A DNA stretch of 64,000 nucleotides from Alkalicoccobacillus plakortidis (GTDB lineage: Bacteria; Bacillota; Bacilli; Bacillales; Bacillaceae_D), in NCBI RefSeq assembly GCF_023703085.1, contig NZ_JAMQJY010000001.1:2232001-2296000 (forward strand), in the 5' to 3' direction. The position numbers and the translations under genes are program-made. The notes beneath the pieces are model-generated. The model searched no databases. It was given only the letters and a program-made list of their open reading frames with translations, and had not been told where the DNA came from. This document shows positions 1 to 64,000 of this stretch, one piece after another; position 1 is the stretch's first letter; every line of letters starts with the position of its first letter.

Positions 1-297
1 CGTTTGAAGAATCTCTTTCTTATGACCAATAAATAAAATATGCCCCGTCTCTTTCACATCTATTTCCATACCCGTGAATACCTTAAAACCATCCACAAGA
101 TAATAGTTCCCCTTATATTCATATCTCTTATCCAATTCTTCGTAGATATCATAAAACCGACTCGTATTAAAATGTTCGGTCATAGCAAGTGCCTGTAATC
201 CTGCTTCCTTTGCATTTAAAATAACCTCATGAAAAAAATCAGGATCAAAATTAACTCGTTTAGCTAACTTAACATGTGTGTGAAAATCAATATTCAT
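1..297 (-). CDS. PHP-domain metal-dependent phosphoesterase/hydrolase, N-terminal part only
   Basis: Reverse-strand reading from an ATG at 297 gives 99 codons open to the window edge, beginning MNIDFHTHVKLAKRV. The DFHTH start is the first metal-binding motif of PHP-domain proteins (HxH), followed by a second histidine in MTEHFN and a GMEID segment typical of the same fold. PHP proteins hydrolyse phosphoesters or other bonds with a bi- or trinuclear metal site; the substrate cannot be told. It lies about 20 bases downstream of an ECF transporter gene on the same strand and is probably cotranscribed, so it may process what that transporter imports (inference). The C-terminus is outside the window. 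Confidence 0.8.
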   Translation of the reverse strand, partial: MNIDFHTHVKLAKRVNFDPDFFHEVILNAKEAGLQALAMTEHFNTSRFYDIYEELDKRYEYKGNYYLVDGFKVFTGMEIDVKETGHILFIGHKKEILQT

Positions 298-317
298 AGA
301 TACCAAACCCTCTCAAA

Positions 318-1142
318 TTATAATGGTGAAATGGTCCCAACTGTATAAACCGCACCTGTCACCATAATTGTTATCGCAATGAAATAAGCGTCAAATCTAG
401 TCATTTTTAAATGAGCTAACTTTAATTCCTTAGAAGCCGAGCTTTCCATTGTGTAACTGAATCCTCGCACCTCAAGTGCTTCAACGGTTGTCCGTGTTCT
501 TTTTGCTGTATTTAGCATCATTGGGTAAAAGGCAACAACCGCCATTTTTGCATAATAAATGAGATAATAAACATAAAATATACCCTTTTTTGCTGGTTTC
601 TTTCCACGAAGTCGAAATGAGTGAATCAAATTCTCATACTCCTCTAATAAAATCGGAAGCATGCGATACCCGTATGAAACCCCAAAACCAAATTTAGCCG
701 GAACACCAAAGCTAAGTAGAGAATCACTGAATTTTTCAGGATCTATACTAGTAAAAACAGCCATAGTAGCAAGAGAAATAACAAGTAATTTTAAAGTCAA
801 TGGAACAATTGCCAAGGCAGCACCGAAGCTCCCACCAAGGAACACTGCAAGCGTCACAATATAAAAGAACTGCGAAAAGATACCGGCGGCTAATAGTATG
901 ATCAGTAACGGACTAACCCTTGCATGGTAGGCAAGGATGCCCATAAATACAGATAAGCCTAGTAAAATCGTTAAATTATGAGTGAACCACGGAAGAATCG
1001 TAAAAATCGTGCACCATATAATAAGCATACGTGGATCCAACTTAGAAAAGTACGTTTCACCATGACCAAATGCTGTTCTCATTAGCTCAATCTTCACATT
1101 TTCAACGGTTATTTTACTTAAGAAATTATGAGATCCACTCAC
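318..1142 (-). CDS. Energy-coupling factor transporter transmembrane protein (EcfT/CbiQ family)
   Basis: Integral membrane T-component that couples the ATPase to the substrate-binding S-component of an ECF importer. About 274 residues; an FGHGETYFSKLDPR start followed by several hydrophobic segments, and C-terminal coupling-helix regions with SFRLRG and VEALEVRGF (Arg-Gly motifs that contact the ATPases). I place the start at a GTG at 1142, because AGAGGAG lies six bases before it; a longer reading from a TTG at 1193 lacks such a site. The chosen start overlaps the upstream ATPase gene by 17 bases, so translation is probably coupled. Family assignment is firm; the imported compound is not known. 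Confidence 0.85.
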   Translation of the reverse strand: MSGSHNFLSKITVENVKIELMRTAFGHGETYFSKLDPRMLIIWCTIFTILPWFTHNLTILLGLSVFMGILAYHARVSPLLIILLAAGIFSQFFYIVTLAVFLGGSFGAALAIVPLTLKLLVISLATMAVFTSIDPEKFSDSLLSFGVPAKFGFGVSYGYRMLPILLEEYENLIHSFRLRGKKPAKKGIFYVYYLIYYAKMAVVAFYPMMLNTAKRTRTTVEALEVRGFSYTMESSASKELKLAHLKMTRFDAYFIAITIMVTGAVYTVGTISPL

Positions 1143-2838
1143 ACTTTTCTCCTCTTTCTTTAAAAGGACGTGCCTTCGTAATAAATTCATCAATTGAAAG
1201 AGCGACCGGTGAAATTTCTAATTCATGACAAAGCGAAACAATTTGAGGCTCAACAAGTGATGCTTGTTGAAGTAACTCCGGACTTGAAAATAATATTCTC
1301 GGAGGCAAATCAGCTAAAACCTTTCCTTCATTCATAACAATTACTCGTGTCGCCCACTCTGCTACCAGTTGCATATCATGTGTTGCCACTACGGTTGTTT
1401 TGACATCTTCATCTAAATGCCCAAGTAATTTCATCATTTCTTTTCTTGTTGCCATGTCCAAACTTGAGGTAGGCTCATCCATTAACATGATGCGCGGTTT
1501 CATTGCCATACCAATAGCTAATGAGGTTCTCCGTTGCTGTCCCCCACTTAAAAGTCTGCCATCACGCGTAGAGAGATCACTCAGATTAAATTGCTCCATA
1601 ACTTCATCAATAAATGTTTGGCGGTTCTCTGCTTTTCTAGCATCCAGATAGTGAGAAACATCCTTTTTTATCGAATCTTCAATGAACATTTCCTCAGGTT
1701 TTTGATAAATAAAAGCTACCTTTTCGGCAATAATCTCTGGCGACGTTTTTTTAGTTAGTAAGCCATCTGTTGTAACACTTCCTCGAAAGGGTTTAATGAT
1801 GCCCGATATTAATTTAAGAAGCGTTGACTTTCCTGCTCCATTACTACCAACTAAAGCAATCCGTTCTCCTTCATGCAGATTTATTGTTAATCCGTTTAAG
1901 ACATTTTTCATTTTTCTTGTTAAGGATTTATAACCGTACTCTACGTCTTCCAGCTTCACAATCACTTCACCTTTAGGATTCAATGATTGTATGGCTTGTG
2001 AGTGTGTAGTAAGTCCTTTTAAATAAGTAAATTCTTTTTTTGCTTCCTCAATTGTAATGGGAAGCCGGACATTTAGTTCACCAATCAAGTGATGAGCGGC
2101 TACCGTAACCTGCGGCGGGAAGATGTCCCTTTCGGACAGCTCTTCTACTGAATTTAATGCTTCTGTCACAGGTTTTTTCCACTTGACTGACCCTTGTTCT
2201 AACAGGATAACTTCGTTGCAATAATTCGCAACAAATTCTGTGTGATGCTCTATAACAATGATTGTTTTTCCATGCTTTTCATTTAACATCTTTAACTTGT
2301 CATACAAAGATATGGCATGCGCAGGATCCAACTGAGCGACTGGTTCATCGATAATAATAATGTCTGGATTCAAAGATAATGCTCCAGCTAAGGCAACTAA
2401 ATGCTTTTGTCCCCCACTCAGTTGCCAAATATATTCATTAGCCAGGTCTGATAATCCTAAGATCTCAAGTGCCTCTAAACCTCTTTCCTTGTAATCTGCG
2501 TGACCATAATTTAAGGGTGAGAAAATGACTTCATCCATTACCGTTGGACGAACAAGTTGATTCTCAAAATCCTGATACACATATGCAACATGTTTGGATA
2601 ATTGACCAACATTTGCTTCTACGGTATTCATTCCGTTGATTGTTATTTCCCCTTCTAAATCACCCACATAATAGAATGGAATCAAACCATTCATTCCTTT
2701 ACAAAAGGTTGATTTGCCTGCCCCATTACCACCAATGATTCCAACAAATTCACCCTGAGTAATCGTGACAGAAACATCTTTTAATACCCAGCTATCTGAA
2801 CCTGGATACTTAAATGAAACATTTTTAAAAGAAATCAT
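1126..2838 (-). CDS. ECF transporter ATPase with two fused ABC cassettes
   Basis: A 570-residue protein holding both energising ATPases of an ECF transporter in one chain. Cassette 1 has Walker A GGNGAGKS at residues 36-43, signature LSGGQK near 140 and Walker B IIIIDEP near 162. Cassette 2 has GSNGAGKS near 331, LSGGQQ near 431 and IMLMDEP near 452. Single-chain EcfAA' proteins of this kind (for example YkoD of Bacillus subtilis) are established. It lies between the S-component gene (22 bases upstream) and the T-component gene (17-base overlap downstream), giving a complete S-AA'-T importer. Unlike the thiamine-linked ykoFEDC unit I see no riboswitch upstream. Confidence 0.9.
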   Translation of the reverse strand: MISFKNVSFKYPGSDSWVLKDVSVTITQGEFVGIIGGNGAGKSTFCKGMNGLIPFYYVGDLEGEITINGMNTVEANVGQLSKHVAYVYQDFENQLVRPTVMDEVIFSPLNYGHADYKERGLEALEILGLSDLANEYIWQLSGGQKHLVALAGALSLNPDIIIIDEPVAQLDPAHAISLYDKLKMLNEKHGKTIIVIEHHTEFVANYCNEVILLEQGSVKWKKPVTEALNSVEELSERDIFPPQVTVAAHHLIGELNVRLPITIEEAKKEFTYLKGLTTHSQAIQSLNPKGEVIVKLEDVEYGYKSLTRKMKNVLNGLTINLHEGERIALVGSNGAGKSTLLKLISGIIKPFRGSVTTDGLLTKKTSPEIIAEKVAFIYQKPEEMFIEDSIKKDVSHYLDARKAENRQTFIDEVMEQFNLSDLSTRDGRLLSGGQQRRTSLAIGMAMKPRIMLMDEPTSSLDMATRKEMMKLLGHLDEDVKTTVVATHDMQLVAEWATRVIVMNEGKVLADLPPRILFSSPELLQQASLVEPQIVSLCHELEISPVALSIDEFITKARPFKERGEKCEWIS

Positions 2839-2860
2839 TTAGAATCTCCCTCAGTCGTTT

Positions 2861-3754
2861 TTATGCTGCTTGTTTGGAATTTTTTTTAGTAGCCCCTCTT
2901 CGTTTCACTAGTCTAAAAGCTACAAATACTATAAGGACTATAGCAATTCCAATGGCAGAATAACCAATCCATTGATAACCATCTTCAAACTGAGCAAGGA
3001 AATCAGTTGACCAAAAGGCAAGACTAATTTCTAGTTCTGCAAGAAATTCTCCAATCATGGCAACAAATAATAAGAAGACTGACAAAGCTATAAGGCCCGG
3101 TGTTACAAACTGACTCATTTTTGCTTCTACTCGTTTTTCTCTCGGTTTCATTCCAAGTAATGGTTCAATTTTCCCGTATAATTTAGGCACTAAATACAAT
3201 GTTGGAATAAGACCAAATAATACACCTGTGATCACCATTTCATTAATGAAGCTGATACCTTCTAACATAACAATACTTTGAGGAAGTCCCGGTACAGCTT
3301 CCAACTCTTCAACACCAAACCAAACTTTTCCTATATCAACTACGGAACTTAACACTTGATCTATACCCACACCAACAATTGAAGCAATTCCAAGCTGCCA
3401 TTTGCTTAATGGATTTCTAATGAGTAAGCCCGCAATATACATCGCTAGAGACAATTGGATAAACGATTCAAGTGCTCCAATACCATCAAAATTTCCAAGT
3501 AATAGATCTGCAAAGACGATTTTTCCGACAGAGGCTCCAATTGCCACCTGAAGTGGATGAAACAACGCAACAAGGACAAGCGGAATAAAAGCAAAATAAG
3601 AAACAGATAAATCAATTGGTCCAAATTCTAATGAAGGAATAATTTTTGCAATTAACTTCGAAACACCAAACAGGGACATCGATAGGACAAACACCATCAT
3701 TTTCTGAGATTGAGTTAATTTCCTTTCGTTATTCAGCTCATTTAACGCACTCAC
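2861..3754 (-). CDS. ECF transporter substrate-specificity (S) component, large type
   Basis: Predicted membrane protein of 297 residues with several hydrophobic segments, first gene of the ECF unit. The segment with SYFAFIPLVLVALF and IGASVGKIVFADLLLG resembles the N-terminal half of ECF S-components. At about 300 residues it is longer than the usual 180-220, with an extra C-terminal membrane segment and a Lys/Arg-rich tail. The start is a GTG at 3754 with AAGGAGG eight bases upstream. Neighbours are the ATPase and T-component downstream and a divergent RpiR-type regulator, so the ligand may be linked to sugar-phosphate metabolism rather than a vitamin; that is inference only. Confidence 0.75.
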   Translation of the reverse strand: MSALNELNNERKLTQSQKMMVFVLSMSLFGVSKLIAKIIPSLEFGPIDLSVSYFAFIPLVLVALFHPLQVAIGASVGKIVFADLLLGNFDGIGALESFIQLSLAMYIAGLLIRNPLSKWQLGIASIVGVGIDQVLSSVVDIGKVWFGVEELEAVPGLPQSIVMLEGISFINEMVITGVLFGLIPTLYLVPKLYGKIEPLLGMKPREKRVEAKMSQFVTPGLIALSVFLLFVAMIGEFLAELEISLAFWSTDFLAQFEDGYQWIGYSAIGIAIVLIVFVAFRLVKRRGATKKNSKQAA

Positions 3755-3848
3755 TTAATCCGCCTCCTTGTTATTCGTATTACAACGTTAGTATAGACAA
3801 GGTATATGAAGTGGATATTAATGAATTGTAAATTTATTTCTTTTTTAT

Positions 3849-3877
3849 AAAAATGATATTTTTATTACAAAAATGAT
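3849..3877. promoter_or_regulatory. Two direct AAAAATGAT half-sites 20 bp apart, possible RpiR operator
   Basis: The 9-mer AAAAATGAT occurs at 3849-3857 and again at 3869-3877, exactly 20 bp apart, in the 152-bp gap between the divergent ECF operon and the rpiR-type gene. The spacing places both copies on one face of the helix. Location suggests an operator for the adjacent regulator; binding is not shown by the sequence. Confidence 0.4.
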
Positions 3878-3906
3878 GTACACTAAGTCTGAAAAGGAGG
3901 GGTAAT

Positions 3907-4737
3907 ATGGTCCCATTTGATGCTTATACCCTAACAAAAAGCCAGCAAATGATAGCTGACTACATTAGTAAAAACAATCATTTAGTTCCCTACCTTACAG
4001 AACTCGATATTGCTCGAGCCTGCTCTGTGAGTATCGCTACTGTTTCTCGTTTTTGGAGTGCAGTTGGACATCAAAATCTAAAATCGTTTAAACATTCCTT
4101 CAAGGATTATGACGGTACGATTACCCCAGCCAAAAAAATGGAATCAGCCGTAGAGAAATATGAACATACGTATCTCAACCATATGTTCCAATCCTCCATT
4201 GGTTTTATCGAAGAAACCTTAAAACACCTGTCCATGCACAACTTTGAACAAAGTGTTGAAACAATCAGCCAGTCTGCCACGATCCATATCTATAGCAGTG
4301 GTCCTGCAAATGGGTTAGCCTCTTTACTTCAATTTAGATTACGAAGATTTAATGTACAGGTCACCACACTCGCTCAAAGTGGACACGAAATCTACGAAGA
4401 TCTGATTCATATTGGATCAAAGGATACGATCGTACTCTTTGGATTTGTGCACTTTTCACCAGAAATTCAAGTATTGCTTGATTATGCATCAAAACGAATG
4501 ATCAAAACCATCTTATTAACAGACCTACTTGTTTCACCAATGGTTAATCAGGCAACCTACGTCCTATACACAGAAAGAGGAGAAATGGGAGAATTCCACT
4601 CTATGGTAGCTCCCACTGCCCTAATTGAAAGCTTAGTCGTTGCTGTCGGAAAAAACATTGGTCCATCCGCTCTTGATAAATTACATGAGCTACACACCTT
4701 ACGAAAAACCTATTCGAATAAGTTGCCAAAAAAATAG
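3907..4737 (+). CDS. MurR/RpiR-family transcriptional regulator
   Basis: A 276-residue regulator: an N-terminal helix-turn-helix (about residues 1-75, with TELDIARACSVSIATVSRFW) and a C-terminal SIS sugar-isomerase-type domain (about 105-245) that in this family senses phosphosugars. AAAGGAGGGG sits just upstream of the ATG. It is transcribed divergently from the ECF importer operon, so it most likely controls that operon and possibly itself. RpiR proteins beside ECF importers are not the textbook arrangement, so the effector is open. No sequence oddity is visible in the gene. Confidence 0.88.
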   Translation: MVPFDAYTLTKSQQMIADYISKNNHLVPYLTELDIARACSVSIATVSRFWSAVGHQNLKSFKHSFKDYDGTITPAKKMESAVEKYEHTYLNHMFQSSIGFIEETLKHLSMHNFEQSVETISQSATIHIYSSGPANGLASLLQFRLRRFNVQVTTLAQSGHEIYEDLIHIGSKDTIVLFGFVHFSPEIQVLLDYASKRMIKTILLTDLLVSPMVNQATYVLYTERGEMGEFHSMVAPTALIESLVVAVGKNIGPSALDKLHELHTLRKTYSNKLPKK

Positions 4738-4800
4738 TGAATTTTAACGTTTAGTAGATAGGTAGTGGAGGGGGAGTTAGGATAGGTTTGGGGACGGAGG

Positions 4801-5151
4801 CAAGAGAGATTGGGGTTTTAGCAAGATGTAGGGGTGAGGGGCAAGAGACATCTGAGCTTTAGCAGGAAATAGGGGGGCTCTCCAAGACGGATCAGAGCCT
4901 TTACCAAGATGCTGCGCTCCCCTCCAAGACAGTTCCAGCCTCTACCAAGAACTAGCGCTCCTCTCCAAGACAGTCCCTGCCTCTACCAAGAACCAACGCT
5001 CCTCTCCAAGACAGTTCCTGCCTCTACCAAGAACTAGCGCTCCTCTCCAAGACGGTTCCTGCCTCTACCAAGAACCAACGCTCCTCTCCAAGACAGTTCG
5101 AGCTTTTCCAACAATCCAAGCACGATACCAAGAAGAGCCCTCTCATCAAGA
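4801..5151. repeat. Tandem array A: 41-bp period built of alternating 20/21-bp half-units
   Basis: A CAAGA core (one copy CAGGA, one CAACA) recurs at 4801, 4822, 4842, 4863, 4883, 4905, 4925, 4946, 4966, 4987, 5007, 5028, 5048, 5069, 5089, 5109, 5129 and 5147. Spacings alternate 21 and 20 bp almost without exception. Linkers fall into two alternating classes of 16 and 15 bases. Right-hand units are nearly identical and pyrimidine-rich; the left four keep the core but have G-rich linkers. The array fills the space between two convergent genes. It has no coding capacity worth calling and is not CRISPR-like. Arrays near 51.4 and 55.5 kb share the geometry but not the sequence. Confidence 0.9.
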
Positions 5152-5160
5152 CGGGCTCTT
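5133..5160 (+). terminator. Hairpin at the right end of array A
   Basis: AAGAGCCC (5133-5140) pairs with GGGCTCTT (5153-5160) around a 12-base loop that contains the last CAAGA core. Only a weak T tract follows (AGATTTT), so it is either a poor terminator for the rpiR-type gene or a structure built from the final repeat units. Confidence 0.4.
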
Positions 5161-5166
5161 AGATTT

Positions 5167-6579
5167 TCAACTTAGGTGATACGTTTCTACTGCTTTGTGC
5201 AGTCTACTTACGCCGTCTTGGATTTCAGACTCAGTTAAGCTACCGTAACCGAGCACCATCTGCTTGGTGTGGTAGCCTTTTTTTAATGCATAGTACTCGA
5301 CTGGGTAGACTACTACTCCGTGCTTTTTGCAATGAGAAACAAATGATTGGTTAACCTCAAGTTCCCTCCATTCAACTACAGCATGCATGCCTGCTGCTTG
5401 ACCAATGATGTCTAGTCCTGGAAAGGTGTTCCGCAGGGCAGCAACTAGTGCTTTTCTTCGCTTCTCATAGATTCTTTTCATTCTTCGTACGTGTTGGTCT
5501 AAGTAACCTTCTTCAATAAAACGCGCCATTACTTGTTGTTCGAGGGTCGCTGTGTGGCGATCAGAAAACCATTTTAAGTCTTTAAATGGTTCTACTAAAT
5601 GTCTTGGGAGTATGACATAGCCAATGCGCAGAGCTGGTGAGAGAATTTTACTAAATGTACCGACATAAATTACCCGCTCTGGTTCCAGTCCCTGCATGGA
5701 AAAAACGGCTGTTCCTTCATAGGTAAATTCACTGTCGTAATCATCTTCAACGATATAAGAGTCCATTTTACGAACGTACTCTACAAGCTGGATTCTGCGT
5801 TGGATGGGTAATACTGCACCTAACGGGAATTGGTGTGAGGGTATAACAAATACAAAGCTCGGTTTTTTATTTCGAGGCAACTGGTCAGGCTTTATACCAA
5901 GCCGGTCTGCTTTAATGGGCTCAACGGCCGCTCCTGCCTTTGTAAAAATTTGACGCATTTCGTCAGTGACAGGGTCCTCTACAGCTACACACTCTCCTTC
6001 TTTCATTAATAGTTGTGTAATTAATGAAAGACCTTGAGTGGCTCCAGCAGTAATGACAATTTGCTCCGGGTGGCAGGAGACACCTCTAGTACGTGCTAAA
6101 TAAGTGGTTAATACGCGGCGTAACGTCTCATCACCGAGTGGAGAACGATAACCAAATAACTCATCAGATGAGTCGTAGCACACTTCCTTCGCCAGACGCC
6201 CCCATACTTTCCGCGGAAAATGATCCATGGCGGGGTGACTGGCACGAAAATCAATGAGCTGTTCATCATACTGCTCGGTTTGAAGCCAATTTGATAAATC
6301 GACCTCTCTTTGTTCTTTCTCTGCTGCTTTTAACACGACACCTTCAGCAACATACGTCCCTGAACGAGGTTTTACAATAAGATAACCCTCAATGATTAGC
6401 TGATCATAGGCGTCGGTTACCGTATTACGAGAAACGCCTATCGAATCTGCTAATTCTCTTGTTGAAGGGAGTCTATCATGCTCTTTTAATTGTTCACTTA
6501 AGATCAGTGTTCTAATTTGTGTATAAACCTGCTGTACGAGAGATATAGATGTGTCTCGATCAATTGGAAACCACAGCAC
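5167..6579 (-). CDS. MocR/PdxR-type regulator (GntR helix-turn-helix fused to aminotransferase-like domain)
   Basis: A 470-residue fusion. Residues about 10-75 form a GntR winged helix (LPSTRELADSIGVSRNTV); from about 110 to the end is a fold-type I aminotransferase domain with the PLP-binding lysine in TFSKILSP near residue 310. MocR proteins use PLP and amino compounds to control nearby genes. The start is a GTG at 6579 preceded by AAAGGAGAATG. It is divergent from the aspartate/glutamate racemase-like gene at 6691, its likely target (inference). PdxR itself, which controls PLP synthesis, is an alternative, but no pdxS/pdxT genes are nearby. Confidence 0.88.
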   Translation of the reverse strand: MLWFPIDRDTSISLVQQVYTQIRTLILSEQLKEHDRLPSTRELADSIGVSRNTVTDAYDQLIIEGYLIVKPRSGTYVAEGVVLKAAEKEQREVDLSNWLQTEQYDEQLIDFRASHPAMDHFPRKVWGRLAKEVCYDSSDELFGYRSPLGDETLRRVLTTYLARTRGVSCHPEQIVITAGATQGLSLITQLLMKEGECVAVEDPVTDEMRQIFTKAGAAVEPIKADRLGIKPDQLPRNKKPSFVFVIPSHQFPLGAVLPIQRRIQLVEYVRKMDSYIVEDDYDSEFTYEGTAVFSMQGLEPERVIYVGTFSKILSPALRIGYVILPRHLVEPFKDLKWFSDRHTATLEQQVMARFIEEGYLDQHVRRMKRIYEKRRKALVAALRNTFPGLDIIGQAAGMHAVVEWRELEVNQSFVSHCKKHGVVVYPVEYYALKKGYHTKQMVLGYGSLTESEIQDGVSRLHKAVETYHLS

Positions 6580-6690
6580 ATTTCATTCTCCTTTCTATCT
6601 GGCACCCTAAAAGTTGCTCATTCCTGGATCTTTTTCATACCAGTATAGCATGCTACGATATAGAAAATGAATGAACGGAGGAGTTCGAAC

Positions 6691-7392
6691 ATGAAAACAA
6701 TTGGTTTTATTGGCGGACTTAGTTGGGAATCGACAGCTGATTACTACAAATATGTGAATGAATATGTAAAGTGTGAACTAGGAGGTCTTCATTCTGCTAA
6801 ATGTGTACTCCATTCCTTTGATTTTCAAGAGATTGTAGATTTACAAAAGCTTGGTGAGTGGGAGTTAGCAACAGCTAAGATGATTGAGGCTGCTCAAAAT
6901 TTAGAGAAAGCCGGAGCGGATCTTATTGTGATTTGTACAAATACAATGCACCTAATGGCAGAAGAGGTTGAAAAAGCAATTTCAATTCCACTTATCCACA
7001 TAGCTGATGCTGTGGCGTCATCAATCAAAAAAGCAAATATGACTCGCGTCGGTCTGCTAGGAACAGCTTTTACGATGGAGAAATCGTTTTATAAGGATCG
7101 CCTTGCTACACATGGGATTGAATGTATTATTCCCTGCGAGATAGGTCGACAAGATGCGCATGAGATTATCTTTTCAGAGCTGTGTCTGGGAGACATACGC
7201 CCTGAATCAAAAATAAGATATCAACAGCTTATTAACCAATTATCTGAAAACGGTGCAGAAGGTGTTATCTTAGGTTGTACTGAGATTCCATTACTTATTA
7301 AACAAGGGGATTCAAGTTTACCTGTATTTGATTCAACGAAGCTACATGCTGAAGCAGCTGTTACTTTTGCACTTGAACGAGTATTAGTGTGA
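6691..7392 (+). CDS. Aspartate/glutamate racemase family protein
   Basis: About 233 residues, PLP-independent racemase fold with two catalytic cysteine regions: CTNTMH in the first half and GCTEIPLL in the second. The start MKTIGFIGGLSWEST is typical of the YgeA/aspartate racemase subgroup. I start at 6691 because CGGAGGAG lies eight bases before it; an in-frame ATG at 6667 lies upstream of that site. A strong terminator follows directly. The divergent MocR regulator suggests a role in D-amino acid or amino acid catabolism, but broad-specificity racemase or a related activity cannot be separated by sequence alone. Confidence 0.85.
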   Translation: MKTIGFIGGLSWESTADYYKYVNEYVKCELGGLHSAKCVLHSFDFQEIVDLQKLGEWELATAKMIEAAQNLEKAGADLIVICTNTMHLMAEEVEKAISIPLIHIADAVASSIKKANMTRVGLLGTAFTMEKSFYKDRLATHGIECIIPCEIGRQDAHEIIFSELCLGDIRPESKIRYQQLINQLSENGAEGVILGCTEIPLLIKQGDSSLPVFDSTKLHAEAAVTFALERVLV

Positions 7393-7400
7393 TTTATCAA

Positions 7401-7428
7401 CGCAAACATCAAAATGTTTGCGTTTTTT
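7401..7428 (+). terminator. Rho-independent terminator of the racemase gene
   Basis: Perfect stem CGCAAACAT (7401-7409) / ATGTTTGCG (7414-7422), four-base loop, then six T. It begins eight bases after the stop codon. Confidence 0.92.
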
Positions 7429-7637
7429 CGTGGATAAAATGAAGTTATCCTCAGGTTTATCCACATATCCACCATTCACGGTTCCAATAATACCGATTAT
7501 TTTTTAAAGTTATTCACAATATCACCAATTCACCTTAGGAAGATATCCACATGAATCATTCGATGTTTATGAAAGCGCTCATTTGTAAAGTCTATATATA
7601 AGACATAATAAAAGTATCCCCAAGAGGTGACCTACAA

Positions 7638-8191
7638 ATGAAAAAAATATCTTTTTTGATACTTGCTTTAGGATTTGTTGTTTTAGGTGCTTGTAACGAT
7701 GATGGAACGATTGCGGACCCAGATGCAGAAATGAATGAATCTTCCATGCATGAGGATATGGACCACTCGAGCTCTGGCGAAGTTCCAAAAGGAATAGTGA
7801 ACGCTGATTCACCAACATTTCCACCTGGAAGTGACGCTGTCATTCGAACAAATCATATGAAAGATATGGATGGTGCTGAAGCAGTTGTTTCAGGTGCATA
7901 TGATACAACTGTCTACTCAGTATCTTACAGCCAACGACTGATGGAGATGAGGTTTGGAATCACAAATGGGTTGTTCATGAGGAACTAGAAGGTGTTGGAG
8001 ATGAACCTCTTGAGCCTGGTTCAACTGTCACTCTCAATGCAGGCCATATGAAAGGTATGGAAGGCGCTGAAGCCACAATTGAAACGGCTAAGCAAACAAC
8101 TGTATATATGGTGGATTTTAGACCTACAATTGGAGGAGAAATGGTTCTAAACCATAAATGGGTAACAGAGGACGAACTGGATAAACCTTAA
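7638..8191 (+). pseudogene. ydhK: YdhK-like DUF1541 lipoprotein, one-base frameshift
   Basis: The N-terminus is a lipoprotein signal (lipobox LGAC, Cys about 19) followed by a Met/His-rich linker and two copies of the DUF1541 motif (HMKDMDGAEA and HMKGMEGAEA). The frame breaks after VYSVSY at about 7928 and continues one frame over as PTTDGDEVWNHKW to a stop at 8191; restoring one C (CAGCC to CCAGCC) gives one 184-residue protein. B. subtilis YdhK belongs to this family; its role in the envelope is not established. RBS AGAGGTGA precedes the ATG. The lesion lies in a CCAGC context like most frameshifts of this window, so an assembly error is possible. Confidence 0.82.
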
Positions 8192-8200
8192 GCTTATTAA

Positions 8201-8239
8201 AAAAAGAAGTGGACATCATGATATTGTCCACTTCTTTTT
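8201..8239. terminator. Bidirectional terminator between ydhK-like gene and nirD
   Basis: A 15-bp perfect stem (8201-8215 with 8225-8239) around a 9-base loop, with an A run on the left and a T run on the right, so it can end transcripts from both convergent genes. Confidence 0.9.
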
Positions 8240-8247
8240 ATTACTTA

Positions 8248-8574
8248 TTAGTCCATTAAAAGATACACGCCATCATCAATGATAGAAACATCATAGGTTT
8301 TTACACACCCTACATCTGGCGCTACGGCTTCACCTTTCCTCAAATCAATTTTCCAGTCATGCATCGGACAGAAAACATGCTCACCACTTACAATTCCATC
8401 AGATAAAACGCCACCTTTGTGAGGACAACGATTTTCTACAGCTAATACTTCGTCATTATCTTGACGAAATAATGCTAACTCTAATCCGGCAATGGTTAGC
8501 TTCTTGCCGATACCGACAGATAGTTCTCTCAATTGAGCGACATAAATATGTTGTTCATTCAATACTTGTGTCAT
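8248..8574 (-). CDS. nirD: Assimilatory nitrite reductase small subunit, Rieske type
   Basis: 108 residues with the Rieske [2Fe-2S] ligands C50-x-H52 (CPHKGG) and C69-xx-H72 (CPMHDW). NirD partners NirB in NADH-dependent reduction of nitrite to ammonium in the cytoplasm; the B. subtilis counterpart is NasE. It is the last gene of nasF-nirC-nirB-nirD, 12 bases after nirB, and is followed by a bidirectional terminator. No oddities. Confidence 0.94.
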   Translation of the reverse strand: MTQVLNEQHIYVAQLRELSVGIGKKLTIAGLELALFRQDNDEVLAVENRCPHKGGVLSDGIVSGEHVFCPMHDWKIDLRKGEAVAPDVGCVKTYDVSIIDDGVYLLMD

Positions 8575-8586
8575 TTTTCATCCTCC

Positions 8587-11013
8587 TTAGTTAGTTACTT
8601 CTACTTCTTTCTTTTCATAAAGGGATTCCTGCTTATCTTTGCTTTCCAGAACATCACTCCAAGGATCCTGTTGTTTTGTTAATGCAAGTTCTACACGCTC
8701 AATAAGCTGCGCACGTTTCTCTTCATTTTCAAGTGCTTTTTTGATGTGATCTAATCCAACACGTTCTACCCAGTGAGAAGTACGCTCTAGATATCTAGCA
8801 TCTTCACGATAGAATTGCAGAAATGAACTAATTGTATCCAATACTTCCTGGTCTGTATGAACCTTCGCAAACAGTTCTGCACTTCGAAGGTCTACACCAC
8901 CATTACCACCAACATAAATTTCCCAGGCTCCTTCAACACCAACAATTCCTATATCTTTGATTCCAGACTCTGCACAATTACGTGGGCAGGCAGATACAGC
9001 CATCTTCACCTTATGCGGCGTACTTAATCCTTCATATTTTTTCTCGATTTGTATACCTAAACCGATTGAATCCTGAGTTCCAAAGCGGCAGAAATTCTCT
9101 CCTACACATGTTTTTACGGTTCTTATTGATTTCCCGTATGCATAACCAGAACGCATGCCTAGATCCGTCCATACCTTAGGAAGATCTTCCTTAGCAATAC
9201 CAAGCAAGTCGATCCGTTGTCCACCCGTTACCTTAAGTAGAGGCACTTGATATTTATCTGCTACATCTGCAATTTTTCGTAGTTGTTCAGAATTTGTTAC
9301 GCCACCATACATTCTTGGTACAACAGAGAATGTTCCGTCATTCTGGATATTAGCGTGTAATCGTTCGTTCACAAATTTAGATGTTGAATCGTCCTCATAT
9401 TCAATTGGATTATTTAAACCTAAGTAGTAGTTCACGGCAGGACGGCATTTAGAGCACCCATTTTCTGTGGTCCACCCTAGTACATTCATCACTTCTCTGA
9501 CATAGTTTAATCCCTTATCACGAATCTCAGCTGCCACTTCTTCATGAGAAAGATCGGAACATCCACAGATTGGCTCTTTCTGAGACGAAGCCTCTTCTCC
9601 AGTGGTGACAGAGAGTAGTTCAGCAACAAGTGGTTTACATCCACCACATGAACGAGAAGCATTTGTACAAGCCTTGACTTGATCTACAGTTGTTAAGCCC
9701 TGCTCATTTATCGCTTTTACAATGTCACCTTTTGATACTCCATTACATCCACAGATGGTCTCACTATCAGCCATCGCAACAACAACACTTTCCTTTTCAT
9801 CTGATTCGTTTTCAGATGGAAGAATGGCTACCTTACTCATTTTTGAAATATCTTGCCCGTTTCTCATCATTGTTAGCAATCTTGGTGAATCAGATGTATC
9901 TCCAAATAATACAGCTCCAATGACCTTGTTATCTTCTACTACTACCTTTTTAAAGATTCCTTCAAATTCATCGTGAACACGAATGGACTTTGTCTTCTCG
10001 CCATCTTGGAATCGTCCAGCAGAGAATACATCTACTCCTGATACCTTCAGTTGCGTATAAACAATAGATCCTTGATATCCCGGCTCTATTAATGTGTCAT
10101 TGGCACAGATATGTTCAGCCAAAGCTTTGCCTTGCTCATATAACGGCGCAACAAGACCATAAACAATTCCACTATGTTCAGCGCACTCACCGACAGCATA
10201 AACGTTTTGAACGGATGTCTGCATATAATCATTAACGACTATAGCGCGATTAGTCTCTAATCCTGCTTCCTTAGCAAGTGCTACATTTGGTTTAATCCCT
10301 ACAGCCATCACAACTAAGTCTGCGTCAAGCTTTGATCCATCCTTAAAGAGCACACCATCTACTCGCTTTTTCCCCGTTAGTCGTTCGGTGTGAGCATTGA
10401 GTCGGAACTTCATACCCTGCTCTTCTAATTCTTCTTTCAACATTCTTCCTGCTTGATCATCTAGTTGTCTTTCCATTAGATAATCAGCGATATGAATGAC
10501 TTCCACTTCCATATCTAAATTTAATAAACCTCGAGCTGCTTCTAAACCAAGTAATCCACCGCCAATAACAGCAGCTTTTTTATAATTTTTGGCTGTGTCT
10601 ATCATTGTTTCGCAGTCTTTTATATTACGGAAGGCGATGACACCCTCTTTATCTGCTCCTGGAAGCGGAAGCATAAATGGATTCGACCCTGTTGCAAAAA
10701 TCAATTGATCATAGTGACGACTTATTCCATTTTGGCTTATCACCGTTTGAGACTTAGTATCAACCTTTACGACTGTGTCTCCTGTAAAGAGTTCAATTTG
10801 ATTTTCTTCATACCATTCGTAGCTGTTTAGAACAATACTGTCTATGCTTGCATCTCCTTGCAAGACAGATGATAAAAGAATTCGATTATAGTTTGGATGT
10901 GGTTCTTCACCAAAAACAGTAATCTCAAATTTATTTGGATCTTTTTTGATGATTTCCTCTAAAGTTCGAACGCCTGCCATTCCATTCCCAATTAAGATGA
11001 TCTTTTGCTTCAA
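8587..11013 (-). CDS. nirB: Assimilatory nitrite reductase [NAD(P)H] large subunit
   Basis: 808 residues. Order: FAD/NAD-binding oxidoreductase domain (about 1-310, GNGMAGVRTLE start), two BFD-like [2Fe-2S] domains (CGCNGVSKGD near 420 and CGCSDLSHEE near 485), then the ferredoxin-like half-domain and the siroheme/[4Fe-4S] domain with CVGENFCRFG and SACPRNCAES supplying four cysteines. This is the full NirB/NasD architecture: electrons from NAD(P)H pass through FAD and Fe-S to siroheme, reducing nitrite to ammonium. It lies 14 bases downstream of the nitrite channel gene and just before nirD. Siroheme would be supplied by the SUMT gene at the head of the operon. Confidence 0.95.
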   Translation of the reverse strand: MKQKIILIGNGMAGVRTLEEIIKKDPNKFEITVFGEEPHPNYNRILLSSVLQGDASIDSIVLNSYEWYEENQIELFTGDTVVKVDTKSQTVISQNGISRHYDQLIFATGSNPFMLPLPGADKEGVIAFRNIKDCETMIDTAKNYKKAAVIGGGLLGLEAARGLLNLDMEVEVIHIADYLMERQLDDQAGRMLKEELEEQGMKFRLNAHTERLTGKKRVDGVLFKDGSKLDADLVVMAVGIKPNVALAKEAGLETNRAIVVNDYMQTSVQNVYAVGECAEHSGIVYGLVAPLYEQGKALAEHICANDTLIEPGYQGSIVYTQLKVSGVDVFSAGRFQDGEKTKSIRVHDEFEGIFKKVVVEDNKVIGAVLFGDTSDSPRLLTMMRNGQDISKMSKVAILPSENESDEKESVVVAMADSETICGCNGVSKGDIVKAINEQGLTTVDQVKACTNASRSCGGCKPLVAELLSVTTGEEASSQKEPICGCSDLSHEEVAAEIRDKGLNYVREVMNVLGWTTENGCSKCRPAVNYYLGLNNPIEYEDDSTSKFVNERLHANIQNDGTFSVVPRMYGGVTNSEQLRKIADVADKYQVPLLKVTGGQRIDLLGIAKEDLPKVWTDLGMRSGYAYGKSIRTVKTCVGENFCRFGTQDSIGLGIQIEKKYEGLSTPHKVKMAVSACPRNCAESGIKDIGIVGVEGAWEIYVGGNGGVDLRSAELFAKVHTDQEVLDTISSFLQFYREDARYLERTSHWVERVGLDHIKKALENEEKRAQLIERVELALTKQQDPWSDVLESKDKQESLYEKKEVEVTN

Positions 11014-11027
11014 GATGTCTCTCTCCT

Positions 11028-11873
11028 TTATAATGATTTAGCTGACCGAATCGGTGATGCTCGAAATGATTCATTACTCTGTTTTTCACTTTGTTTGTTT
11101 CGTTTACTTGTATTAAGTAACCAGTAAATACTTCCTACAAAAAGTCCCCCACCCACAATATTCCCAAGCGTGACCGGAATGATATTATGTAGGTAGCCTC
11201 CAAGTGTTACAACCTCTCCACCAGAGTAAAACATGGCCAGCCCAAGTACCGTCATGTTAGCAATGGAATGCTCGTAGCCTGAAGCTATAAATGTAAACAG
11301 CATCCAAAATATTAGAATTAGCTTCGCCACATCATTTTTGGTACGAATCGCTGTCCAAATGGCTAAACAGACTAACCAATTACAAAGAATACCTCTAAAA
11401 AACAGCTCACTGCTTCCAAGTGATGTCTTCTTTTCAGCTAGAGTAAACAACAAATGTCCAGATGAAATCCCATTCAGAACCCCTGCCCCGATGATTAACC
11501 CACATAATGCAGCTGTCCCCACAAAATTTCCCGCATAACACCAGATCCAGTTTTGCACCAGGTCTTTCCATGTTGTTTTTCCAGAAAGAGTGCTAACTGT
11601 AAAAACCATATTATTACCTGTAAATAGTTCTGAACCTGCAAAAATGACAAGAGTCAGAGCGATACCAAAAGATAATCCCATAACAAGTGTTGTAACGGCT
11701 GAAGACTGAGCTGCTAAAGGCGCTCCAATCGACAAAATTAGGATAATGCCGATTCCAACATAGGCACCTGCTAAACACGCTGATAAAAAATACCGTAATT
11801 TACTTGTTTCAAGCTGTTTTTTCTTTGAAACTGCCATATTGTTTAATGTGTCGATACTATCTTTAAACAACAA
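11028..11873 (-). CDS. nirC: Formate/nitrite transporter family channel (nitrite uptake)
   Basis: 281-residue membrane protein of the FNT family, with about six hydrophobic helices and glycine/serine-rich segments typical of the pore (AGAYVGIGIIL, FAGSELFTGNNMV, ASGYEHSIANM). FNT channels pass small monovalent anions; the location between the SUMT gene and nirB makes nitrite the likely substrate. The annotated start is a TTG at 11873 with AAAGGTG upstream; an ATG at 11837 is the alternative. No nitrate reductase gene is in the window, so this unit serves nitrite itself or nitrate reduced elsewhere. Confidence 0.88.
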   Translation of the reverse strand: MLFKDSIDTLNNMAVSKKKQLETSKLRYFLSACLAGAYVGIGIILILSIGAPLAAQSSAVTTLVMGLSFGIALTLVIFAGSELFTGNNMVFTVSTLSGKTTWKDLVQNWIWCYAGNFVGTAALCGLIIGAGVLNGISSGHLLFTLAEKKTSLGSSELFFRGILCNWLVCLAIWTAIRTKNDVAKLILIFWMLFTFIASGYEHSIANMTVLGLAMFYSGGEVVTLGGYLHNIIPVTLGNIVGGGLFVGSIYWLLNTSKRNKQSEKQSNESFRASPIRSAKSL

Positions 11874-11900
11874 TCTTCACCTTTTTTCTATATGAAGTTT

Positions 11901-13061
11901 TCAGGCTTCATGCTCTACTACGTGATCTACTCCCGGTATAAAGGCTTTAACGAAAGACTGTTCCGTTTCCGTTTCATCAATGATTCGATCTGCTGTATAT
12001 CCATGTGCCGCCAAACTAATGCTCGTTTCTAGACCTTTACAAATCCACCTATAGTCAAATAACTGACTTCTTTGAATTCCAGATAAATCTATATATTCGA
12101 AAAATTCAACGCAGTCTTGAACACTATTCAGTAAAATCGTATTGATATGCTGATCTTCAACTAGTCTCGTTAACACAATCTGATCGCGTTTATTATTATT
12201 GACTCTATTCAAAAAAGGATATTGATAGATATCTGCTCCATTTTGTTTCAAATAGTCAACGTCATTATTTAACTCGTTAGTTGGATTAAGTATGCCCAAA
12301 CCAGCTAGCGGCTTATCTTCAAACCACTTAAGCTTACTTCTCATCTTGATTACATTACCCACTATGATCACTGCTGGATTTTCAATGCCTATCAATTCTG
12401 CTTGATTAGCTATCGTTACAAGAGTTCCCTCGACCGACCTTTGCTTACTGTACGTTCCCCACTGTACAATTAACATCGGAGTCTCTTTATCCATACCATG
12501 CCTAATTAATTCTTCCGTTATTGTTCGAAGATGTCGAATTCCCATATAAAACACGATTGTATCAACAGCATTCGCAAGTGACTCCCAGTTAACAGTTGGC
12601 TTACCTTCCTTTGTACAGGTATGACCAGTGACAGTCGCATAGGATCCAGATAGACTTCGATGTGTTAATGGGACCCCAGAGTAGATGCTTGCTGCACTAC
12701 CAGATGTAATACCGGGTATAATTTCATACTTTATATGATGCCGGGCACATTGCTCAGCCTCTTCACCAACCCTACCAAAAATCGAAGGATCGCCTCCCTT
12801 TAACCGAACAACATTTAAACCCCTTTTTGCGTGAATTAACAATTCTTTTTGAATATCTTCCTGTCGCAGTGTATGCTTACAGGGCTGCTTCCCACAATAG
12901 ATTAACTTTGCGTTCTTATTTGTTTCTGTAAGTAAAAAAGGGTTAACAAGCCGATCGAAAATAATAACATCCGCTTTTTGAATTAATCGTAAGCCCTTAA
13001 CAGTGATTAGTTCTAGATCTCCAGGTCCCGCGCCGACAAAATACACACAGCCTTGTTTCAT
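11901..13061 (-). CDS. nasF: Uroporphyrinogen-III C-methyltransferase (SUMT) for siroheme, with C-terminal extension
   Basis: About 386 residues. The first 245 are the SAM-dependent tetrapyrrole methylase (GAGPGDLELIT, VRLKGGDPSIFGR, GVPLTHR), making precorrin-2 from uroporphyrinogen III. The remaining 140 look like a reduced HemD-like region, as in B. subtilis NasF, which is longer. I start at 13061 (MKQGCVYF) because GAGAGGAG precedes it; an ORF start at 13103 has no such site. First gene of the nitrite operon and adjacent to the TnrA-type promoter. The extension is short for a working uroporphyrinogen synthase, so it may be vestigial. Confidence 0.88.
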   Translation of the reverse strand: MKQGCVYFVGAGPGDLELITVKGLRLIQKADVIIFDRLVNPFLLTETNKNAKLIYCGKQPCKHTLRQEDIQKELLIHAKRGLNVVRLKGGDPSIFGRVGEEAEQCARHHIKYEIIPGITSGSAASIYSGVPLTHRSLSGSYATVTGHTCTKEGKPTVNWESLANAVDTIVFYMGIRHLRTITEELIRHGMDKETPMLIVQWGTYSKQRSVEGTLVTIANQAELIGIENPAVIIVGNVIKMRSKLKWFEDKPLAGLGILNPTNELNNDVDYLKQNGADIYQYPFLNRVNNNKRDQIVLTRLVEDQHINTILLNSVQDCVEFFEYIDLSGIQRSQLFDYRWICKGLETSISLAAHGYTADRIIDETETEQSFVKAFIPGVDHVVEHEA

Positions 13062-13089
13062 CTCTACACTCCTCTCTATATATTCAGTC

Positions 13090-13141
13090 ATTCTAATAGA
13101 CATATTTCATTTACAAGTATTAATTGTTAGTATTTCTAACA
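13090..13141 (-). promoter_or_regulatory. TnrA-type box and promoter of the nitrite operon
   Basis: TGTTA-N7-TAACA at 13125-13141 matches the TnrA/GlnR consensus TGTNA-N7-TNACA exactly. A -10-like TAGAAT (minus strand, 13090-13095) predicts a start near 13083, which puts the box centre at -50, the usual position for activation by TnrA. The nasF start codon is at 13061. Confidence 0.75.
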
Positions 13142-13545
13142 AGGTTTTTTCAACAACATTAGTGTCAGATATCTTCACTAATAGCGTTTTGAAATTGCGA
13201 ATTACGCAGAGTTGCGCTCGTAACAGTATCTAGAACCAGTTTAATAAATGTAGATAAATGCTAAAAATCCACAAAAAATAATTGCAGTATAATAAACGTA
13301 CATATTTCGATAATCGCAAATGGTCAAATACGAACTCACATCATCTCATTTCTATATACACATCTTATTCATTCTAAAGACTTGACAAATTTCACTTTGT
13401 GAATTAAATCACTATTAAAAACTATCTACTAGAACAAAGTCACATTCAGAAAAGACGTTATTTCAAGGAGGATTATTTCCATTTTATATTCTTTCTATTG
13501 TTTCACCCGCAGCTCCATCATTTCAATTCCATCTTCACTTTCAAC
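13142..13545. other. Long intergenic region between nasF promoter and lpd terminator
   Basis: About 400 bases without a supported gene. It contains the FNR-type promoter described separately. An AAGGAGGAT sequence near 13468 on the plus strand is not followed by a plausible start codon and frame. Nothing else recognisable is seen. Confidence 0.5.
13371..13413 (-). promoter_or_regulatory. FNR-type box and -10 element, second upstream promoter
   Basis: TGTGA-N6-TCACT at 13398-13413 matches nine of ten consensus positions for Bacillus FNR. On the minus strand a TAGAAT -10 (13371-13376) predicts a start near 13364, putting the FNR site centre at -41.5, the class II activation position. The transcript would run into nasF with a leader of about 300 bases. 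Confidence 0.55.
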
Positions 13546-13579
13546 AAAAAAAACAGCCAGCATCCTTAGATACTCGCTG
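13546..13579 (-). terminator. Terminator of the 2-oxoacid dehydrogenase operon
   Basis: On the minus strand CAGC-G-AGTATC, loop TAAG, GATGCT-G-GCTG, then eight T. It lies 11 bases after the lpd stop. Confidence 0.85.
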
Positions 13580-13590
13580 CTCTCCTCTAT

Positions 13591-14973
13591 TTAACTATGA
13601 ACTCCCATGCCAAGCCAAGATCCTGCGGCTTCGTACAATGCTTCAGATATGGTTGGGTGGGCATGGACCATTGAAACAAGCTCCTCGACCGTTCCTTCAA
13701 GATGCATAAAGGCAGTTGGTTCTGATATCATTTCTGTGACATGAGACCCAACCATGGTCACTCCAATTATTTCCCCATGCTTTTTATCAGCAATTAACTT
13801 AACAAACCCTTCAGTTTCACCCATAGCCAATGCTTTTCCGTTAGGCGCAAGATCTGTTTTTACTACTTTTACATTCAACCCCCGTGCCAGTGCTTCTGCT
13901 TCAGACAAACCAACACTTGCTACCTCAGGGCTTGTGTACACGCAGCGCGGAATAATTTTCCCTTGTATTGATTCGGGTACTCCGGCTGCATTAGATGCTG
14001 CAACGAGACCTTCTGCACTCGCCGCATGAGCTAGTTGCCAGCCTCCTATTAGATCGCCCACAGCATACACATTCGTTTGACTTGTTTGCATCCTCTCATC
14101 CACTTTCACAAAAGGCCCATTCATCGCTAAATTTAGCTGAGATATGGCTTGAAGGTTTGGTTTCCTACCTACACAAACCAAAATATCTTCTGTATCGAGA
14201 GTCTCGGTTTTACCTTTAGCAGACTCAATCTGCACATATTGTCCTGTCTCATGTTGCTTCAGCTCGGTAACCTTTGTACTGTTAAGGATGCGCACTCCTT
14301 TTTTCTTTAAGGTTTTCGCTAGAAGCTTAGATGCTTCGGCATCTTCACTTGGAATGATTCGATCACCCATCTCAACAATGGTTACCTGGACCTTAAGGCT
14401 TGCGAAGATACACGCAAATTCCACACCTATTATGCCTCCACCTATGATGACAATCGATTCAGGTATTTTTGCTATGTCAAATATAGTATCGCTTGTAAAA
14501 TAACGAGCTGAATCCATACCGGGAATAGGAGGTGGAACTGGACTTGATCCAGTTGCCACAATTATCTTGCTTGCAGAAATGGTTGTTTGATCTGCACCTG
14601 ATTGGATCTGTATGTGCCCATTTTCCTGAACCTCACCTAATCCTGAATAAACATCTATATTTCCTTGATTCATTAAATAGTCAATTCCAGAACGGAGTTT
14701 ATCGATGACTTGATCCTTCCTTGCAAGCATCTTGTCCAAAGACAGAGTAATTGGACCTGTTTCTATTCCCCAGTCCTTTGCTTTTTCAATTTGTTCAATA
14801 ATCTCAGCATGCCTAAGCAGTGTTTTGGATGGGATACATCCTCGGTTCAGACACGTTCCACCTAGCTGTTTACTTTCAACGATTGCGACCTTTTTTCCAA
14901 GCTTTGCTGCTCGGATAGCGGCCACATAGCCACCCGGTCCTCCACCTATTATCGCAATTTCATATGTCGACAC
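13591..14973 (-). CDS. lpdA: Dihydrolipoyl dehydrogenase (E3)
   Basis: 460 residues. FAD site GGGPGGYVAAIRAA near the N-terminus, redox disulfide C41-C46 in GGTCLNRGCIPSKT, NAD site GGGIIGVEFA near 180, and catalytic dyad H439/E444 in HAHPTISE. Reoxidises dihydrolipoamide on the E2 subunit, passing electrons to NAD+. Last gene of a four-gene operon (E1 alpha, E1 beta, E2, E3), 12 bases after E2 and followed by a terminator. In acetoin-dehydrogenase operons the equivalent is acoL. Confidence 0.93.
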   Translation of the reverse strand: MSTYEIAIIGGGPGGYVAAIRAAKLGKKVAIVESKQLGGTCLNRGCIPSKTLLRHAEIIEQIEKAKDWGIETGPITLSLDKMLARKDQVIDKLRSGIDYLMNQGNIDVYSGLGEVQENGHIQIQSGADQTTISASKIIVATGSSPVPPPIPGMDSARYFTSDTIFDIAKIPESIVIIGGGIIGVEFACIFASLKVQVTIVEMGDRIIPSEDAEASKLLAKTLKKKGVRILNSTKVTELKQHETGQYVQIESAKGKTETLDTEDILVCVGRKPNLQAISQLNLAMNGPFVKVDERMQTSQTNVYAVGDLIGGWQLAHAASAEGLVAASNAAGVPESIQGKIIPRCVYTSPEVASVGLSEAEALARGLNVKVVKTDLAPNGKALAMGETEGFVKLIADKKHGEIIGVTMVGSHVTEMISEPTAFMHLEGTVEELVSMVHAHPTISEALYEAAGSWLGMGVHS

Positions 14974-14985
14974 CTAATCACTCCC

Positions 14986-16308
14986 CTACGTTAACAAATG
15001 GTACGGATTCTCAAGAACATGTTTTAACTCGGTCAAAAATGCCGCAGCAGGTGCCCCATCAATGACACGATGATCAAAGGAAAGACTGATGCTCATCATT
15101 GGACGAAGCTCGATTTGACCATTTACACCAACAGCCTTTTCTTGTATTCTTCCTACTCCAAGAATAGCTGATTCGGGTTGGTTAATAATTGGTGTAAAGG
15201 CGTCCACTGCATACATCCCTAGATTACTGATGGTAAATGTTCCACCTTTCATTGAATCCGGACTAAGCTTTCCATCCCTAGCCGCAGTTGCTAATTGCTT
15301 AGCCTCTTCTGTTAGTGACGTGAGACCCTTTTGATTGGTGCTTTTAATAACAGGAACAACGAGCCCACCTGGTATAGATACAGCGAGTCCAATGTGAACA
15401 TCGTTATGATATACGACTTCATCCCGCTCAAGAGAAACATTCATTTCCGGGTGACGAGTTAATGTATTCGCCGTTGCTTTTGCAATAATCTCTGTATAAG
15501 ATAGGCGTTTGCCCGTTTGCTGTTCAATTGATGCAAGTAGCTGCTGCCTGAGATCCATTGCTGCCGACATATCCACTTCACTTGTTAATGTAACGTGAGG
15601 AGCTGTAAATGCACTCTCCACCATTCGTTTGGCTATCATTTTTCGCGTCCCGCTAAGCTTCATTCGTTTGGCTTCTGTAATTGGTTTCGTTACATTTGTC
15701 GATGCCTTTGCTTCTACATCTGATTTATATACCTTGCCATTTGGTCCTGTACCTTCAATCTCACCTAGATCTATACCTATTTCATCTGAGATCTTACGAG
15801 CAAGCGGGGTTGCTTTTATTTGAGGCTGTTCAAGATGTGCATAAACATCTGCTTCCTGCACTCGTCCTCTTGGACCACTGCCATCTACTTCACTCAATGT
15901 TACACTCTCTTGTTTAGCGACTCTTCTGGCTGCAGGAGTAGCTCTTACTTTTTCATCATGGTTTCTGTCTCTATCATTTGCTTCAACTTGAGCTGGATGC
16001 TCTTTTGCAACCGCCCCTGCTTGTGAATCTGAGTCTGAGACACCGGGTGATGTGTCGGGAACAGGTTCATCAGAACGACCAATATAGCCTATGACGTAAT
16101 TAACAGGTACTTCGTCGTCTTCGCCTACATAACGCTTAAGCAGTGTTCCTTCTTCGTATGCCTCAACCTCGATATTAATTTTGTCCGTCATAATCTCAAA
16201 TAAAGGCTCTCCAATCTCAACAGAATCGCCTTCTTCTTTAAACCACTCAAGCAATGTCCCTACCTGCATGGTACTACTCAGCTTTGGCATAAAAATCTCT
16301 TTAGGCAT
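14986..16308 (-). CDS. acoC: Dihydrolipoamide acyltransferase (E2) with tandem subunit-binding domains
   Basis: 440 residues. Lipoyl domain 1-80 with the lipoylated K43 in MTDKIN; an acidic linker; then two peripheral-subunit-binding domains in tandem (about 122-156, ATPAARRVAK, and 165-199, ATPLARKISD); a catalytic domain from about 210 with H413/D417 in DHRVIDG. Transfers the acyl group from lipoamide to CoA and forms the core of the complex. One subunit-binding domain is usual, so the duplicate is notable. The acetoin assignment follows from similarity of the E1 subunits to AcoAB; a branched-chain or other 2-oxoacid complex is possible. Confidence 0.85.
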   Translation of the reverse strand: MPKEIFMPKLSSTMQVGTLLEWFKEEGDSVEIGEPLFEIMTDKINIEVEAYEEGTLLKRYVGEDDEVPVNYVIGYIGRSDEPVPDTSPGVSDSDSQAGAVAKEHPAQVEANDRDRNHDEKVRATPAARRVAKQESVTLSEVDGSGPRGRVQEADVYAHLEQPQIKATPLARKISDEIGIDLGEIEGTGPNGKVYKSDVEAKASTNVTKPITEAKRMKLSGTRKMIAKRMVESAFTAPHVTLTSEVDMSAAMDLRQQLLASIEQQTGKRLSYTEIIAKATANTLTRHPEMNVSLERDEVVYHNDVHIGLAVSIPGGLVVPVIKSTNQKGLTSLTEEAKQLATAARDGKLSPDSMKGGTFTISNLGMYAVDAFTPIINQPESAILGVGRIQEKAVGVNGQIELRPMMSISLSFDHRVIDGAPAAAFLTELKHVLENPYHLLT

Positions 16309-16324
16309 TCGTTATCCCCCCTTC

Positions 16325-17311
16325 TTACACACCTTTTAGCGTTTCTTTAACTGCCTCAATAATGTCGTTCACTTGCGGAATTGCGGCTTTTTCAAGCTCT
16401 GGATTATAAGGGATCGGAACAGCCTTACCGCCTAATCTCTTGATAGGTGCGTCAAGATAATCAAATGCCTCACTTTCAGCAATGATACTAGCAATCTCTC
16501 CACCAAACCCCCCACGCTTAACCGCTTCATGAGCGACAATAAGTCTACCTGTCTTTTTAACTGATTTAATAATGGTTTCTTCATCCAAAGGAACCAGGGT
16601 ACGAGGGTCAACTACTTCCACACTAATTCCCTCTTTTGCTAATTCAACTGCAGCTTCAAGAGATTTATGCACCATCAATGCTGTTGCAACAATAGTAAGA
16701 TCGCTTCCTTCCCTTTTTATATCTGCCTTGCCGAGCGGAATCGAGTACACTTCTTCTGGAACATCACTTTTTGTACGGTAACACAACTTATGTTCATAAA
16801 AGACAACCGGGTTATCATCATCGATTGCAGCTTTCAAAAGTCCTTTGGCATCATAGGCAGTAGACGGCTGTACTACTTTTAACCCAGGTACGTGAGTCAT
16901 CCACGCCTCAAGACTTTGTGAATGTTGTGCCGCCGCACCCGTTCCTGAGCCTGCAGGAGTACGTAAAACCATCGGGACCTTACCTTCTCCTCCATACATA
17001 TAGCGAAGCTTGGCTGCCTGATTTACCATATTATCCATGGCAATCGTAATAAAATCAGAGAATTGGAGTTCCAAAATTGGACGCATCCCTGTTAAAGCTG
17101 CTCCGATTGCTGTACCAGAGATGGCCGCCTCTGAGATCGGTGTATTACGAATTCTCTCTGGACCAAATTCTTCAATCATGCCACGTGTCACGCCAAACGC
17201 TCCACCATACACACCAATGTCCTCACCTAAAATAAACACATCTTCGTTCGCTCGCATTTCCTGACTCATTGCTTCCCTAACCGCTTCTAAATACGTAAGC
17301 TCTCTCACCAT
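16325..17311 (-). CDS. acoB: Thiamine-PP-dependent dehydrogenase E1 component, beta subunit
   Basis: About 328 residues: transketolase pyrimidine-binding domain first ([32 protein letters not shown]), then the transketolase C-terminal domain ([15 protein letters not shown]). Forms the E1 heterotetramer with the alpha subunit encoded 30 bases upstream. I start at MVRELTYLE (17311), which has GGGAGGGG before it, rather than at the in-frame upstream codon at 17329. Similar to AcoB of acetoin dehydrogenase; pyruvate dehydrogenase PdhB is related but normally lies in a different operon. Confidence 0.88.
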
Positions 17312-17341
17312 TTCCCCTCCCTTAGGCATAGATATTTTCCA

Positions 17342-18301
17342 TTAATGTCTCGAGCCCAGGCTCAGGGCTATTTTTGCAAATTCAACCGATCCCTCTACTT
17401 CTAGCTTTGCTTCCTCACGAATTCGTTGTGCATCTTCTTCTGTAAACAATTCTTCCTCTATTAAAAGATCCTTAAATCTAGCGATCGGATCCTTATCTCT
17501 CCATTCTTTTTCTTCCTCACGCGTACGATACTTCTTCGCATCACTTTTCGAATGCCCCTTCCAGCGATATGTTTTAGCTTCAATAATAGAAGGACCACCG
17601 CCACCACGAGCAAAATCAACTGCTCCTTGAACCACTGCCATCACATCAACCAGGTCGTTACCTTCTACGATATGACCAGGAATCCCATATGCGGCAGCCC
17701 TTTCAGCAATGTTCTCTATATTCACCATTTCTTTAACAGGACCTGACATCCCATATTGATTGTTTTCGCAAAAGAAAATGACTGGTAGCTTCCAGATTGA
17801 AGCCAGATTCACTGCCTCGTGAAAACTACCTTCATTTGATGCTCCATCTCCAAAATAACAGAGAACTACTTTGCCTTGATTCTTCATTTTGGAAGTAAGT
17901 GCTGCCCCTGTTGCAATGGAAAAGCCCCCACCTACAATTCCATTTGCTCCGAGGTTACCTTTACTCACATCGGCAATGTGCATCGATCCACCTTTGCCTT
18001 TGCAATAGCCGGTTGTTCGACCAAACAGCTCAGCCATCATCCGATTAACATCAGCTCCCTTAGCGATGCAATGACCATGTCCTCTGTGTGTACTAGTAAT
18101 CATGTCATCTTCAGCTAAAGCAGCGCAGGAACCCACCGCCGACGCCTCCTGCCCAACAGCAAGGTGGGTCGTACCATGAATCATACCTTTAGCAAAGAAT
18201 TCATCTACTTTCTCCTCAAAAAACCGAATCAACCACATTTGTTTATAGAGTGGAATTAGCTTTTCCTTGGAACCAATCAAGGCTTGTTTCTCCTTATTCA
18301 T
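17342..18301 (-). CDS. acoA: Thiamine-PP-dependent dehydrogenase E1 component, alpha subunit (acetoin-type)
   Basis: 319 residues, with the TPP-binding motif starting GDGASNEGSF and ending near FFCENNQ. The segment GMIHGTTHLAVGQEASAVG closely resembles AcoA proteins, which is the main reason for preferring acetoin dehydrogenase. Catalyses TPP-dependent cleavage or decarboxylation and reductive acylation of E2 lipoamide. First gene of the operon. No AcoR-type sigma-54 activator is in the window and I recognise no -12/-24 promoter, unlike B. subtilis acoABCL, which leaves the substrate uncertain. Confidence 0.85.
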   Translation of the reverse strand: MNKEKQALIGSKEKLIPLYKQMWLIRFFEEKVDEFFAKGMIHGTTHLAVGQEASAVGSCAALAEDDMITSTHRGHGHCIAKGADVNRMMAELFGRTTGYCKGKGGSMHIADVSKGNLGANGIVGGGFSIATGAALTSKMKNQGKVVLCYFGDGASNEGSFHEAVNLASIWKLPVIFFCENNQYGMSGPVKEMVNIENIAERAAAYGIPGHIVEGNDLVDVMAVVQGAVDFARGGGGPSIIEAKTYRWKGHSKSDAKKYRTREEEKEWRDKDPIARFKDLLIEEELFTEEDAQRIREEAKLEVEGSVEFAKIALSLGSRH

Positions 18302-18427
18302 ACTTGTAACCTCCTATGTTTTATCATTTGTTCTAAACACGAACAAATGTAATGATTTGAGTAAAAAAAGATCCGATTCCTCTCAAGTTTCCTATTCCCA
18401 AGCAGGGAATAGGACCAACAGAGAGGA

Positions 18428-18772
18428 TCAGCGGTCATCCTTTTCTTGATCAAACTCTTTTATTACATGACGAGATTGTTTCATATCTTTAAACAAACGG
18501 TATGGCTTGCTAATAACCCTTACAGGCAGAGAGAATAAAAACCGACTAAGATCTTCACGATATTCTTGCGTCATTCGTTTTGGTTTGGTTACCACACGTT
18601 TTTGTGTTTCTTCATAAAATTCTTTATTAAGATCCATGACAATTTCAAGGTCATGACGACACTCTAAACACTCAATACTTTTTAATTGATTATTTACATA
18701 CGTAATTTCATGAAGAACTTCCTCTTTACAATGAATGCAATAAAGATCGGCTTCCATCTGACTTGTTTTCAT
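18428..18772 (-). CDS. Small zinc-ribbon-like protein of unknown function
   Basis: About 114 residues. The N-terminal half has two CxxC pairs (YCIHCKEEV and ECLECRHD) about 25 residues apart, so a zinc ribbon is likely; the C-terminal half is basic with two short stretches around LFSLPVRVISKPYRLF. I take the ATG at 18772 with AAGGTGG upstream; a GTG two codons earlier is the alternative. Small zinc-ribbon proteins of this kind are common in Bacillus genomes and uncharacterised. It sits alone between the dehydrogenase operon and the PTS operon. Confidence 0.7.
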   Translation of the reverse strand: MKTSQMEADLYCIHCKEEVLHEITYVNNQLKSIECLECRHDLEIVMDLNKEFYEETQKRVVTKPKRMTQEYREDLSRFLFSLPVRVISKPYRLFKDMKQSRHVIKEFDQEKDDR

Positions 18773-18870
18773 ACACACACCACCTTCTTTTTGTGTGTTT
18801 TTAGTTCACAGTATCATCCTGAAGCTTGCGTAGCTGCCAGATAAACGATTCTTTTGTCTGAGTAATATCC

Positions 18871-20091
18871 TTACGAAATATATTCACCCTTTTTAATAGA
18901 ACGATTGACACGCACATTTCGATCAACAAGTCCAAGAGGTAATAAATCTTGTTCTCTAGCCTCTTCTGCTTTCAAAATACTTCCATAAACAGTGAATCCA
19001 CCGATACTGTCTAAATGTTCTCCAACTTCTAAATCCCTTTTTGCAACTGTAACCGTTTCAGCAACAAGTCCTTTCCAAGGGGCGATGGTTGCTTCCTGAT
19101 AAAAATAGGCTCGCGCAACAGAGATTGGTGTTTCCAGACTTGTTAGATGATAAGGACGGTATAATACGTAATAGGGTCCGTCCCCCATGCTTAAATATTT
19201 CATCTCATGATTTACTTCTTCTTGATCCGATGCAATAATGGCGAACACTCCAGGCGCAACACCATTTACAAATTCAACAATTTGTTTATTCTCAACTTGT
19301 CCCCCATCAGCAATGAAGCGGAACATTGCTGGCAAATCTTTCACCTCACCCGTTAAGCCGTTCATACCAGGTTTGTCTGGCAAAAATCCTGTGGCATTCG
19401 CTACAGCCGTCATCTCAACCATCGTTTTTGACCCATCTTGGAAGGACGCAATCATTTTAGGACTTGCTCCTTTTTCAGCTGCGACCTGAGCAGTCGAGTC
19501 AGGGTTTGCTTCTAGATTAAGTGGATTGTTTTTCCCTTTCCCTAGCGCAATAACCTCAAATCCACTAGCGTCAGCCAAATCATTTAGCTCCATTACTGCA
19601 CCTGGCTCATCGCCCGCTGATCCTGTATATACCACCCCGCTTGAATCGGCTAACTGTTTTAATAACGGTCCAACCGTTACATCTGCTTCTACGTTCAACA
19701 TGACAATATGCTTCTTATTCATAATGGTATCCCAAGCAATTCTAGCACCAATATCTGGAACACCCGTTGCATCTACCACTACATCAACAGATGGAAGTGA
19801 TGTAACTAGCTTAGAAGAAGATGTGCTTACTACTTTTCCTAAACGAACAGCTGACTCAGCATCCTCTAGATTTGTTGTCTGCACGATCTGATCTGGGTTA
19901 ACGCCTGCTTTTTTATAGGCGTTGATAGCATTTTCAACTTGAATATCAGCGGTAATAACTACTCGCATTCCCTTCATACCCTCAATTTGAGCGACCATAC
20001 CTCTTCCCATTTGGCCTGCTCCTACTAGTCCTACGTTTATTACTTTGCCTTGCTGTTCTAGTTCTGCTAGTTTTCTATTAATGCCTAACAT
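18871..20091 (-). CDS. NAD(P)-dependent dehydrogenase with C-terminal SAF domain (homoserine-dehydrogenase-like, COG4091 type)
   Basis: 406 residues. Rossmann fold at the N-terminus (NVGLVGAGQMGRGM), a middle catalytic region (GSAGDEPGAVMEL, GKGKNNPLN), and a C-terminal SAF-like segment from about 325 (VAKRDLEVGEHLD, RSIKKGEYIS). It closes a glucitol-family PTS operon, 26 bases downstream of the EIIA gene, where a sorbitol-6-phosphate dehydrogenase (SDR family, SrlD) would be expected. It is not an SDR, so the transported compound is probably not sorbitol. Oxidation of a phosphorylated polyol or sugar acid is the natural guess, not shown by the sequence. Confidence 0.7.
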   Translation of the reverse strand: MLGINRKLAELEQQGKVINVGLVGAGQMGRGMVAQIEGMKGMRVVITADIQVENAINAYKKAGVNPDQIVQTTNLEDAESAVRLGKVVSTSSSKLVTSLPSVDVVVDATGVPDIGARIAWDTIMNKKHIVMLNVEADVTVGPLLKQLADSSGVVYTGSAGDEPGAVMELNDLADASGFEVIALGKGKNNPLNLEANPDSTAQVAAEKGASPKMIASFQDGSKTMVEMTAVANATGFLPDKPGMNGLTGEVKDLPAMFRFIADGGQVENKQIVEFVNGVAPGVFAIIASDQEEVNHEMKYLSMGDGPYYVLYRPYHLTSLETPISVARAYFYQEATIAPWKGLVAETVTVAKRDLEVGEHLDSIGGFTVYGSILKAEEAREQDLLPLGLVDRNVRVNRSIKKGEYIS

Positions 20092-20117
20092 ACAACCACT
20101 CCTATAATACGTATTAG

Positions 20118-20495
20118 TTAGCCTCTATATATAGCAATCTTTCCACCGATTTCTAGATTTGGAGCAACTTTTTTCTCAACACACAAGGTTCCTGGCAAAT
20201 CAGAGAATGACTTGCCGCTGAACTCAATCGTGCAATGACCAAGATCTCTTAACGTCTCGTTAGCCTTTTCCCCTACAAACAAAATTTTGTAATGGTTGTC
20301 CTGTATTTGCAACGTATCACCAACTACAACGTGGTGTAAAAGCTCTGTTTTTTTATGAATCGCAGAGATATCCTTTAAATCAGCAGGGACTGTTTCATTA
20401 AAAATGACCAACATATTTTCTTCTAAAAAAATACCAGTCTGTGAACCTAGTTCAATAATTTCAGATTGATAAACAGTTGTCTTCGTTTGTTCCAT
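20118..20495 (-). CDS. srlB: PTS glucitol/sorbitol-family EIIA component
   Basis: 125 residues, the cytoplasmic phosphocarrier of the Gut-family PTS. The phosphorylated histidine is expected in LLHHVVVGDTLQI near residue 50. Takes phosphate from HPr and passes it to the EIIB cysteine. It lies 28 bases after the EIIBC gene on the same strand. The downstream dehydrogenase is not of the sorbitol type, so the sugar is uncertain although the protein family is clear. Confidence 0.88.
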   Translation of the reverse strand: MEQTKTTVYQSEIIELGSQTGIFLEENMLVIFNETVPADLKDISAIHKKTELLHHVVVGDTLQIQDNHYKILFVGEKANETLRDLGHCTIEFSGKSFSDLPGTLCVEKKVAPNLEIGGKIAIYRG

Positions 20496-20523
20496 TTCTC
20501 TCGCTCCTTTATTTATCTATTCT

Positions 20524-21549
20524 TTATGAATACAATCCAAAGCTGAATAGATAAGCAATCACTACAGCTAACGGACCAGTAATCATTCTAGACATTAATA
20601 CTGCCGGTACACCTACTTCTATTGTTTCAGGCTGAGCCTCTCCAAGTGTTAATCCCACTGGAACAAAATCAGCACCTGCTTGAGGATTGATTGCAAATAA
20701 TGCTGGCAAAGCAAGGTGAGGAGGAATATTACCTCGACCAATTTCAACTCCAATCAGCACTCCAACAACTTGAGCGATTACGGCTCCTGGCCCAAGTAAC
20801 GGTGACAGTAAAGGAATAGAGCACAATACAGATAAAATCAAAAGTCCAACAAAATTTCCAGCAAGCGGTGAGACAAAGTTTGCGATAAAGTCTCCGATAC
20901 CCGTAAACGTGATAATCCCAATTAACATGCTCACAAACGCCATAAAAGGAAGAATGTTTTTAATGACTTGATCAATCGTTTCACGGCCAGCCTGGTAGAA
21001 TACACCAACAACCTTACCAGCGCCTCTACCTACAATTTCAATAATATTGGCTTTTTTCTTCGGCTGACTAAGATTTGCAGCCTTTGCTTTTGCCTCTTCT
21101 TTGATTCTGTTTGCAGCATCTTTATCAAGACGTGATGTCTCTTCACTTGTGGCTGTTGATGGTTGTACACTCGTTCCTTCTTCTGTAGTTACATTCGAAA
21201 CTTTGACCCCAGACACAAAATTTTTATCATTAATAAACTTCATTAATGGTCCCGATGGAGAGGTTGGATTTAAATTAATGGTTAATACACCCATTTGTGG
21301 GTATACACCGCAACGTGCTGTTCCTCCACAATCAATGACAACACAAGCCATTTCCTCTTTATTTACAGATGACTTAAAGCCATCAACTGCTTCGGCACCC
21401 GTTACATCCGCAATATGCTGAGCTAGTGGATCAATTCCTCCACCTGTGACAGATACCACATATTTCTTTTGCTCGGTTGGCTGTATAATAAGTGGTCCTC
21501 CCCAACCGCCATTTCCTTTTTCGATTTTAACTTGTTTGTAGTCTGCCAT
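20524..21549 (-). CDS. srlE: PTS glucitol/sorbitol-family EIIB(C) component
   Basis: About 341 residues. N-terminal EIIB domain with the phosphorylated cysteine near residue 80 in [12 protein letters not shown]; an Ala/Lys-rich linker (about 125-165); then membrane segments of the EIIC2 half ([14 protein letters not shown] onward). I choose the second ATG (21549) because the GGGGG before it is nine bases away, against three for the ATG at 21555. Works with the separate EIIC and EIIA neighbours to import and phosphorylate a polyol. Confidence 0.88.
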
Positions 21550-21572
21550 GGTCATTACCCCCTATTGTTCTC

Positions 21573-22112
21573 TTATGTTTGTGAGGCAAGCTCTTGCTCT
21601 CTCTTTTTAATAAGACGACCTGTAATAATTTCTGTTACGATACCTCGAATTAGAATGACAATCAGACCTACAATAAAGAAACGGATAGCTAATGGCCCAA
21701 GAGAAAGACCTAGTGTTGTGATACCTGAGGCAATGCCCATGTAGACAAATAACTCTGCTGGATTACCATGCGGAAATAACCCTGTAATTGGATGAACAAA
21801 CGATACTGCGGAATCATAAAAGGCCGGCTTTTGATGCTCTGGTAAAAACCGCCCAAACGTATAAGCCATTGGGTTCGTCAAGAAAAATACTGCAAGAAAG
21901 GGGAATAGCGTGTAACGTAAAATGATATTTTTTGTACTCTTTTGTGCTAATCGGTTAATCCGTTCCTCTCCAACCATTTTTATGACAGCATTTACAGCGG
22001 TAATTAAACAAATTAAGGTTGGTATAATCCCAGTTACCATCCCTATAAAGGTCGTGCCGCCTTCTTGAAACATTCCGATAAAGCCTTCAGCAAGCTGTAC
22101 TAAAAAATCCAT
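21573..22112 (-). CDS. srlA: PTS glucitol/sorbitol-family EIIC component
   Basis: 179 residues, membrane protein, SrlA family, starting MDFLVQLAEGFIGMF and carrying HPITGLFPHGNPAE, a conserved feature of the family. Forms the transport channel with the EIIBC subunit. Lies 12 bases after gutM and 23 before srlE, in the usual order gutM-srlA-srlE-srlB. No abnormality seen. Confidence 0.9.
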   Translation of the reverse strand: MDFLVQLAEGFIGMFQEGGTTFIGMVTGIIPTLICLITAVNAVIKMVGEERINRLAQKSTKNIILRYTLFPFLAVFFLTNPMAYTFGRFLPEHQKPAFYDSAVSFVHPITGLFPHGNPAELFVYMGIASGITTLGLSLGPLAIRFFIVGLIVILIRGIVTEIITGRLIKKREQELASQT

Positions 22113-22124
22113 CTGCCCTTCCCC

Positions 22125-22505
22125 CTATCCTGCTATCGATTTTTTTCGTTGTTTATTTATTTGTTCTAAGGATGTTTCAATGGCTACGCGAAGCGGATGT
22201 TCATGGATCATTTCCTTTATTTCCTGAACAAGTAGCCCATTAAATGTGTCAAAAGGAACAAATCGAGAGAAAACCGTTACACCCGCCATTTTTCTGCCGT
22301 CTACAACTTCTCCATCTTGATTTGTAACAAGAATGACAATACTGCCTATCCCTATTCTCTGTTTATGAATGCCTACGCCTAGATATCCTGAAGAACGATT
22401 ACTCATTTCCTTAAGAGTCTTCTGATAGTTTTTCATTTGAATCCGTGTCAGTAAAAGCTGTAAAACCCAAGTTGCAGCAAACAATCCGATGAGCCAACCC
22501 CACAT
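22125..22505 (-). CDS. gutM: GutM-type activator of the glucitol-family PTS operon
   Basis: 126 residues: one N-terminal membrane-spanning stretch (LIGLFAATWVLQLLL), then a soluble domain with GYLGVGIHKQRIGIGSI. GutM proteins are described as activators or accessory factors of glucitol PTS operons; the mechanism is not well known. First gene of the operon, starting about 50 bases downstream of the promoter with its operator and cre site. Confidence 0.85.
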   Translation of the reverse strand: MWGWLIGLFAATWVLQLLLTRIQMKNYQKTLKEMSNRSSGYLGVGIHKQRIGIGSIVILVTNQDGEVVDGRKMAGVTVFSRFVPFDTFNGLLVQEIKEMIHEHPLRVAIETSLEQINKQRKKSIAG

Positions 22506-22555
22506 ACCATTTCACCCCTTCTTTACATTTGTTCTTTGCCGTTACTTATGTTTGT

Positions 22556-22640
22556 ATTATAAAAGCGCTTTCATAATTCTGTCAAGTAGTTTTCTGAAAA
22601 ATATGTCGAAAACTACTCGCATAGTAAGAAAGCGCTTTTA
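22556..22640 (-). promoter_or_regulatory. Promoter, SorC-type inverted repeat and two cre-like sites for the gut operon
   Basis: On the minus strand TTGACA (22580-22585) and TATAAT (22556-22561) are 18 bp apart. A cre-like TGAAAGCGCTTTTA (22560-22573) lies across the spacer and into the -10. Directly upstream is a perfect 10-bp inverted repeat, AGTAGTTTTC (22585-22594) and GAAAACTACT (22608-22617), the likely operator for the adjacent SorC regulator. A second GAAAGCGCTTTT copy is at 22629-22640. Repression by CcpA and control by the SorC protein are inferred from position. Confidence 0.8.
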
Positions 22641-22653
22641 TTAGTATTTTTTT

Positions 22654-23605
22654 TTAAACATGTTCATTTAATAAGGATTGAGCTGTAGAATCATCAAGAA
22701 TAAGTACATTCAGATAGCCGGTTTTTAAAGCAATTAGTAAACTCTCCACTTTGTGTGCGCCTTCTGCTACTCCTACTACCTCAGGAATTCCTTGTAATTC
22801 TTTTAAATTCAAGCCAATAACTCTGTCATTTAAAGGGTGCTTAATCTGCTCACCTACCACATCATAAAATCTAGAACCAATATCTCCAACAACACCAGAT
22901 TTGCGAAGTGAAACAAGATCCTCTTCTTTTAAATACTCCATTGTACTCATAGTAGAATTTAACAGTGGATTTCCGATCCCAACAAGTGCCATATCAACTT
23001 GTCTGCCTTCTTCTAACACCTTCGCAATATCCTCACTCTCAATTAAACGCTGCTTCAAGTCCTCACTCTCAACCATAGTTGGTGCATATAAATAAGAACA
23101 GGTCCCGTTCACCTTTTGTGCCAGCTGATAGGCCAGTAGATTTGAATGAATATCAACTAGTTTCCTACCCATACCTCCTACAAGTGGTACGATATTCAGC
23201 TCCGGCCGGTTCTCATAAGGATACTCATTCACCATGTTATACAAAGCCGTTCCCCAGGAGATACCTAGACTATTAATTCCATCGAGATTTTTACTTACAT
23301 AATAGGCCGCCGCTTTTCCTACTGAGCGCTTGATCATTTCTGGTGTTAACCCTGCGGTTGGAACAACAACTGCCTCTTTGAGGTTATACATTTTCTCTAA
23401 CTTGTGCTCAAGTGCAGCAGTATGAGCATTCTCATCCTTAATATAAATTTCTACAATGCCCAATTCTCTCGCCCGGTTTAACATCTTAGAAATTACCGGT
23501 CTTGATACAGACATTTTTTTAGCGATTTGTGCTTGAGTCCAAGCCATCAAAATAATAAAGGTTTGCGGCCTTAACGAGCAGTCTTCTATCTTCCCAATTA
23601 CTCAT
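22654..23605 (-). pseudogene. SorC/DeoR-type sugar-binding transcriptional regulator, one-base frameshift near the N-terminus
   Basis: Start ATG at 23605 with AAAGGAAG upstream gives MSNWEDRRLLVKAANLYYFDG, the standard SorC-family beginning. The frame then breaks in the helix-turn-helix and resumes as WTQAQIAKKMSVSRPVISKM; removing one base from CCAAGCC at 23539-23545 restores a 316-residue protein. The C-terminal part is the sugar-phosphate-sensing domain (NSLGISWGTALYNM). It lies upstream of the glucitol-family PTS operon, whose operator it probably recognises. If the frameshift is real, a headless protein could start inside; if it is a sequencing error the gene is intact. Confidence 0.85.
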
Positions 23606-23721
23606 TTTTATAACACTTCCTTTCGTAGAATCATATTATATTTAATTATTTTTATTATATAACAAATGTTCACATCGTGCACATACGTCATTCTAACTTA
23701 AATAAACAAAATTTGACTCAT

Positions 23722-24084
23722 TCACCAAAACCGCAGATAGATTCCAAGAGGTAGGAATAAGCCAATGAGTATCGTTAATGAGATCACAACAATTAATGAG
23801 ACTGTGGTGAATTTCGTCAAATCTCCTTTGTTAAGGTGCATGAGAAAAATTTCCATCATCCCCATACTAATGATCCCAAGTAGTAGCTTAGCGCCGCGCA
23901 TTAATGAAAAAGGCATCATTGGTACAAGCAGAATGCCTGTTGCAAGCACAAATAAAAAAGAGACCCTCATAAGCTGATGTAGGAGAACAGCCGGTTTTTT
24001 CTGTCCTTTTCGATAAAGGCTTAATACCAATCCAAATAAACTGAGTGTAAGGATAATAGCAAGTAAATGATACTGAGTTAACAT
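23722..24084 (-). CDS. yisL: YisL-family membrane protein (DUF1516)
   Basis: 120 residues with four predicted membrane helices, matching YisL of B. subtilis in length and in segments such as LHQLMRVSFLFVLATG and AKLLLGIISMGMMEIFL. Function unknown. It is a single-gene unit between the sorC-type gene and the binding-protein gene, preceded by an AGGAGG-like site. No other feature stands out. Confidence 0.82.
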   Translation of the reverse strand: MLTQYHLLAIILTLSLFGLVLSLYRKGQKKPAVLLHQLMRVSFLFVLATGILLVPMMPFSLMRGAKLLLGIISMGMMEIFLMHLNKGDLTKFTTVSLIVVISLTILIGLFLPLGIYLRFW

Positions 24085-24123
24085 GATAAAAACCTCCTCA
24101 TCACAGTGTACCTTTTTTTATTG

Positions 24124-24167
24124 AAAAAGAGAGCATCTACTCGTCATTTGAGTAAGATGCTCTCTTT
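24124..24167 (-). terminator. Terminator of the solute-binding protein gene
   Basis: AGAGAGCATCT pairs with AGATGCTCTCT, with a short imperfect extension toward the loop and T residues on the minus strand, directly after the stop codon at 24174. Confidence 0.85.
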
Positions 24168-24173
24168 AGTATG

Positions 24174-25766
24174 TTACGGAATCGTGACCTCTCTTAGCTG
24201 ATAGAACCCTGAAGCATCTGCCCAGAATCCTTCCACTCCATCTGCATAACCCATAATATGAGATGGATGATAGAGGAAGGTCATTGGTGCTTCTTCATTT
24301 AAATAATTTGTCGCTTCTTCATAAAGTCCTAAGCGAGTATCTTCGTCTTGCTCTATCCGAGCATTGTAAAGCATCTCATCAAATGTATCATCTTCCATAA
24401 ACACTCGGTTTCCTGGAGGACCAGCATTATCAGAGTGGAACAGCATATGCATTGGGTAATCGGCATCTCCCGTTCCTAGTGACAAGCCTAAAATAAACAT
24501 ATCGTGTTCTCCAGATCCTGTCGCATCAAGATATGCGCCCCACTCGACAACGTTAATCTGCGCATCAATATTAATTTCTTTCAAATTTTGCTGGACCATC
24601 TCTGCGATATCCATTCTTTCACGACTATCATTTGTCCAAATCGTTGTCTCAAAGCCATCTTCATGTCCTGCCTCAGCAAGAAGTCTTTTCGCCTCTTCTA
24701 CATCTCTTTCAACAACATTTACATTCTCACTAAAACCAAAGTTTGTATCATTCACAGGACCTAGTGCCACTTCTCCTGTCCCATCTAATATGCCATTCAT
24801 CATATCTTCTTTGTTTATAGTCATTGCAATTGCTTTACGAACGTTATTATCATCAAACGGTTCTTTCTGCATATTGAATCCTAAATACGTGATACTTGCT
24901 GCATTTCGTTCATACGCATTAATCCCATCAGATGTGTTTAGTCGGTTCAGATCACTAGCTGTTACCGGAGAAATAATATGTGCTGCTCCAGTTTGTAAAT
25001 CAGCTATTCTGGTCTGATCTTCAGGTATGACACGAAATGTTACAGTATCAACTTTTGCAGGCTCTCTCCAATAATCAGGGTTTCTGTCTAAGACAATTTG
25101 ATCTCCTGGAGCCCAGTTGTTAAATGTGAAATACCCTGTTCCTATTGGATTTTCATTTATGTAGTCGCCTGGTTGTCCTCCAGTTTCAACATTAGCGTAA
25201 TCCTCTTTGATCGCCTCATGACTTACGATACTAGAAGCATAGTGTGCAAAGTGAGCCGGTAAAGGAGCAAACGGTACCTCCGTTTGTAAATGAATCGTAT
25301 AATCATCTATGACTTGAATATCTTCTATAATTTCAAAAAGGATTTTTCTAGGTGACGCCACCTCTTCATCAAGAATACGTTCAATATTTGCTTTTACTAC
25401 CTCGGCATTAAACGCTGAATCATCGTGAAATGTGACCCCTTCACTCAATTTAAATTCCCATACATTATCCTCAATGGCCTCCCACGACTCGGCCAACAAA
25501 GGTTCAAGCTCCATCTCTTCATTGTACTTAACCAACGTTTCATACATGTTCACCTGAATGTTACCAGACGGAACATCATTGGCCGTATGTGGATCAAGCG
25601 TATTAGCATCGGATAAGACACCTAAAATAAGATCCCCACCAGATTCAACCTCCGCACCCTCAATCTCTGAACCACTTTCAACATTTGCATCACTGCCGCA
25701 TGCACCCAATACCATTACAGCCGCCAATCCAATCGAGCCCACTCCAATCCTTGCCTTCTTTCGCAT
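24174..25766 (-). CDS. ABC transporter substrate-binding lipoprotein, oligopeptide/glutathione type (SBP_bac_5)
   Basis: 530 residues. Lipoprotein signal with lipobox LGAC (Cys about 23), an acidic linker, then the family-5 binding domain (DPHTANDVPSGNIQVN, ESWEAIEDNVWEFKL, NPIGTGYFTFNNW). Such proteins deliver peptides, glutathione, nickel or opines to Dpp/Opp-type permeases. No permease or ATPase genes adjoin it, so it is an orphan serving a transporter encoded elsewhere. The incomplete gene at 62447 encodes a clear relative. AGAGGAGGAACG precedes the ATG, and a terminator follows, so it is monocistronic. Confidence 0.88.
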   Translation of the reverse strand: MRKKARIGVGSIGLAAVMVLGACGSDANVESGSEIEGAEVESGGDLILGVLSDANTLDPHTANDVPSGNIQVNMYETLVKYNEEMELEPLLAESWEAIEDNVWEFKLSEGVTFHDDSAFNAEVVKANIERILDEEVASPRKILFEIIEDIQVIDDYTIHLQTEVPFAPLPAHFAHYASSIVSHEAIKEDYANVETGGQPGDYINENPIGTGYFTFNNWAPGDQIVLDRNPDYWREPAKVDTVTFRVIPEDQTRIADLQTGAAHIISPVTASDLNRLNTSDGINAYERNAASITYLGFNMQKEPFDDNNVRKAIAMTINKEDMMNGILDGTGEVALGPVNDTNFGFSENVNVVERDVEEAKRLLAEAGHEDGFETTIWTNDSRERMDIAEMVQQNLKEINIDAQINVVEWGAYLDATGSGEHDMFILGLSLGTGDADYPMHMLFHSDNAGPPGNRVFMEDDTFDEMLYNARIEQDEDTRLGLYEEATNYLNEEAPMTFLYHPSHIMGYADGVEGFWADASGFYQLREVTIP

Positions 25767-26107
25767 ATCGTTCCTCCTCTAAAGTAATTGTAGCTTCATT
25801 CATTTGTCTTCTCTCCATAGCACAAACTTAAATTAGTGATGTAAAAAGACTCTCTTAGGGGAGAGGACAAATGAATAAAAACGTATCTACACAGTAGACT
25901 CTTTTAACCTACTATACTTCGCGGAAAGAAAATGGATTATAATGTGAAGGTTTTGTGTCTTTTGTTTATTCTGACTATTTAACATCCTAACAAATTGAAA
26001 ATAATGGACTATAGATGGTAAAAAAGGATAGCTATTGGTGGTTTGTATTGGCTTGACCTTGGGTGGTGTTTGATATTTGAGCGGTCGCAAGCCACAAAAC
26101 TCAACAC
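25767..26107. other. Intergenic region without a recognised gene
   Basis: About 340 bases between the binding-protein gene and the siderophore permease terminator. The right-hand side carries the leader of the binding-protein gene. Short open frames here have no ribosome binding site or recognisable product; I see nothing else in it. Confidence 0.4.
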
Positions 26108-26144
26108 AAAAAAAGCAGGATGAAATCATCTCATTTCATCCTGC
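26108..26144 (-). terminator. Terminator of the siderophore permease gene
   Basis: GCAGGATGAAAT (26115-26126) pairs perfectly with ATTTCATCCTGC (26133-26144); on the minus strand seven T follow. It begins just after the permease stop codon at 26151. Confidence 0.9.
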
Positions 26145-26150
26145 ATCCTG

Positions 26151-28232
26151 CTATCTTTTTAGTAGCTTTGGTCTTGCTGATCGATACATGAGATATAAGA
26201 GGTATGGCGCACCTATTAATGCGGTCACAACTCCTGCAGGTAATTCTTTTGGCGCAAGAAGTACGACGCCAATCCAATCCGCTGCTGCAAGTAATAATCC
26301 GCCTATTAATGCTGATAGTACTACCGCATGGCGATGATGCGGTCCCACAAGCATTCTTGCGGCATGTGGCGCGAGTAACCCTATAAAACCTACTGCTCCA
26401 ACATTTGCTGCTGCAATAGATGCGAGCAAAACAGCGATTATTGCTACAGATAATCGTGTCTGCTTTACTTTGAGTCCGAGCCCAGTTGAGCTCTCTTCGC
26501 TAAAGGAAAGCAGATCTACTTTTCTTCCCTGCCACCAGGCAAGCAGCAATAGAATGACCACAGATGGAAGAAGTACACGTAGTTCACTCCAGCCACGTCC
26601 ATAAGCACTGCCCGCCATCCATGTTAAGGCTGGGGCAACAGAGACTTTTGCATATACGATTAATATATTAATAAAGGCTGCTCCTGCTGCCGCTACTGCT
26701 ATTCCAACTAAAGTAAGGATCATTGGATCAAGTCCTCGGCGCCAAGAGACAGAATAAACAATACTAGCTGCGGCGATACCACCGAGTACTGCTCCAATTG
26801 GAAGCCATACTCCTGAGAGCTGTGGAAACACAACAATCACTAATAAGGCTCCGACTCCTGCCCCACTTGTAATTCCGATAACTTGCGGGTCACCAAGTGG
26901 ATTTCGAATTGTATTTTGAATGAGACTTCCGCTAACTGCAATCGCCATACCTGAGATTCCGGCAATAAGTAAGCGTGGCAAACGGAAATCAAATAAAATC
27001 TTCTCATGTAGTGCTTGTCCCTGTCCGATTAGAGCAGCCCACACATCCGTTAGAGGAATATAAAGACTTCCGCTTGTTAGGCTCACTATCCAAACCGAGA
27101 GCATTAGAATTGAAAAGATACTAACCCATACTTTAAACGAACCAATCCGTCTAGCTCCTCCGACATTCATTGACATGTTGGAACTGAACCCTGTGCTTCC
27201 ATTTGTATGTTTAGACATTCTGAGTGCAAGCCAAATCAACCAAGGAGCTCCAATCGCTGCAGTAATGGCTCCAGCTGGCAATTCTCCATAGGCATCAATA
27301 AAACTTCTGGCGATTGTATCTGCTAGAAGTAAAACAACAGCTCCCCAGAGAGCACTTATCGGCAGTAACCACACATGTTTTCTTACGCCCATCATACGAA
27401 CAAGGTGAGGTGCTACTAATCCAATAAAGCCTATAGGACCAACCACACTCACACTTACACAGGCGATCACAACAGCAATGGCCATGGCAAGAAATCTAGT
27501 TTGTCGTACTCTTTGCCCTAAAGATTTTGAGGTTTCTTCATTTAATGTTAAAACATCCAACTGACGTGACGTTAAACAAACAAGCAAAATTCCTCCTGCG
27601 ACCCAAGGCCAAGAAAAGCTGACACCACTCCAGTCATTCTGAACAAGAGAACCAGATCCCCACAGGAAGACACCTTGCACCGTTTGCTGGTTGAGCATAA
27701 TTAATGCGCTAGTCACAGATGAAAGAACTAGTGTGACAATCATCCCAGAGAGAGCCACGCGAATCGGTGTGCTTCGTCGTCCACCACCTAATGCAAATAC
27801 TGCCATGGCTGCTCCAGCTCCACCAAGAACAGCGATCGGAAATGCAAACTGAGACTGAAGTGTCGGAAAAAAGATCATCCCTGTGATCACAGCCAAGTAT
27901 GCCCCAGCATTTACACCTAATGTTGTCTCTGAAGCGAGTGGGTTACGAGTAACTGTCTGCATAAGAGCACCAGCAACCGCAAGTGCACATCCTGATATGA
28001 CACCTATTACGGCGCGTGGAAATCGGTTAGCCCATATCAAATGATGTTCAGCGAGATCCTGACGATTAAACAAAGCTTGAATGACATCATTTACTGACAC
28101 ATCTGCTCTACCTTGAGTCAAACTAATAAACAAGGTAAGAACTAAAGCAATAAAACCACCAATTAGCATCATTAGTGGTCTTAAGCTTCTTTTGACTGAG
28201 ATGTCTGGAGCTAATCCATTATTTGCAACCAT
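26151..28232 (-). CDS. Iron-siderophore ABC transporter permease, two FecCD domains fused
   Basis: About 693 residues made of two homologous FecCD/BtuC permease halves, each with GxxLAxxGALMQ-type and VGPIGFIGLVAPH/VGAVGFIGLLAPH motifs that contact the ATPase. Fused permeases like FhuB of enterobacteria are known. I choose the ATG at 28232 because AAAAGGAGAGG lies before it; the upstream ATG at 28262 overlaps the previous gene and lacks a site. It follows the siderophore-binding protein gene by about 22 bases. No ATPase gene is present; the next gene on the strand is unrelated, so an ATPase must come from elsewhere (a shared FecE-like protein is plausible). Confidence 0.9.
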   Translation of the reverse strand: MVANNGLAPDISVKRSLRPLMMLIGGFIALVLTLFISLTQGRADVSVNDVIQALFNRQDLAEHHLIWANRFPRAVIGVISGCALAVAGALMQTVTRNPLASETTLGVNAGAYLAVITGMIFFPTLQSQFAFPIAVLGGAGAAMAVFALGGGRRSTPIRVALSGMIVTLVLSSVTSALIMLNQQTVQGVFLWGSGSLVQNDWSGVSFSWPWVAGGILLVCLTSRQLDVLTLNEETSKSLGQRVRQTRFLAMAIAVVIACVSVSVVGPIGFIGLVAPHLVRMMGVRKHVWLLPISALWGAVVLLLADTIARSFIDAYGELPAGAITAAIGAPWLIWLALRMSKHTNGSTGFSSNMSMNVGGARRIGSFKVWVSIFSILMLSVWIVSLTSGSLYIPLTDVWAALIGQGQALHEKILFDFRLPRLLIAGISGMAIAVSGSLIQNTIRNPLGDPQVIGITSGAGVGALLVIVVFPQLSGVWLPIGAVLGGIAAASIVYSVSWRRGLDPMILTLVGIAVAAAGAAFINILIVYAKVSVAPALTWMAGSAYGRGWSELRVLLPSVVILLLLAWWQGRKVDLLSFSEESSTGLGLKVKQTRLSVAIIAVLLASIAAANVGAVGFIGLLAPHAARMLVGPHHRHAVVLSALIGGLLLAAADWIGVVLLAPKELPAGVVTALIGAPYLLYLMYRSARPKLLKR

Positions 28233-28254
28233 CGCTCCATCACCTCTCCTTTTA

Positions 28255-29262
28255 TTACTCATTCGTAATGGCGTTTACGACCTTTTCAGCATATACCTGT
28301 GCAGAAAGAGGTCCTCCATATGGCCACGCATCGCCACCTAATGGATAGATACGATCTTCTTGTACAAAGTTTAATCCATTCCAAATGGGATTATCTTTTA
28401 ATTGATTCTCAATGACATCGTCACTATCTTGAATAATCGTAAAGAAATTAACATCTTCTATCGCAGGAAGAGCTTCAACATCAGCCGAAGTAAAACCGTA
28501 TTGTTCGAATTGGTTGGAATGGAAACCATTTACAAGGCCCATTTTTTCAACCATTGGAGCTGCCATGGATGTATCATCATGCAATCTGAAGGTTACTGCA
28601 TTTTGATCACTATATGCCATGGCAACGACGAATTCTTCTCCGCCCTTACCAGCGTCCTCTATTTTTTGTTTAGATTCTTCAAACATTGTATCAATTCCAT
28701 CTAATACTTCTTTTGCTTCTTCTTCCTTGTCCATAATGGTTGCAATTTCATTAAACGTTTCAATCATTCGATCGTACTGAGTACCTTCTCCTTCAGCAGG
28801 ATAAGGGTTATATACAAGTGTAGGAGCAATTTCATTTAACTCATCGTAGCTTGTCTCTACATTCGATTCCAATCCTACAATTAGATCTGGCTCAAGAGCT
28901 GCAATCATTTCAAGGTTAGGAGTATTACGCATACCGATGTCTTCAATTCCATCAGGCATCTCCATTCCGATGTCAACCCATTGATTCATTCCTTCTATAT
29001 CTGCGACTCCAACTGGATTAATTCCAAGTGCTAAAAAGTCTTCTACATAACCCCATTCAAGCACAACGACTTTTTCTGGAACGCCTTCGATTTTTGCCGT
29101 TCCTCTAGTATGTTCAAAAGAGCGAACTTCACCTGAGACCTCTTCACCTTGTGGATCAGCTGTTTCATTTTCTGTTTCACCACTCCCACAACCAGCCAAT
29201 AATACTAACGATGTACCAATAGCGCCTGCAACCCATTTCCCTTTTGACCATACCATCTTCAT
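28255..29262 (-). CDS. Iron-siderophore ABC transporter substrate-binding lipoprotein
   Basis: 335 residues. Lipobox LAGC (Cys about 25), acidic linker, then a FepB/FhuD-type periplasmic-binding domain (VVVLEWGYVEDFLALGI, EPDLIVGLESN, DQNAVTFRLHDD). Captures ferric siderophore outside the membrane and passes it to the fused permease encoded next. A Fur-like site lies about 40 bases upstream. Resembles the iron(III)-citrate binding protein group of Bacilli; the siderophore cannot be named from sequence. Confidence 0.9.
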   Translation of the reverse strand: MKMVWSKGKWVAGAIGTSLVLLAGCGSGETENETADPQGEEVSGEVRSFEHTRGTAKIEGVPEKVVVLEWGYVEDFLALGINPVGVADIEGMNQWVDIGMEMPDGIEDIGMRNTPNLEMIAALEPDLIVGLESNVETSYDELNEIAPTLVYNPYPAEGEGTQYDRMIETFNEIATIMDKEEEAKEVLDGIDTMFEESKQKIEDAGKGGEEFVVAMAYSDQNAVTFRLHDDTSMAAPMVEKMGLVNGFHSNQFEQYGFTSADVEALPAIEDVNFFTIIQDSDDVIENQLKDNPIWNGLNFVQEDRIYPLGGDAWPYGGPLSAQVYAEKVVNAITNE

Positions 29263-29298
29263 TTTCCCCCATTATATGTATTCTCTTTAAACAATAAT

Positions 29299-29321
29299 AA
29301 AAATCATTCTCAATTGAGAAT
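29299..29321 (-). promoter_or_regulatory. Fur-like box upstream of the siderophore uptake genes
   Basis: The palindrome ATTCTCAATTGAGAAT (29306-29321) overlaps TGAGAATGATTTTTA on the minus strand, about 12 of 15 matches to the 7-1-7 Fur consensus TGATAATNATTATCA. It lies about 40 bases before the binding-protein start, as expected for iron-repressed genes. Confidence 0.65.
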
Positions 29322-29367
29322 AGCAAGATCACTCGTCCCCGTCAATAAGCAGTTTATAGCAACTCAC

Positions 29368-29406
29368 AAAAACGTTGTACAGTCTTAGGATCTGTACAAC
29401 GTTTTT
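29368..29406 (-). terminator. Terminator downstream of the inositol-dehydrogenase-like gene
   Basis: A perfect 15-bp stem (29368-29382 with 29392-29406) around a 9-base loop, with T runs in both orientations. It follows the stop at 29419 and separates the gene from the Fur-like region. Confidence 0.9.
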
Positions 29407-29418
29407 GATCACTTCTTA

Positions 29419-30418
29419 TTATATTTCTACTGGTTGCCCACTCGTAAGCGATTGTTGCGCTGCACTCGCAATCCGCTCAGCTTGTAGTCCATCAAAACCA
29501 CTACATGTTATCTCACTATTTGATAAAACCGAGTCAACAAATGCTTCTAATTCCGTAACGTAGGCCTGTTGATAACGTTCTAAGAAAAAGTTCAGCGGCT
29601 TATCACGATACACCATCTCAGCCGATGAAACCTGAACCGTATTAGGATGAACATTCGTCGTTTCAGCTGAGCCCTTTGAACCAAATGCCTCCACTCGCTG
29701 ATCATAACCGTAAACCGCTTGTCTGCTATTATCAATTACTGCAATGGTTCCGTTTTTAAATGTTAAGGTGACAACCGCGGTATCAATGTCTTCACACCGA
29801 CCAAACGTTGGATCAACTAGATTTGCACCAGTAGCATATACCTTCTCTACCTCACTATCTAATAAATATCTTGCCATATCAAAGTCATGAATAGTCATAT
29901 CCATAAACATCCCACCTGACGTGCGAATGTAGGATTCTGGTGGTGGCGCTTGGATCGCGCGATGTAATTTTTAAGAGATGAATGTCTCCAAGATGACCAT
30001 TATGGACCAACTCTCTCACTCTCATAAAGTTTGCATCAAACCTTCGATTAAAACCAACCTGGAGCTTTACGCCATGTTGATTGACTGCTTCAAGTGCCTC
30101 TTCTGTTTGTTCTTTAGAAAAACTAACCGGCTTCTCACAAAAGATATGCTTTTTCGCTTTCGCCGCTTCTTTTATTATTGATAGATGTGTATCTGTGGGT
30201 GAACAAATGAGGATTGCATCAATATCAGGGTCTTGAATAATGTCCTGATACTCTGTGGTTAATATCTCTACTTTATGTTCATCTGCCCAAGATCGAAGCT
30301 CTTCTCCCCTTACATCTGATACCGCTTTCAATTTTACGCGATGGTTTCCTACTAGATTTTTTGCATGCAACTGTCCAATACGTCCCGCTCCAATGATACC
30401 AATCGTTAGCTTATCCAT
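29419..30418 (-). pseudogene. Gfo/Idh/MocA dehydrogenase, inositol 2-dehydrogenase-like, one-base frameshift
   Basis: Start MDKLTIGIIGAGRIG at 30418 behind AGGAGGAAAC. N-terminal Rossmann domain, CEKPVS near residue 95 (catalytic Lys), then LLKITSRDP where the frame breaks and continues as APPPESYIRTSGGMF in the next frame. Deleting one A from CCAAGCG (plus strand 29948-29953) restores a 332-residue protein with the catalytic DMTIHDFDM. The IDH-type signature suggests myo-inositol or a related cyclitol as substrate. It stands alone between terminator and promoter regions, near a TRAP transporter and further Gfo/Idh genes. The lesion is in a CCAGC context, so an assembly error is possible. Confidence 0.85.
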
Positions 30419-30614
30419 GTTTGTTTCCTCCTGTAGTAAAAACTGCGGAATCACTTCCTAAAAACCTACTAACAGATTTCTTTACAGTGAGCGTAATTCC
30501 CTGCTTTTTCTCTATATTTCTCCACATTTAGCACGAATAAAAAGAAGATTAATTCCAAAGATTTCAAGATTACGCCGATATAAATAGTAAAGGTTTTAAA
30601 AAGGGGAAGAATTT

Positions 30615-31835
30615 ATGAAACTTACATTTAAGAAAACAAAACCACTTACTACTATTACGAAGCCCAATCAACTTATTGACTTTAGTCCACCTGAAGATAT
30701 TCTTATACAAATAAAAATGATTAACCTATCAGAAGAAGAGATTGAGAGTCTCGTAAGTGTTAAAGACTTGGTTTGTAATTCGATAAACGTTATTACAGAT
30801 GCTTTCTATGACTCAATTATTCAACAACCCAACTTGTTAGCAATTATAGAAGCTCATTCATCAGTTGAGAAGCTTAAAAAAACATTAAAAACGCATATAC
30901 TCGATATGTTTTCAGGTGTCCTGAATGAAGAATCCGTAGAAAAGCGTAAACGAATTGCCTCTGCACACGTTCGCATTGGTTTACAATCTAAATGGTACCT
31001 AGCGGCTTTTTGCAACTTACAATCAGCACTTTTTAAAGTAATCCAAAACGCCCACACACTTCAGCTTAATCAGAAACACAAAGCCATTCAAGCTGTGGCA
31101 ATATTTCTTAGCTTTGAACAGCAGCTTGTCATGGATTCATATGAAGCTCAAAATCAACTACAAAACAAACAAGAACTTTCTAATCGAGCAAATCTATTAA
31201 ATAGAATGGATCAATCTGCTGAGGACCTTGCTTCCATTTCAATTGAGACGAATACGTCGATCGAATCAACTGAGTCACACGCCAACTTAATCAGTGAAAT
31301 AGCTAGTGAAGGTGTTACCCTTGCAAAAGAAGCAACATCTTTATGCAAAGTGGGGCAAACAGAACAGCTTCACTCTAGTACAGAAGAAATTACAGATATT
31401 ATTGATATAGTTAGTGGAATTGCGGAACAAACAAATCTACTCGCCTTAAACGCATCCATTGAAGCTGCAAGAGCAGGAGAAACCGGAAAGGGCTTTGCAG
31501 TTGTAGCCCAGGAAGTAAGAAAGTTAGCGGAACAAACGAGAGCAGCTACTGCGAATATTGAGGCACTTATTGCAGGTACAGCCAAACAAACGAATCAAGT
31601 CCTTTCTTCAATCACAACAATTGATACGTCAATGAAAAAAACACGAGCATTGACTGAAAAAGCTGCCTCATCCTTTACACAAATTCAGGATTCAACAAAT
31701 CTAAGTAAACAGCAAAATGACACGATTACTGCAAGAATTAAAGAGCTACTCATCAAAATTGAAGAGATGAAACAGGATGCCTTAAACGTATCTAACGCTG
31801 CTGACATGCTAAAAAAAATGAAACAAAACTCATAA
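30615..31835 (+). CDS. hemAT: Haem-globin-coupled aerotaxis transducer (HemAT-like)
   Basis: 406 residues, soluble. Residues about 25-185 form a sensor globin with the proximal haem ligand His118 in [16 protein letters not shown]; from about 215 a methyl-accepting signalling domain with the conserved hairpin tip [18 protein letters not shown] and [16 protein letters not shown]. HemAT binds oxygen and signals to CheA to steer swimming. B. subtilis HemAT has 432 residues, so this one is slightly shorter. RBS AAGGGGAAG precedes the ATG and a terminator follows; it is monocistronic and unrelated to its catabolic neighbours. Confidence 0.9.
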
Positions 31836-31884
31836 CGTTTAGAAAATCTCTTAATCATTTATTTTTAATGATCTTCACCAGAAA

Positions 31885-31922
31885 AAACCACCCATAACCA
31901 ACAGTGATTTTGGGTGGTTTTT
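31885..31922. terminator. Bidirectional terminator between hemAT and dctM
   Basis: AAACCACCCA (31885-31894) pairs with TGGGTGGTTT (31911-31920), flanked by an A run on the left and T residues on the right, serving the two convergent genes. Confidence 0.85.
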
Positions 31923-31964
31923 GTGTACTTTCGATAATCAATTTTTAATATGAATATCATTTCA

Positions 31965-33272
31965 TTAATCAATTAACCCAAATAAACGAGGGAGCCAAAG
32001 ACTAATTTCCGGTATAAAAGCTACCGCAAGTAGAGCCATAACCATTGGAATGTAGAAAATCAATAATGGTTTTATGACTTGTTCAACACTAACTCCTCCA
32101 ACCTTGCTACCAATAAATAGGACGGTCCCTACTGGAGGTGTGGTTGTACCAATCGCTAAACCTAATGACATAATTATACCAAAATGTACCGGGTGAATGC
32201 CTAAAGATGTGGCGACTGGGAAAAGGATTGGAGTGAAAATCAGCAGTCCTGGAGCAATATCCATGAATGTTCCTAACACTAATAACAATAGAACCATAAT
32301 TAAAACTAACAAAATTCCGTTCTCTGTCACTCCAAGCAAACCACTTGAGATGGCCTGTGGAATATTTGAGTATGACAAGACCCATGACATTGCGCTAGAA
32401 GCCCCAATGAGTAAAAGGATAATTCCACTAAAGATAACCGTATCTTTTAAAATGATCGGAATATCTTTTAATTTTAAGCTTCGATAGCAAAGACTTAATA
32501 AAATGGAATAGAGCACGGCAACCGCCGCTCCTTCTGTTGCTGTGAAGATACCCGCAGCAATTCCGCCAATGACAATCACGATTAAAAACAGAGCCGGAAT
32601 TGCTTGCAATACTACTTTTAGTCCTTCTGAAAATGGCACAGGTGTTTCTACCGTATATTTTTTACGTTTGGCTATAATGTATGCCATGACCATCACTAAA
32701 AATGCCATGAGGAATCCAGGCAAATAACCGGCTATAAATAAAGCTCCAATAGATGTACCTCCTGTTAGTAGAGAGTACAAGATAGGTGTTCCACTTGGGG
32801 GAATAACTAAGCCTGTAGGTGCAGACGCAATGTTAACCGCTGCAGAATAAGATGGATCATACCCTTCCTTTTTCTGCATTGGCCCCATAATACGTCCCAT
32901 CGTAGCGGCCGAAGCAATCGTCGATCCAGATATTGAACCAAATAATGTGTTACCGATTACATTTGTGTGCGCCAACAATCCAGACATTCTTCCTCCTAAG
33001 AGTTTGGCCAAATTTATTAGCCGTAAAGCAATGCCTCCTGTATTCATAATACTGCCTGCTAACGTAAAAAACACAAGTGCAAGCAATACAAAGCTATCAA
33101 TTCCCGTAATAAATTGCTGGGAAAGGACCATTAAAGCATCCCAAAATGGCATGATAACCAATGCAGCAGCAAATGAAGCGATACCAATACTAATGCTAAT
33201 TGGCACCCCAATCACAATTAACAGAAAAAACACAGCAAAGAGAACGATCCCAGTTAAAACAATATCACTCAT
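31965..33272 (-). CDS. dctM: TRAP transporter large permease, DctM type
   Basis: 435 residues, with about a dozen hydrophobic segments and the DctM landmarks GSISGSTIASAATMG, PPSGTPILYSL and ATEGAAVAVLYS. The large subunit carries the sodium-coupled transport path for organic acids or sugar acids delivered by DctP. Last gene of dctP-dctQ-dctM; its ATG overlaps the dctQ stop by four bases (ATGA), indicating translational coupling. TRAP systems beside Gfo/Idh genes often import uronates, aldonates or cyclitol-like acids; the ligand is unknown here. Confidence 0.92.
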   Translation of the reverse strand: MSDIVLTGIVLFAVFFLLIVIGVPISISIGIASFAAALVIMPFWDALMVLSQQFITGIDSFVLLALVFFTLAGSIMNTGGIALRLINLAKLLGGRMSGLLAHTNVIGNTLFGSISGSTIASAATMGRIMGPMQKKEGYDPSYSAAVNIASAPTGLVIPPSGTPILYSLLTGGTSIGALFIAGYLPGFLMAFLVMVMAYIIAKRKKYTVETPVPFSEGLKVVLQAIPALFLIVIVIGGIAAGIFTATEGAAVAVLYSILLSLCYRSLKLKDIPIILKDTVIFSGIILLLIGASSAMSWVLSYSNIPQAISSGLLGVTENGILLVLIMVLLLLVLGTFMDIAPGLLIFTPILFPVATSLGIHPVHFGIIMSLGLAIGTTTPPVGTVLFIGSKVGGVSVEQVIKPLLIFYIPMVMALLAVAFIPEISLWLPRLFGLID

Positions 33273-33776
33273 GCAGCTTCCCTCTTTTCCCTATCTAGTT
33301 GGGCAGCATCTATTTTTATATTGAGAAGCTGGTAGAATATGATTAGCACACCTGCAATAGGCAAGACGCCATATACAACTCCCATCGGTAATCCGAGCAC
33401 AGGAGATACTTGATTAATCGTCGCAATAACAAGCCGCGTTCCACCTATTACAAAGACAACAACTGCAAACACAATAATGCTACTATCAATGACTAGATTA
33501 GAGACTCTTTTTTTGTCCTGCAAGTTTAGACGTTAGAAACGTAAGGGCTAAATGCTCTCTATGTCCAAATGCATAACTTGCCCCTAAAAAGCCAATCCAT
33601 ATCAATGAAAACCGTAGAACCTCTTCCGTAAACACACTCGGATTCTGCAAAACAAACCTAGTAAATACTTGCCAAATGGCTCCCGCAACAAGAAACACTA
33701 CTAACACACTTGAACATCCAATAATTATTCGATCAATCCAATTTTTTATTCTCTCCACGACTGATCCACCTTTCAC
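33269..33776 (-). pseudogene. dctQ: TRAP transporter small permease, DctQ type, frameshift in an A7 run
   Basis: The first 90 residues (VFTRFVLQNPSVFTEEVLRF, YAFGHREHLAL) and the rest (a three-helix DctQ C-terminal part) lie in neighbouring frames. The break is a run of seven A on the minus strand (33508-33514); six A restore one 168-residue protein of normal DctQ length. Start and stop overlap dctP and dctM by four bases each, typical of an intact coupled operon. This lesion is not in the CCAGC motif and looks like a homopolymer miscall or a slippage mutation. Confidence 0.85.
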
Positions 33777-34778
33777 TCCAAAATTGAAAACGCATCCAAA
33801 ATTTCTTTTACTTGTGGATTTTCTCTACTCTCTTCTAATAATGGCTCTACTAACTCGCGAAATGGCTCTTGGTCCACTTCATTAAAAGTAACGCCCATCT
33901 CTTCCTCTGCTTTAACTACTCCATCAGCAATCATGTCTTTCCAGCGTTCATTGTGTTCATGAGTAGAATCTTGTGCTTCTTCGGTAATGATTGCTTGTTC
34001 CTCTTCACTTAAGTTATTCCACGTTTGATCACTCATAATTAAAAAGTCTGGAATTCGTGTATGTTCGTCATAAGAAAAATATTTAGCTACTTCTCCGTGA
34101 TTAGCGTCTACAAGAGCAATTGAGCTACTTTCCGCACCGTCGATAACTCCCTGTTGAAGTCCTGTATATACCTCTGAGGCAGGTAGTGGAGTTGGAGCTG
34201 CACCTAATAGTTTCATCGTATCAATCGATGTTTTATTAGTCATAACCCTAATCTTTAAGCCAGCCAAATCCTCTGGTTTCTCGATTGCATGATTAGATGT
34301 GTAAAAACTTCTAGCACCTGCATCAAAGTACGTAATACCTCTCAAGCCTATATCGGAAAGATTCCCATACATAGATTGCACAGTTTCCGAGTCCATGACA
34401 CGTTCAAAATGTTCTTCATCACTAAACACATAAGGCAAACTAAATACTGAAAAAGATGGGTCAAAGCTCTCCAATGCGCCTGCATTTACCTTTACCATGT
34501 CAATAACACCAGTTTGCACCAAGCTCTAACATGACACGTTCATCACCAAGGGCACCATTAGGGTAAATCTCTACATTTAAATGGTCACCCGTTTGTTCGT
34601 TTACACCAGTAGCAAAGTCCTCGAGACTCTGGTAAACAGGGGCAGAGTCATTATGAATGTGGGCTATGGTAAGTGTTTTCTTTTCGCTACTTGCTTCAAT
34701 GAGTTTGGGGATCATAATTGAAGCGCTTCCAATTAATACTGCAGTTAATCCGATTACAACAGTCTTTGAACCTTTCAT
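33773..34778 (-). pseudogene. dctP: TRAP transporter substrate-binding protein, DctP type, one-base frameshift
   Basis: A signal or anchor segment (VVIGLTAVLIGSASIMI) is followed by a DctP domain (LTIAHIHNDSAPVYQSL, then LPYVFSDEEHFERVM, GADGAESSSIAL-like region). The frame breaks after GDERVMLEL and continues as VQTGVIDMVKVNAGA; removing one base at CCAAGC (34519-34524) gives a 334-residue protein, the usual length. Captures the ligand of the dctQM permease. The lesion shares the CCAGC context seen across the window. Confidence 0.85.
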
Positions 34779-34810
34779 GTTTTCACACTTCCTTCCGAAA
34801 AAATGCGCAC

Positions 34811-34867
34811 AAAAAAACTGTTAATATAATGATACAAATCCCATTATATTAACAGTAAACGCTTTCG
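34811..34867 (-). promoter_or_regulatory. Promoter with cre-like site and long inverted repeat before dctP (or terminator of the upstream cluster)
   Basis: A 14-bp inverted repeat (34818-34831 with 34842-34855) is followed on the minus strand by seven T, so it can end the cluster to its right. The same DNA holds a TATAAT -10 (34843-34848) and a cre-like CGAAAGCGTTTACT (34854-34867, 13 of 14 consensus positions) in the -35/-10 spacer, suggesting CcpA-repressed transcription of dctPQM. Confidence 0.6.
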
Positions 34868-34916
34868 TCTTATTGAATAAAGAAATCCTTCTCAATATCA
34901 GAAGTAGATTCTTTGC

Positions 34917-36062
34917 TCAAAACGGCTGACTTGGAACCGTCCCCTTTTGATAGGAATCAGTTAATACCTCTCGTACATTTTCTACATAATGAAGCTTTGT
35001 AGCCGAATCAAATCGTTTCAGCTCTTCTGGAAACTCCTTGACTAAATCAAGTTGAGCATTCAGTTCTCCAAGCACTTGAACATGTACAGCTGCTGTAGAA
35101 TAATCACATGGCGGTGTCGCCTCTGAATCATGTATAGCCCTCAAGCACCAATTCAGCTTATCTACATGAGGCACATGTGGATTTCCATAGTCCTTTTTGG
35201 TTCCATCATGAAACTCAGCACGCATGGAGGGCTGCTCATCCTCTGAGTTAAACGTGATGACACCTTTTTCAAATTCATAGTGGAAAATAGGGCCTTCTGA
35301 TTTTTCAACAGCATGGGAAGCTAAAAATAACAATTCCGTCCCTTTTTCAGTCTGCATGTTCACTACACATGTATCAAATGTTTCAATTTCATTGACACGA
35401 TACAATTGTGCCTCCACATCTTTTACTGGAGCACTTGTCTCCATTCGATCACCTAGCATGTAAAACATGTTGTGTAGAAAGTGAGCAGTCGCATTATTGG
35501 CAATGCTGTCCATGATCAATGTACCATCAGGACTATATTTTTTTCCTGCCCAGGTAGACCGATTAAAATAGTCTTCTGTTCGTGGCCAAAGCACAAGTGT
35601 TTTTAATTGAATTGCTTTGCCAAATACTCCTGCGATGATATCCTTTTTTAAAGATTGGATTGACTCTGTAAATGACCAGTTAAAACCAACCGCAGCCCAC
35701 TTCCCGTTTTTTTCTGATGCTTTTTTCCAAAGCGGAAGGTCTGATGGATCTCCAGTAAGGGGCTTTTCACATAATACATGACTTCCCTGCTCCATAGCAT
35801 AAATAGCTTGTTTTGTATGCAAATGGATTGGGGTAGAAATGATTGCAAGATCCGCAGAATGATTCTCATAAAAAGCTTCAATTGATTTATAAATTGGAAT
35901 CGATCTTTCTTGTAAAACGCCAAAGAAACTGCTCTTTTCGGCAGCAATTTCAACTACACCTATAAGGCTTGCATCCGTTCGTTCAAGTAATAAACGTAAA
36001 TAACTTTCCCCGTAGCCATTGATACCTATTAATACAACCTCAGCCTGTTTATCACTTTTCAT
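34917..36062 (-). CDS. Gfo/Idh/MocA-family oxidoreductase
   Basis: 381 residues: Rossmann NAD(P) site (VVLIGINGYGESYLRLL, an IGxNGYG variant), HVLCEKPLTG near residue 95 with the catalytic lysine, and the Gfo/Idh C-terminal sheet domain. Last gene of a five-gene cluster (two further Gfo/Idh proteins, a DUF993 protein, an epimerase-like protein). Its ATG overlaps the stop of the preceding gene by four bases. Family proteins oxidise sugars, cyclitols or their derivatives; the substrate is not readable. The reading frame is intact. Confidence 0.87.
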   Translation of the reverse strand: MKSDKQAEVVLIGINGYGESYLRLLLERTDASLIGVVEIAAEKSSFFGVLQERSIPIYKSIEAFYENHSADLAIISTPIHLHTKQAIYAMEQGSHVLCEKPLTGDPSDLPLWKKASEKNGKWAAVGFNWSFTESIQSLKKDIIAGVFGKAIQLKTLVLWPRTEDYFNRSTWAGKKYSPDGTLIMDSIANNATAHFLHNMFYMLGDRMETSAPVKDVEAQLYRVNEIETFDTCVVNMQTEKGTELLFLASHAVEKSEGPIFHYEFEKGVITFNSEDEQPSMRAEFHDGTKKDYGNPHVPHVDKLNWCLRAIHDSEATPPCDYSTAAVHVQVLGELNAQLDLVKEFPEELKRFDSATKLHYVENVREVLTDSYQKGTVPSQPF

Positions 36063-37148
36063 TTGTCTTCCTCCAAGCCGTTCAAACGCAATGCCTTCTC
36101 CTGTGCCTCAACTGCCAATTCTGACACTCGAAACACATGCTCTTGAGTCATCGCATACTCTGTACCATTCTGGCAATCTTTGATCAGATCATAAAAATAC
36201 GGTTTGCCTACACGTCCACTGACCGGTACATACAGTTCCTCAGATTGTGTGACAATGTACAAGTGATTTCGTTCTGTCGTGCGACCCACATCAAGATATT
36301 TGCGCAATTCAATATATCCATCCGTGCCAAAGATAACAGTCCGACCGTCTCCCCAAGTAGGTAATCCGTCTGGAGTGAACCAATCAACTCTCACATATTG
36401 AGTAGCACCATTATTCGCGAGTAATGTTGCATCACCAAAATCTTCCCAATCACCATATTCATGGTGTTGATAGTTAGCTGTTTTACTATGAAGAACCTTT
36501 GCATCCGTTGCTCCTGTGTAAATTAGAAACTGATCAAATTGATGGCTGCCAATATCGGTTAAAATCCCGCCGTTTTGCTTTGGATCAAAAAACCAATCTT
36601 CTCTAGATTCTTTATTTAAGCGGTGTGGCCCTGAGCCGGTCACTTGGAATACACGTCCAATTAGTCCTTTTTCAACGATGTATTGAGCAAGCATTGCCGA
36701 CTCAACACCTAAACGCTCCCCAAAAAAGATAGACCATTTTTTATTTGATGATTTCATGGCTTCCCGAGCCTGCTTTACTTGATCAAGTGTAGTAAAACCT
36801 GCTTTTGCCGAGAAAAAATGCTTATCATGAGCAAGTACCTGCAGACCAAGCACTGCTCTTTCAGAAGGGATAATACTAGTCGCAATCATGTCTGATGAAT
36901 CCTCTAGCACCTGCTCGATTGATTGTGCAGCAACAGCCGAGGGATAAGCATCCAGCAGTTTTTGTTGCTTCTCTTTATCGCGGTCATAGACATGATGAAG
37001 GGTTGCGCCAAGCTTGGCATAACCCTTCTACCATTCCAAAAATATGTCCATGATCCATTCCAATGACAGAAAAAGAAAAAGGCTCTTCGATTTGACGATT
37101 CAATTCAATCGATTGGATAATATCATCAATTGTTTCTTGTAATGCCAT
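36059..37148 (-). pseudogene. Gfo/Idh/MocA-family oxidoreductase, one-base frameshift near the N-terminus
   Basis: Start ATG at 37148 behind AAAGGAGAGG. The first 45 residues (ending SVIGMDHGHIFGMVEGL) are in one frame, the rest (from LGATLHHVYDRDKEKQ onward) in the next. One surplus base in the palindrome GCCAAGCTTGGC (37007-37018) explains it; corrected length is 362. The remainder has the family features (FFSAKAGFTTLDQ, GSHQFDQFLIYTG). Overlaps the next Gfo/Idh gene by four bases. A shortened product starting inside is conceivable but would lack the NAD site, so either the gene is dead or the base is a sequencing error. Confidence 0.83.
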
Positions 37149-37174
37149 CTAACAACCTCTCCTTTTAAACCGTT

Positions 37175-37997
37175 TTATACATGTTCCGTATAACGTTCCT
37201 TCATTTGTTTAAGCACTTCGTCACCTGGACGGTCCCAGATTTCTTGATTAATGATTTCCACTTCAATCGGTCCGTGATACCCGGCTGCTTCTACTTGATT
37301 CCGCATGCCATTCAGATCAATGACACCATCACCCATCATGGCACGGCCCTTAAACATATCAAGCATTGGTACCTTCCAATCGGATACGTGGAAGCCAAGA
37401 ATACTACCTTTAGCCGCTTCTATCTCTTGTGCGAGTTCTGGGTCCCACCACACGTGGAATACATCAACCACTACTCCAACTTGTTTAGAGTTATAATACT
37501 GAACTAATGAATTGGCTTGACCTAATGTGTTAATCACAGAGCGATCTGCCGCATACATTGGATGAAGTGGTTCAATTCCAAGTTTCACACCATGCTGTTC
37601 AGCGTGTGGAATGATGGACTCAATTCCTTCTTGCACCCAAATACGTGCTTGCTCTAAGTTTTTATCAGGTGCAGGACCACATACAAGCACTAATGTATCT
37701 GTGCCTATCTCAGCAGCCTCTTCAATCGCTCGCTTATTATCTTCTATTCGTTTATTACGTTCTTCTTGAGTAGCAGCTGGAAACATACCTCCACGACATA
37801 GGCTTGGAAACCTTGATGCCACTCTGCTTCAAATGGGCGGCCGTTTCCTTCACTCCATACTCAGCAAGCTTATGGCGCCAGATCGAGATCCAAGGCACTT
37901 CATTTCGTTCACAACCATCAATCGCCTCAGATAACGACCAGTTTTCAGTTGTTATTTGGTTCAGACTTAGTCTACTTAGTTCTGCTTTGCCGCTCAT
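37175..37997 (-). pseudogene. Sugar phosphate isomerase/epimerase-like TIM-barrel protein, one-base frameshift
   Basis: Xylose-isomerase-like TIM barrel. The first 63 residues (LSLNQITTENWSLSEAI to SGIKVS) and the rest (SLCRGGMFPAATQEERN onward) are in adjacent frames. Deleting one base in CCAAGCC (plus strand 37802-37807) gives 273 residues and the family motif VSSLCRGG. Metal-ligand candidates are in GIEPLHP, DVFHVWWDP and EVEII. The start ATG overlaps the stop of the DUF993 gene by four bases. Probably isomerises or cleaves a keto-sugar made by the neighbouring dehydrogenases (inference). Confidence 0.83.
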
Positions 37998-39172
37998 GTG
38001 AGCACCTCCTGTTCAATACCCGCAAGCTGTAGAACTCGGTTCATACGTGTTACAGCTAACTCAGGATCTTCAATGAGGTTTGCTTCATCCATTAACTTAA
38101 ATAGCTTTGTAAGATGTTGGATAGAACGCGTACCCTCTGCACCACCAATCATTTTAAAATGTGATTGATGACCATTTAGGTATGCCATAAACACAATACC
38201 TGTTTTATAGGCGTAGGTTGGTGTTTCAAAAATATGACGACTTAATGCTACTGTAGGTTCAAGAACGCGTTTGTATGTCTCAAGATCATTGTGATCAAGA
38301 GCACGTAATGCATGCGATGCTGCTGGGGCAATTGCATCAAAAATGCCAAGTAGGGCATGACTGTATCCTTGTTCATCTCCTGCAATTAACTCTGGATAGT
38401 TAAAATCGTCCCCCGTATACATCCGTACTGACTCTGGAAGTAAACGACGCATTTTGATTTCTTTGTCTTTATCAAGAAGAGAAATTTTGATCCCATCGAT
38501 CTTAGCTTCATTTTGGTGAATCATTTCCAAGCAGACATCCATTGCTCGGTCATAGTCTTCTTCTCCCCAATATCCTTGCAGAGCAGGATCAAACATAGGG
38601 CCAAGCCAGTGCAGAATCACAGGTTTGGCTGTTTGCCCTAAGATTTGTCCATATACATAACCGTAGTCTTCTGGTTTTTTTGCTGTTTTGGCCAAGGCAC
38701 GACTCGCCATTAAAATAATGCCACTATCTTGGCTCTCAACGAACTCGCATTGTTCCGTATAAGCTCGAATAATATCATCCAATGAATGCTCTACACTTAA
38801 ATCTAAATGATCTGTGCCCGCACCAGAAGCAATCAGCCCACCTGCACGTTTCGCTTCAAGCGACGACTGTTTAATTAGCTCTTGTGCACTTTCCCACGAT
38901 AGGCCCATTCCGCGCTGCGCAGTATCCATCGCTTCAGCCACACCAAAGCCAAGCGACCAAAGGTGTCTACGGTAATGTAAGGTTCTTTCCCAGTCAATGT
39001 CTCCTCCAAGAACGGGGTGACTAGATGAAAGGGGATCAGCCACAACATGTGCTGCAGAATAAGCCGTACGAGAGGAGAATCCCCCCGCACCACTAAACGC
39101 AGATGGTGACCCTTTTAACTCATACGTCTCGACTGTACGATCTTCTGTTGGAAGTTTAATAGAGTATGCCAT
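37994..39172 (-). CDS. DUF993 protein, dihydrodipicolinate-synthase-like aldolase fold
   Basis: About 392 residues, intact. The DUF993 family is annotated as related to the dihydrodipicolinate synthase (class I aldolase) TIM barrel. Conserved-looking stretches are GLIASGAGTDHL, PVILHWLGPMFDP and DGIKISLLD, the last carrying a lysine that could serve as Schiff-base former. I choose the second ATG (39172) with AGGAGG six bases upstream. It follows a Gfo/Idh gene and overlaps the epimerase-like gene, so it probably performs carbon-carbon cleavage in the same pathway (inference). No biochemical function is known to me. Confidence 0.78.
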   Translation of the reverse strand: MAYSIKLPTEDRTVETYELKGSPSAFSGAGGFSSRTAYSAAHVVADPLSSSHPVLGGDIDWERTLHYRRHLWSLGFGVAEAMDTAQRGMGLSWESAQELIKQSSLEAKRAGGLIASGAGTDHLDLSVEHSLDDIIRAYTEQCEFVESQDSGIILMASRALAKTAKKPEDYGYVYGQILGQTAKPVILHWLGPMFDPALQGYWGEEDYDRAMDVCLEMIHQNEAKIDGIKISLLDKDKEIKMRRLLPESVRMYTGDDFNYPELIAGDEQGYSHALLGIFDAIAPAASHALRALDHNDLETYKRVLEPTVALSRHIFETPTYAYKTGIVFMAYLNGHQSHFKMIGGAEGTRSIQHLTKLFKLMDEANLIEDPELAVTRMNRVLQLAGIEQEVLT

Positions 39173-39182
39173 CATATGCCTC

Positions 39183-40333
39183 CTATAAATTCAATTCCGG
39201 TACATCTACCCACTTACGACCATGCCACGCTTCAAGTCCAAGGTCTGAAAGTTGAGTTCCTTTAGCCCCTTCAAGCAGATCCCACGGGAATGCATCGTCT
39301 TGATGAATATGCTTAAGGAATAGCTCCCATTGAATTTTGAAGCCATTATCGTACGTTTCATTTTCCGGCACTTGCTCCCACTGTTCTTGGAATGCAAACG
39401 GGTTTGGAATATCTGGGTTCCAAGTTGGACGTGGAGTCTGCACACGATGCTGCGTCTTGCAGTCGCGCAGTCCTGCCACTGCACTGCCTAGTTTTCCATC
39501 CACTTGAATCGTTAGAAGGTCATCACGATCTACACGAGTTGTCCATGAAGAATTAGCTTGAATAACAGCTCCACTCTTCATTTCAAAAATAGCATAAGCC
39601 GCATCATCCGCAGTTGCTTTGTACGTTTCTCCATTTTCATCAACACGGCTTGGTATATGTGTAGCTCCTAGGCATGTAAGAGATTTAATCTCTCCAAACA
39701 AATTATCAATAACATATCTCCAGTGAGCGAACATATCAACGATGATCCCGCCACCGTCTTCTTCTCTATAATTCAGCTTGGACGTTGACCTTCCTGCCAA
39801 TCTCCTTCAAATACCCAGTATCCAAAATCAAGTTTGACAGAAAGAATCTCACCAAAGTAGCCGCTATCTACTAAACGCTTCAGCTTTAATAAACCTGGAA
39901 GAAATAATTTATCTTGAACAACCCCGTTTTTAACGCCTGCTTCTTGAGCTAACCTTGCTAGTTCAAGTGATCCTTCGACGCTAGTTGCAGTTGGTTTTTC
40001 GCAATAGATATGTTTTCCTGCTGCAATCGCTTGTTTAATCCCTTCAGCACGGCGTACTGTTGTTTGGGAATCAAAATAGATCACATTATGGTCATCAGCA
40101 AGTGCTGCTTCAAGATCCGTTCCAATACGCTCAATTCCATGAGTATCAGCAAGCGCCTGAAGTTTCGCTTCATTCCGACCCACTAGAATTGGATCTGGAT
40201 AAAGTACATCTCCATTAGCTAATTTAACGCCTCCCTCTGAACGAATAGCCACAATCGAACGAATTAAGTGTTGATTTGTCCCCATTCTTCCTGTTACACC
40301 ATTCATGATAATACCAATTTTATGCGTTGCCAT
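39183..40333 (-). pseudogene. Gfo/Idh/MocA-family oxidoreductase, first gene of the cluster, one-base frameshift
   Basis: An N-terminal NAD domain (MATHKIGIIMNGVTGRMG, HIYCEKPTAT) runs to FEGDWQEGQRPS, then stops; the C-terminal part resumes as NYREEDGGGIIVDMF one frame over. Adding one G (AGCTGA to AGCTGGA, near 39774) restores PSWNYREEDGGG and a 383-residue protein. This again is a GCTGG/CCAGC site, here with a base lost. First gene of a five-gene cluster with DUF993 and epimerase-like genes; the upstream gap of about 170 bases should hold the promoter. Confidence 0.84.
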
Positions 40334-40502
40334 ATTTGCTTTCCCCTCTCTACTTTTAATCTATCTCTATCATAATTAAAGCGCATACATAAATCTTATT
40401 AGATCAGGCAGGAAATTCTCATTTTCGGAAATAGATTCATTTAGGGGTATTTTTCAAATGCATAGCATATACTGCCTAAGATTTAAAAATGGAGAAAGGA
40501 TG

Positions 40503-40748
40503 ATGAATGTGAATGATCAGCTTGACTGGACGCTTAATGATCCTTATTTGTATAGTGCAGCTTCAGAGTATTTAAATCAGATGGTTGAGGCACAGACAAC
40601 CCGTGGAGCGGTAAGAGGAAAGCTGCTTGACGTACAACCCGATCATCTAGTTATTGAAATGGGTGGCACTCCATTTTACATTCGAACCCAACAAATTATT
40701 TGGTTTTTCCAGCAAAATAACACAATCCTCCCTACGCATATAACCTAA
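40503..40748 (+). CDS. DUF2642 (YuzF-like) small protein
   Basis: About 81 residues with the DUF2642 signature (GKLLDVQPDHLVIEMGGTPF), an Sm-like small beta-barrel domain found in YuzF and some spore-coat proteins of Bacilli. GGAGAAAGG precedes the tandem ATGs at 40500 and 40503; I use the second. It lies 31 bases before a manganese catalase gene and is likely cotranscribed. The pairing suggests a role in the spore or cell envelope, not shown here. Confidence 0.75.
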   Translation: MNVNDQLDWTLNDPYLYSAASEYLNQMVEAQTTRGAVRGKLLDVQPDHLVIEMGGTPFYIRTQQIIWFFQQNNTILPTHIT

Positions 40749-40779
40749 CTTACTTAATAAGGAATGGAGGAACTGTTAT

Positions 40780-41670
40780 ATGATTAAACGGATAAATAAA
40801 TTACAAATTGAACTTCCTAGACCTGAACACGGTGATGCCAATGCCGCAGCAGCTGTTCAAGAATTATTAGGTGGAAAATTTGGTGAGATGTCTACATTAA
40901 ATAATTACATGTTCCAATCTTTTAACTTTCGAGGAAAATCAAAATACAAACCCTTTTATGATCTCATAGCCAGTATTACAGCTGAGGAGTTTGGTCACGT
41001 TGAATTAGTGGCAAACGCGATTAATCTCGTCTCCTATGGAACAACGTTTCCCGGAGACCCCGATACCGCCCCACTTCAAAACGGAAAAGATGATCGATAC
41101 TCGACTCATTATACAACAACTGCACAAACAGCATTTCCAGGCGACAGCATGGGCAGACCCTGGAATGGTACATTCGTAAACAACAGTGGCGCTCTTGTAG
41201 AGGACTTACTACACAATTACACATTAGAAATTGGTGCACGTAATCATAAAATGCGAGTCTATGAAATGTCTACTAACCCAACAGTTCGAGAGCTTTGTGG
41301 ATACTTACTAGTTCGAGGAGGCACACATATTATCGCTTATGCCAAGGCGATTCAAGTAGCTACTGGCGTTGATATTGGAAAAATGCTTCCTGTCCCGTAT
41401 CCCGACAATACCAAATTTGCCGAAACAAATAAATTTATTGATCAAGGTCTTTACAATGTGCTTTATACATGGGGCGAACCGGAATATCGAGATATTCGGC
41501 AGATTTGGAAAGGTGAAAACCCAGAAACAAACGAACCTCTGCGAGTGATTGATGGGGTACCAGAAGGCGCTCCTATTCCCGATCTAGAAGAGAAGCCGCA
41601 GCTATTTGCTCCAGGAATTGATCCAGAACAATATGCGATGATTCAAAAAAGATTGAAAGAGAATCTTTAA
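40780..41670 (+). CDS. ydbD: Manganese catalase (YdbD-like)
   Basis: 296 residues of the di-manganese catalase family, with ferritin-like helices carrying the Glu/His ligands (GEMSTLNNYMFQSF, ITAEEFGHVELVA, TLEIGARNHKMRVYEM, RGGTHIIAYAKA). Decomposes hydrogen peroxide without haem. B. subtilis relatives are YdbD, YjqC and the coat protein CotJC; length fits YdbD best. RBS GGAGGAAC lies upstream, a DUF2642 gene precedes it and a terminator follows. Confidence 0.9.
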   Translation: MIKRINKLQIELPRPEHGDANAAAAVQELLGGKFGEMSTLNNYMFQSFNFRGKSKYKPFYDLIASITAEEFGHVELVANAINLVSYGTTFPGDPDTAPLQNGKDDRYSTHYTTTAQTAFPGDSMGRPWNGTFVNNSGALVEDLLHNYTLEIGARNHKMRVYEMSTNPTVRELCGYLLVRGGTHIIAYAKAIQVATGVDIGKMLPVPYPDNTKFAETNKFIDQGLYNVLYTWGEPEYRDIRQIWKGENPETNEPLRVIDGVPEGAPIPDLEEKPQLFAPGIDPEQYAMIQKRLKENL

Positions 41671-41679
41671 TCAACTAAG

Positions 41680-41708
41680 TCAGAGAGTGTCATTCTCTCT
41701 GATTTTTT
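41680..41708 (+). terminator. Terminator of the manganese catalase gene
   Basis: TCAGAGAG (41680-41687) pairs with CTCTCTGA (41695-41702), then six T, ten bases after the stop codon. Confidence 0.9.
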
Positions 41709-41853
41709 GTTGTAGTATTAGCGGCCAAAATCCACGTAAGCGCAGTCATTTTAGTAATTTATAGTTTTTAAGTAAAATGCCTAGACATCACCCCCATAAT
41801 GTTTTATTATAACCGCTTGTGCTAATAAAAAGCGTATTGTGAGGGGTGATGAA

Positions 41854-43029
41854 ATGAATCGTTTACAGGCTTCAAGATCAACAGTTTTAATCGTTTTTAT
41901 GCTTTCCACCTTTGCCATTGGAATGACTGAATATGTTGTGACAGGGTTGCTAACTCAATTCTCAATGGATCTAGATGTACCAATTTCAACCACAGGGTTG
42001 TTGCTCAGTGTATATGCACTCGGTGTTGCAGTGTTTGGACCGATCCTAAGGATGATTACAATTAAATTTCCAACCAAAACACTGTTAATCATATTTATGG
42101 GCATATTCGTAGCCAGTAATATCATAGCGGCAACCGCACCAAATTTTGAAATGCTGTTAGTATCAAGGTTATTGTCTGCCACTATGCACGCTCCATTTTT
42201 CGGATTGAGTATGGCTGTAGCGGTTAACATTTCCACCCCTGAGAAACGAACAGCAGCCATTGCCGCTGTGCAGGGTGGTCTAACCATAGCCATCATGCTT
42301 GGGGTTCCTTTTGGCTCGTACCTTGGTGGAATGTTTGATTGGAGATATGTCTTCTGGTTTATCGCTTTAATTGGAGCAATTGCTTTTATAGGCATTATCT
42401 TAACCACACCAAATCACAAACCAATCGACACGCCTAATCTCAAAAAAGAATTAGGTATGTTCAAAAATAAAAATGTACTTCTTGTCATTGCGATTATTGT
42501 GTTTGGATTCTCCGGAGTCTTTACAGCTTATACCTTCAAAGAACCAATGCTACGCGCTTTCGCGGGCTTTGAAGTGACTGGCATTACCACAGCTCTCTTT
42601 TGTTTTGGACTTGGAGCGGTTATAGGAAACTTTGCATCTGGACGTGTGATTCCTAAACTACTGACAGAACGTCTAATGGGGGCACTTGTGGTGCTCGCTG
42701 TGATCTTGGTATCGTTCACATACCTGTTACAGTTTCCAATCACAGCCTTTGTCGCTTGTTTCCTATTTGGAGTTGGAACATTCGGTACGACACCACTGTT
42801 AAATTCCAAAATTATTATTGCCGCAAGAGAAGCGCCTTCCTTATCAGGAACAGTCGCAGCCTCAGTTTTTAATCTGGCAAACGCGATCGGCGCTTTCCTT
42901 GGAACAATGATCTTAGATATCAGTGCCAGCTACGTCATTGTGACATTTGTGGCTGCAGGCTTGATTACACTCGGACTTGTGCTTACTTTTATCACGCATA
43001 AAGTTGAGGATAAGAGTTTATATGAATAG
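41854..43029 (+). CDS. Major facilitator superfamily exporter (AraJ/DHA1-like)
   Basis: About 391 residues, 12 predicted membrane helices, with the DHA1 subgroup start (STFAIGMTEYVVTGLL) and later LMGALVVLAVI, FGTTPLLNSKI. Related to PbuE/AraJ/YdhP-type exporters of drugs, nucleosides or sugars. I start at the ATG at 41854 with GAGGGGTG upstream; a GTG at 41839 is in frame but poorly placed. Monocistronic, with a strong terminator. Substrate unknown. Confidence 0.87.
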   Translation: MNRLQASRSTVLIVFMLSTFAIGMTEYVVTGLLTQFSMDLDVPISTTGLLLSVYALGVAVFGPILRMITIKFPTKTLLIIFMGIFVASNIIAATAPNFEMLLVSRLLSATMHAPFFGLSMAVAVNISTPEKRTAAIAAVQGGLTIAIMLGVPFGSYLGGMFDWRYVFWFIALIGAIAFIGIILTTPNHKPIDTPNLKKELGMFKNKNVLLVIAIIVFGFSGVFTAYTFKEPMLRAFAGFEVTGITTALFCFGLGAVIGNFASGRVIPKLLTERLMGALVVLAVILVSFTYLLQFPITAFVACFLFGVGTFGTTPLLNSKIIIAAREAPSLSGTVAASVFNLANAIGAFLGTMILDISASYVIVTFVAAGLITLGLVLTFITHKVEDKSLYE

Positions 43030-43033
43030 AATG

Positions 43034-43065
43034 AAACCACCTTCCGTTGTGGAAGGTGGTTTTTT
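43034..43065 (+). terminator. Terminator of the MFS gene
   Basis: A 12-bp perfect stem AAACCACCTTCC / GGAAGGTGGTTT with a five-base loop, followed by T residues, starting five bases after the stop codon. Confidence 0.92.
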
Positions 43066-43081
43066 GCTTTTGGTGGATTCT

Positions 43082-43122
43082 CTTTCCGCGCTTAAGCTGC
43101 CCCTTTCCGCTCATGAACGCTC
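43082..43122. repeat. Possible two-unit relic of the 20/21-bp array type
   Basis: CTTTCCGC occurs at 43082 and 43103, 21 bp apart, in the gap between convergent genes. The third expected position is not conserved. Two copies may be chance; it is listed because spacing and location match the three long arrays. Confidence 0.25.
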
Positions 43123-43138
43123 CGGTCACACAGCAATC

Positions 43139-43939
43139 TTACTCCCTGCCAGCATACGTCGTTCGATAACGATGGGGCGGGACACCAACTTGCTTTTTAA
43201 AAACCCGGTAGAAGGTTGATAGAGATTCGAAACCTACTTCAAAACATATCGTGACAATATCAAGATCTGTCTCCGTCAGCATTTTTTTTACTCTGGTTAA
43301 TCGAACTTCCGTTAGATAACGCATCGGGGTTTGCTCATACACTTCACTAAACATTTGGTTCATGTATCGTGAACTAATACCCATCTTGCCTGCCATTTCT
43401 TCAATACTTGTAATTTGATAGAAATTAGAATCAATATATTCCTTTAACCAGCTTGATCTCAGTGTGTTTGAGTCTTGCTGCGCCATTGATTGATTAGCAC
43501 GCATTAAGATAAATAAAAGCTGACTAAGCAAAAGTTTGATACCTAGTTTATAATCAATGTTTTTTTGGGATTGTTCGTATAGCATTTTCCTCAAAAGCTT
43601 GCGGACTTCACTGCTACTAAAAAGATTTAGGCTCCACACCTTTGACTCTGCAAACACCGGAGATATAAGCAACTCTCTGCTTTCAGAATCTACATGCACT
43701 CGAGAAAACTCCAAAATAAGCACCGTCATTTTCGACGCTGCTAAAATAGAATGCTCTGTAGAAGGAGGAATAACAATCATACTGTCTGGTTTGAGTGGAA
43801 AGTCACGATCGTTTAACTTACAACGACCTTGGCCATCAAGAACATATAGAATTTGATGCGTGGCATGGGAATGTGGTTGGACAAAATCCTTTTCTTGATG
43901 CTTACTTTCATATAAGATGACATCTTGATGTTCTGACAC
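43139..43939 (-). CDS. AraC-family transcriptional regulator with cupin sensor domain
   Basis: 266 residues: an N-terminal cupin-type domain (VQPHSHATHQILYVLDG, MIVIPPSTEHSI) and a C-terminal double helix-turn-helix (SIEEMAGKMGISSRYMNQMF and TICFEVGFESLSTFYRVFKK). Start is a GTG at 43939 with AGAGGAGTG upstream. It lies 78 bases downstream of ugpQ on the same strand and convergent with the MFS gene. Either neighbour could be its target; the ligand is unknown. Confidence 0.86.
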   Translation of the reverse strand: MSEHQDVILYESKHQEKDFVQPHSHATHQILYVLDGQGRCKLNDRDFPLKPDSMIVIPPSTEHSILAASKMTVLILEFSRVHVDSESRELLISPVFAESKVWSLNLFSSSEVRKLLRKMLYEQSQKNIDYKLGIKLLLSQLLFILMRANQSMAQQDSNTLRSSWLKEYIDSNFYQITSIEEMAGKMGISSRYMNQMFSEVYEQTPMRYLTEVRLTRVKKMLTETDLDIVTICFEVGFESLSTFYRVFKKQVGVPPHRYRTTYAGRE

Positions 43940-44016
43940 GTTCGGTTCACTCCTCTAACCCGTTCTCTTCTTTAATCATATATGAACAGGTCAGGAAGTG
44001 AAAGCGGTACACCTAT

Positions 44017-44754
44017 TTAAACGGTTGATGTTTTTAAGATATGGTCTTTCAAAATACGAGGATTATTTGTCGTGATATAGACGTCTTCAAAAGAGGTTCG
44101 TTTGCGGTTTATCATGAGTTCATCATCGATCGTCCAAACTCCCACATGAATGCCATGCCTCTTAAGCTCTTCTAGCAAATTAGGCTCCGCAAAATGGTGC
44201 TCAAGCATCAGATAGCGTGCCTTTACATAATCCAATTGCTCAAGAATCAAATTAGGTAGCTGACCAATGATTAGACCTCGATTGGCTTGTGGGGCTAGCT
44301 TAAAGATTCGCTCCACAGATACATGATCAAAAGAGGCAAAGATCACTTGCTCCACCATCTTTAAGCGTTCTACTACTTCAACTACTTTTTCCTCCAAGCC
44401 AGGATAACGAGACCCCACCTGCTTAAGCTCAATTGTCACCTTTTTCCCTGAATCTTTCATGGCTTGAAGTGCCTGCTCTAGGCTTGGGATTCGTTCATCA
44501 GAAAAGCTTTCACGATACCAACTTCCTGCGTCAAGCTGCAAAAGCTCGGCGTACGTGTACTCTCGTACTTCACCTGTTCCATTTGTTGTTCGACAAAGCG
44601 TATGATCATGGATAACAACAGGAATTCCATCCTTACTTAAATGAACATCTAACTCAATTCCGTAGATCCAATCATGATCTAGTGCTTTATAAAAAGCCGC
44701 CATCGTATTTTCAGGAGCAAAACTCGACCAACCTCTGTGTGCGATACATTTCAT
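44017..44754 (-). CDS. ugpQ: Glycerophosphodiester phosphodiesterase
   Basis: About 245 residues, GDPD TIM barrel: CIAHRGWSSFAPENTM and IELDVHLSKDGIPVVIHDHTL contain the catalytic His pair and metal ligands. Cytoplasmic (no signal peptide), as UgpQ. Hydrolyses glycerophosphodiesters to glycerol-3-phosphate and an alcohol. Last gene of ugpB-C-A-E-Q, 16 bases after ugpE. I start at 44754 (AAGGGTG upstream); a TTG two codons earlier is unlikely. Genomic order supports import and cleavage of glycerophosphodiesters. Confidence 0.92.
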   Translation of the reverse strand: MKCIAHRGWSSFAPENTMAAFYKALDHDWIYGIELDVHLSKDGIPVVIHDHTLCRTTNGTGEVREYTYAELLQLDAGSWYRESFSDERIPSLEQALQAMKDSGKKVTIELKQVGSRYPGLEEKVVEVVERLKMVEQVIFASFDHVSVERIFKLAPQANRGLIIGQLPNLILEQLDYVKARYLMLEHHFAEPNLLEELKRHGIHVGVWTIDDELMINRKRTSFEDVYITTNNPRILKDHILKTSTV

Positions 44755-44770
44755 TAACAATCACCCTTTC

Positions 44771-45589
44771 TTATTTGACTCCCGTATAGGTAAATGCTCG
44801 AATGATCTGCCTTTGAGCAAGTAAAAACACAAACAGTACAGGAATGACAAGCAACATATTTCCCGCCATTAACGTGTTCCAGGAGACCCCTCCTTCTGTA
44901 TTACGAAGCTGAGCAATACCAACTGGAAGGGTACGAGCATCATTATTTGTGGTCATCACAAGTGGCCAAAAATAATCGTTCCAATGTGTGATGAAGCTAA
45001 ATAAAGCAAATGTGATTAACGTTGGTTTTGCTAGTGGAACCATGACTCTCCACATGATTTTCCACTCACTTGCATCATCTAGTCTTGCTGCTTCAATCAG
45101 TTCATGAGGGACTTGTTTAAATGACTGTCTTAGCAAAAAGATCCCAAAAGCACTAGAAGCAAAAGGTAAAATAAGTGCCCACGCTTGGTTGAGCAATCCC
45201 CAGTTACTCATCTGAATGTATACAGGAAGAAAGATAAGCTGTGCTGGAATCATTAATGTGACCATAATGAGTGCAAACAAAACCTTCTGTCCACGGAATT
45301 GATAACGAGCGAATGCATACGCAGCCGGAACTACTGTGACAAACTGCAATATAAGAATGCCACCTGTAACTAGTAAACTATTTGTTAGATACTGAAGAAA
45401 CGGACCTGAATTCCATGCAGCCGCAAAATTCTGCCACTGCAGTACCTCTGGTAGCCATTTAGGCGGAAATGTCATCGCCTCTCCTAGAGTCTTTAAAGAG
45501 GTGGAAACCATCCAAACAAATGGAAAGATAAACAAGAGTGCTAGTAGGAGCAATCCCACTATGTTAAACGAGCGTTTTAACAAAATCAT
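44771..45589 (-). CDS. ugpE: ABC transporter permease, UgpE/MalG type
   Basis: 272 residues, six predicted membrane helices and the ATPase-contact EAA loop (ELIEAARLDDASEWKIMWRV). Second permease of a carbohydrate (CUT1) importer, most likely for glycerol-3-phosphate or its diesters because the ugpQ gene follows. Nineteen bases after ugpA. A general CUT1 sugar transporter is the alternative. Confidence 0.88.
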   Translation of the reverse strand: MILLKRSFNIVGLLLLALLFIFPFVWMVSTSLKTLGEAMTFPPKWLPEVLQWQNFAAAWNSGPFLQYLTNSLLVTGGILILQFVTVVPAAYAFARYQFRGQKVLFALIMVTLMIPAQLIFLPVYIQMSNWGLLNQAWALILPFASSAFGIFLLRQSFKQVPHELIEAARLDDASEWKIMWRVMVPLAKPTLITFALFSFITHWNDYFWPLVMTTNNDARTLPVGIAQLRNTEGGVSWNTLMAGNMLLVIPVLFVFLLAQRQIIRAFTYTGVK

Positions 45590-45607
45590 CAGGTGGAAGC
45601 TCCTTTT

Positions 45608-46474
45608 TTATTGGTAGTGAACCCGACGTGATAAGAGCCAGAAGTAAACTGCTGTGAAGATGCTAATAATACCAAGCAGCAGGACACCAGCTGCAGAGGC
45701 ATAACCGATTTTAAAGAATTGAAACCCATACTCATAGATGTAATAAACCAGCATATTTGTTGAATTTATCGGTCCACCCTGCGTCATAATCGAAATGGTT
45801 TCAAAGACCTGAAAGGAACCAATAAGATTAATAATAACTAGAAAAAAGATAGTAGGTGACAACATGGGTAATGTAATCTCACGAAAGGTACTAAACCTTG
45901 AAGCATCGTCAAGGTCTGCCGCTTCGTATACAGTCTTGGGAATGCTCTGCAAACCAGCAATGAAAATAAGTGTGTTAAAACCAAGGCCTTTCCATACCGC
46001 TACAACAATTAATGAAAATAGCGAGGTCTCGGGTGCATTTAACCACTGAATACCATTGATTCCAACCAGATTAAGTGCCCAGTTTAATAAACCGTAATCA
46101 GGTTCCATCATCCACATCCACAAAAGCGCAATCGAAACAAGCGAGATCACATGTGGACTAAAAATTGCACCCTGTAAAAACGTATAGAGCAAGCCTTTTT
46201 TATTTAACCAAAGAGCTAATAGGATCGAGAGAGCTGTTGTTACACTTACACTTGATACGGTGTAGATGGTTGTATTTAGAAGCACTTCTTTAAATTCATT
46301 ATCCGCAAACAACTGCTGAAAATTTTGCAGTCCAATAAAATTCATCTCAGGGCTGATAAAGTTCCAATCATGCAGACTCAACTGAATCAAATAGCCAATT
46401 GGATAGAGAAAAAACAAAGCAAATACGACTAGTGATGGCAAAATCATTAGATAAGGCTGAGCTTTTTGCATCAT
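45608..46474 (-). CDS. ugpA: ABC transporter permease, UgpA/MalF type
   Basis: 288 residues, six predicted membrane helices with the EAA loop VYEAADLDDASRFSTFREI. Partner of UgpE in the CUT1 importer. Its start codon overlaps the end of the ATPase gene (46471-46474), indicating coupled translation. Gene order B-C-A-E-Q differs from the E. coli BAECQ order, with the ATPase second. Confidence 0.88.
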   Translation of the reverse strand: MMQKAQPYLMILPSLVVFALFFLYPIGYLIQLSLHDWNFISPEMNFIGLQNFQQLFADNEFKEVLLNTTIYTVSSVSVTTALSILLALWLNKKGLLYTFLQGAIFSPHVISLVSIALLWMWMMEPDYGLLNWALNLVGINGIQWLNAPETSLFSLIVVAVWKGLGFNTLIFIAGLQSIPKTVYEAADLDDASRFSTFREITLPMLSPTIFFLVIINLIGSFQVFETISIMTQGGPINSTNMLVYYIYEYGFQFFKIGYASAAGVLLLGIISIFTAVYFWLLSRRVHYQ

Positions 46475-47541
46475 GCTTCAATGCCCACCTCTTTATGAAC
46501 AATACTAACATTAGGTACAGCAACACCACTTCGGTCAAAGTAATGGAGATGCCCTTTAGCAATACTAATGTAAACCTGATCACCCATTTTTAAAGGTGGC
46601 TCAACACTTTTTGCGACCATACCGCCAAATGAAGTTTCCAGTTGATATAACGTTTCTGATCCTAGTGTTTCAACCGTTTTGATCTCTGCTTTAACGATCG
46701 CTTTTTCACCTGAAATAGCGAGTGTGGATGACATTGAGACATGCTCAGGCCTGAAGCCAATTCTCGTAATGCCCCCACTAACATTTTGAAACGAGTCAGG
46801 CAATTCATCGACTGTAAACACATTCATGGCTGGAGTTCCAATAAATTGTGCTGAAAATACATTCGCCGGCTTCTGATAGATATTCATCGGTGCATCCATT
46901 TGCTGAATAAGACCTTTGTTCAGAATGACAATCTCATCACCCATGGACATCGCCTCTGTTTGATCATGGGTAACGTACACAAAAGTTGTACCAAGTCGCT
47001 TATGGAGTTGGATTAGCTCTGTACGCATCTGACCTCTTAGTTTGGCATCCAAATTTGAGAGAGGTTCATCAAACACAAAGACCTTTGGTTTTTTTACCAT
47101 AGCCCTTGCTAAGGCTACTCGCTGACGCTGTCCCCCAGAGAGGACTTGAGGTTTTTTGGATAGGTACGGAGTCAGCCCAACAATTCCGGCGATATCATGA
47201 ATCAACGCCTCCCTCTCTGCTTTGGGCACTTTTTTATTTTTTAGACCAAATTCGATATTCCCTTTTACCGTCATCGTTGGATAGAGAGCATAGTTTTGAA
47301 AAACCATGGCAATATCACGTTTTCCTGGAGGTAATTGATCGACACGTTTGTCATCAATCCAGATCTCTCCATTTGTTTGTTCTTCAAGGCCTGCAATCAT
47401 ACGTAAAGTTGTAGATTTCCCACATCCAGAAGGACCAACAAACACTGTAAAGGAACCATCTTTGATATGGAGATTCAGATCATCAATAACCAGATCGTCT
47501 CCAAATTGCTTACTAATGTTTTTAAGAGTAATACTGGCCAT
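46471..47541 (-). CDS. ugpC: ABC transporter ATP-binding protein, UgpC/MsmK type
   Basis: 356 residues: Walker A GPSGCGKST near 37, signature LSGGQRQRVALARA near 133, Walker B VFVFDEPLSNLD near 153, switch His in VTHDQTEAMSMG, and a C-terminal regulatory OB domain (FRPEHV). Energises the CUT1 importer. Bacilli often share one MsmX ATPase among such importers; having a dedicated copy in the operon is noteworthy but not rare. Confidence 0.9.
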   Translation of the reverse strand: MASITLKNISKQFGDDLVIDDLNLHIKDGSFTVFVGPSGCGKSTTLRMIAGLEEQTNGEIWIDDKRVDQLPPGKRDIAMVFQNYALYPTMTVKGNIEFGLKNKKVPKAEREALIHDIAGIVGLTPYLSKKPQVLSGGQRQRVALARAMVKKPKVFVFDEPLSNLDAKLRGQMRTELIQLHKRLGTTFVYVTHDQTEAMSMGDEIVILNKGLIQQMDAPMNIYQKPANVFSAQFIGTPAMNVFTVDELPDSFQNVSGGITRIGFRPEHVSMSSTLAISGEKAIVKAEIKTVETLGSETLYQLETSFGGMVAKSVEPPLKMGDQVYISIAKGHLHYFDRSGVAVPNVSIVHKEVGIEA

Positions 47542-47561
47542 TATCGACGCACCTCCTGGAA

Positions 47562-48842
47562 TTATTTCAAAACGGCTTCTGCACGTTCGGTCGCATTGTC
47601 TAAAGCATCTTGACTTGAACCATCCTGTAAAACGGCTCTTGTGATCTCTTCGACTAATGCATTCACTACCTCAGGATAGCCCTCTACCATTGGTCGTTCA
47701 TGTGCATATTCAAGCTGATCTACGGCTGTTTTGTATTGTGGAACCTCTTCATAAACCTTTTGCATTTTCTCCGTTTCAGAAGCAGAATGTCTACTTGGCA
47801 GATAACCAGTAAATTCACTTGAATAAGCTGTTTGCTCTGTATCTGTCATCCATTTTATAAATGTCCAGGCAGCTTCTTGTTTTGCGTCATCAAGACCTGC
47901 TGTCATCACTAAATTTGCTCCACCTGTCGGAACACCAAATTGCTTATTCTCTGGCATAAATGCTGTATCCACCTCATAGCCTTGATCATTTGCGTTCGTC
48001 ATTAAATACGTTAGATCTGCTGTTGAGCTGAGCATCATTCCTGACTTTCCATTCACAAAATCTTGCTTCGCTGTATCTCCGGCTACATCGCCTGTTGGAA
48101 CTTTGATTGAACCTGCTTCATACATCTCTTTAATAAAATCAATGGCTTCTGCCCCTGCTTCACTATTAAAAGCAGGCTTACCAGCATCATCAATCATTTC
48201 ACCACCAGCTTGAGTAACGAAGGCTTCATAAAACCAGATATCAATAGGCATCGTTGCCCCTTTCATTTCTCCATCCTCTGATAAAACTGCAGCATACTCC
48301 TTAAATTCATCCCATGTTTTTGGACAAGCTGGGTCTAGTCCTTTTTCTTCTAGAAGCGTTGTATTTAAGTACAAAATTGGTGTGCTACGAAGATACGGTA
48401 GTGCATAAATTTCCTCATCTACGTAGGAATTCCCCATTAACCCTTCATTAAAGTCCTCAATATCTAACTCATCTTGATCAATAAAAGGCTGCAAGCTCTC
48501 TGTCATTCCATTTTTCGCAAAGGTCTCTACAGAAGCAATTTCATTTTGAGTTACTTCCGGCGCATCTTTAGCTGCAAACGCTGCTTGAGTTTTGGCATGC
48601 AATTCATCATAGGTTCCTTGGAATTCTGCAGTTACCTGGATGTTTGGGTGTGCCTCGTTAAACTGTTGAACAAGGTTTTCGTTATTTTCTCCAATCTTAT
48701 CTCCCCAGGCATACCAATATGTAAGCTCTATAGGTTCATCAGGCTGTGCCCCACTAACTGATTCTGTTGATCCCGACGAACCACATCCTGCGATTACCAA
48801 CATTGCCGCCATCGCGCTTCCAAGTGTCCAATATGTCTTCAT
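47562..48842 (-). CDS. ugpB: Extracellular solute-binding lipoprotein, UgpB type
   Basis: 426 residues. Lipobox IAGC (Cys about 20) then a family-1 binding domain (ELTYWYAWGDKIGENNENL, FNGLMG-like and GKSGMMLSSTADLTYL). The WYAWG and GGANLVM segments resemble UgpB-type glycerol-3-phosphate binding proteins. First gene of the operon, AAGGAGG upstream. Ligand assignment rests mainly on the linked ugpQ. Confidence 0.88.
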   Translation of the reverse strand: MKTYWTLGSAMAAMLVIAGCGSSGSTESVSGAQPDEPIELTYWYAWGDKIGENNENLVQQFNEAHPNIQVTAEFQGTYDELHAKTQAAFAAKDAPEVTQNEIASVETFAKNGMTESLQPFIDQDELDIEDFNEGLMGNSYVDEEIYALPYLRSTPILYLNTTLLEEKGLDPACPKTWDEFKEYAAVLSEDGEMKGATMPIDIWFYEAFVTQAGGEMIDDAGKPAFNSEAGAEAIDFIKEMYEAGSIKVPTGDVAGDTAKQDFVNGKSGMMLSSTADLTYLMTNANDQGYEVDTAFMPENKQFGVPTGGANLVMTAGLDDAKQEAAWTFIKWMTDTEQTAYSSEFTGYLPSRHSASETEKMQKVYEEVPQYKTAVDQLEYAHERPMVEGYPEVVNALVEEITRAVLQDGSSQDALDNATERAEAVLK

Positions 48843-49070
48843 GCTTTTGCCTCCTTAGTGATTTTCTATCTTGCCTTCATGCTACGCCCCTTTCATTAAG
48901 CATCTGTGAATGGAAGATAAAGTGTTTTTTAAGAGCTTAGGGGAACCGTTGAGTTTGTAAAGATCGTTCATGATTTAAAATTCCATGTTTTAATTTGTTT
49001 TGTGTGGGAACGCATATAAGTAGAGATCGTTGATCTTAAAACAACCCATTAAAAAGGAGACATGTTTTTC

Positions 49071-50240
49071 ATGAGTCGCTTTACAATTCCTAGAAATATC
49101 TATTTTGAGGAAGATGCACTCGATACCTTAAAATCATTTGAAGGTAAAAAAGCAGCCCTTATCATTGGGGGCAGTTCACTTAAAAAGAATGGAAACTTAG
49201 ATCGAATCGAAAAGCTTTTATCTGAGGCTGATATAGAAACTAAAGTATTTGATGGATTTAACCAAGAACCCACTGTAAAGATTGTAAAAGATGGTGCCAA
49301 AGCCGTTGAGAGTTTTGATCCTGATTGGATTATTGGGATTGGCGGTGGATCCGTGATCGATTCAGCTAAAGCTGTTTGGTTGTTCCACGAGCATCCTGAT
49401 CTTTCATTTGAAGATGCAGCCAAACCATTTACCCTACCGAAACTTCGGACAAAAGCGAAGTTCGCCGGTATCCCAACCACAAGCGGAAGTGGTGCAGAGG
49501 TATCAAATCTCTCTGTAGTGACAGATGATGAAACCAATGTAAAATACCCACTGGCTGACTTTGAGCTAACACCAGATGTGGCAATCATTGATCCAAGCCT
49601 AGTAGATAGCCTACCTCAGCACTTGATTGCCAACACAGGTATGGACGCATTCACTCATACTATTGAAGCGTATGTAGCCAAACCACGAACAGTATTCACA
49701 GATGCTTTAGCTGTAGGTGGCGGCGAGATTTTGAAAGAGCATCTACTGTCTTCCTACAAAGGCAATAAAGAGTCTCGCAAGCAGGTGCATAACGCGCAAG
49801 CCATGGCCGGCATGTCCTTTGCTAACGCCGTTCTCGGTAACGTGCACAGCTTGGCTCACAAAAGTGGCCCAACCTTTGGTATTCCACACGGCTTAGCAAA
49901 TGCGATTTATTTACCATACGTGATCGAGTTTAACCGCACAGTTGTGACAGATCGCTATGCAACATTTGCAAGAAAAATTGGACTTGAAGCATCTAGCGAT
50001 GAGAAGCTAGTTGACGAGTTAATTGCTTATATCAATCAACTCAATAAAGATCTAGGCATCCAAGCTACGCTTAAAGAATATGGCGTCTCGGATGAAGACT
50101 TCCATAAACACGTGGATACTATGGCGAAAAATGCTGTTGAAGATCCGTGTACCGGTACAAACCCACGCGAAACCTCTGTTGAGCAAATGAAAGAACTTTA
50201 TGAGATTTCGTTCCACGGAAAAGTACCAAGTCACGCATAA
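49071..50240 (+). CDS. Iron-containing alcohol dehydrogenase
   Basis: About 389 residues of the group III (iron-dependent) family: nucleotide region GIGGGSVIDSAKAV near 95 and metal ligands expected in GMDAFTHTIEAY, NVHSLAHKSG and GIPHGLANA. Reduces aldehydes or oxidises alcohols with NAD(P)H. The first ATG (49062) is only two bases from GGAG, so I use the ATG at 49071. Location some 5 kb before lut and rha genes would allow a role as a lactaldehyde/propanediol reductase, but 1,3-propanediol or butanol dehydrogenases look alike. Confidence 0.87.
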   Translation: MSRFTIPRNIYFEEDALDTLKSFEGKKAALIIGGSSLKKNGNLDRIEKLLSEADIETKVFDGFNQEPTVKIVKDGAKAVESFDPDWIIGIGGGSVIDSAKAVWLFHEHPDLSFEDAAKPFTLPKLRTKAKFAGIPTTSGSGAEVSNLSVVTDDETNVKYPLADFELTPDVAIIDPSLVDSLPQHLIANTGMDAFTHTIEAYVAKPRTVFTDALAVGGGEILKEHLLSSYKGNKESRKQVHNAQAMAGMSFANAVLGNVHSLAHKSGPTFGIPHGLANAIYLPYVIEFNRTVVTDRYATFARKIGLEASSDEKLVDELIAYINQLNKDLGIQATLKEYGVSDEDFHKHVDTMAKNAVEDPCTGTNPRETSVEQMKELYEISFHGKVPSHA

Positions 50241-50277
50241 AAAAAGGATGGCACCTGATTGGTGTCCATCTTTTTTT
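50241..50277 (+). terminator. Terminator of the alcohol dehydrogenase gene
   Basis: AAAAAGGATGGCACC pairs with GGTGTCCATCTTTTT through one bulge, then more T; it starts at the stop codon. Confidence 0.85.
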
Positions 50278-50388
50278 ATGTCTAATAAACTCATGTGGTT
50301 GGGAAACCCATATACCCCCTATTCTTATAAACAATGATCTTTATAATTGGAGGTATACTACTTATTGGAGGGATTAATATTGTCAAAA

Positions 50389-51220
50389 ATGAAGACACTT
50401 AGAAAATTGTCATTGTATGCTGCATTTACACTTTCAAGCAGCTCGATGGTCACCGCTCCTCTCTTTGCACAGACAGATACACATCAACCACTTATCCCGT
50501 ATCACTCACTCCACCTCTTGCTACATTCTAATGAGAAAGAAGGGTTGGTCTTATTCTGGCTCAACTGGCCCGCAGTTCTGGGCAGACCTACATGATGAAT
50601 ACATAGCATGCTCACAAGGAAAAGAACAATCGCCTGTAGCCTTACATAATGAAGACGCATCAGATGAAGGAAAATGGTCATTAGATCTTGACTATAACGA
50701 AACAGATTTCTCCATTGAGAATAACGGTCATACCATTCAAGCAAATGTAGGTGATCATTCATCAAATAAATTGATTGTAAATGGAACCGATTACAAGTTG
50801 GCGCAGTTCCATTTCCATTCTCAAAGTGAGCATACCTTAGACGATGATTATTACGAGATGGAACTTCATTTAGTTCATCAGGATGAGGAAGATAACTTGG
50901 CCGTCTTAGGAGTTCTAATTGAGGAAGGAGAAAAGAACGAGACTCTAGCAAACATGTGGGATGTGATACCCGAAACTGAAGGAGAAGCCGATGAAACCAT
51001 TTCTCTTAATCCCTCAGAACTAGTACCTAAAGATCTATCAACCTTCCAATATCACGGTTCTCTAACTACGCCACCTTGCTCAGACCATGTTAAATGGAGT
51101 GTCAGTGACACCTCTATCAGCATGTCAGCTGAACAACTACAAACATTTCAACAGATCTATCCAGACAATCATCGTCCCATTCAAGATTTAGGAGATAGGG
51201 AGATTGGAACTCATTATTAA
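50389..51220 (+). pseudogene. Secreted alpha-type carbonic anhydrase, one-base frameshift
   Basis: A signal peptide (MKTLRKLSLYAAFTL to APLFAQT) leads into NEKEG, then the frame shifts and continues as WSYSGSTGPQFWADL. The enzyme domain has the zinc histidines in FHFHSQSEH and ELHLVHQ and the SLTTPPC loop of alpha carbonic anhydrases. Removing one base in GGGTTGG (about 50542-50546) yields one 276-residue secreted protein. It would hydrate CO2 outside the cell. This lesion does not fit the CCAGC pattern cleanly. The in-frame downstream stretch lacks a signal peptide of its own. Confidence 0.82.
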
Positions 51221-51310
51221 AAGGTAAGTAGACCAGCAGACGTTTGTTTGCTGGTTATCTGTTTAGATAGAGCGGAGAGTTTGATGGCGTCTCCGTTCCT
51301 TTTCCTCCCA

Positions 51311-51556
51311 TCGCTCCAATCTGGTCTTCTATCGCTCAACTTCCTCCTCCATTGCTCCAATTCGGCTTTCTATCGTTCCACTTCCTCCTCCATCGCTCCA
51401 ATTCGGCTTTCTATAGCTCCACTTTCCCTTCCATTGCTCCAATCTGGCCTTCTATCGTTCCACTTTCCCTTCCATTGCTCCAATTCGGCTTTCTATAGCT
51501 CCACTTTCCCTTCCATTGCTCCAATTCGGCTTTCTATCGTTCCACTTCCTCCACTA
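51311..51556. repeat. Tandem array B: 41-bp period built of alternating 21/20-bp half-units
   Basis: A core T(C/T/A)G(C/T)TCCA recurs at 51311, 51332, 51352, 51373, 51393, 51414, 51434, 51455, 51475, 51496, 51516 and 51537; the spacing alternates 21 and 20 bp with no exception. Half-units alternate between an A-TTCGGCTTTC-type and a C-TTTCCCTTC-type linker. The plus strand is almost free of purine runs. It lies between the carbonic anhydrase gene and the lut operator. A 106-codon open frame crosses it, but a 41-bp period is not a multiple of three, so that frame is fortuitous. Confidence 0.92.
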
Positions 51557-51607
51557 GTTTTCTATTGAACTCCCATCTTCACAGGTTTATAATAAAGACA
51601 ATATTTA

Positions 51608-51620
51608 ATGGTCTGACCAT
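51608..51620. promoter_or_regulatory. LutR-type operator upstream of lutA
   Basis: ATGGTCTGACCAT is a perfect palindrome of the GntR/FadR operator class (TGGTC-N-GACCA), 22 bases before the lutA start codon. A related sequence precedes lutR. Confidence 0.65.
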
Positions 51621-51642
51621 ATGACTGATTGGAGTGATTGAT

Positions 51643-52368
51643 ATGAAAGTGTCCTTATTTATTACCTGTTTGGCGGATGTGTTTTACCCGAATGTCGGGA
51701 AAGATGTTGTTGAAGTCCTTGAACGCCAAGGCTGTGAGGTTGATTTCCCTGCTAGCCAGACCTGTTGTGGACAGCCGGCTTATAACAGTGGTTATCATAA
51801 GGAAACCAAAGAAGTTGCCAAAAGTATGATTCGATCGTTTGAGCATTCACAATATGTTGTCGCTCCTTCAGGTTCTTGTGCAGCGATGTTACATGAGTAC
51901 CCTCATCTGTTTAAGGATGATACAGCCATCTGGTTAAAACGAGCGGAAGAGCTTGCAGCAAAAACCTATGAGTTTACTCAATTTCTTGTTGATGTACTAG
52001 GTGTTGAAGATGTCGGCGCAACGTGTCCTGCATCAGCCACGTATCATACGTCTTGTCATATGACGCGACTACTTGGTGTAAAGGAAGCACCTATGAAGCT
52101 TTTAAAAAATGTAAGCGGATTAAATTATACGGAGCTTCCTGGTAAAGAAACCTGTTGTGGGTTTGGAGGAACCTTTTCTGTCAAAATGAAACCGATTTCT
52201 GAACAGATGGTCGACGAAAAAATCGCTCATATTGAAGAAACGAATTCTGAGGTGCTAATTGGTGCGGACTGTGGCTGTTTAATGAATATTGGCGGACGCC
52301 TAGAACGTCTAGGTAAACCTGTTCAAGTAAAGCATATTGCTGAAATTTTAAATCAACAGAAAGTGTAA
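51643..52368 (+). CDS. lutA: L-lactate utilisation protein LutA
   Basis: 241 residues with two cysteine-rich CCG-type motifs ([11 protein letters not shown] and KETCCGFGG) typical of GlpC/HdrD-like Fe-S subunits. With LutB and LutC it oxidises L-lactate to pyruvate in B. subtilis. Start ATG at 51643 has GGAG eight bases upstream; a GTG at 51634 is unlikely. First gene of lutABC; the palindromic operator upstream suggests repression by LutR until lactate is present. Confidence 0.94.
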
Positions 52369-52382
52369 AGGAGGAACCAATC

Positions 52383-53828
52383 ATGCCAATGAAAATTGGA
52401 GACAAACCGTTTTTTGATCGTGTGAATAAAGGCTTAGGCGACTCGTTTATGAGAGGCTCCGTTGTCTCCGCACAAGAACGCTTAAAAAATGCTAAAACAC
52501 GTTCATCTGATCAACTAGGTAACTGGGAGGATTGGCGTGAACAATCGGAAGAAATTAGACAACACACACTTGAGAATCTTGATTTTTACCTAGAACAACT
52601 CGCAACAAATGTAACGAAACATGGCGGACACATCTATTTTGCACAAACTGCACAAGAAGCAAATGACTATATTAAAAGTGTTGCGGAGAAAAATAACGCA
52701 AAGAAAATCATTAAATCGAAATCAATGGTAACAGAGGAAATTGGCATGAATGATGCGTTAGAGTCAATAGGATGCGAGGTAATTGAGTCCGACCTTGGCG
52801 AATATATTTTGCAGCTAGATGACCATGACCCGCCCTCTCATATTGTTGCTCCCGCACTTCATAAAAACCGTGATCAGATTCGTGATACATTTGAATCTAA
52901 ACGCCAATATAAGGGTAGCTCCACACCCGAGGAACTCGCATTATTTGCACGCCAACAGCTGAGAGAGGAGTTCCTAACAGCTGATCTCGGCATAACAGGC
53001 TGTAATTTTGCGGTTGCAGAATCTGGATCCGTTGCGCTTGTGACCAATGAAGGCAATGCGCATCTAACAGCCGATTTACCAAAAACTCAGATCTCAGTGA
53101 TGGGAATGGAACGGATTGTGCCTACGTGGGAAGAGCTTGATGTCATGGTGACAATGCTTTGTCGTAGCGCCGTTGGTCAAAATCTCACAAGTTATGTAAC
53201 GGGTTTAACCGGTCCACGACGTGAGGGTGAAACAGATGGTCCCGAGGAATTCCATTTAGTTGTAGTCGACAATGGTCGTTCTTCTATTCTTGGAACAGAA
53301 TTTCAATCGGTTCTACAATGCATTCGGTGTGCAGCCTGTATAAACGTTTGTCCCATCTACAGACATATCGGCGGACACTCTTACGGTTCCATTTATCCCG
53401 GCCCCATTGGTGCCGTGCTTTCTCCATTACTTGGTGGTTATGACGATAATAAAGAGCTGCCTTTTGCTTCAAGCCTTTGTGCAGCCTGTACGGATGCTTG
53501 CCCTGTAAAAATTCCGCTTCATAATCTATTAATTGAACATCGCCGCAAAATTGTTGAGGATGAGAAGATGAATGGCTTGGGTGAAAAGCTCGCCATGAGA
53601 GGTTTTGGCTTAGCTATGAGCTCATCAAAAGTCATGAGCACCGGCGCAAAGCTTGCTCCAAGACTGATGAAACCTCTTGTGAAGGATGGAAAAATTGTTC
53701 GTGGTCCAGGACCAATGAAACCATGGACGGACATTCGTGACTTCCCGACACCTGCCAATCAGTCCTTTAGAAAATGGTATAAGACAGAAAAAGGGGGAGC
53801 AGATCATGACAACAACAAAAGAAAATAA
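52383..53828 (+). CDS. lutB: L-lactate utilisation iron-sulfur protein LutB
   Basis: 481 residues. An N-terminal LUD domain ([15 protein letters not shown]) and two [4Fe-4S] motifs near residues 310-370 ([12 protein letters not shown] and [10 protein letters not shown]), then a C-terminal DUF3390-like tail. Electron-transfer core of the lactate oxidation complex. Fifteen bases after lutA; its 3' end overlaps lutC by 23 bases. No abnormality. Confidence 0.95.
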
Positions 53829-54522
53829 TCAAGAAACGTTTTTAAATGAAATTGCGAAAAACCTTGGACGCCCTAGAAAAAAAGAAGTCACTCGACCAAT
53901 ATGGAAAAAACGTCCTCAATGGGATGTCCTTGCAGATGCCTCCCCCGATCAGCTGGTTGAACAGCTGAAGGACCGTTGCCTAGCCATTCATACACAAGTA
54001 GAAGAGGCAACGCTTGAGACCCTTCCGGCTACATTAAATAAGGTACTGCAAGAGTACGAAGCCTCCTCTATCATTAATTGGAGCGATCCACGATTTGAAG
54101 AATTTGGCCTCCAATCATTTTTTGAAAAACATAGTGAAAATGGACATCCCGTTCACTATTGGGATCCAGAACGAGAAAAGGAAAACATCGCTTTTGCCGA
54201 AAAAGCAGACGTCGGTATCACATTTTCTGATATGACCCTTGCTGAATCAGGAACAGTGACACTGCTTAATACAGCGGGAAAAGGGCGATCCGTAAGCTTT
54301 TTGCCTAAATCGTACATCGCAATTATTCCTAAAAGCACACTAGTGCCGCGAATCAGCCAAGCTACTAGGATGCTTCATCAACTAGTGGAAGAGGATCAAC
54401 CATTCCCTTCCTGTGTAAATTTTGTTTCTGGCCCAAGTAACAGCGCGGATATTGAAATGAATCTCGTTGTAGGTGTTCACGGACCCGTACGTGCCTGTTA
54501 TATCCTTGTGGATGACAAGTAA
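53806..54522 (+). CDS. lutC: L-lactate utilisation protein LutC
   Basis: 238 residues with the LUD domain ([33 protein letters not shown]). Third component of the lactate oxidation system. I start at the ATG at 53806 with GGGGGAG upstream inside the end of lutB; an upstream in-frame start at 53737 would overlap lutB by 92 bases without a binding site. A terminator hairpin follows immediately. Confidence 0.94.
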
Positions 54523-54524
54523 AT

Positions 54525-54571
54525 AAAATGGAGAGACATCAGCTACTCAGCTGAGATCTCTCCATTTTTTT
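54525..54571. terminator. Shared terminator between lutC and lutR
   Basis: ATGGAGAGA and TCTCTCCAT form the lower stem and CAGCT/AGCTG an upper stem, with T7 on the right and A4 on the left. The lutR stop codon lies within the hairpin, so the structure serves both convergent genes. Confidence 0.82.
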
Positions 54572-55268
54572 GTTTGTATTCGACTAATAAGTCATTAATG
54601 GTATCTAAATGAATAGCCATTGCTTCTTTTGCTTCAGTTGGCTTTTTTGCCTTTATCGCCTCTGCTACGGCGATGTGCTGATCAACAAGCTTCTGTCTAA
54701 TTGAGTACCCTTCTATAACCTTTACCATCCAGACCTTGGTTACAACACTCGAAATTTGTAGCACTTCTGAGAGAAAGGAATTTCTCGCCATATCTGCAAC
54801 CAAACGATGAAACTCAAGATCAAGCTCTAAAAAGCGATCATGATTAGCGGAATCCTTCATTTTCCCAATCACTTCATCTAATTTTAAATGATCTTCTTCT
54901 GTGGACTTTGCCGCTGCCATTTCGGCCAAAACAGCTTCCATTTTCACTCTCGCCTCAACCAGTTCAAGAATATTATCATAGCTGATTTTGGACATCAACT
55001 CGAGGTGTTTAGTGAAGAAATCACCGAAGCTTTGTGCGACGAATGTCCCCTCAGGTACTCGGACTTCAACGAGACCTAACGCAACTAACGCTCGAATCGC
55101 TTCTCTGAGTGTACTTCTTCCAACACCAAACATTTCCATTAGCTGCTTCTCACTTGGCAACTTGCCACCAAGCGGGATCGTACCATTTATAATCAATTCC
55201 ATTAACTGCTGTACAATATTTTGAGACATCGTTGTCTTTTTTACTTGGTTAATCTGACCCTCTAGCAT
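54543..55268 (-). CDS. lutR: FadR-subfamily GntR regulator of lactate genes
   Basis: 241 residues: winged helix (LPSEKQLMEMFGVGRSTLREAI, about residues 40-61) and an all-helical FCD effector domain with likely metal/ligand histidines (DLEFHRLVADMARN). Convergent with lutABC and adjacent to it, so LutR by context; the family also includes LldR and PdhR. Operator-like sequences lie before lutA and before its own start, suggesting autoregulation. Downstream end is embedded in the shared terminator. Confidence 0.88.
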   Translation of the reverse strand: MLEGQINQVKKTTMSQNIVQQLMELIINGTIPLGGKLPSEKQLMEMFGVGRSTLREAIRALVALGLVEVRVPEGTFVAQSFGDFFTKHLELMSKISYDNILELVEARVKMEAVLAEMAAAKSTEEDHLKLDEVIGKMKDSANHDRFLELDLEFHRLVADMARNSFLSEVLQISSVVTKVWMVKVIEGYSIRQKLVDQHIAVAEAIKAKKPTEAKEAMAIHLDTINDLLVEYKQKNGEISAE

Positions 55269-55280
55269 CTACTCACTCCA

Positions 55281-55293
55281 ATGATCTGACCTT
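55281..55293. promoter_or_regulatory. Second LutR-type operator, upstream of lutR
   Basis: ATGATCTGACCTT matches the lutA operator ATGGTCTGACCAT at 11 of 13 positions and sits 13 bases before the lutR start codon, as expected for autoregulation. Confidence 0.5.
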
Positions 55294-55416
55294 AAGACCT
55301 TAATGATACATTAGGGTAGATGAAACGACAAGATCCTGCGTACTTTGCTTGTTCAGAATCAATGGTCTCCACACCGTCTAGCTGCAATGAACAGGAAATA
55401 TGTTCGGTCTTATTCC

Positions 55417-55630
55417 GATGTATTCGAGCTTTCTCGGATGTATTTCCTGCTCTTTCCGTTGTATTCGATCTTCTTCGGATGTATTTCCTGCTCTTTCCGT
55501 TGTATTCGATCTTCTTCGGATGTATTTCCTGCTCTTTCCGTTGTATTCGGTCTTCTTCCGATGTATCACGCTTCCTCCTGATGTATTTTCTCTCTTTCCG
55601 ATGTATTCAATCTTCTTCCGTTGTTTTTAC
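55417..55630. repeat. Tandem array C: 41-bp period built of alternating 20/21-bp half-units
   Basis: A core G(A/T)TGTAT recurs at 55417, 55437, 55458, 55478, 55499, 55519, 55540, 55560, 55580, 55600 and 55620 (last copy GTTGTTT). Spacing alternates 20/21 up to 55560 and is then 20. In the central part GATG and GTTG alternate with TTTCCTGCTCTT- and CGATCTTCTT-type linkers. Pyrimidine-rich on the plus strand. It lies upstream of lutR and downstream of rhaEW. Overlapping short open frames in three registers are by-products of the repeat. Confidence 0.9.
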
Positions 55631-55711
55631 CCTTCTTCACATACAAACAAGCTTGCCGATGGTTATCGACAAGCTCAAAAGTCTTTAGGTTCGTGCCTAT
55701 TTTGCTTGCCT

Positions 55712-57776
55712 TTATCTCGTAAATGCAGCTGGCACTCCGCCATCAACGGTAATCATGCAGCCTGTTGTTTTCTCAGATTTTGATGAAGATAGGTACAGAA
55801 CTGCATCGGCAATATCTTTCGGCAGAATCATTACACCTAGAGTGGTGCGTTTTTTGTAGTGATTTTCTAGCTCGTCTGGTTCGATGCCGTATGCCGCGGC
55901 ACGTTCTTCGCGCCATGCAGAGCCCCAGATGGCTGATCCCTGCAAGACTGCATCAGGTAGGACCGTGTTAACTCGGATACCGAAGTCGCCGCCTTCAGCT
56001 GCAATCGTGCGAGCTAAATGAGCTTCAAGTGCTTTCACTGAGCTGTAAGCAGACACGTTTTTGCCTGCATAGATGGAGTTTTTTGATCCGATAAAGACCA
56101 TACTTCCACCAATTTCTTGTTTTTTCAGAAGTTTAAAAGCTTCGCGAGATACAAGGAAATACCCTGTACCGAGCACGTTCATATTTAGGTTCCACTCTTT
56201 TAGGCTTGTTTCATCAAATGGACTTGAAGTAGCAAGTCCAGGCATTGTTTACAAGCATATCCATTCCACCATAGGTGCGAGCTACTTCAGCAAATGCCTC
56301 AACAATTGCTTCTTCACTCGTTACATCCATCTTAATCGCTAGTGCACGTCCTTCGCCGTACTCTGCGTTAATCTCAGCAGCTATTGTTTCAGCTCCTTCA
56401 AGATTTAGATCAGCAAGTACCACATGGGCTCCTTGGCTTACGTATTGACGGCATGTTTCACTACCAATGCCTCCAGCTCCTCCAGTGACAAACGCGATCT
56501 TACGAGAGAACTCAGCTTCAGCTTGGTGCTAAAGATAGTTTGTAAAGCTCAAGTGGCCAGTATTCAATGTGGAAGGATTCTTCCGCATTTAGGGAGACAA
56601 ACTGACCTAGAGCTGTGGTTCCTTTCATAACAGAGATCGCTCTTGTGTACAGTGCACCACTAACCTTTGAATTCGCAAGGCTTTTACCTGTGTTCACCAT
56701 TCCAAGTCCCGGAATTAGAATGACTCTTGGCGAAGGGTCAAACATCTTATCTCCTTCTGATTGGTGCGCTTGGAAATAAGCCTCATATTCTTCTTTATAC
56801 GTTTTAATCCCTTCAATAAGCTTCTCCGCTAATATCTCTGCTCCTTCAGTATCTGGCTCCAGCTAATATAAAGTGGTACACGTTTGGTATGAACTAAATG
56901 ATCTGGACACGCTGCTCCTACCTGAGATAGCACCTCTGCATCCTGACTGTTAACAAACTCAAGAATGCTCTCCCCATCATCGTAAGAAAGAATCGCTTTC
57001 TCTTGTTGACTCACTTGTCCACGGATCACTGGCATCACACTAGCCAACACAGCTTTTCGCTCATCTTCAGCTAATGACGTATACTTTGCACCGCCAAATA
57101 TTTCAGCCTGCTTTGATTGAATAAAAGATTCGGCTTCATTGATCACGGAGATTGTGCGATCATAGCTCTCTTTTGCTGTCTCTCCCCATACAACTAGACC
57201 ATGCTTCTCCATTAAGACAAGCTCTGCTTTCGGGTTATTCTGAACTCCTTCTGCAATCATCTTAGATAAGGTGAAGCCAGGACGAATATATGGAACCCAG
57301 ACAAAACGGTCTCCGAAAATTTCTTTTGCTAGCTCTTGCCCGTTATCTGCGCAGCATAGGCTGATAATTGCATCTGGATGTGTATGGTCCACATGCTTAA
57401 ATGGCAGGAAGGCATGTAGTAGAGTTTCAATGGACGCACGTGGATGCTTTTGGCTCAGCATGCAGTTTTCAAGATAGGCAACCATCTCTGCATCTGGCAT
57501 CTCGACTTTTTCAATTAAGGGACGAACATCCTCAAGGCGAAGACCAGTAAAATTCTTTGCTCCCATTGTAGCAAGGTCCGATCCACTTCCTTTTACCCAC
57601 ATCACTTCTACTTCACGACCACGAAAATCTATTTCTGTTGTTTTCATCGATGTATTTCCGCCACCCCAGTTACACACGGCACGGTCAGATCCGATTAAAT
57701 TCGATCGGTATACCAGTTCATCTAATCCTTGATTCAAAGACTGCGCTTCTTGATTATTCCAAAGGTTTTTCACCAT
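55712..57776 (-). pseudogene. rhaEW: Bifunctional rhamnulose-1-phosphate aldolase/alcohol (lactaldehyde) dehydrogenase, three one-base frameshifts
   Basis: The N-terminal 300 residues are a class II aldolase (GGGNTSMKT, HTHPDAIISL with zinc histidines); the C-terminal 250 are a short-chain dehydrogenase (VTGGAGGIG, Tyr/Lys in AYSSVKALEAHLA). The frame breaks three times: VPLYISW/EPDTEGAE near 56860, LYKLSLAP/AEAEFSRK near 56523, and MLVNNA/GLATSSPF near 56240. One lost base and two extra bases, each in CCAGC/GCTGG, restore 687 residues, the length of B. subtilis RhaEW. Splits rhamnulose-1-phosphate into DHAP and lactaldehyde and oxidises the latter. Third gene of rhaB-rhaA-rhaEW. Confidence 0.9.
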
Positions 57777-57806
57777 TTGATCTCATCCTTTTCTCTTCGT
57801 TTTGCA

Positions 57807-59060
57807 CTACACTCGCTTAGATTGAACCGTTTCTTCATACTGCTGGATATTTTTTAACAAGCTTTCCTTAACCGGCACCTGTTGTCTTTGGCAGTATTCA
57901 TCCCAAATCGCTCCAAATGGATACGTTTTGAATTCCTCTAGCAATGCCAATCTCTCTGTAAAATTACCTTGCTCTTGAAGCGTTTTTAAATGCTCACTTG
58001 GCTCAAGCAATGCATATAGCAAGGCTTTTACTGTATTACGTGTCCCGATTGTCCAGGCAGCGACACGGTTTATGCTTGCATCAAAGAAATCGAGTCCAAT
58101 GTTTACTCGTTCAAGCGCGTCTGAGCGAACGATTTCGTGCGCAATCTCCTTCAACTCATCATCAAATGTAACAACGTGATCACTATCCCATCTCACAGGA
58201 CGCGATACATGCAGTGCAACACGTTCATTAAATAAGAGCAGGGATGATAGTTTGTTAGAAATCATTTCTGTTGGATGAAAATGCCCTGAGTCAAGCAAAC
58301 AGAGCTTCTGATTCTGTTGCGCATAGCTCAGATAGAACTCATGAGATCCAACGACATACGCCTCTGAACCAATCCCGAACAATTTACTTTCTACCGCATC
58401 TAGAACTAAGCTTTCGTCATAGGTTTCAGAGAAAATCTCATCCAATGAATCTTTTAATCTTTTCCGTGGTGTTAATCGATCACTAGGTGTGTCCTTGTAG
58501 CCATCCGGCACCCAGATATTCACAAGAGTTGGTGTACCCAGTTGCTCACCAAAATAAGCAGCTATTTTCCGGCTTGCCTTACAATGATTAATCCAGAACT
58601 CTCGAATCTCTGGATCCGGGTGACTAAGCGTTAAGCCGTCCTCTGCCAACGGATGAGCAAAGACAGTCGGATTAAAATCAAGTCCAATTCCTCGTTCTTT
58701 TGCCCAAGCTACCCACTTTTCAAAATGCTTAGGTTCAATGGCATCACGGTCTACATCCTCTCCATCCGTTTCCGCGTAGATGGCGTGCAAATTCACTCGA
58801 TGTTTTCCAGGAATAAGAGATAGTGCTTGATCCAAATCTGCACGGAGCTCATCTCCATTTCGTGCTTTTCCTAAGTAATTTCCGGTTACATCTATGCCTC
58901 CTGACAGCTCACGCTTGGCGACTTCAAATCCTGAGATATCATCACCCTGCCAGCAGTGAACAGAAATCGGTACACTCGCTAACTTCTTAAACGCTTCTTC
59001 TACATCAACACCAAAGCGTTCATAATGGGTTTTTGCGTCTGTAAATGTCGTGTTAGCCAT
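57807..59060 (-). CDS. rhaA: L-rhamnose isomerase
   Basis: 417 residues, intact. Starts [18 protein letters not shown] with the RhaA features [13 protein letters not shown] and [15 protein letters not shown] (metal ligands). Converts L-rhamnose to L-rhamnulose. Overlaps the end of rhaB by eight bases and precedes rhaEW by 30. It is the only gene of the rha operon free of frameshifts. Confidence 0.96.
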
Positions 59061-60474
59061 AATGGATCTCTCCTTTTTGTGGGGTATATTGGTTTAACGA
59101 AAATGATACTGCAACAAGCTCTCGTGCTTCTGCTAAATCATGTATCTCTTTGCTCGCAATCATTTGGACAATGATATTACCGATAGCTGTGGCTTCTATT
59201 GGACCTGCCACAACCTGTTTTCTAGTTTGATTAGCTAATAGTTGATTCACATACTCATTTTGCGCACCACCGCCAATGATATTAACCTGATCAAATGGCT
59301 GCCCTACAATCTCTTCTATCTGATCAATTGCCGTTTGATAGCTTCGTGTTAAGCTGTGAAACACACATGCCGCCACCTCACCTGATTTAGCTGGTACGGG
59401 CTGATTGGTTTCAATGCATGCAGCTTGAATTTCTTCAATCATGTTAACGGGGTTCAAAAACCGGTGTTGATCGACATCAATTATGGCTGGATTCTCTACC
59501 TTTTTACTTGCTTGTACAAGGTCATCAAAGGAGTAGATATCCCCATATAGTCGCTTCACTTCTTGGATCATCCAAAAGCCCATGATATTTTTCAAGAAAC
59601 GGAATCTATAGTCGACACCACCCTCGTTTGTGAAGTTGTAAGCCAACGCTTTTTCACCACAAATAGGCTCTTTGTTCTCCACGCCAAGCAACGACCACGT
59701 TCCAGAGCTTAGATAAATGGTTTCTTTAGATGCAGGTACTGCAGCCACTGCAGAGGCTGTATCATGTGTGGCTTGGTACTACAACGTCGATATCAAATCC
59801 GAATTCATTGACAAGCTCCTGCCTGAGGCCACCTATGCGCGTCCCTGGGGAAACAATCTCTTCAAATAGATCTGCACGGACACCAATACCCTCAAGCAGC
59901 ACTGGGTCCCACTCTTTTGTGAATGCATTCATTAACTGTGTGGATGTTGCATTCGTATATTCATTAACCTTTTTCCCTGTAAGAAGGTAATGAAAGTAGT
60001 CTGGAATCATTAAAAAGGATTGTGCCTTCTCAAGTACGTCCGGCTGCGATTTTTTTAGAGCTGCAAGCTGGTAGATCGTATTAAATGGTTGAAATTGAAT
60101 TCCAGTATAGGAGTAAATCTTCTCCTTAATAATCTTCTGGGTCACTTCATCCATCACGCCGTCTGTTCGCGTATCTCGGTAGGCAACAGCTGGTGTTAAC
60201 AACTGATCTTGCTCATCTAACAAAACAAAATCTACCGCCCACGTATCTATTCCAATCGTAGAGGGCACGATTCCTCTGTCTCGGCATGTATGAATCCCTT
60301 TTTTGATCTCATCAAATAAGTAATCAATATCCAGCATAACTGTCCAGATTTGTTTATCATCGCATTCGAAAACCGATGAATCTCCTGCAGATCGAGCTTC
60401 TGATCCTGAAGACTGCCGACGAGAACCCGTCCACCTGAGGCTCCAATATCTACTGCAATATGATTAGATGTCAC
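59053..60474 (-). pseudogene. rhaB: Rhamnulokinase, two one-base frameshifts
   Basis: FGGY kinase: phosphate-binding start AVDIGASGGRVLVGSL, then GIDTWAVDFVLLDEQ, SSGTWSLLGVE and NIIGGGAQNEYVNQL. The frame breaks at GQLCW/DIDYLFDEI (a base lost near 60333) and VVVP/ATHDTASAVAA (a base gained near 59773). Both are CCAGC/GCTGG sites and the two changes cancel, giving 473 residues. Start is a GTG at 60474 after AGAGGTGAG. Phosphorylates L-rhamnulose. First gene of the operon behind a cre-like site; divergence from function depends on whether the lesions are real. Confidence 0.9.
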
Positions 60475-60491
60475 TATCTCACCTCTCTTTT

Positions 60492-60518
60492 TGAAATCGC
60501 TTTCTTTTGTTCAGTATA
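60492..60518 (-). promoter_or_regulatory. -10 element and cre-like site before rhaB
   Basis: TATACT (minus strand, 60513-60518) predicts a start near 60506; the cre-like TGAAATCGCTTTCT (60492-60505, 13 of 14 consensus positions) then covers the first transcribed bases. A good -35 is missing, as expected for AraC-activated promoters. Confidence 0.55.
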
Positions 60519-60580
60519 TAAAATGACTTCAGACATCACTAGGTCCGTATTCATCAAATCATATGTCCTTATTTGCATAT

Positions 60581-60609
60581 AAAAAAGACCTCCATTCATC
60601 AGAGGTCTT
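60581..60609 (-). terminator. Terminator of the rha regulator gene
   Basis: AAGACCTC (60585-60592) pairs with GAGGTCTT (60602-60609), followed on the minus strand by six T. It overlaps the stop codon of the regulator gene. Confidence 0.85.
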
Positions 60610-61570
60610 AAAGTGATTCACGATATATTTTGGGGGTCATCCCATATCTCTTCTGAAAAATACGGTAGAAATAGCTCACATTATCATAGCCGACTTGATT
60701 TACAATCATGACAATAGGTAGGTCTGTTTTTGCCATTAACTCACAAGCTATAGATAACCGTTTTTCCTGGAGAAGCTCTTTAAAAGTTTGATTTGTCATC
60801 TGCTTAATTGCACGGCTTAGAACATAATCATGCTGGTTTAACTTATCTGCAATTTCTACTAGGGTTGCCGTACTATATGATTGATTAATGTAGGCTAATG
60901 TTTCTTGTATCCAGCTACTATGTAACGTTAATGTCTCTGCCCCCTCAATCTGATGCTCGTTCTGCGATAATTCAACAAGTAACAGTCCAACCTGGAGCTT
61001 TACCCGAGCTTCTGAAACATCAACTGGATTAAGGATCTCATGTATTATTGTCAGAATGAGATTTTGTAACGTATGGTTATCCGCTGTTTTAAAGGTAAGA
61101 TACTGTCCTTGATAGGAATAGGTATAGAGGCTGTCCATTAGAAATCGATAGATCGGCCCGCGAATATTTAAAAATGAAAAAATGTACTCAAAAAAGCTAG
61201 GCTGAATAATGAAGTTGATAATAATATCTTCCTTATTACAAGGATTAATCTCGTGTTCAATATGCTGATTAAGGAACATCAGCTCTCCTTCTTTTAGTTC
61301 AAGCTTCTTCCCTGCGATTGTTTGAGTGAATGAACCCTGGAGCACATAACTCATCTCAATGTAATCATGCTTATGCTTGGGGAAATGAACAAACCGCGTA
61401 TGTTTACGTACCATAATCGTCTCATTATTTGTTAGGAATTTTTTGCTCTCTACAGTGGTAAATTGAGATTGTGATGTATATCGATTCTGTGAGACTTTAT
61501 TGTCAGAGAGAATATCTCTCTCCTCATCGGTTAAAGGGGTTAGTTGTTCAAGGATTTTTTCCTTCATCAT
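60608..61570 (-). CDS. AraC-family regulator, probable activator of the rhamnose operon
   Basis: About 320 residues: N-terminal cupin domain (HKHDYIEMSYVLQGSFTQTI) and C-terminal AraC helix-turn-helix pair (ATLVEIADKLNQHDYVL and MIVNQVGYDNVSYFYRIFQK). It lies just upstream of rhaB on the same strand with its own terminator, so control of rhaB-A-EW is the natural role. AGAGGTG precedes two closely spaced ATGs (61570 and 61567). Resembles RhaR/RhaS-type activators in layout only. Confidence 0.85.
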   Translation of the reverse strand: MMKEKILEQLTPLTDEERDILSDNKVSQNRYTSQSQFTTVESKKFLTNNETIMVRKHTRFVHFPKHKHDYIEMSYVLQGSFTQTIAGKKLELKEGELMFLNQHIEHEINPCNKEDIIINFIIQPSFFEYIFSFLNIRGPIYRFLMDSLYTYSYQGQYLTFKTADNHTLQNLILTIIHEILNPVDVSEARVKLQVGLLLVELSQNEHQIEGAETLTLHSSWIQETLAYINQSYSTATLVEIADKLNQHDYVLSRAIKQMTNQTFKELLQEKRLSIACELMAKTDLPIVMIVNQVGYDNVSYFYRIFQKRYGMTPKIYRESL

Positions 61571-61702
61571 GATCACCTCTACTTCCTCAAACTATAGCAC
61601 ACGGAACTACCCTTTTTATAACGAAAACGTGTTCATCTTTTTAATTATGATATACTTCGTTCTAGGCTTTTTAAACTGTTTAGAAAAAGCGAGGCACACG
61701 AT

Positions 61703-61849
61703 ATGTTTGAATTGTTAATTACGATGTTAGAACGTCTGGGCATCATTGTCATGATTGCATTTATCCTGACTCGCTTTGGATTCTTTCGTCACCTTATTAC
61801 ATCAAATCAATCAAGCACACGGCAGCAGATTATCGCGATCTGCTTTTTT
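61703..61849 (+). pseudogene. 5' fragment of a LytS-type sensor kinase gene
   Basis: Forty-nine codons beginning MFELLITMLERLGIIVMIAF, matching the first membrane helices of LytS-family sensors, end at a TAG inside a T-run. The remaining seven-eighths of such a gene and the lytT regulator are absent: the DNA passes straight into cstA sequence. GAGG lies upstream of the ATG. It appears to be what remains after a deletion joined two T-rich stretches. Confidence 0.7.
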
Positions 61850-62332
61850 TAGGCGGTATTGTTCTGCTATTAGTAGGGTATTTCACTTACGGTAAAGTAG
61901 TAGAAAAAATATTCGTTCCAAACGACGCTTCTGCTTGGTTCCGTATTTGGTACATTAGCTATTTTAGGTGTTCCTTTGTTTGTTGTATCAGTATTTTTGA
62001 CAACTGTTGACTTCACTCTATTATGGAGATACTTCTCTTGGGCGAATCAGTCAACTGCCGTCATTGCCTTATGGGTCGGTAGTATGTATTTGTTTATTGC
62101 TAAACGAAATTATTGGATTGCGGTTATTCCTGGTATCTTTATGACGATGGCGTGTGCAACCTATATACTAAATGCACCGATTGGTTTAGGACTGTCCATG
62201 AGTACATCGTATTTAATTGGAGCCGTTGTTACACTTCTCATTACTGCCTTGTTCTTTAAGGCAGCTGTAAAAGCAAGAGGGCAGAATATACCTCTTGAAG
62301 AAGATGTTTCAGATTGGAAAAACCAAGCGTAA
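61845..62332 (+). pseudogene. cstA-type peptide/pyruvate transporter remnant: N-terminal helix joined to C-terminal quarter
   Basis: From 61845 the sequence reads FLGGIVLLLVGYFTYGK to PNDASA, the start of CstA/BtsT-type carriers. At about 61935 it jumps, in another frame, to VFGTLAILGVPLFVV and a final stretch of about 120 residues with TVDFTLLWRYFSWANQ, the CstA C-terminus. About two thirds of the gene are missing. CstA-type transporters are commonly controlled by LytS/LytT-type systems, which fits the fused lytS fragment upstream. Confidence 0.72.
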
Positions 62333-62338
62333 GCCATT

Positions 62339-62374
62339 CCCCTACTAAAGCCGAGCACTTTAGTAGGGGTTTTT
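62339..62374 (+). terminator. Terminator after the cstA remnant
   Basis: CCCCTACTAAAG (62339-62350) pairs perfectly with CTTTAGTAGGGG (62358-62369), then five T. The terminator survived although the gene did not. Confidence 0.9.
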
Positions 62375-62446
62375 ATTGTTTTACATACTATTTCAATGTA
62401 TAGTAGATGGGATTTATCTTATAGAGAGAAAGAGGAGTGAAGAGAC

Positions 62447-64000
62447 ATGAAACAGAGAAAGAAATTTGGATTAGGTGTCTTAGTCGTCTCGATCAGTGCT
62501 GCGTTAATGGTAGGCTGCGCAAGCGATGATATCGGTTCGGATGAGACAGAATCAGAAGGCACTGCCGGTGGAGACCTTGTTGTAGATATGCAGTCAGACG
62601 TGGTTTCATTGGATGTACATGGTTCAAACGACACGGCATCAAGTAATGTCACCTCGAACATTTTCGAAACACTAGTCACACAGAACGAAGACTTGGAGTT
62701 GGAACCAGGATTGGCTGAAGATTGGAAACAAATTAGTGATACGGAGTGGGAATTTAATTTACGAGAAGGTGTCACTTTCCACGATGGAACCGAGTTTGAT
62801 GGAGAAGCTGTAAAAGCTAATCTAGATCGTGTGCTTGATCCAGAGGTTAGCTCACCAAGAGCATTCTTATTTGAAATGATTAACGAAGTAGAAGTGGTTG
62901 ATCCATATACCATTCGCCTACATACAGATTATCCTTTCGCACCACTTGCTGCGAATCTAGCTCACTACGGCGCGGCTATGATGAGCCCTGCAGCGATTGA
63001 AGAGGACTATCAAGCAATGGAAGACGGTGCCCAAGCAGGCAGCTATCTAAATGAACATCCTGTTGGTACTAGTTATTTTACATTTTATTCATGGAATACG
63101 GGTCAGTCCATTAAGCTGCTTAAAAATGAAGACTATTGGGGCGAACCTGCTCAAGTTGACTCTGTTACATTCCAAGTCATTCCTGAGGGTAATACACGTA
63201 TCGCGAATCTTGAAACAGAAGCTAGTCATATCGCTAATAATATGAGCTCAAGTGACTTGAACAGATTTGAGAGCACAGATGGACTAGAAGTAAATCAAAC
63301 CGAAAGTGTAGGCATGCTTTATCTCGGATTTAATAAACAGAATGAGATTTTGAATGACCCACTTGTACGCAAAGCTTTATCATTAGCGATAAATCGTACG
63401 GACATTGTTGAAGGGATCTTTAATGGTGTAGGTATTGAAGCTACCTCTCCACTTGCACCAAAGGTATTTGGACATGACGATTCCATTGTAAGCAATGAAT
63501 ACGATGTAGAGCAGGCAAAAGAACTGCTGGCTGAAGCAGGTTATGAAGATGGACTTGAAATCACATTAAATACAAGTGATCAGCGTGAACGTCAGGATAT
63601 TGCGGAATACATTCAATCTGCACTTGGAGAAATTGGTGTAGATGTTTCCATTGAAACAAATGAATGGGGTTCTTTTCTTGATCTGACCTCACAAGGAGAA
63701 CAAGAATTATTTATTTTAAGCTGGTCTACGGTTAATGGAGATGCCGATATGGGCTTATATCCACTTTTCCACTCAGATAACCAAGGGTCACAAGGGAACA
63801 GGACCTTTACATCTGAAGAAGATCTGGATGAGCTCCTTGAGCAAGCAAGAGTGAGCGAAGATGAAGACGAGCGTCTTGCATTGTATAACGAAGTGCAAAC
63901 CATCGTAGCTGAAGACAGTATTATTCAACCATTAATTCATGAAGAATTTTTAGTTGGACTAAGAAGTAACGTGAATGGATTCTGGCAAAGCCCAACAGGA
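62447..64000 (+). CDS. ABC transporter substrate-binding lipoprotein (SBP_bac_5), cut by the window end
   Basis: 518 codons open to the last base, starting MKQRKKFGLGVLVVSIS behind AGAGGAGTG. Lipobox VGC (Cys about 24), acidic linker, then a family-5 binding domain (VSLDVHGSNDTASSN, GLAEDWKQISDTEWEFNL). It closely parallels the orphan protein at 24174-25766, and only a dozen or so residues should be missing at the C-terminus. Peptide, glutathione or metal-chelate ligands are typical. Whether permease genes follow lies outside the window. Confidence 0.9.
   Translation, partial: MKQRKKFGLGVLVVSISAALMVGCASDDIGSDETESEGTAGGDLVVDMQSDVVSLDVHGSNDTASSNVTSNIFETLVTQNEDLELEPGLAEDWKQISDTEWEFNLREGVTFHDGTEFDGEAVKANLDRVLDPEVSSPRAFLFEMINEVEVVDPYTIRLHTDYPFAPLAANLAHYGAAMMSPAAIEEDYQAMEDGAQAGSYLNEHPVGTSYFTFYSWNTGQSIKLLKNEDYWGEPAQVDSVTFQVIPEGNTRIANLETEASHIANNMSSSDLNRFESTDGLEVNQTESVGMLYLGFNKQNEILNDPLVRKALSLAINRTDIVEGIFNGVGIEATSPLAPKVFGHDDSIVSNEYDVEQAKELLAEAGYEDGLEITLNTSDQRERQDIAEYIQSALGEIGVDVSIETNEWGSFLDLTSQGEQELFILSWSTVNGDADMGLYPLFHSDNQGSQGNRTFTSEEDLDELLEQARVSEDEDERLALYNEVQTIVAEDSIIQPLIHEEFLVGLRSNVNGFWQSPTG

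Follow-up and report, generated by a model that had tools for sequence, protein, structure and literature searches.

Tandem repeats that keep a constant length of 20-21 or 52 nt, while varying in sequence, have been described in Bacillus, and their function is left open by the authors who described them (Subirana and Messeguer, 2021, PMC8161180, where a related paper on constant-length repeats in J. Bacteriol., 2020, is cited). In the part of that source available to us, the 20-21 nt repeats are non-coding, occur as several families per genome, carry a short conserved sequence in each repeat and have a length of two helical turns. Three arrays, here called A, B and C, in the window (the whole stretch of 64,000 nucleotides of Alkalicoccobacillus plakortidis DNA analysed here) are members of this published class of non-coding constant-length repeats of Bacillaceae: they hold 18, 12 and 11 half-units, where the published class asks for at least four repeats, they are non-coding, their repeat length is 20-21 nt with a sequence that varies between arrays, and each repeat contains a conserved short sequence. 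The original prediction knew of no named element of this kind, a claim superseded by the variable-sequence repeats of two helical turns already reported in the available part of PMC8161180. In that same part no description of a 20/21 alternation was found, and a word search of its main text for skew, convergent, terminat- and intergenic returned nothing; the figures given below for a shared core of about 7 bp, the preference for convergent gene ends, the proximity to terminators and the fall in skew go beyond it.

Array A (4795..5151, no strand assigned) is built on a core of the CCAAGA class, whose 18 copies at 4801-5147 comprise 16 CAAGA, one CAGGA and one CAAGC, spaced by 21, 20, 21, 20, 22, 20, 21, 20 bp and so on up to 5089 and irregularly thereafter (28, 12, 18). 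Converging on it are an RpiR-type gene (3907-4737, +) from the left and a MocR-type gene (5167-6579, -) from the right, and a hairpin AAGAGCCC...GGGCTCTT (5133..5160, -), read from the sequence, lies at its right edge, where the MocR-type gene has its 3' end. The same gene pair in A. gibsonii (L137) is separated by a bare hairpin, without an array. Array B (51303..51552, no strand assigned) has 12 half-units with an ATCGYTCCA-type core at 51310-51536, in strict 21, 20 spacing from end to end. Directly to its left is a terminator-like hairpin (51231..51256, +), 3' of a carbonic anhydrase gene (50417-51220, +) and present also in A. murimartini (L127), and directly to its right is a sigma-A-like promoter of the lut genes (51565..51593, +; TTGAAC-17 bp-TATAAT as read from the sequence), of which both elements, ATTGAAC and TATAAT, are retained in five genomes of the genus. 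A. murimartini and A. gibsonii carry arrays of the B core class in the corresponding position, with different linkers. The locus has 12 cores in the present genome, 5 in A. gibsonii and about 5 in A. murimartini; L129 keeps one vestige and L128 has none. Array C (55413..55630, no strand assigned), faced on one side by the 5' end of a GntR/FCD gene (54543-55268, -) and on the other by the 3' end of an SDR fragment (55712-56245, -), has 11 half-units with a GATGTAT-type core at 55417-55620, spaced by 20, 21, 20, 21, 20, 21 and then 20, 20, 20, 20 bp.

The copy numbers are those predicted, and TRF reports a period of 41 for all three arrays. The predicted 20/21 alternation runs throughout array B and breaks off partway in arrays A and C, and the exact phasing claimed for all of them did not survive, since A and C lose the alternation and other arrays are spaced by pure 20, by 21+21+20 or by 19/21. 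Exact helical phasing as a general rule is ruled out by the pure-20 and 21/21/20 arrays. The further 20/21 arrays anticipated in this genome and its relatives are present. In a sample of 1.264 Mb of the genome, 50 repeat regions were found, with non-coding periods that are nearly all multiples of about 20.5, and 39 were analysed as non-coding arrays; the other 11 were left out for an ORF overlap of at least 0.6 (eight), for another period (two non-coding regions, L020 with 108 bp and L063 with 15 bp) or as a duplicate (one, L062). A region dropped for ORF overlap, L013 3811, is a 21-bp array of similar look. Among the 39 arrays, 599 of 658 core spacings equal 20 or 21 bp, a count bounded by a chain fit confined to 18-23 bp; as an unbounded check, a lag scan from 12 to 129 bp over 864 kb of the genome recovered the arrays and yielded none once the same DNA had been shuffled in 300-bp blocks. 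From the 39 arrays in 1.264 Mb, the whole genome probably holds more than 100.

The half-units consist of a short core repeated at about two helical turns, with linkers that are far more variable: over the 39 arrays, the identity of adjacent half-units is 0.81 within the best 7-bp block and 0.38 outside it. Divergence spread evenly along the unit, as a neutral minisatellite should have, was not found, since the conserved core is contiguous at p < 0.05 in 24/39 arrays (Fisher 1e-25; p = 0.007 for array A), while the test is not significant in the remaining 15, which include arrays B (p = 0.68) and C (p = 0.46) taken alone. Signs of the suggested selection on spacing are seen, together with a short core. 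Arrays A, B and C have no core in common, as the original prediction had stated, and no single universal core was found, with about ten classes distinguished by eye and seven named classes plus 7 unclassed arrays obtained on classification. They are nevertheless not the unrelated one-offs they had been taken for, because all three core classes recur at several loci and the B class extends to A. murimartini and A. gibsonii. The available part of PMC8161180 terms the repeats species-specific; here, members of the genus have core classes in common, a few of which appear to recur in other families.

The arrays are located between genes, often right behind terminator-like hairpins, and their position between transcription units agrees with what had been predicted. 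Within gaps between ORF calls lie 37 of the 39 arrays, regions with an ORF overlap of at least 0.6 having been removed beforehand, and the only ORFs that arrays B and C overlap are mechanical ones dropped at the gene call. When gene orientation was mapped, 13/37 array gaps proved convergent vs 16/165 array-free gaps of at least 300 bp (p = 3e-4), and divergent gaps hold four arrays. A terminator-like hairpin occurs within 130 nt of 32/46 gene 3' ends that face an array vs 62/142 in array-free gaps of at least 300 bp (p = 0.004); an earlier comparison (36/46 vs 303/545) had used shorter control gaps and was repeated with the fixed 130-nt search and this minimum gap length. With the search extended to 400 nt, hairpins are found at 36/46 of the array-facing 3' ends, and 33 of these 36 hairpins stop short of the array or reach into it by no more than 25 bp, 23 of the 33 being within 50 bp of its edge.

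Across most arrays the strand composition changes from G-rich to C-rich, on whichever strand it is read. GC skew is higher at the left than at the right end in 35/37 array gaps, which holds for all four gene orientations, and drops likewise in 11/12 cases on held-out contigs, some stretches of which had been picked for pattern hits in them, not for skew. Tests for AT skew revealed no corresponding gradient, so that the change is limited to G and C. On both strands the exit side holds a rut-like C-rich, G-poor stretch: the best 78-nt window with C > G is on the exit side in 69/78 array strands vs 186/384 strands of control gaps, which are slightly shorter (443 vs 516 bp), and C-G reaches at least 0.2 in 50/78 vs 63/384. 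In array A the left third (about 4760-4880) is G-rich and the right part C-rich, so that its plus strand is not pyrimidine-rich throughout, as had been predicted; array B has an inner slope opposite to the usual direction (p = 0.985), as does L019 3296 (p = 0.95). Part of the skew may be general to gene ends, since array-free convergent gaps show it in a weak form (30/45 with the array direction, vs 110/267 tandem and 25/94 divergent gaps), but gene orientation was rejected as a sufficient cause because tandem and divergent array gaps carry the skew too. In other members of the genus the end-skew difference is seen in 5/8 arrays. Outside the genus it is weaker (17/23 arrays, p = 0.03), a tally that omits arrays with less than 60% of 20/21 spacings (6/12 in G054, 3/6 in G193, 1/1 in G010) and becomes 22/33 (p = 0.08) with the less regularly spaced arrays included; in G072 it is 3/7.

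Terminator placement and the switch from G to C suggest a concrete and cheaply testable functional hypothesis, namely that the arrays are protein-bound core arrays acting as fail-safe, bidirectional, Rho-assisted transcription insulators, a function that we infer tentatively and regard as possible, if short of probable. The cores would be putative binding sites of a DNA-binding protein assembling on one face of the DNA; RNA polymerase leaking past a terminator, from either side, would enter the array and, on leaving it, would make a C-rich, G-poor RNA on which Rho could load, so as to stop the polymerase ahead of the neighbouring gene or promoter. Rho scores over the cut-off in 5/5 genomes of the genus. 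An insulator role, if true, would explain a length that is kept alongside a sequence that is free. Counting against the part assigned to Rho, a rut at the exit means late action and a rut at the entry would act sooner, and Rho does not account for the 20-21-bp periodicity of the cores. With about ten cores in the genome, a single binding factor for all arrays is without support. The inverse slopes of array B and L019 3296, the weak skew of array-free convergent gaps, the four arrays in divergent gaps and the weaker skew outside the genus also speak against the proposal.

The arrays might instead be nucleoid-organising sites, on whose cores a protein polymerises and shapes the chromosome, transcription being beside the point (as proposed by Subirana and Messeguer, PMC8161180, in its available part). 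The two-turn periodicity and the large number of arrays across the genome speak for this, as does their density in C1, where 30 arrays fall in 664 kb between 1.75 and 2.75 Mb and 7 in 500 kb between 0.25 and 1.75 Mb (p = 0.003, for a division chosen post hoc), the denser zone being origin-proximal, with dnaA at 2.639 Mb; however, such a role leaves unexplained why arrays follow terminators, are in excess where genes converge and switch from G to C, and we consider it somewhat unlikely.

A function at the RNA level, with transcribed arrays serving as a sponge or being processed into small RNAs, or with the G-rich 5' part pairing with the C-rich 3' part, appears quite unlikely. Arrays of 52-nt repeats in B. 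coagulans have been detected in RNA-seq (PMC8625621 and PMC8161180, in the parts available), and some folds, that of array A included, show G-rich parts paired with C-rich ones. Yet the two ends of an array pair no better with each other than with swapped ends (mean rank 21 of 39, both strands), which refutes a stem closing the array although loose, low-complexity pairing may remain; no common fold was seen among 16 arrays folded, as judged without a shuffled comparison, the window has no Rfam match at gathering thresholds, and the CCAAGA core occurs in both orientations.

Ordinary minisatellites, grown by slippage without any function and owing their constant length to the copying mechanism, would agree with the 41-bp or 82-bp units that are near-identical within several arrays, with the copy number that differs between species at locus B, with the presence of either an array or a bare hairpin at locus A, and with the 15 arrays lacking a significant contiguous core. 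Slippage, however, copies whole units, yet adjacent half-units share mainly the core, which is kept across species as the linkers are altered; the near-universal multiples of about 20.5 bp also speak against it, the skew switch is not to be expected, and such an origin is improbable. Least probable are R-loop barriers, in which RNA polymerase coming from either side would be stalled by its transcript of the entry part, rich in G and poor in C, annealing back onto the template: the entry-side G-skew on both strands and a gradient in G and C, not in A and T, fit them, but these are the very data on which the Rho reading rests, so that the two are not discriminated.

The 52-nt repeats of Subirana and Messeguer (available part of PMC8161180) likewise combine a constant length with a variable sequence and share short conserved words with the arrays described here, but differ in length; they are absent from the 50 repeat regions of the genome sample and were seen in Natribacillus (L036) and Melghirimyces (L028). 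Among 199 genomes, ACCGATAT triplets were matched in 4 (reversed control 0) and TTTGAGC in 11 (control 7), and conservation of CCAAGA beyond the genus is unsupported, because its reversed control (12) exceeds its matches (8). CRISPR arrays have repeats of 23-47 bp, unique spacers and cas genes, and are ruled out, by repeat dimensions alone, by the shared core of about 7 bp and the period of 20-21. Rho-dependent terminators are marked by some 78 nt rich in C and poor in G (rut), and the arrays resemble them in that each strand has such a stretch on its exit side; to our knowledge, no Rho-dependent terminators are made of two-turn core arrays or are two-sided as here. It is conceivable, though unlikely, that the arrays represent a new chromosomal boundary element, a two-sided insulator combining predicted protein-binding cores at two turns with a composition switch, which would make each strand a Rho trap on leaving or an R-loop trap on entering. 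Such elements would lie behind terminators at probably over 100 places in the genome and would have been re-invented with different cores in different Bacillaceae. STAR, BIME/REP and comparable intergenic repeats are likewise dispersed elements with short cores, but each of those families is one dispersed motif or palindrome as generally described, unlike the arrays presented here, which are two-turn arrays with many different cores.

Direct core counts reproduced the positions and core numbers of the original prediction for the three intergenic arrays of the window, namely array A (4801-5147, 18 cores), array B (51310-51536, 12 cores) and array C (55417-55620, 11 cores), and TRF called a period of 41 for each of them. 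The predicted 20/21 alternation of core spacings held for the whole of array B (21/20 from end to end) and only partly for the others: array A alternates with a single 22 and is irregular beyond 5089, and array C alternates over its first seven cores and then keeps a constant 20. The window (C1:2232001-2296000) belongs to a genome of 4.37 Mb, whose LutB shares 98% identity with the Alkalicoccobacillus murimartini protein. Adjoining array C, an SDR-type ORF (55712-56245) covers only positions 83-235 of the 236 of its family profile and is apparently a gene fragment.

As had been anticipated, scanning 864 kb of the genome without bias at lags of 12-129 bp turned up many further arrays of this geometry, and none in shuffled versions of the same 864 kb. 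In a sample of 1.264 Mb (60 stretches, each of 20 kb, in addition to the window) 50 repeat regions were found, from which were set aside eight with an ORF-call overlap of at least 0.6, all with periods divisible by 3 (among them a 21-bp array inside a doubtful ORF, L013 3811), non-coding regions of period 108 and 15 bp, and one duplicate. The units of the 108-bp tandem repeat at L020 6306-7001 contain a Shine-Dalgarno-like site and a short 21-codon reading frame apiece, and are perhaps repeated small peptide genes. In the remaining 39 non-coding arrays nearly every period is a multiple of ~20.5; a fitted periodic core model restricted to spacings of 18-23 gave, for 658 spacings, 293 of 20, 306 of 21, 31 of 19, 11 of 18, 9 of 23 and 8 of 22. 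Of the pairs of consecutive 20/21 spacings, 434 alternate and 100 repeat, and alternation still prevails (75 vs 39) in arrays whose 41-bp units are less than 60% alike. Since some arrays are pure 20 and others 21/21/20, the rule is ~20.5 bp per half-unit, and exact 41-bp phasing does not stand as a general one. On contig C1, which has dnaA at 2.639 Mb and a skew switch near 0.3 Mb, arrays are denser towards the origin: 664 kb of the origin-proximal part hold 30, and 500 kb of the rest hold 7, with a split picked after the data were seen.

The arrays are not placed evenly among genes. Of the 39, 37 lie within called gaps, of which 13 are convergent, 20 tandem and 4 divergent; the full set of 634 gaps of 60 bp or more comprises 78 convergent, 435 tandem and 121 divergent ones (convergent enrichment, odds 4.4, p 2e-4). 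Given the length of the gaps that hold arrays (median 631 bp), the test was rerun with array-free gaps of 300 bp or longer as reference, and the convergent share was 13/37 vs 16/165 (p 3e-4). A terminator-like hairpin occurs in the first 400 nt at 36 of the 46 gene 3' ends that face an array; 33 of these precede the array edge (overlap of up to 25 bp allowed), 23 of them at no more than 50 bp from it. With a fixed 130-nt search, hairpins were found at 32/46 array-facing ends vs 62/142 ends where the array-free gap is 300 bp or longer (p 0.004); for shorter array-free gaps the figure is 195/403. Arrays of other genomes were also seen by eye behind such hairpins (L037, L072, L108, L109, L115 and L121).

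On both strands, going 5' to 3', the composition of most arrays shifts from G-richer to C-richer. Skew declines along 33 of the 39 (25 significant by unit permutation), with a significantly opposite slope in two, array B and L019 3296; the gradient lies in G/C, an A/T gradient being absent, and extends 60-80 bp beyond the arrays. Left-end skew exceeds right-end skew in 35/37 array gaps (convergent 13/13, tandem 18/20, divergent 4/4); among array-free gaps of 120-800 bp a weak version is found in convergent (30/45) and none in tandem (110/267) or divergent ones (25/94). The 78-nt window with the strongest excess of C over G is at the exit side of 69/78 array strands (35% C, 11% G) vs 186/384 control strands, and C-G reaches at least 0.2 in 50/78 vs 63/384. 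In 240 kb of other contigs, held out but taken after the pattern had been noticed, end skew agrees in 11/12 arrays and slope in 10/12. Other genus members agree in 5/8 ends and 7/8 slopes. Outside the genus, ends agree in 17/23 (p 0.03), in the genomes G054 (6/6), G107 (4/4), Thalassobacillus (1/1), G197 (1/1), G193 (2/3), G072 (3/7) and G185 (0/1), and in 22/33 (p 0.08) with irregularly spaced arrays restored. The G-to-C switch is thus firm in the window genome and a trend elsewhere.

Placement behind terminators, the convergent excess and, on each strand, an exit rich in C and poor in G make the array a candidate barrier to read-through from either side, for which Rho, present in 5/5 genus genomes, would be the obvious candidate partner. 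An R-loop barrier in place of a Rho-assisted one would also account for the skew.

Adjacent half-units share 81% identity in the best contiguous 7 bp vs 38% elsewhere, and the contiguity of this block is significant in 24/39 arrays (Fisher 1e-25), including array A and excluding arrays B and C taken singly. This short core, kept at two-turn spacing, points to a putative DNA-binding protein that would sit on the cores, on one helix face. Whole-unit slippage alone does not yield such core-conserved, linker-variable neighbours, and end-to-end pairing of arrays found no support when tested. About ten core classes were distinguished by eye; simple sorting of the 39 arrays gave seven plus 7 unclassed arrays, with CCAAGA the most frequent (17/39, in both orientations).

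Orthologous loci were compared in five genus genomes. Array B is flanked by a terminator-like hairpin 3' of a carbonic anhydrase gene and by a TTGAAC-17-TATAAT promoter upstream of the lut genes; at this locus A. murimartini (L127) has ~5 and A. gibsonii (L130) 5 cores of the array B class, joined by different linkers, L129 keeps a one-core vestige with a left flank still G-rich and a right flank C-rich, and L128 is without array. At locus A, the same gene pair encloses only a hairpin in A. gibsonii (L137), and in A. murimartini (L139) a degenerate CCAAGA array lies beside a different neighbour gene. Among the five, array C is seen at its site in the window genome only; A. porphyridii (L023) has a GATGTAT array at another place. 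Across the order (199 genomes; three copies at 20/21 spacing, reversed core as control; part of the matches may fall within genes), ACCGATAT was found in 4 genomes of 4 families (control 0; 330 matches in G072), TTTGAGC with 133 matches in 11 genomes from 7 genera (control 11 matches in 7 genomes) and ATCGYTYC in 3 (control 0), so that certain cores seem, from sequence matches, to recur across families. The recurrence of CCAAGA (8 genomes vs control 12) is no more than the chance of meeting any such array. In G193 and G046, of another family, TTTGAGCG arrays (L153, L155, L156, L160, L165, L169 and L171) have units alike from locus to locus and end in a common ACGTGTAATAAATATAAGAACACGTACCGTRAA-like element, which is an inverted repeat (ACGTGT/ACACGT); this dispersed repeat of ~150 bp is possibly mobile. 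At L108 7532-8092, partly masked as N, an array inverts midway, from GCTCGTTC-type cores through a short palindrome to oppositely directed cores.

The arrays of the window genome are members of a published class, contrary to the initial view that no named element fits: the main text of a study of 176 Bacillus genomes (PMC8161180; Subirana and Messeguer, 2021) reports non-coding tandem repeats constant in length, 20-21 or 52 nt, variable in sequence and with short conserved words, remarks on 20-21 nt as two helix turns, and puts forward a polymerising protein, the nucleoid or small RNAs as possible explanations. By word search, "skew", "convergent", "terminat-" and "intergenic" are absent from that main text. 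The published 52-nt class is matched in turn by 51/52-bp repeats in Natribacillus (L036 7275-7490 and 10445-10797) and Melghirimyces (L028 12182-12406).
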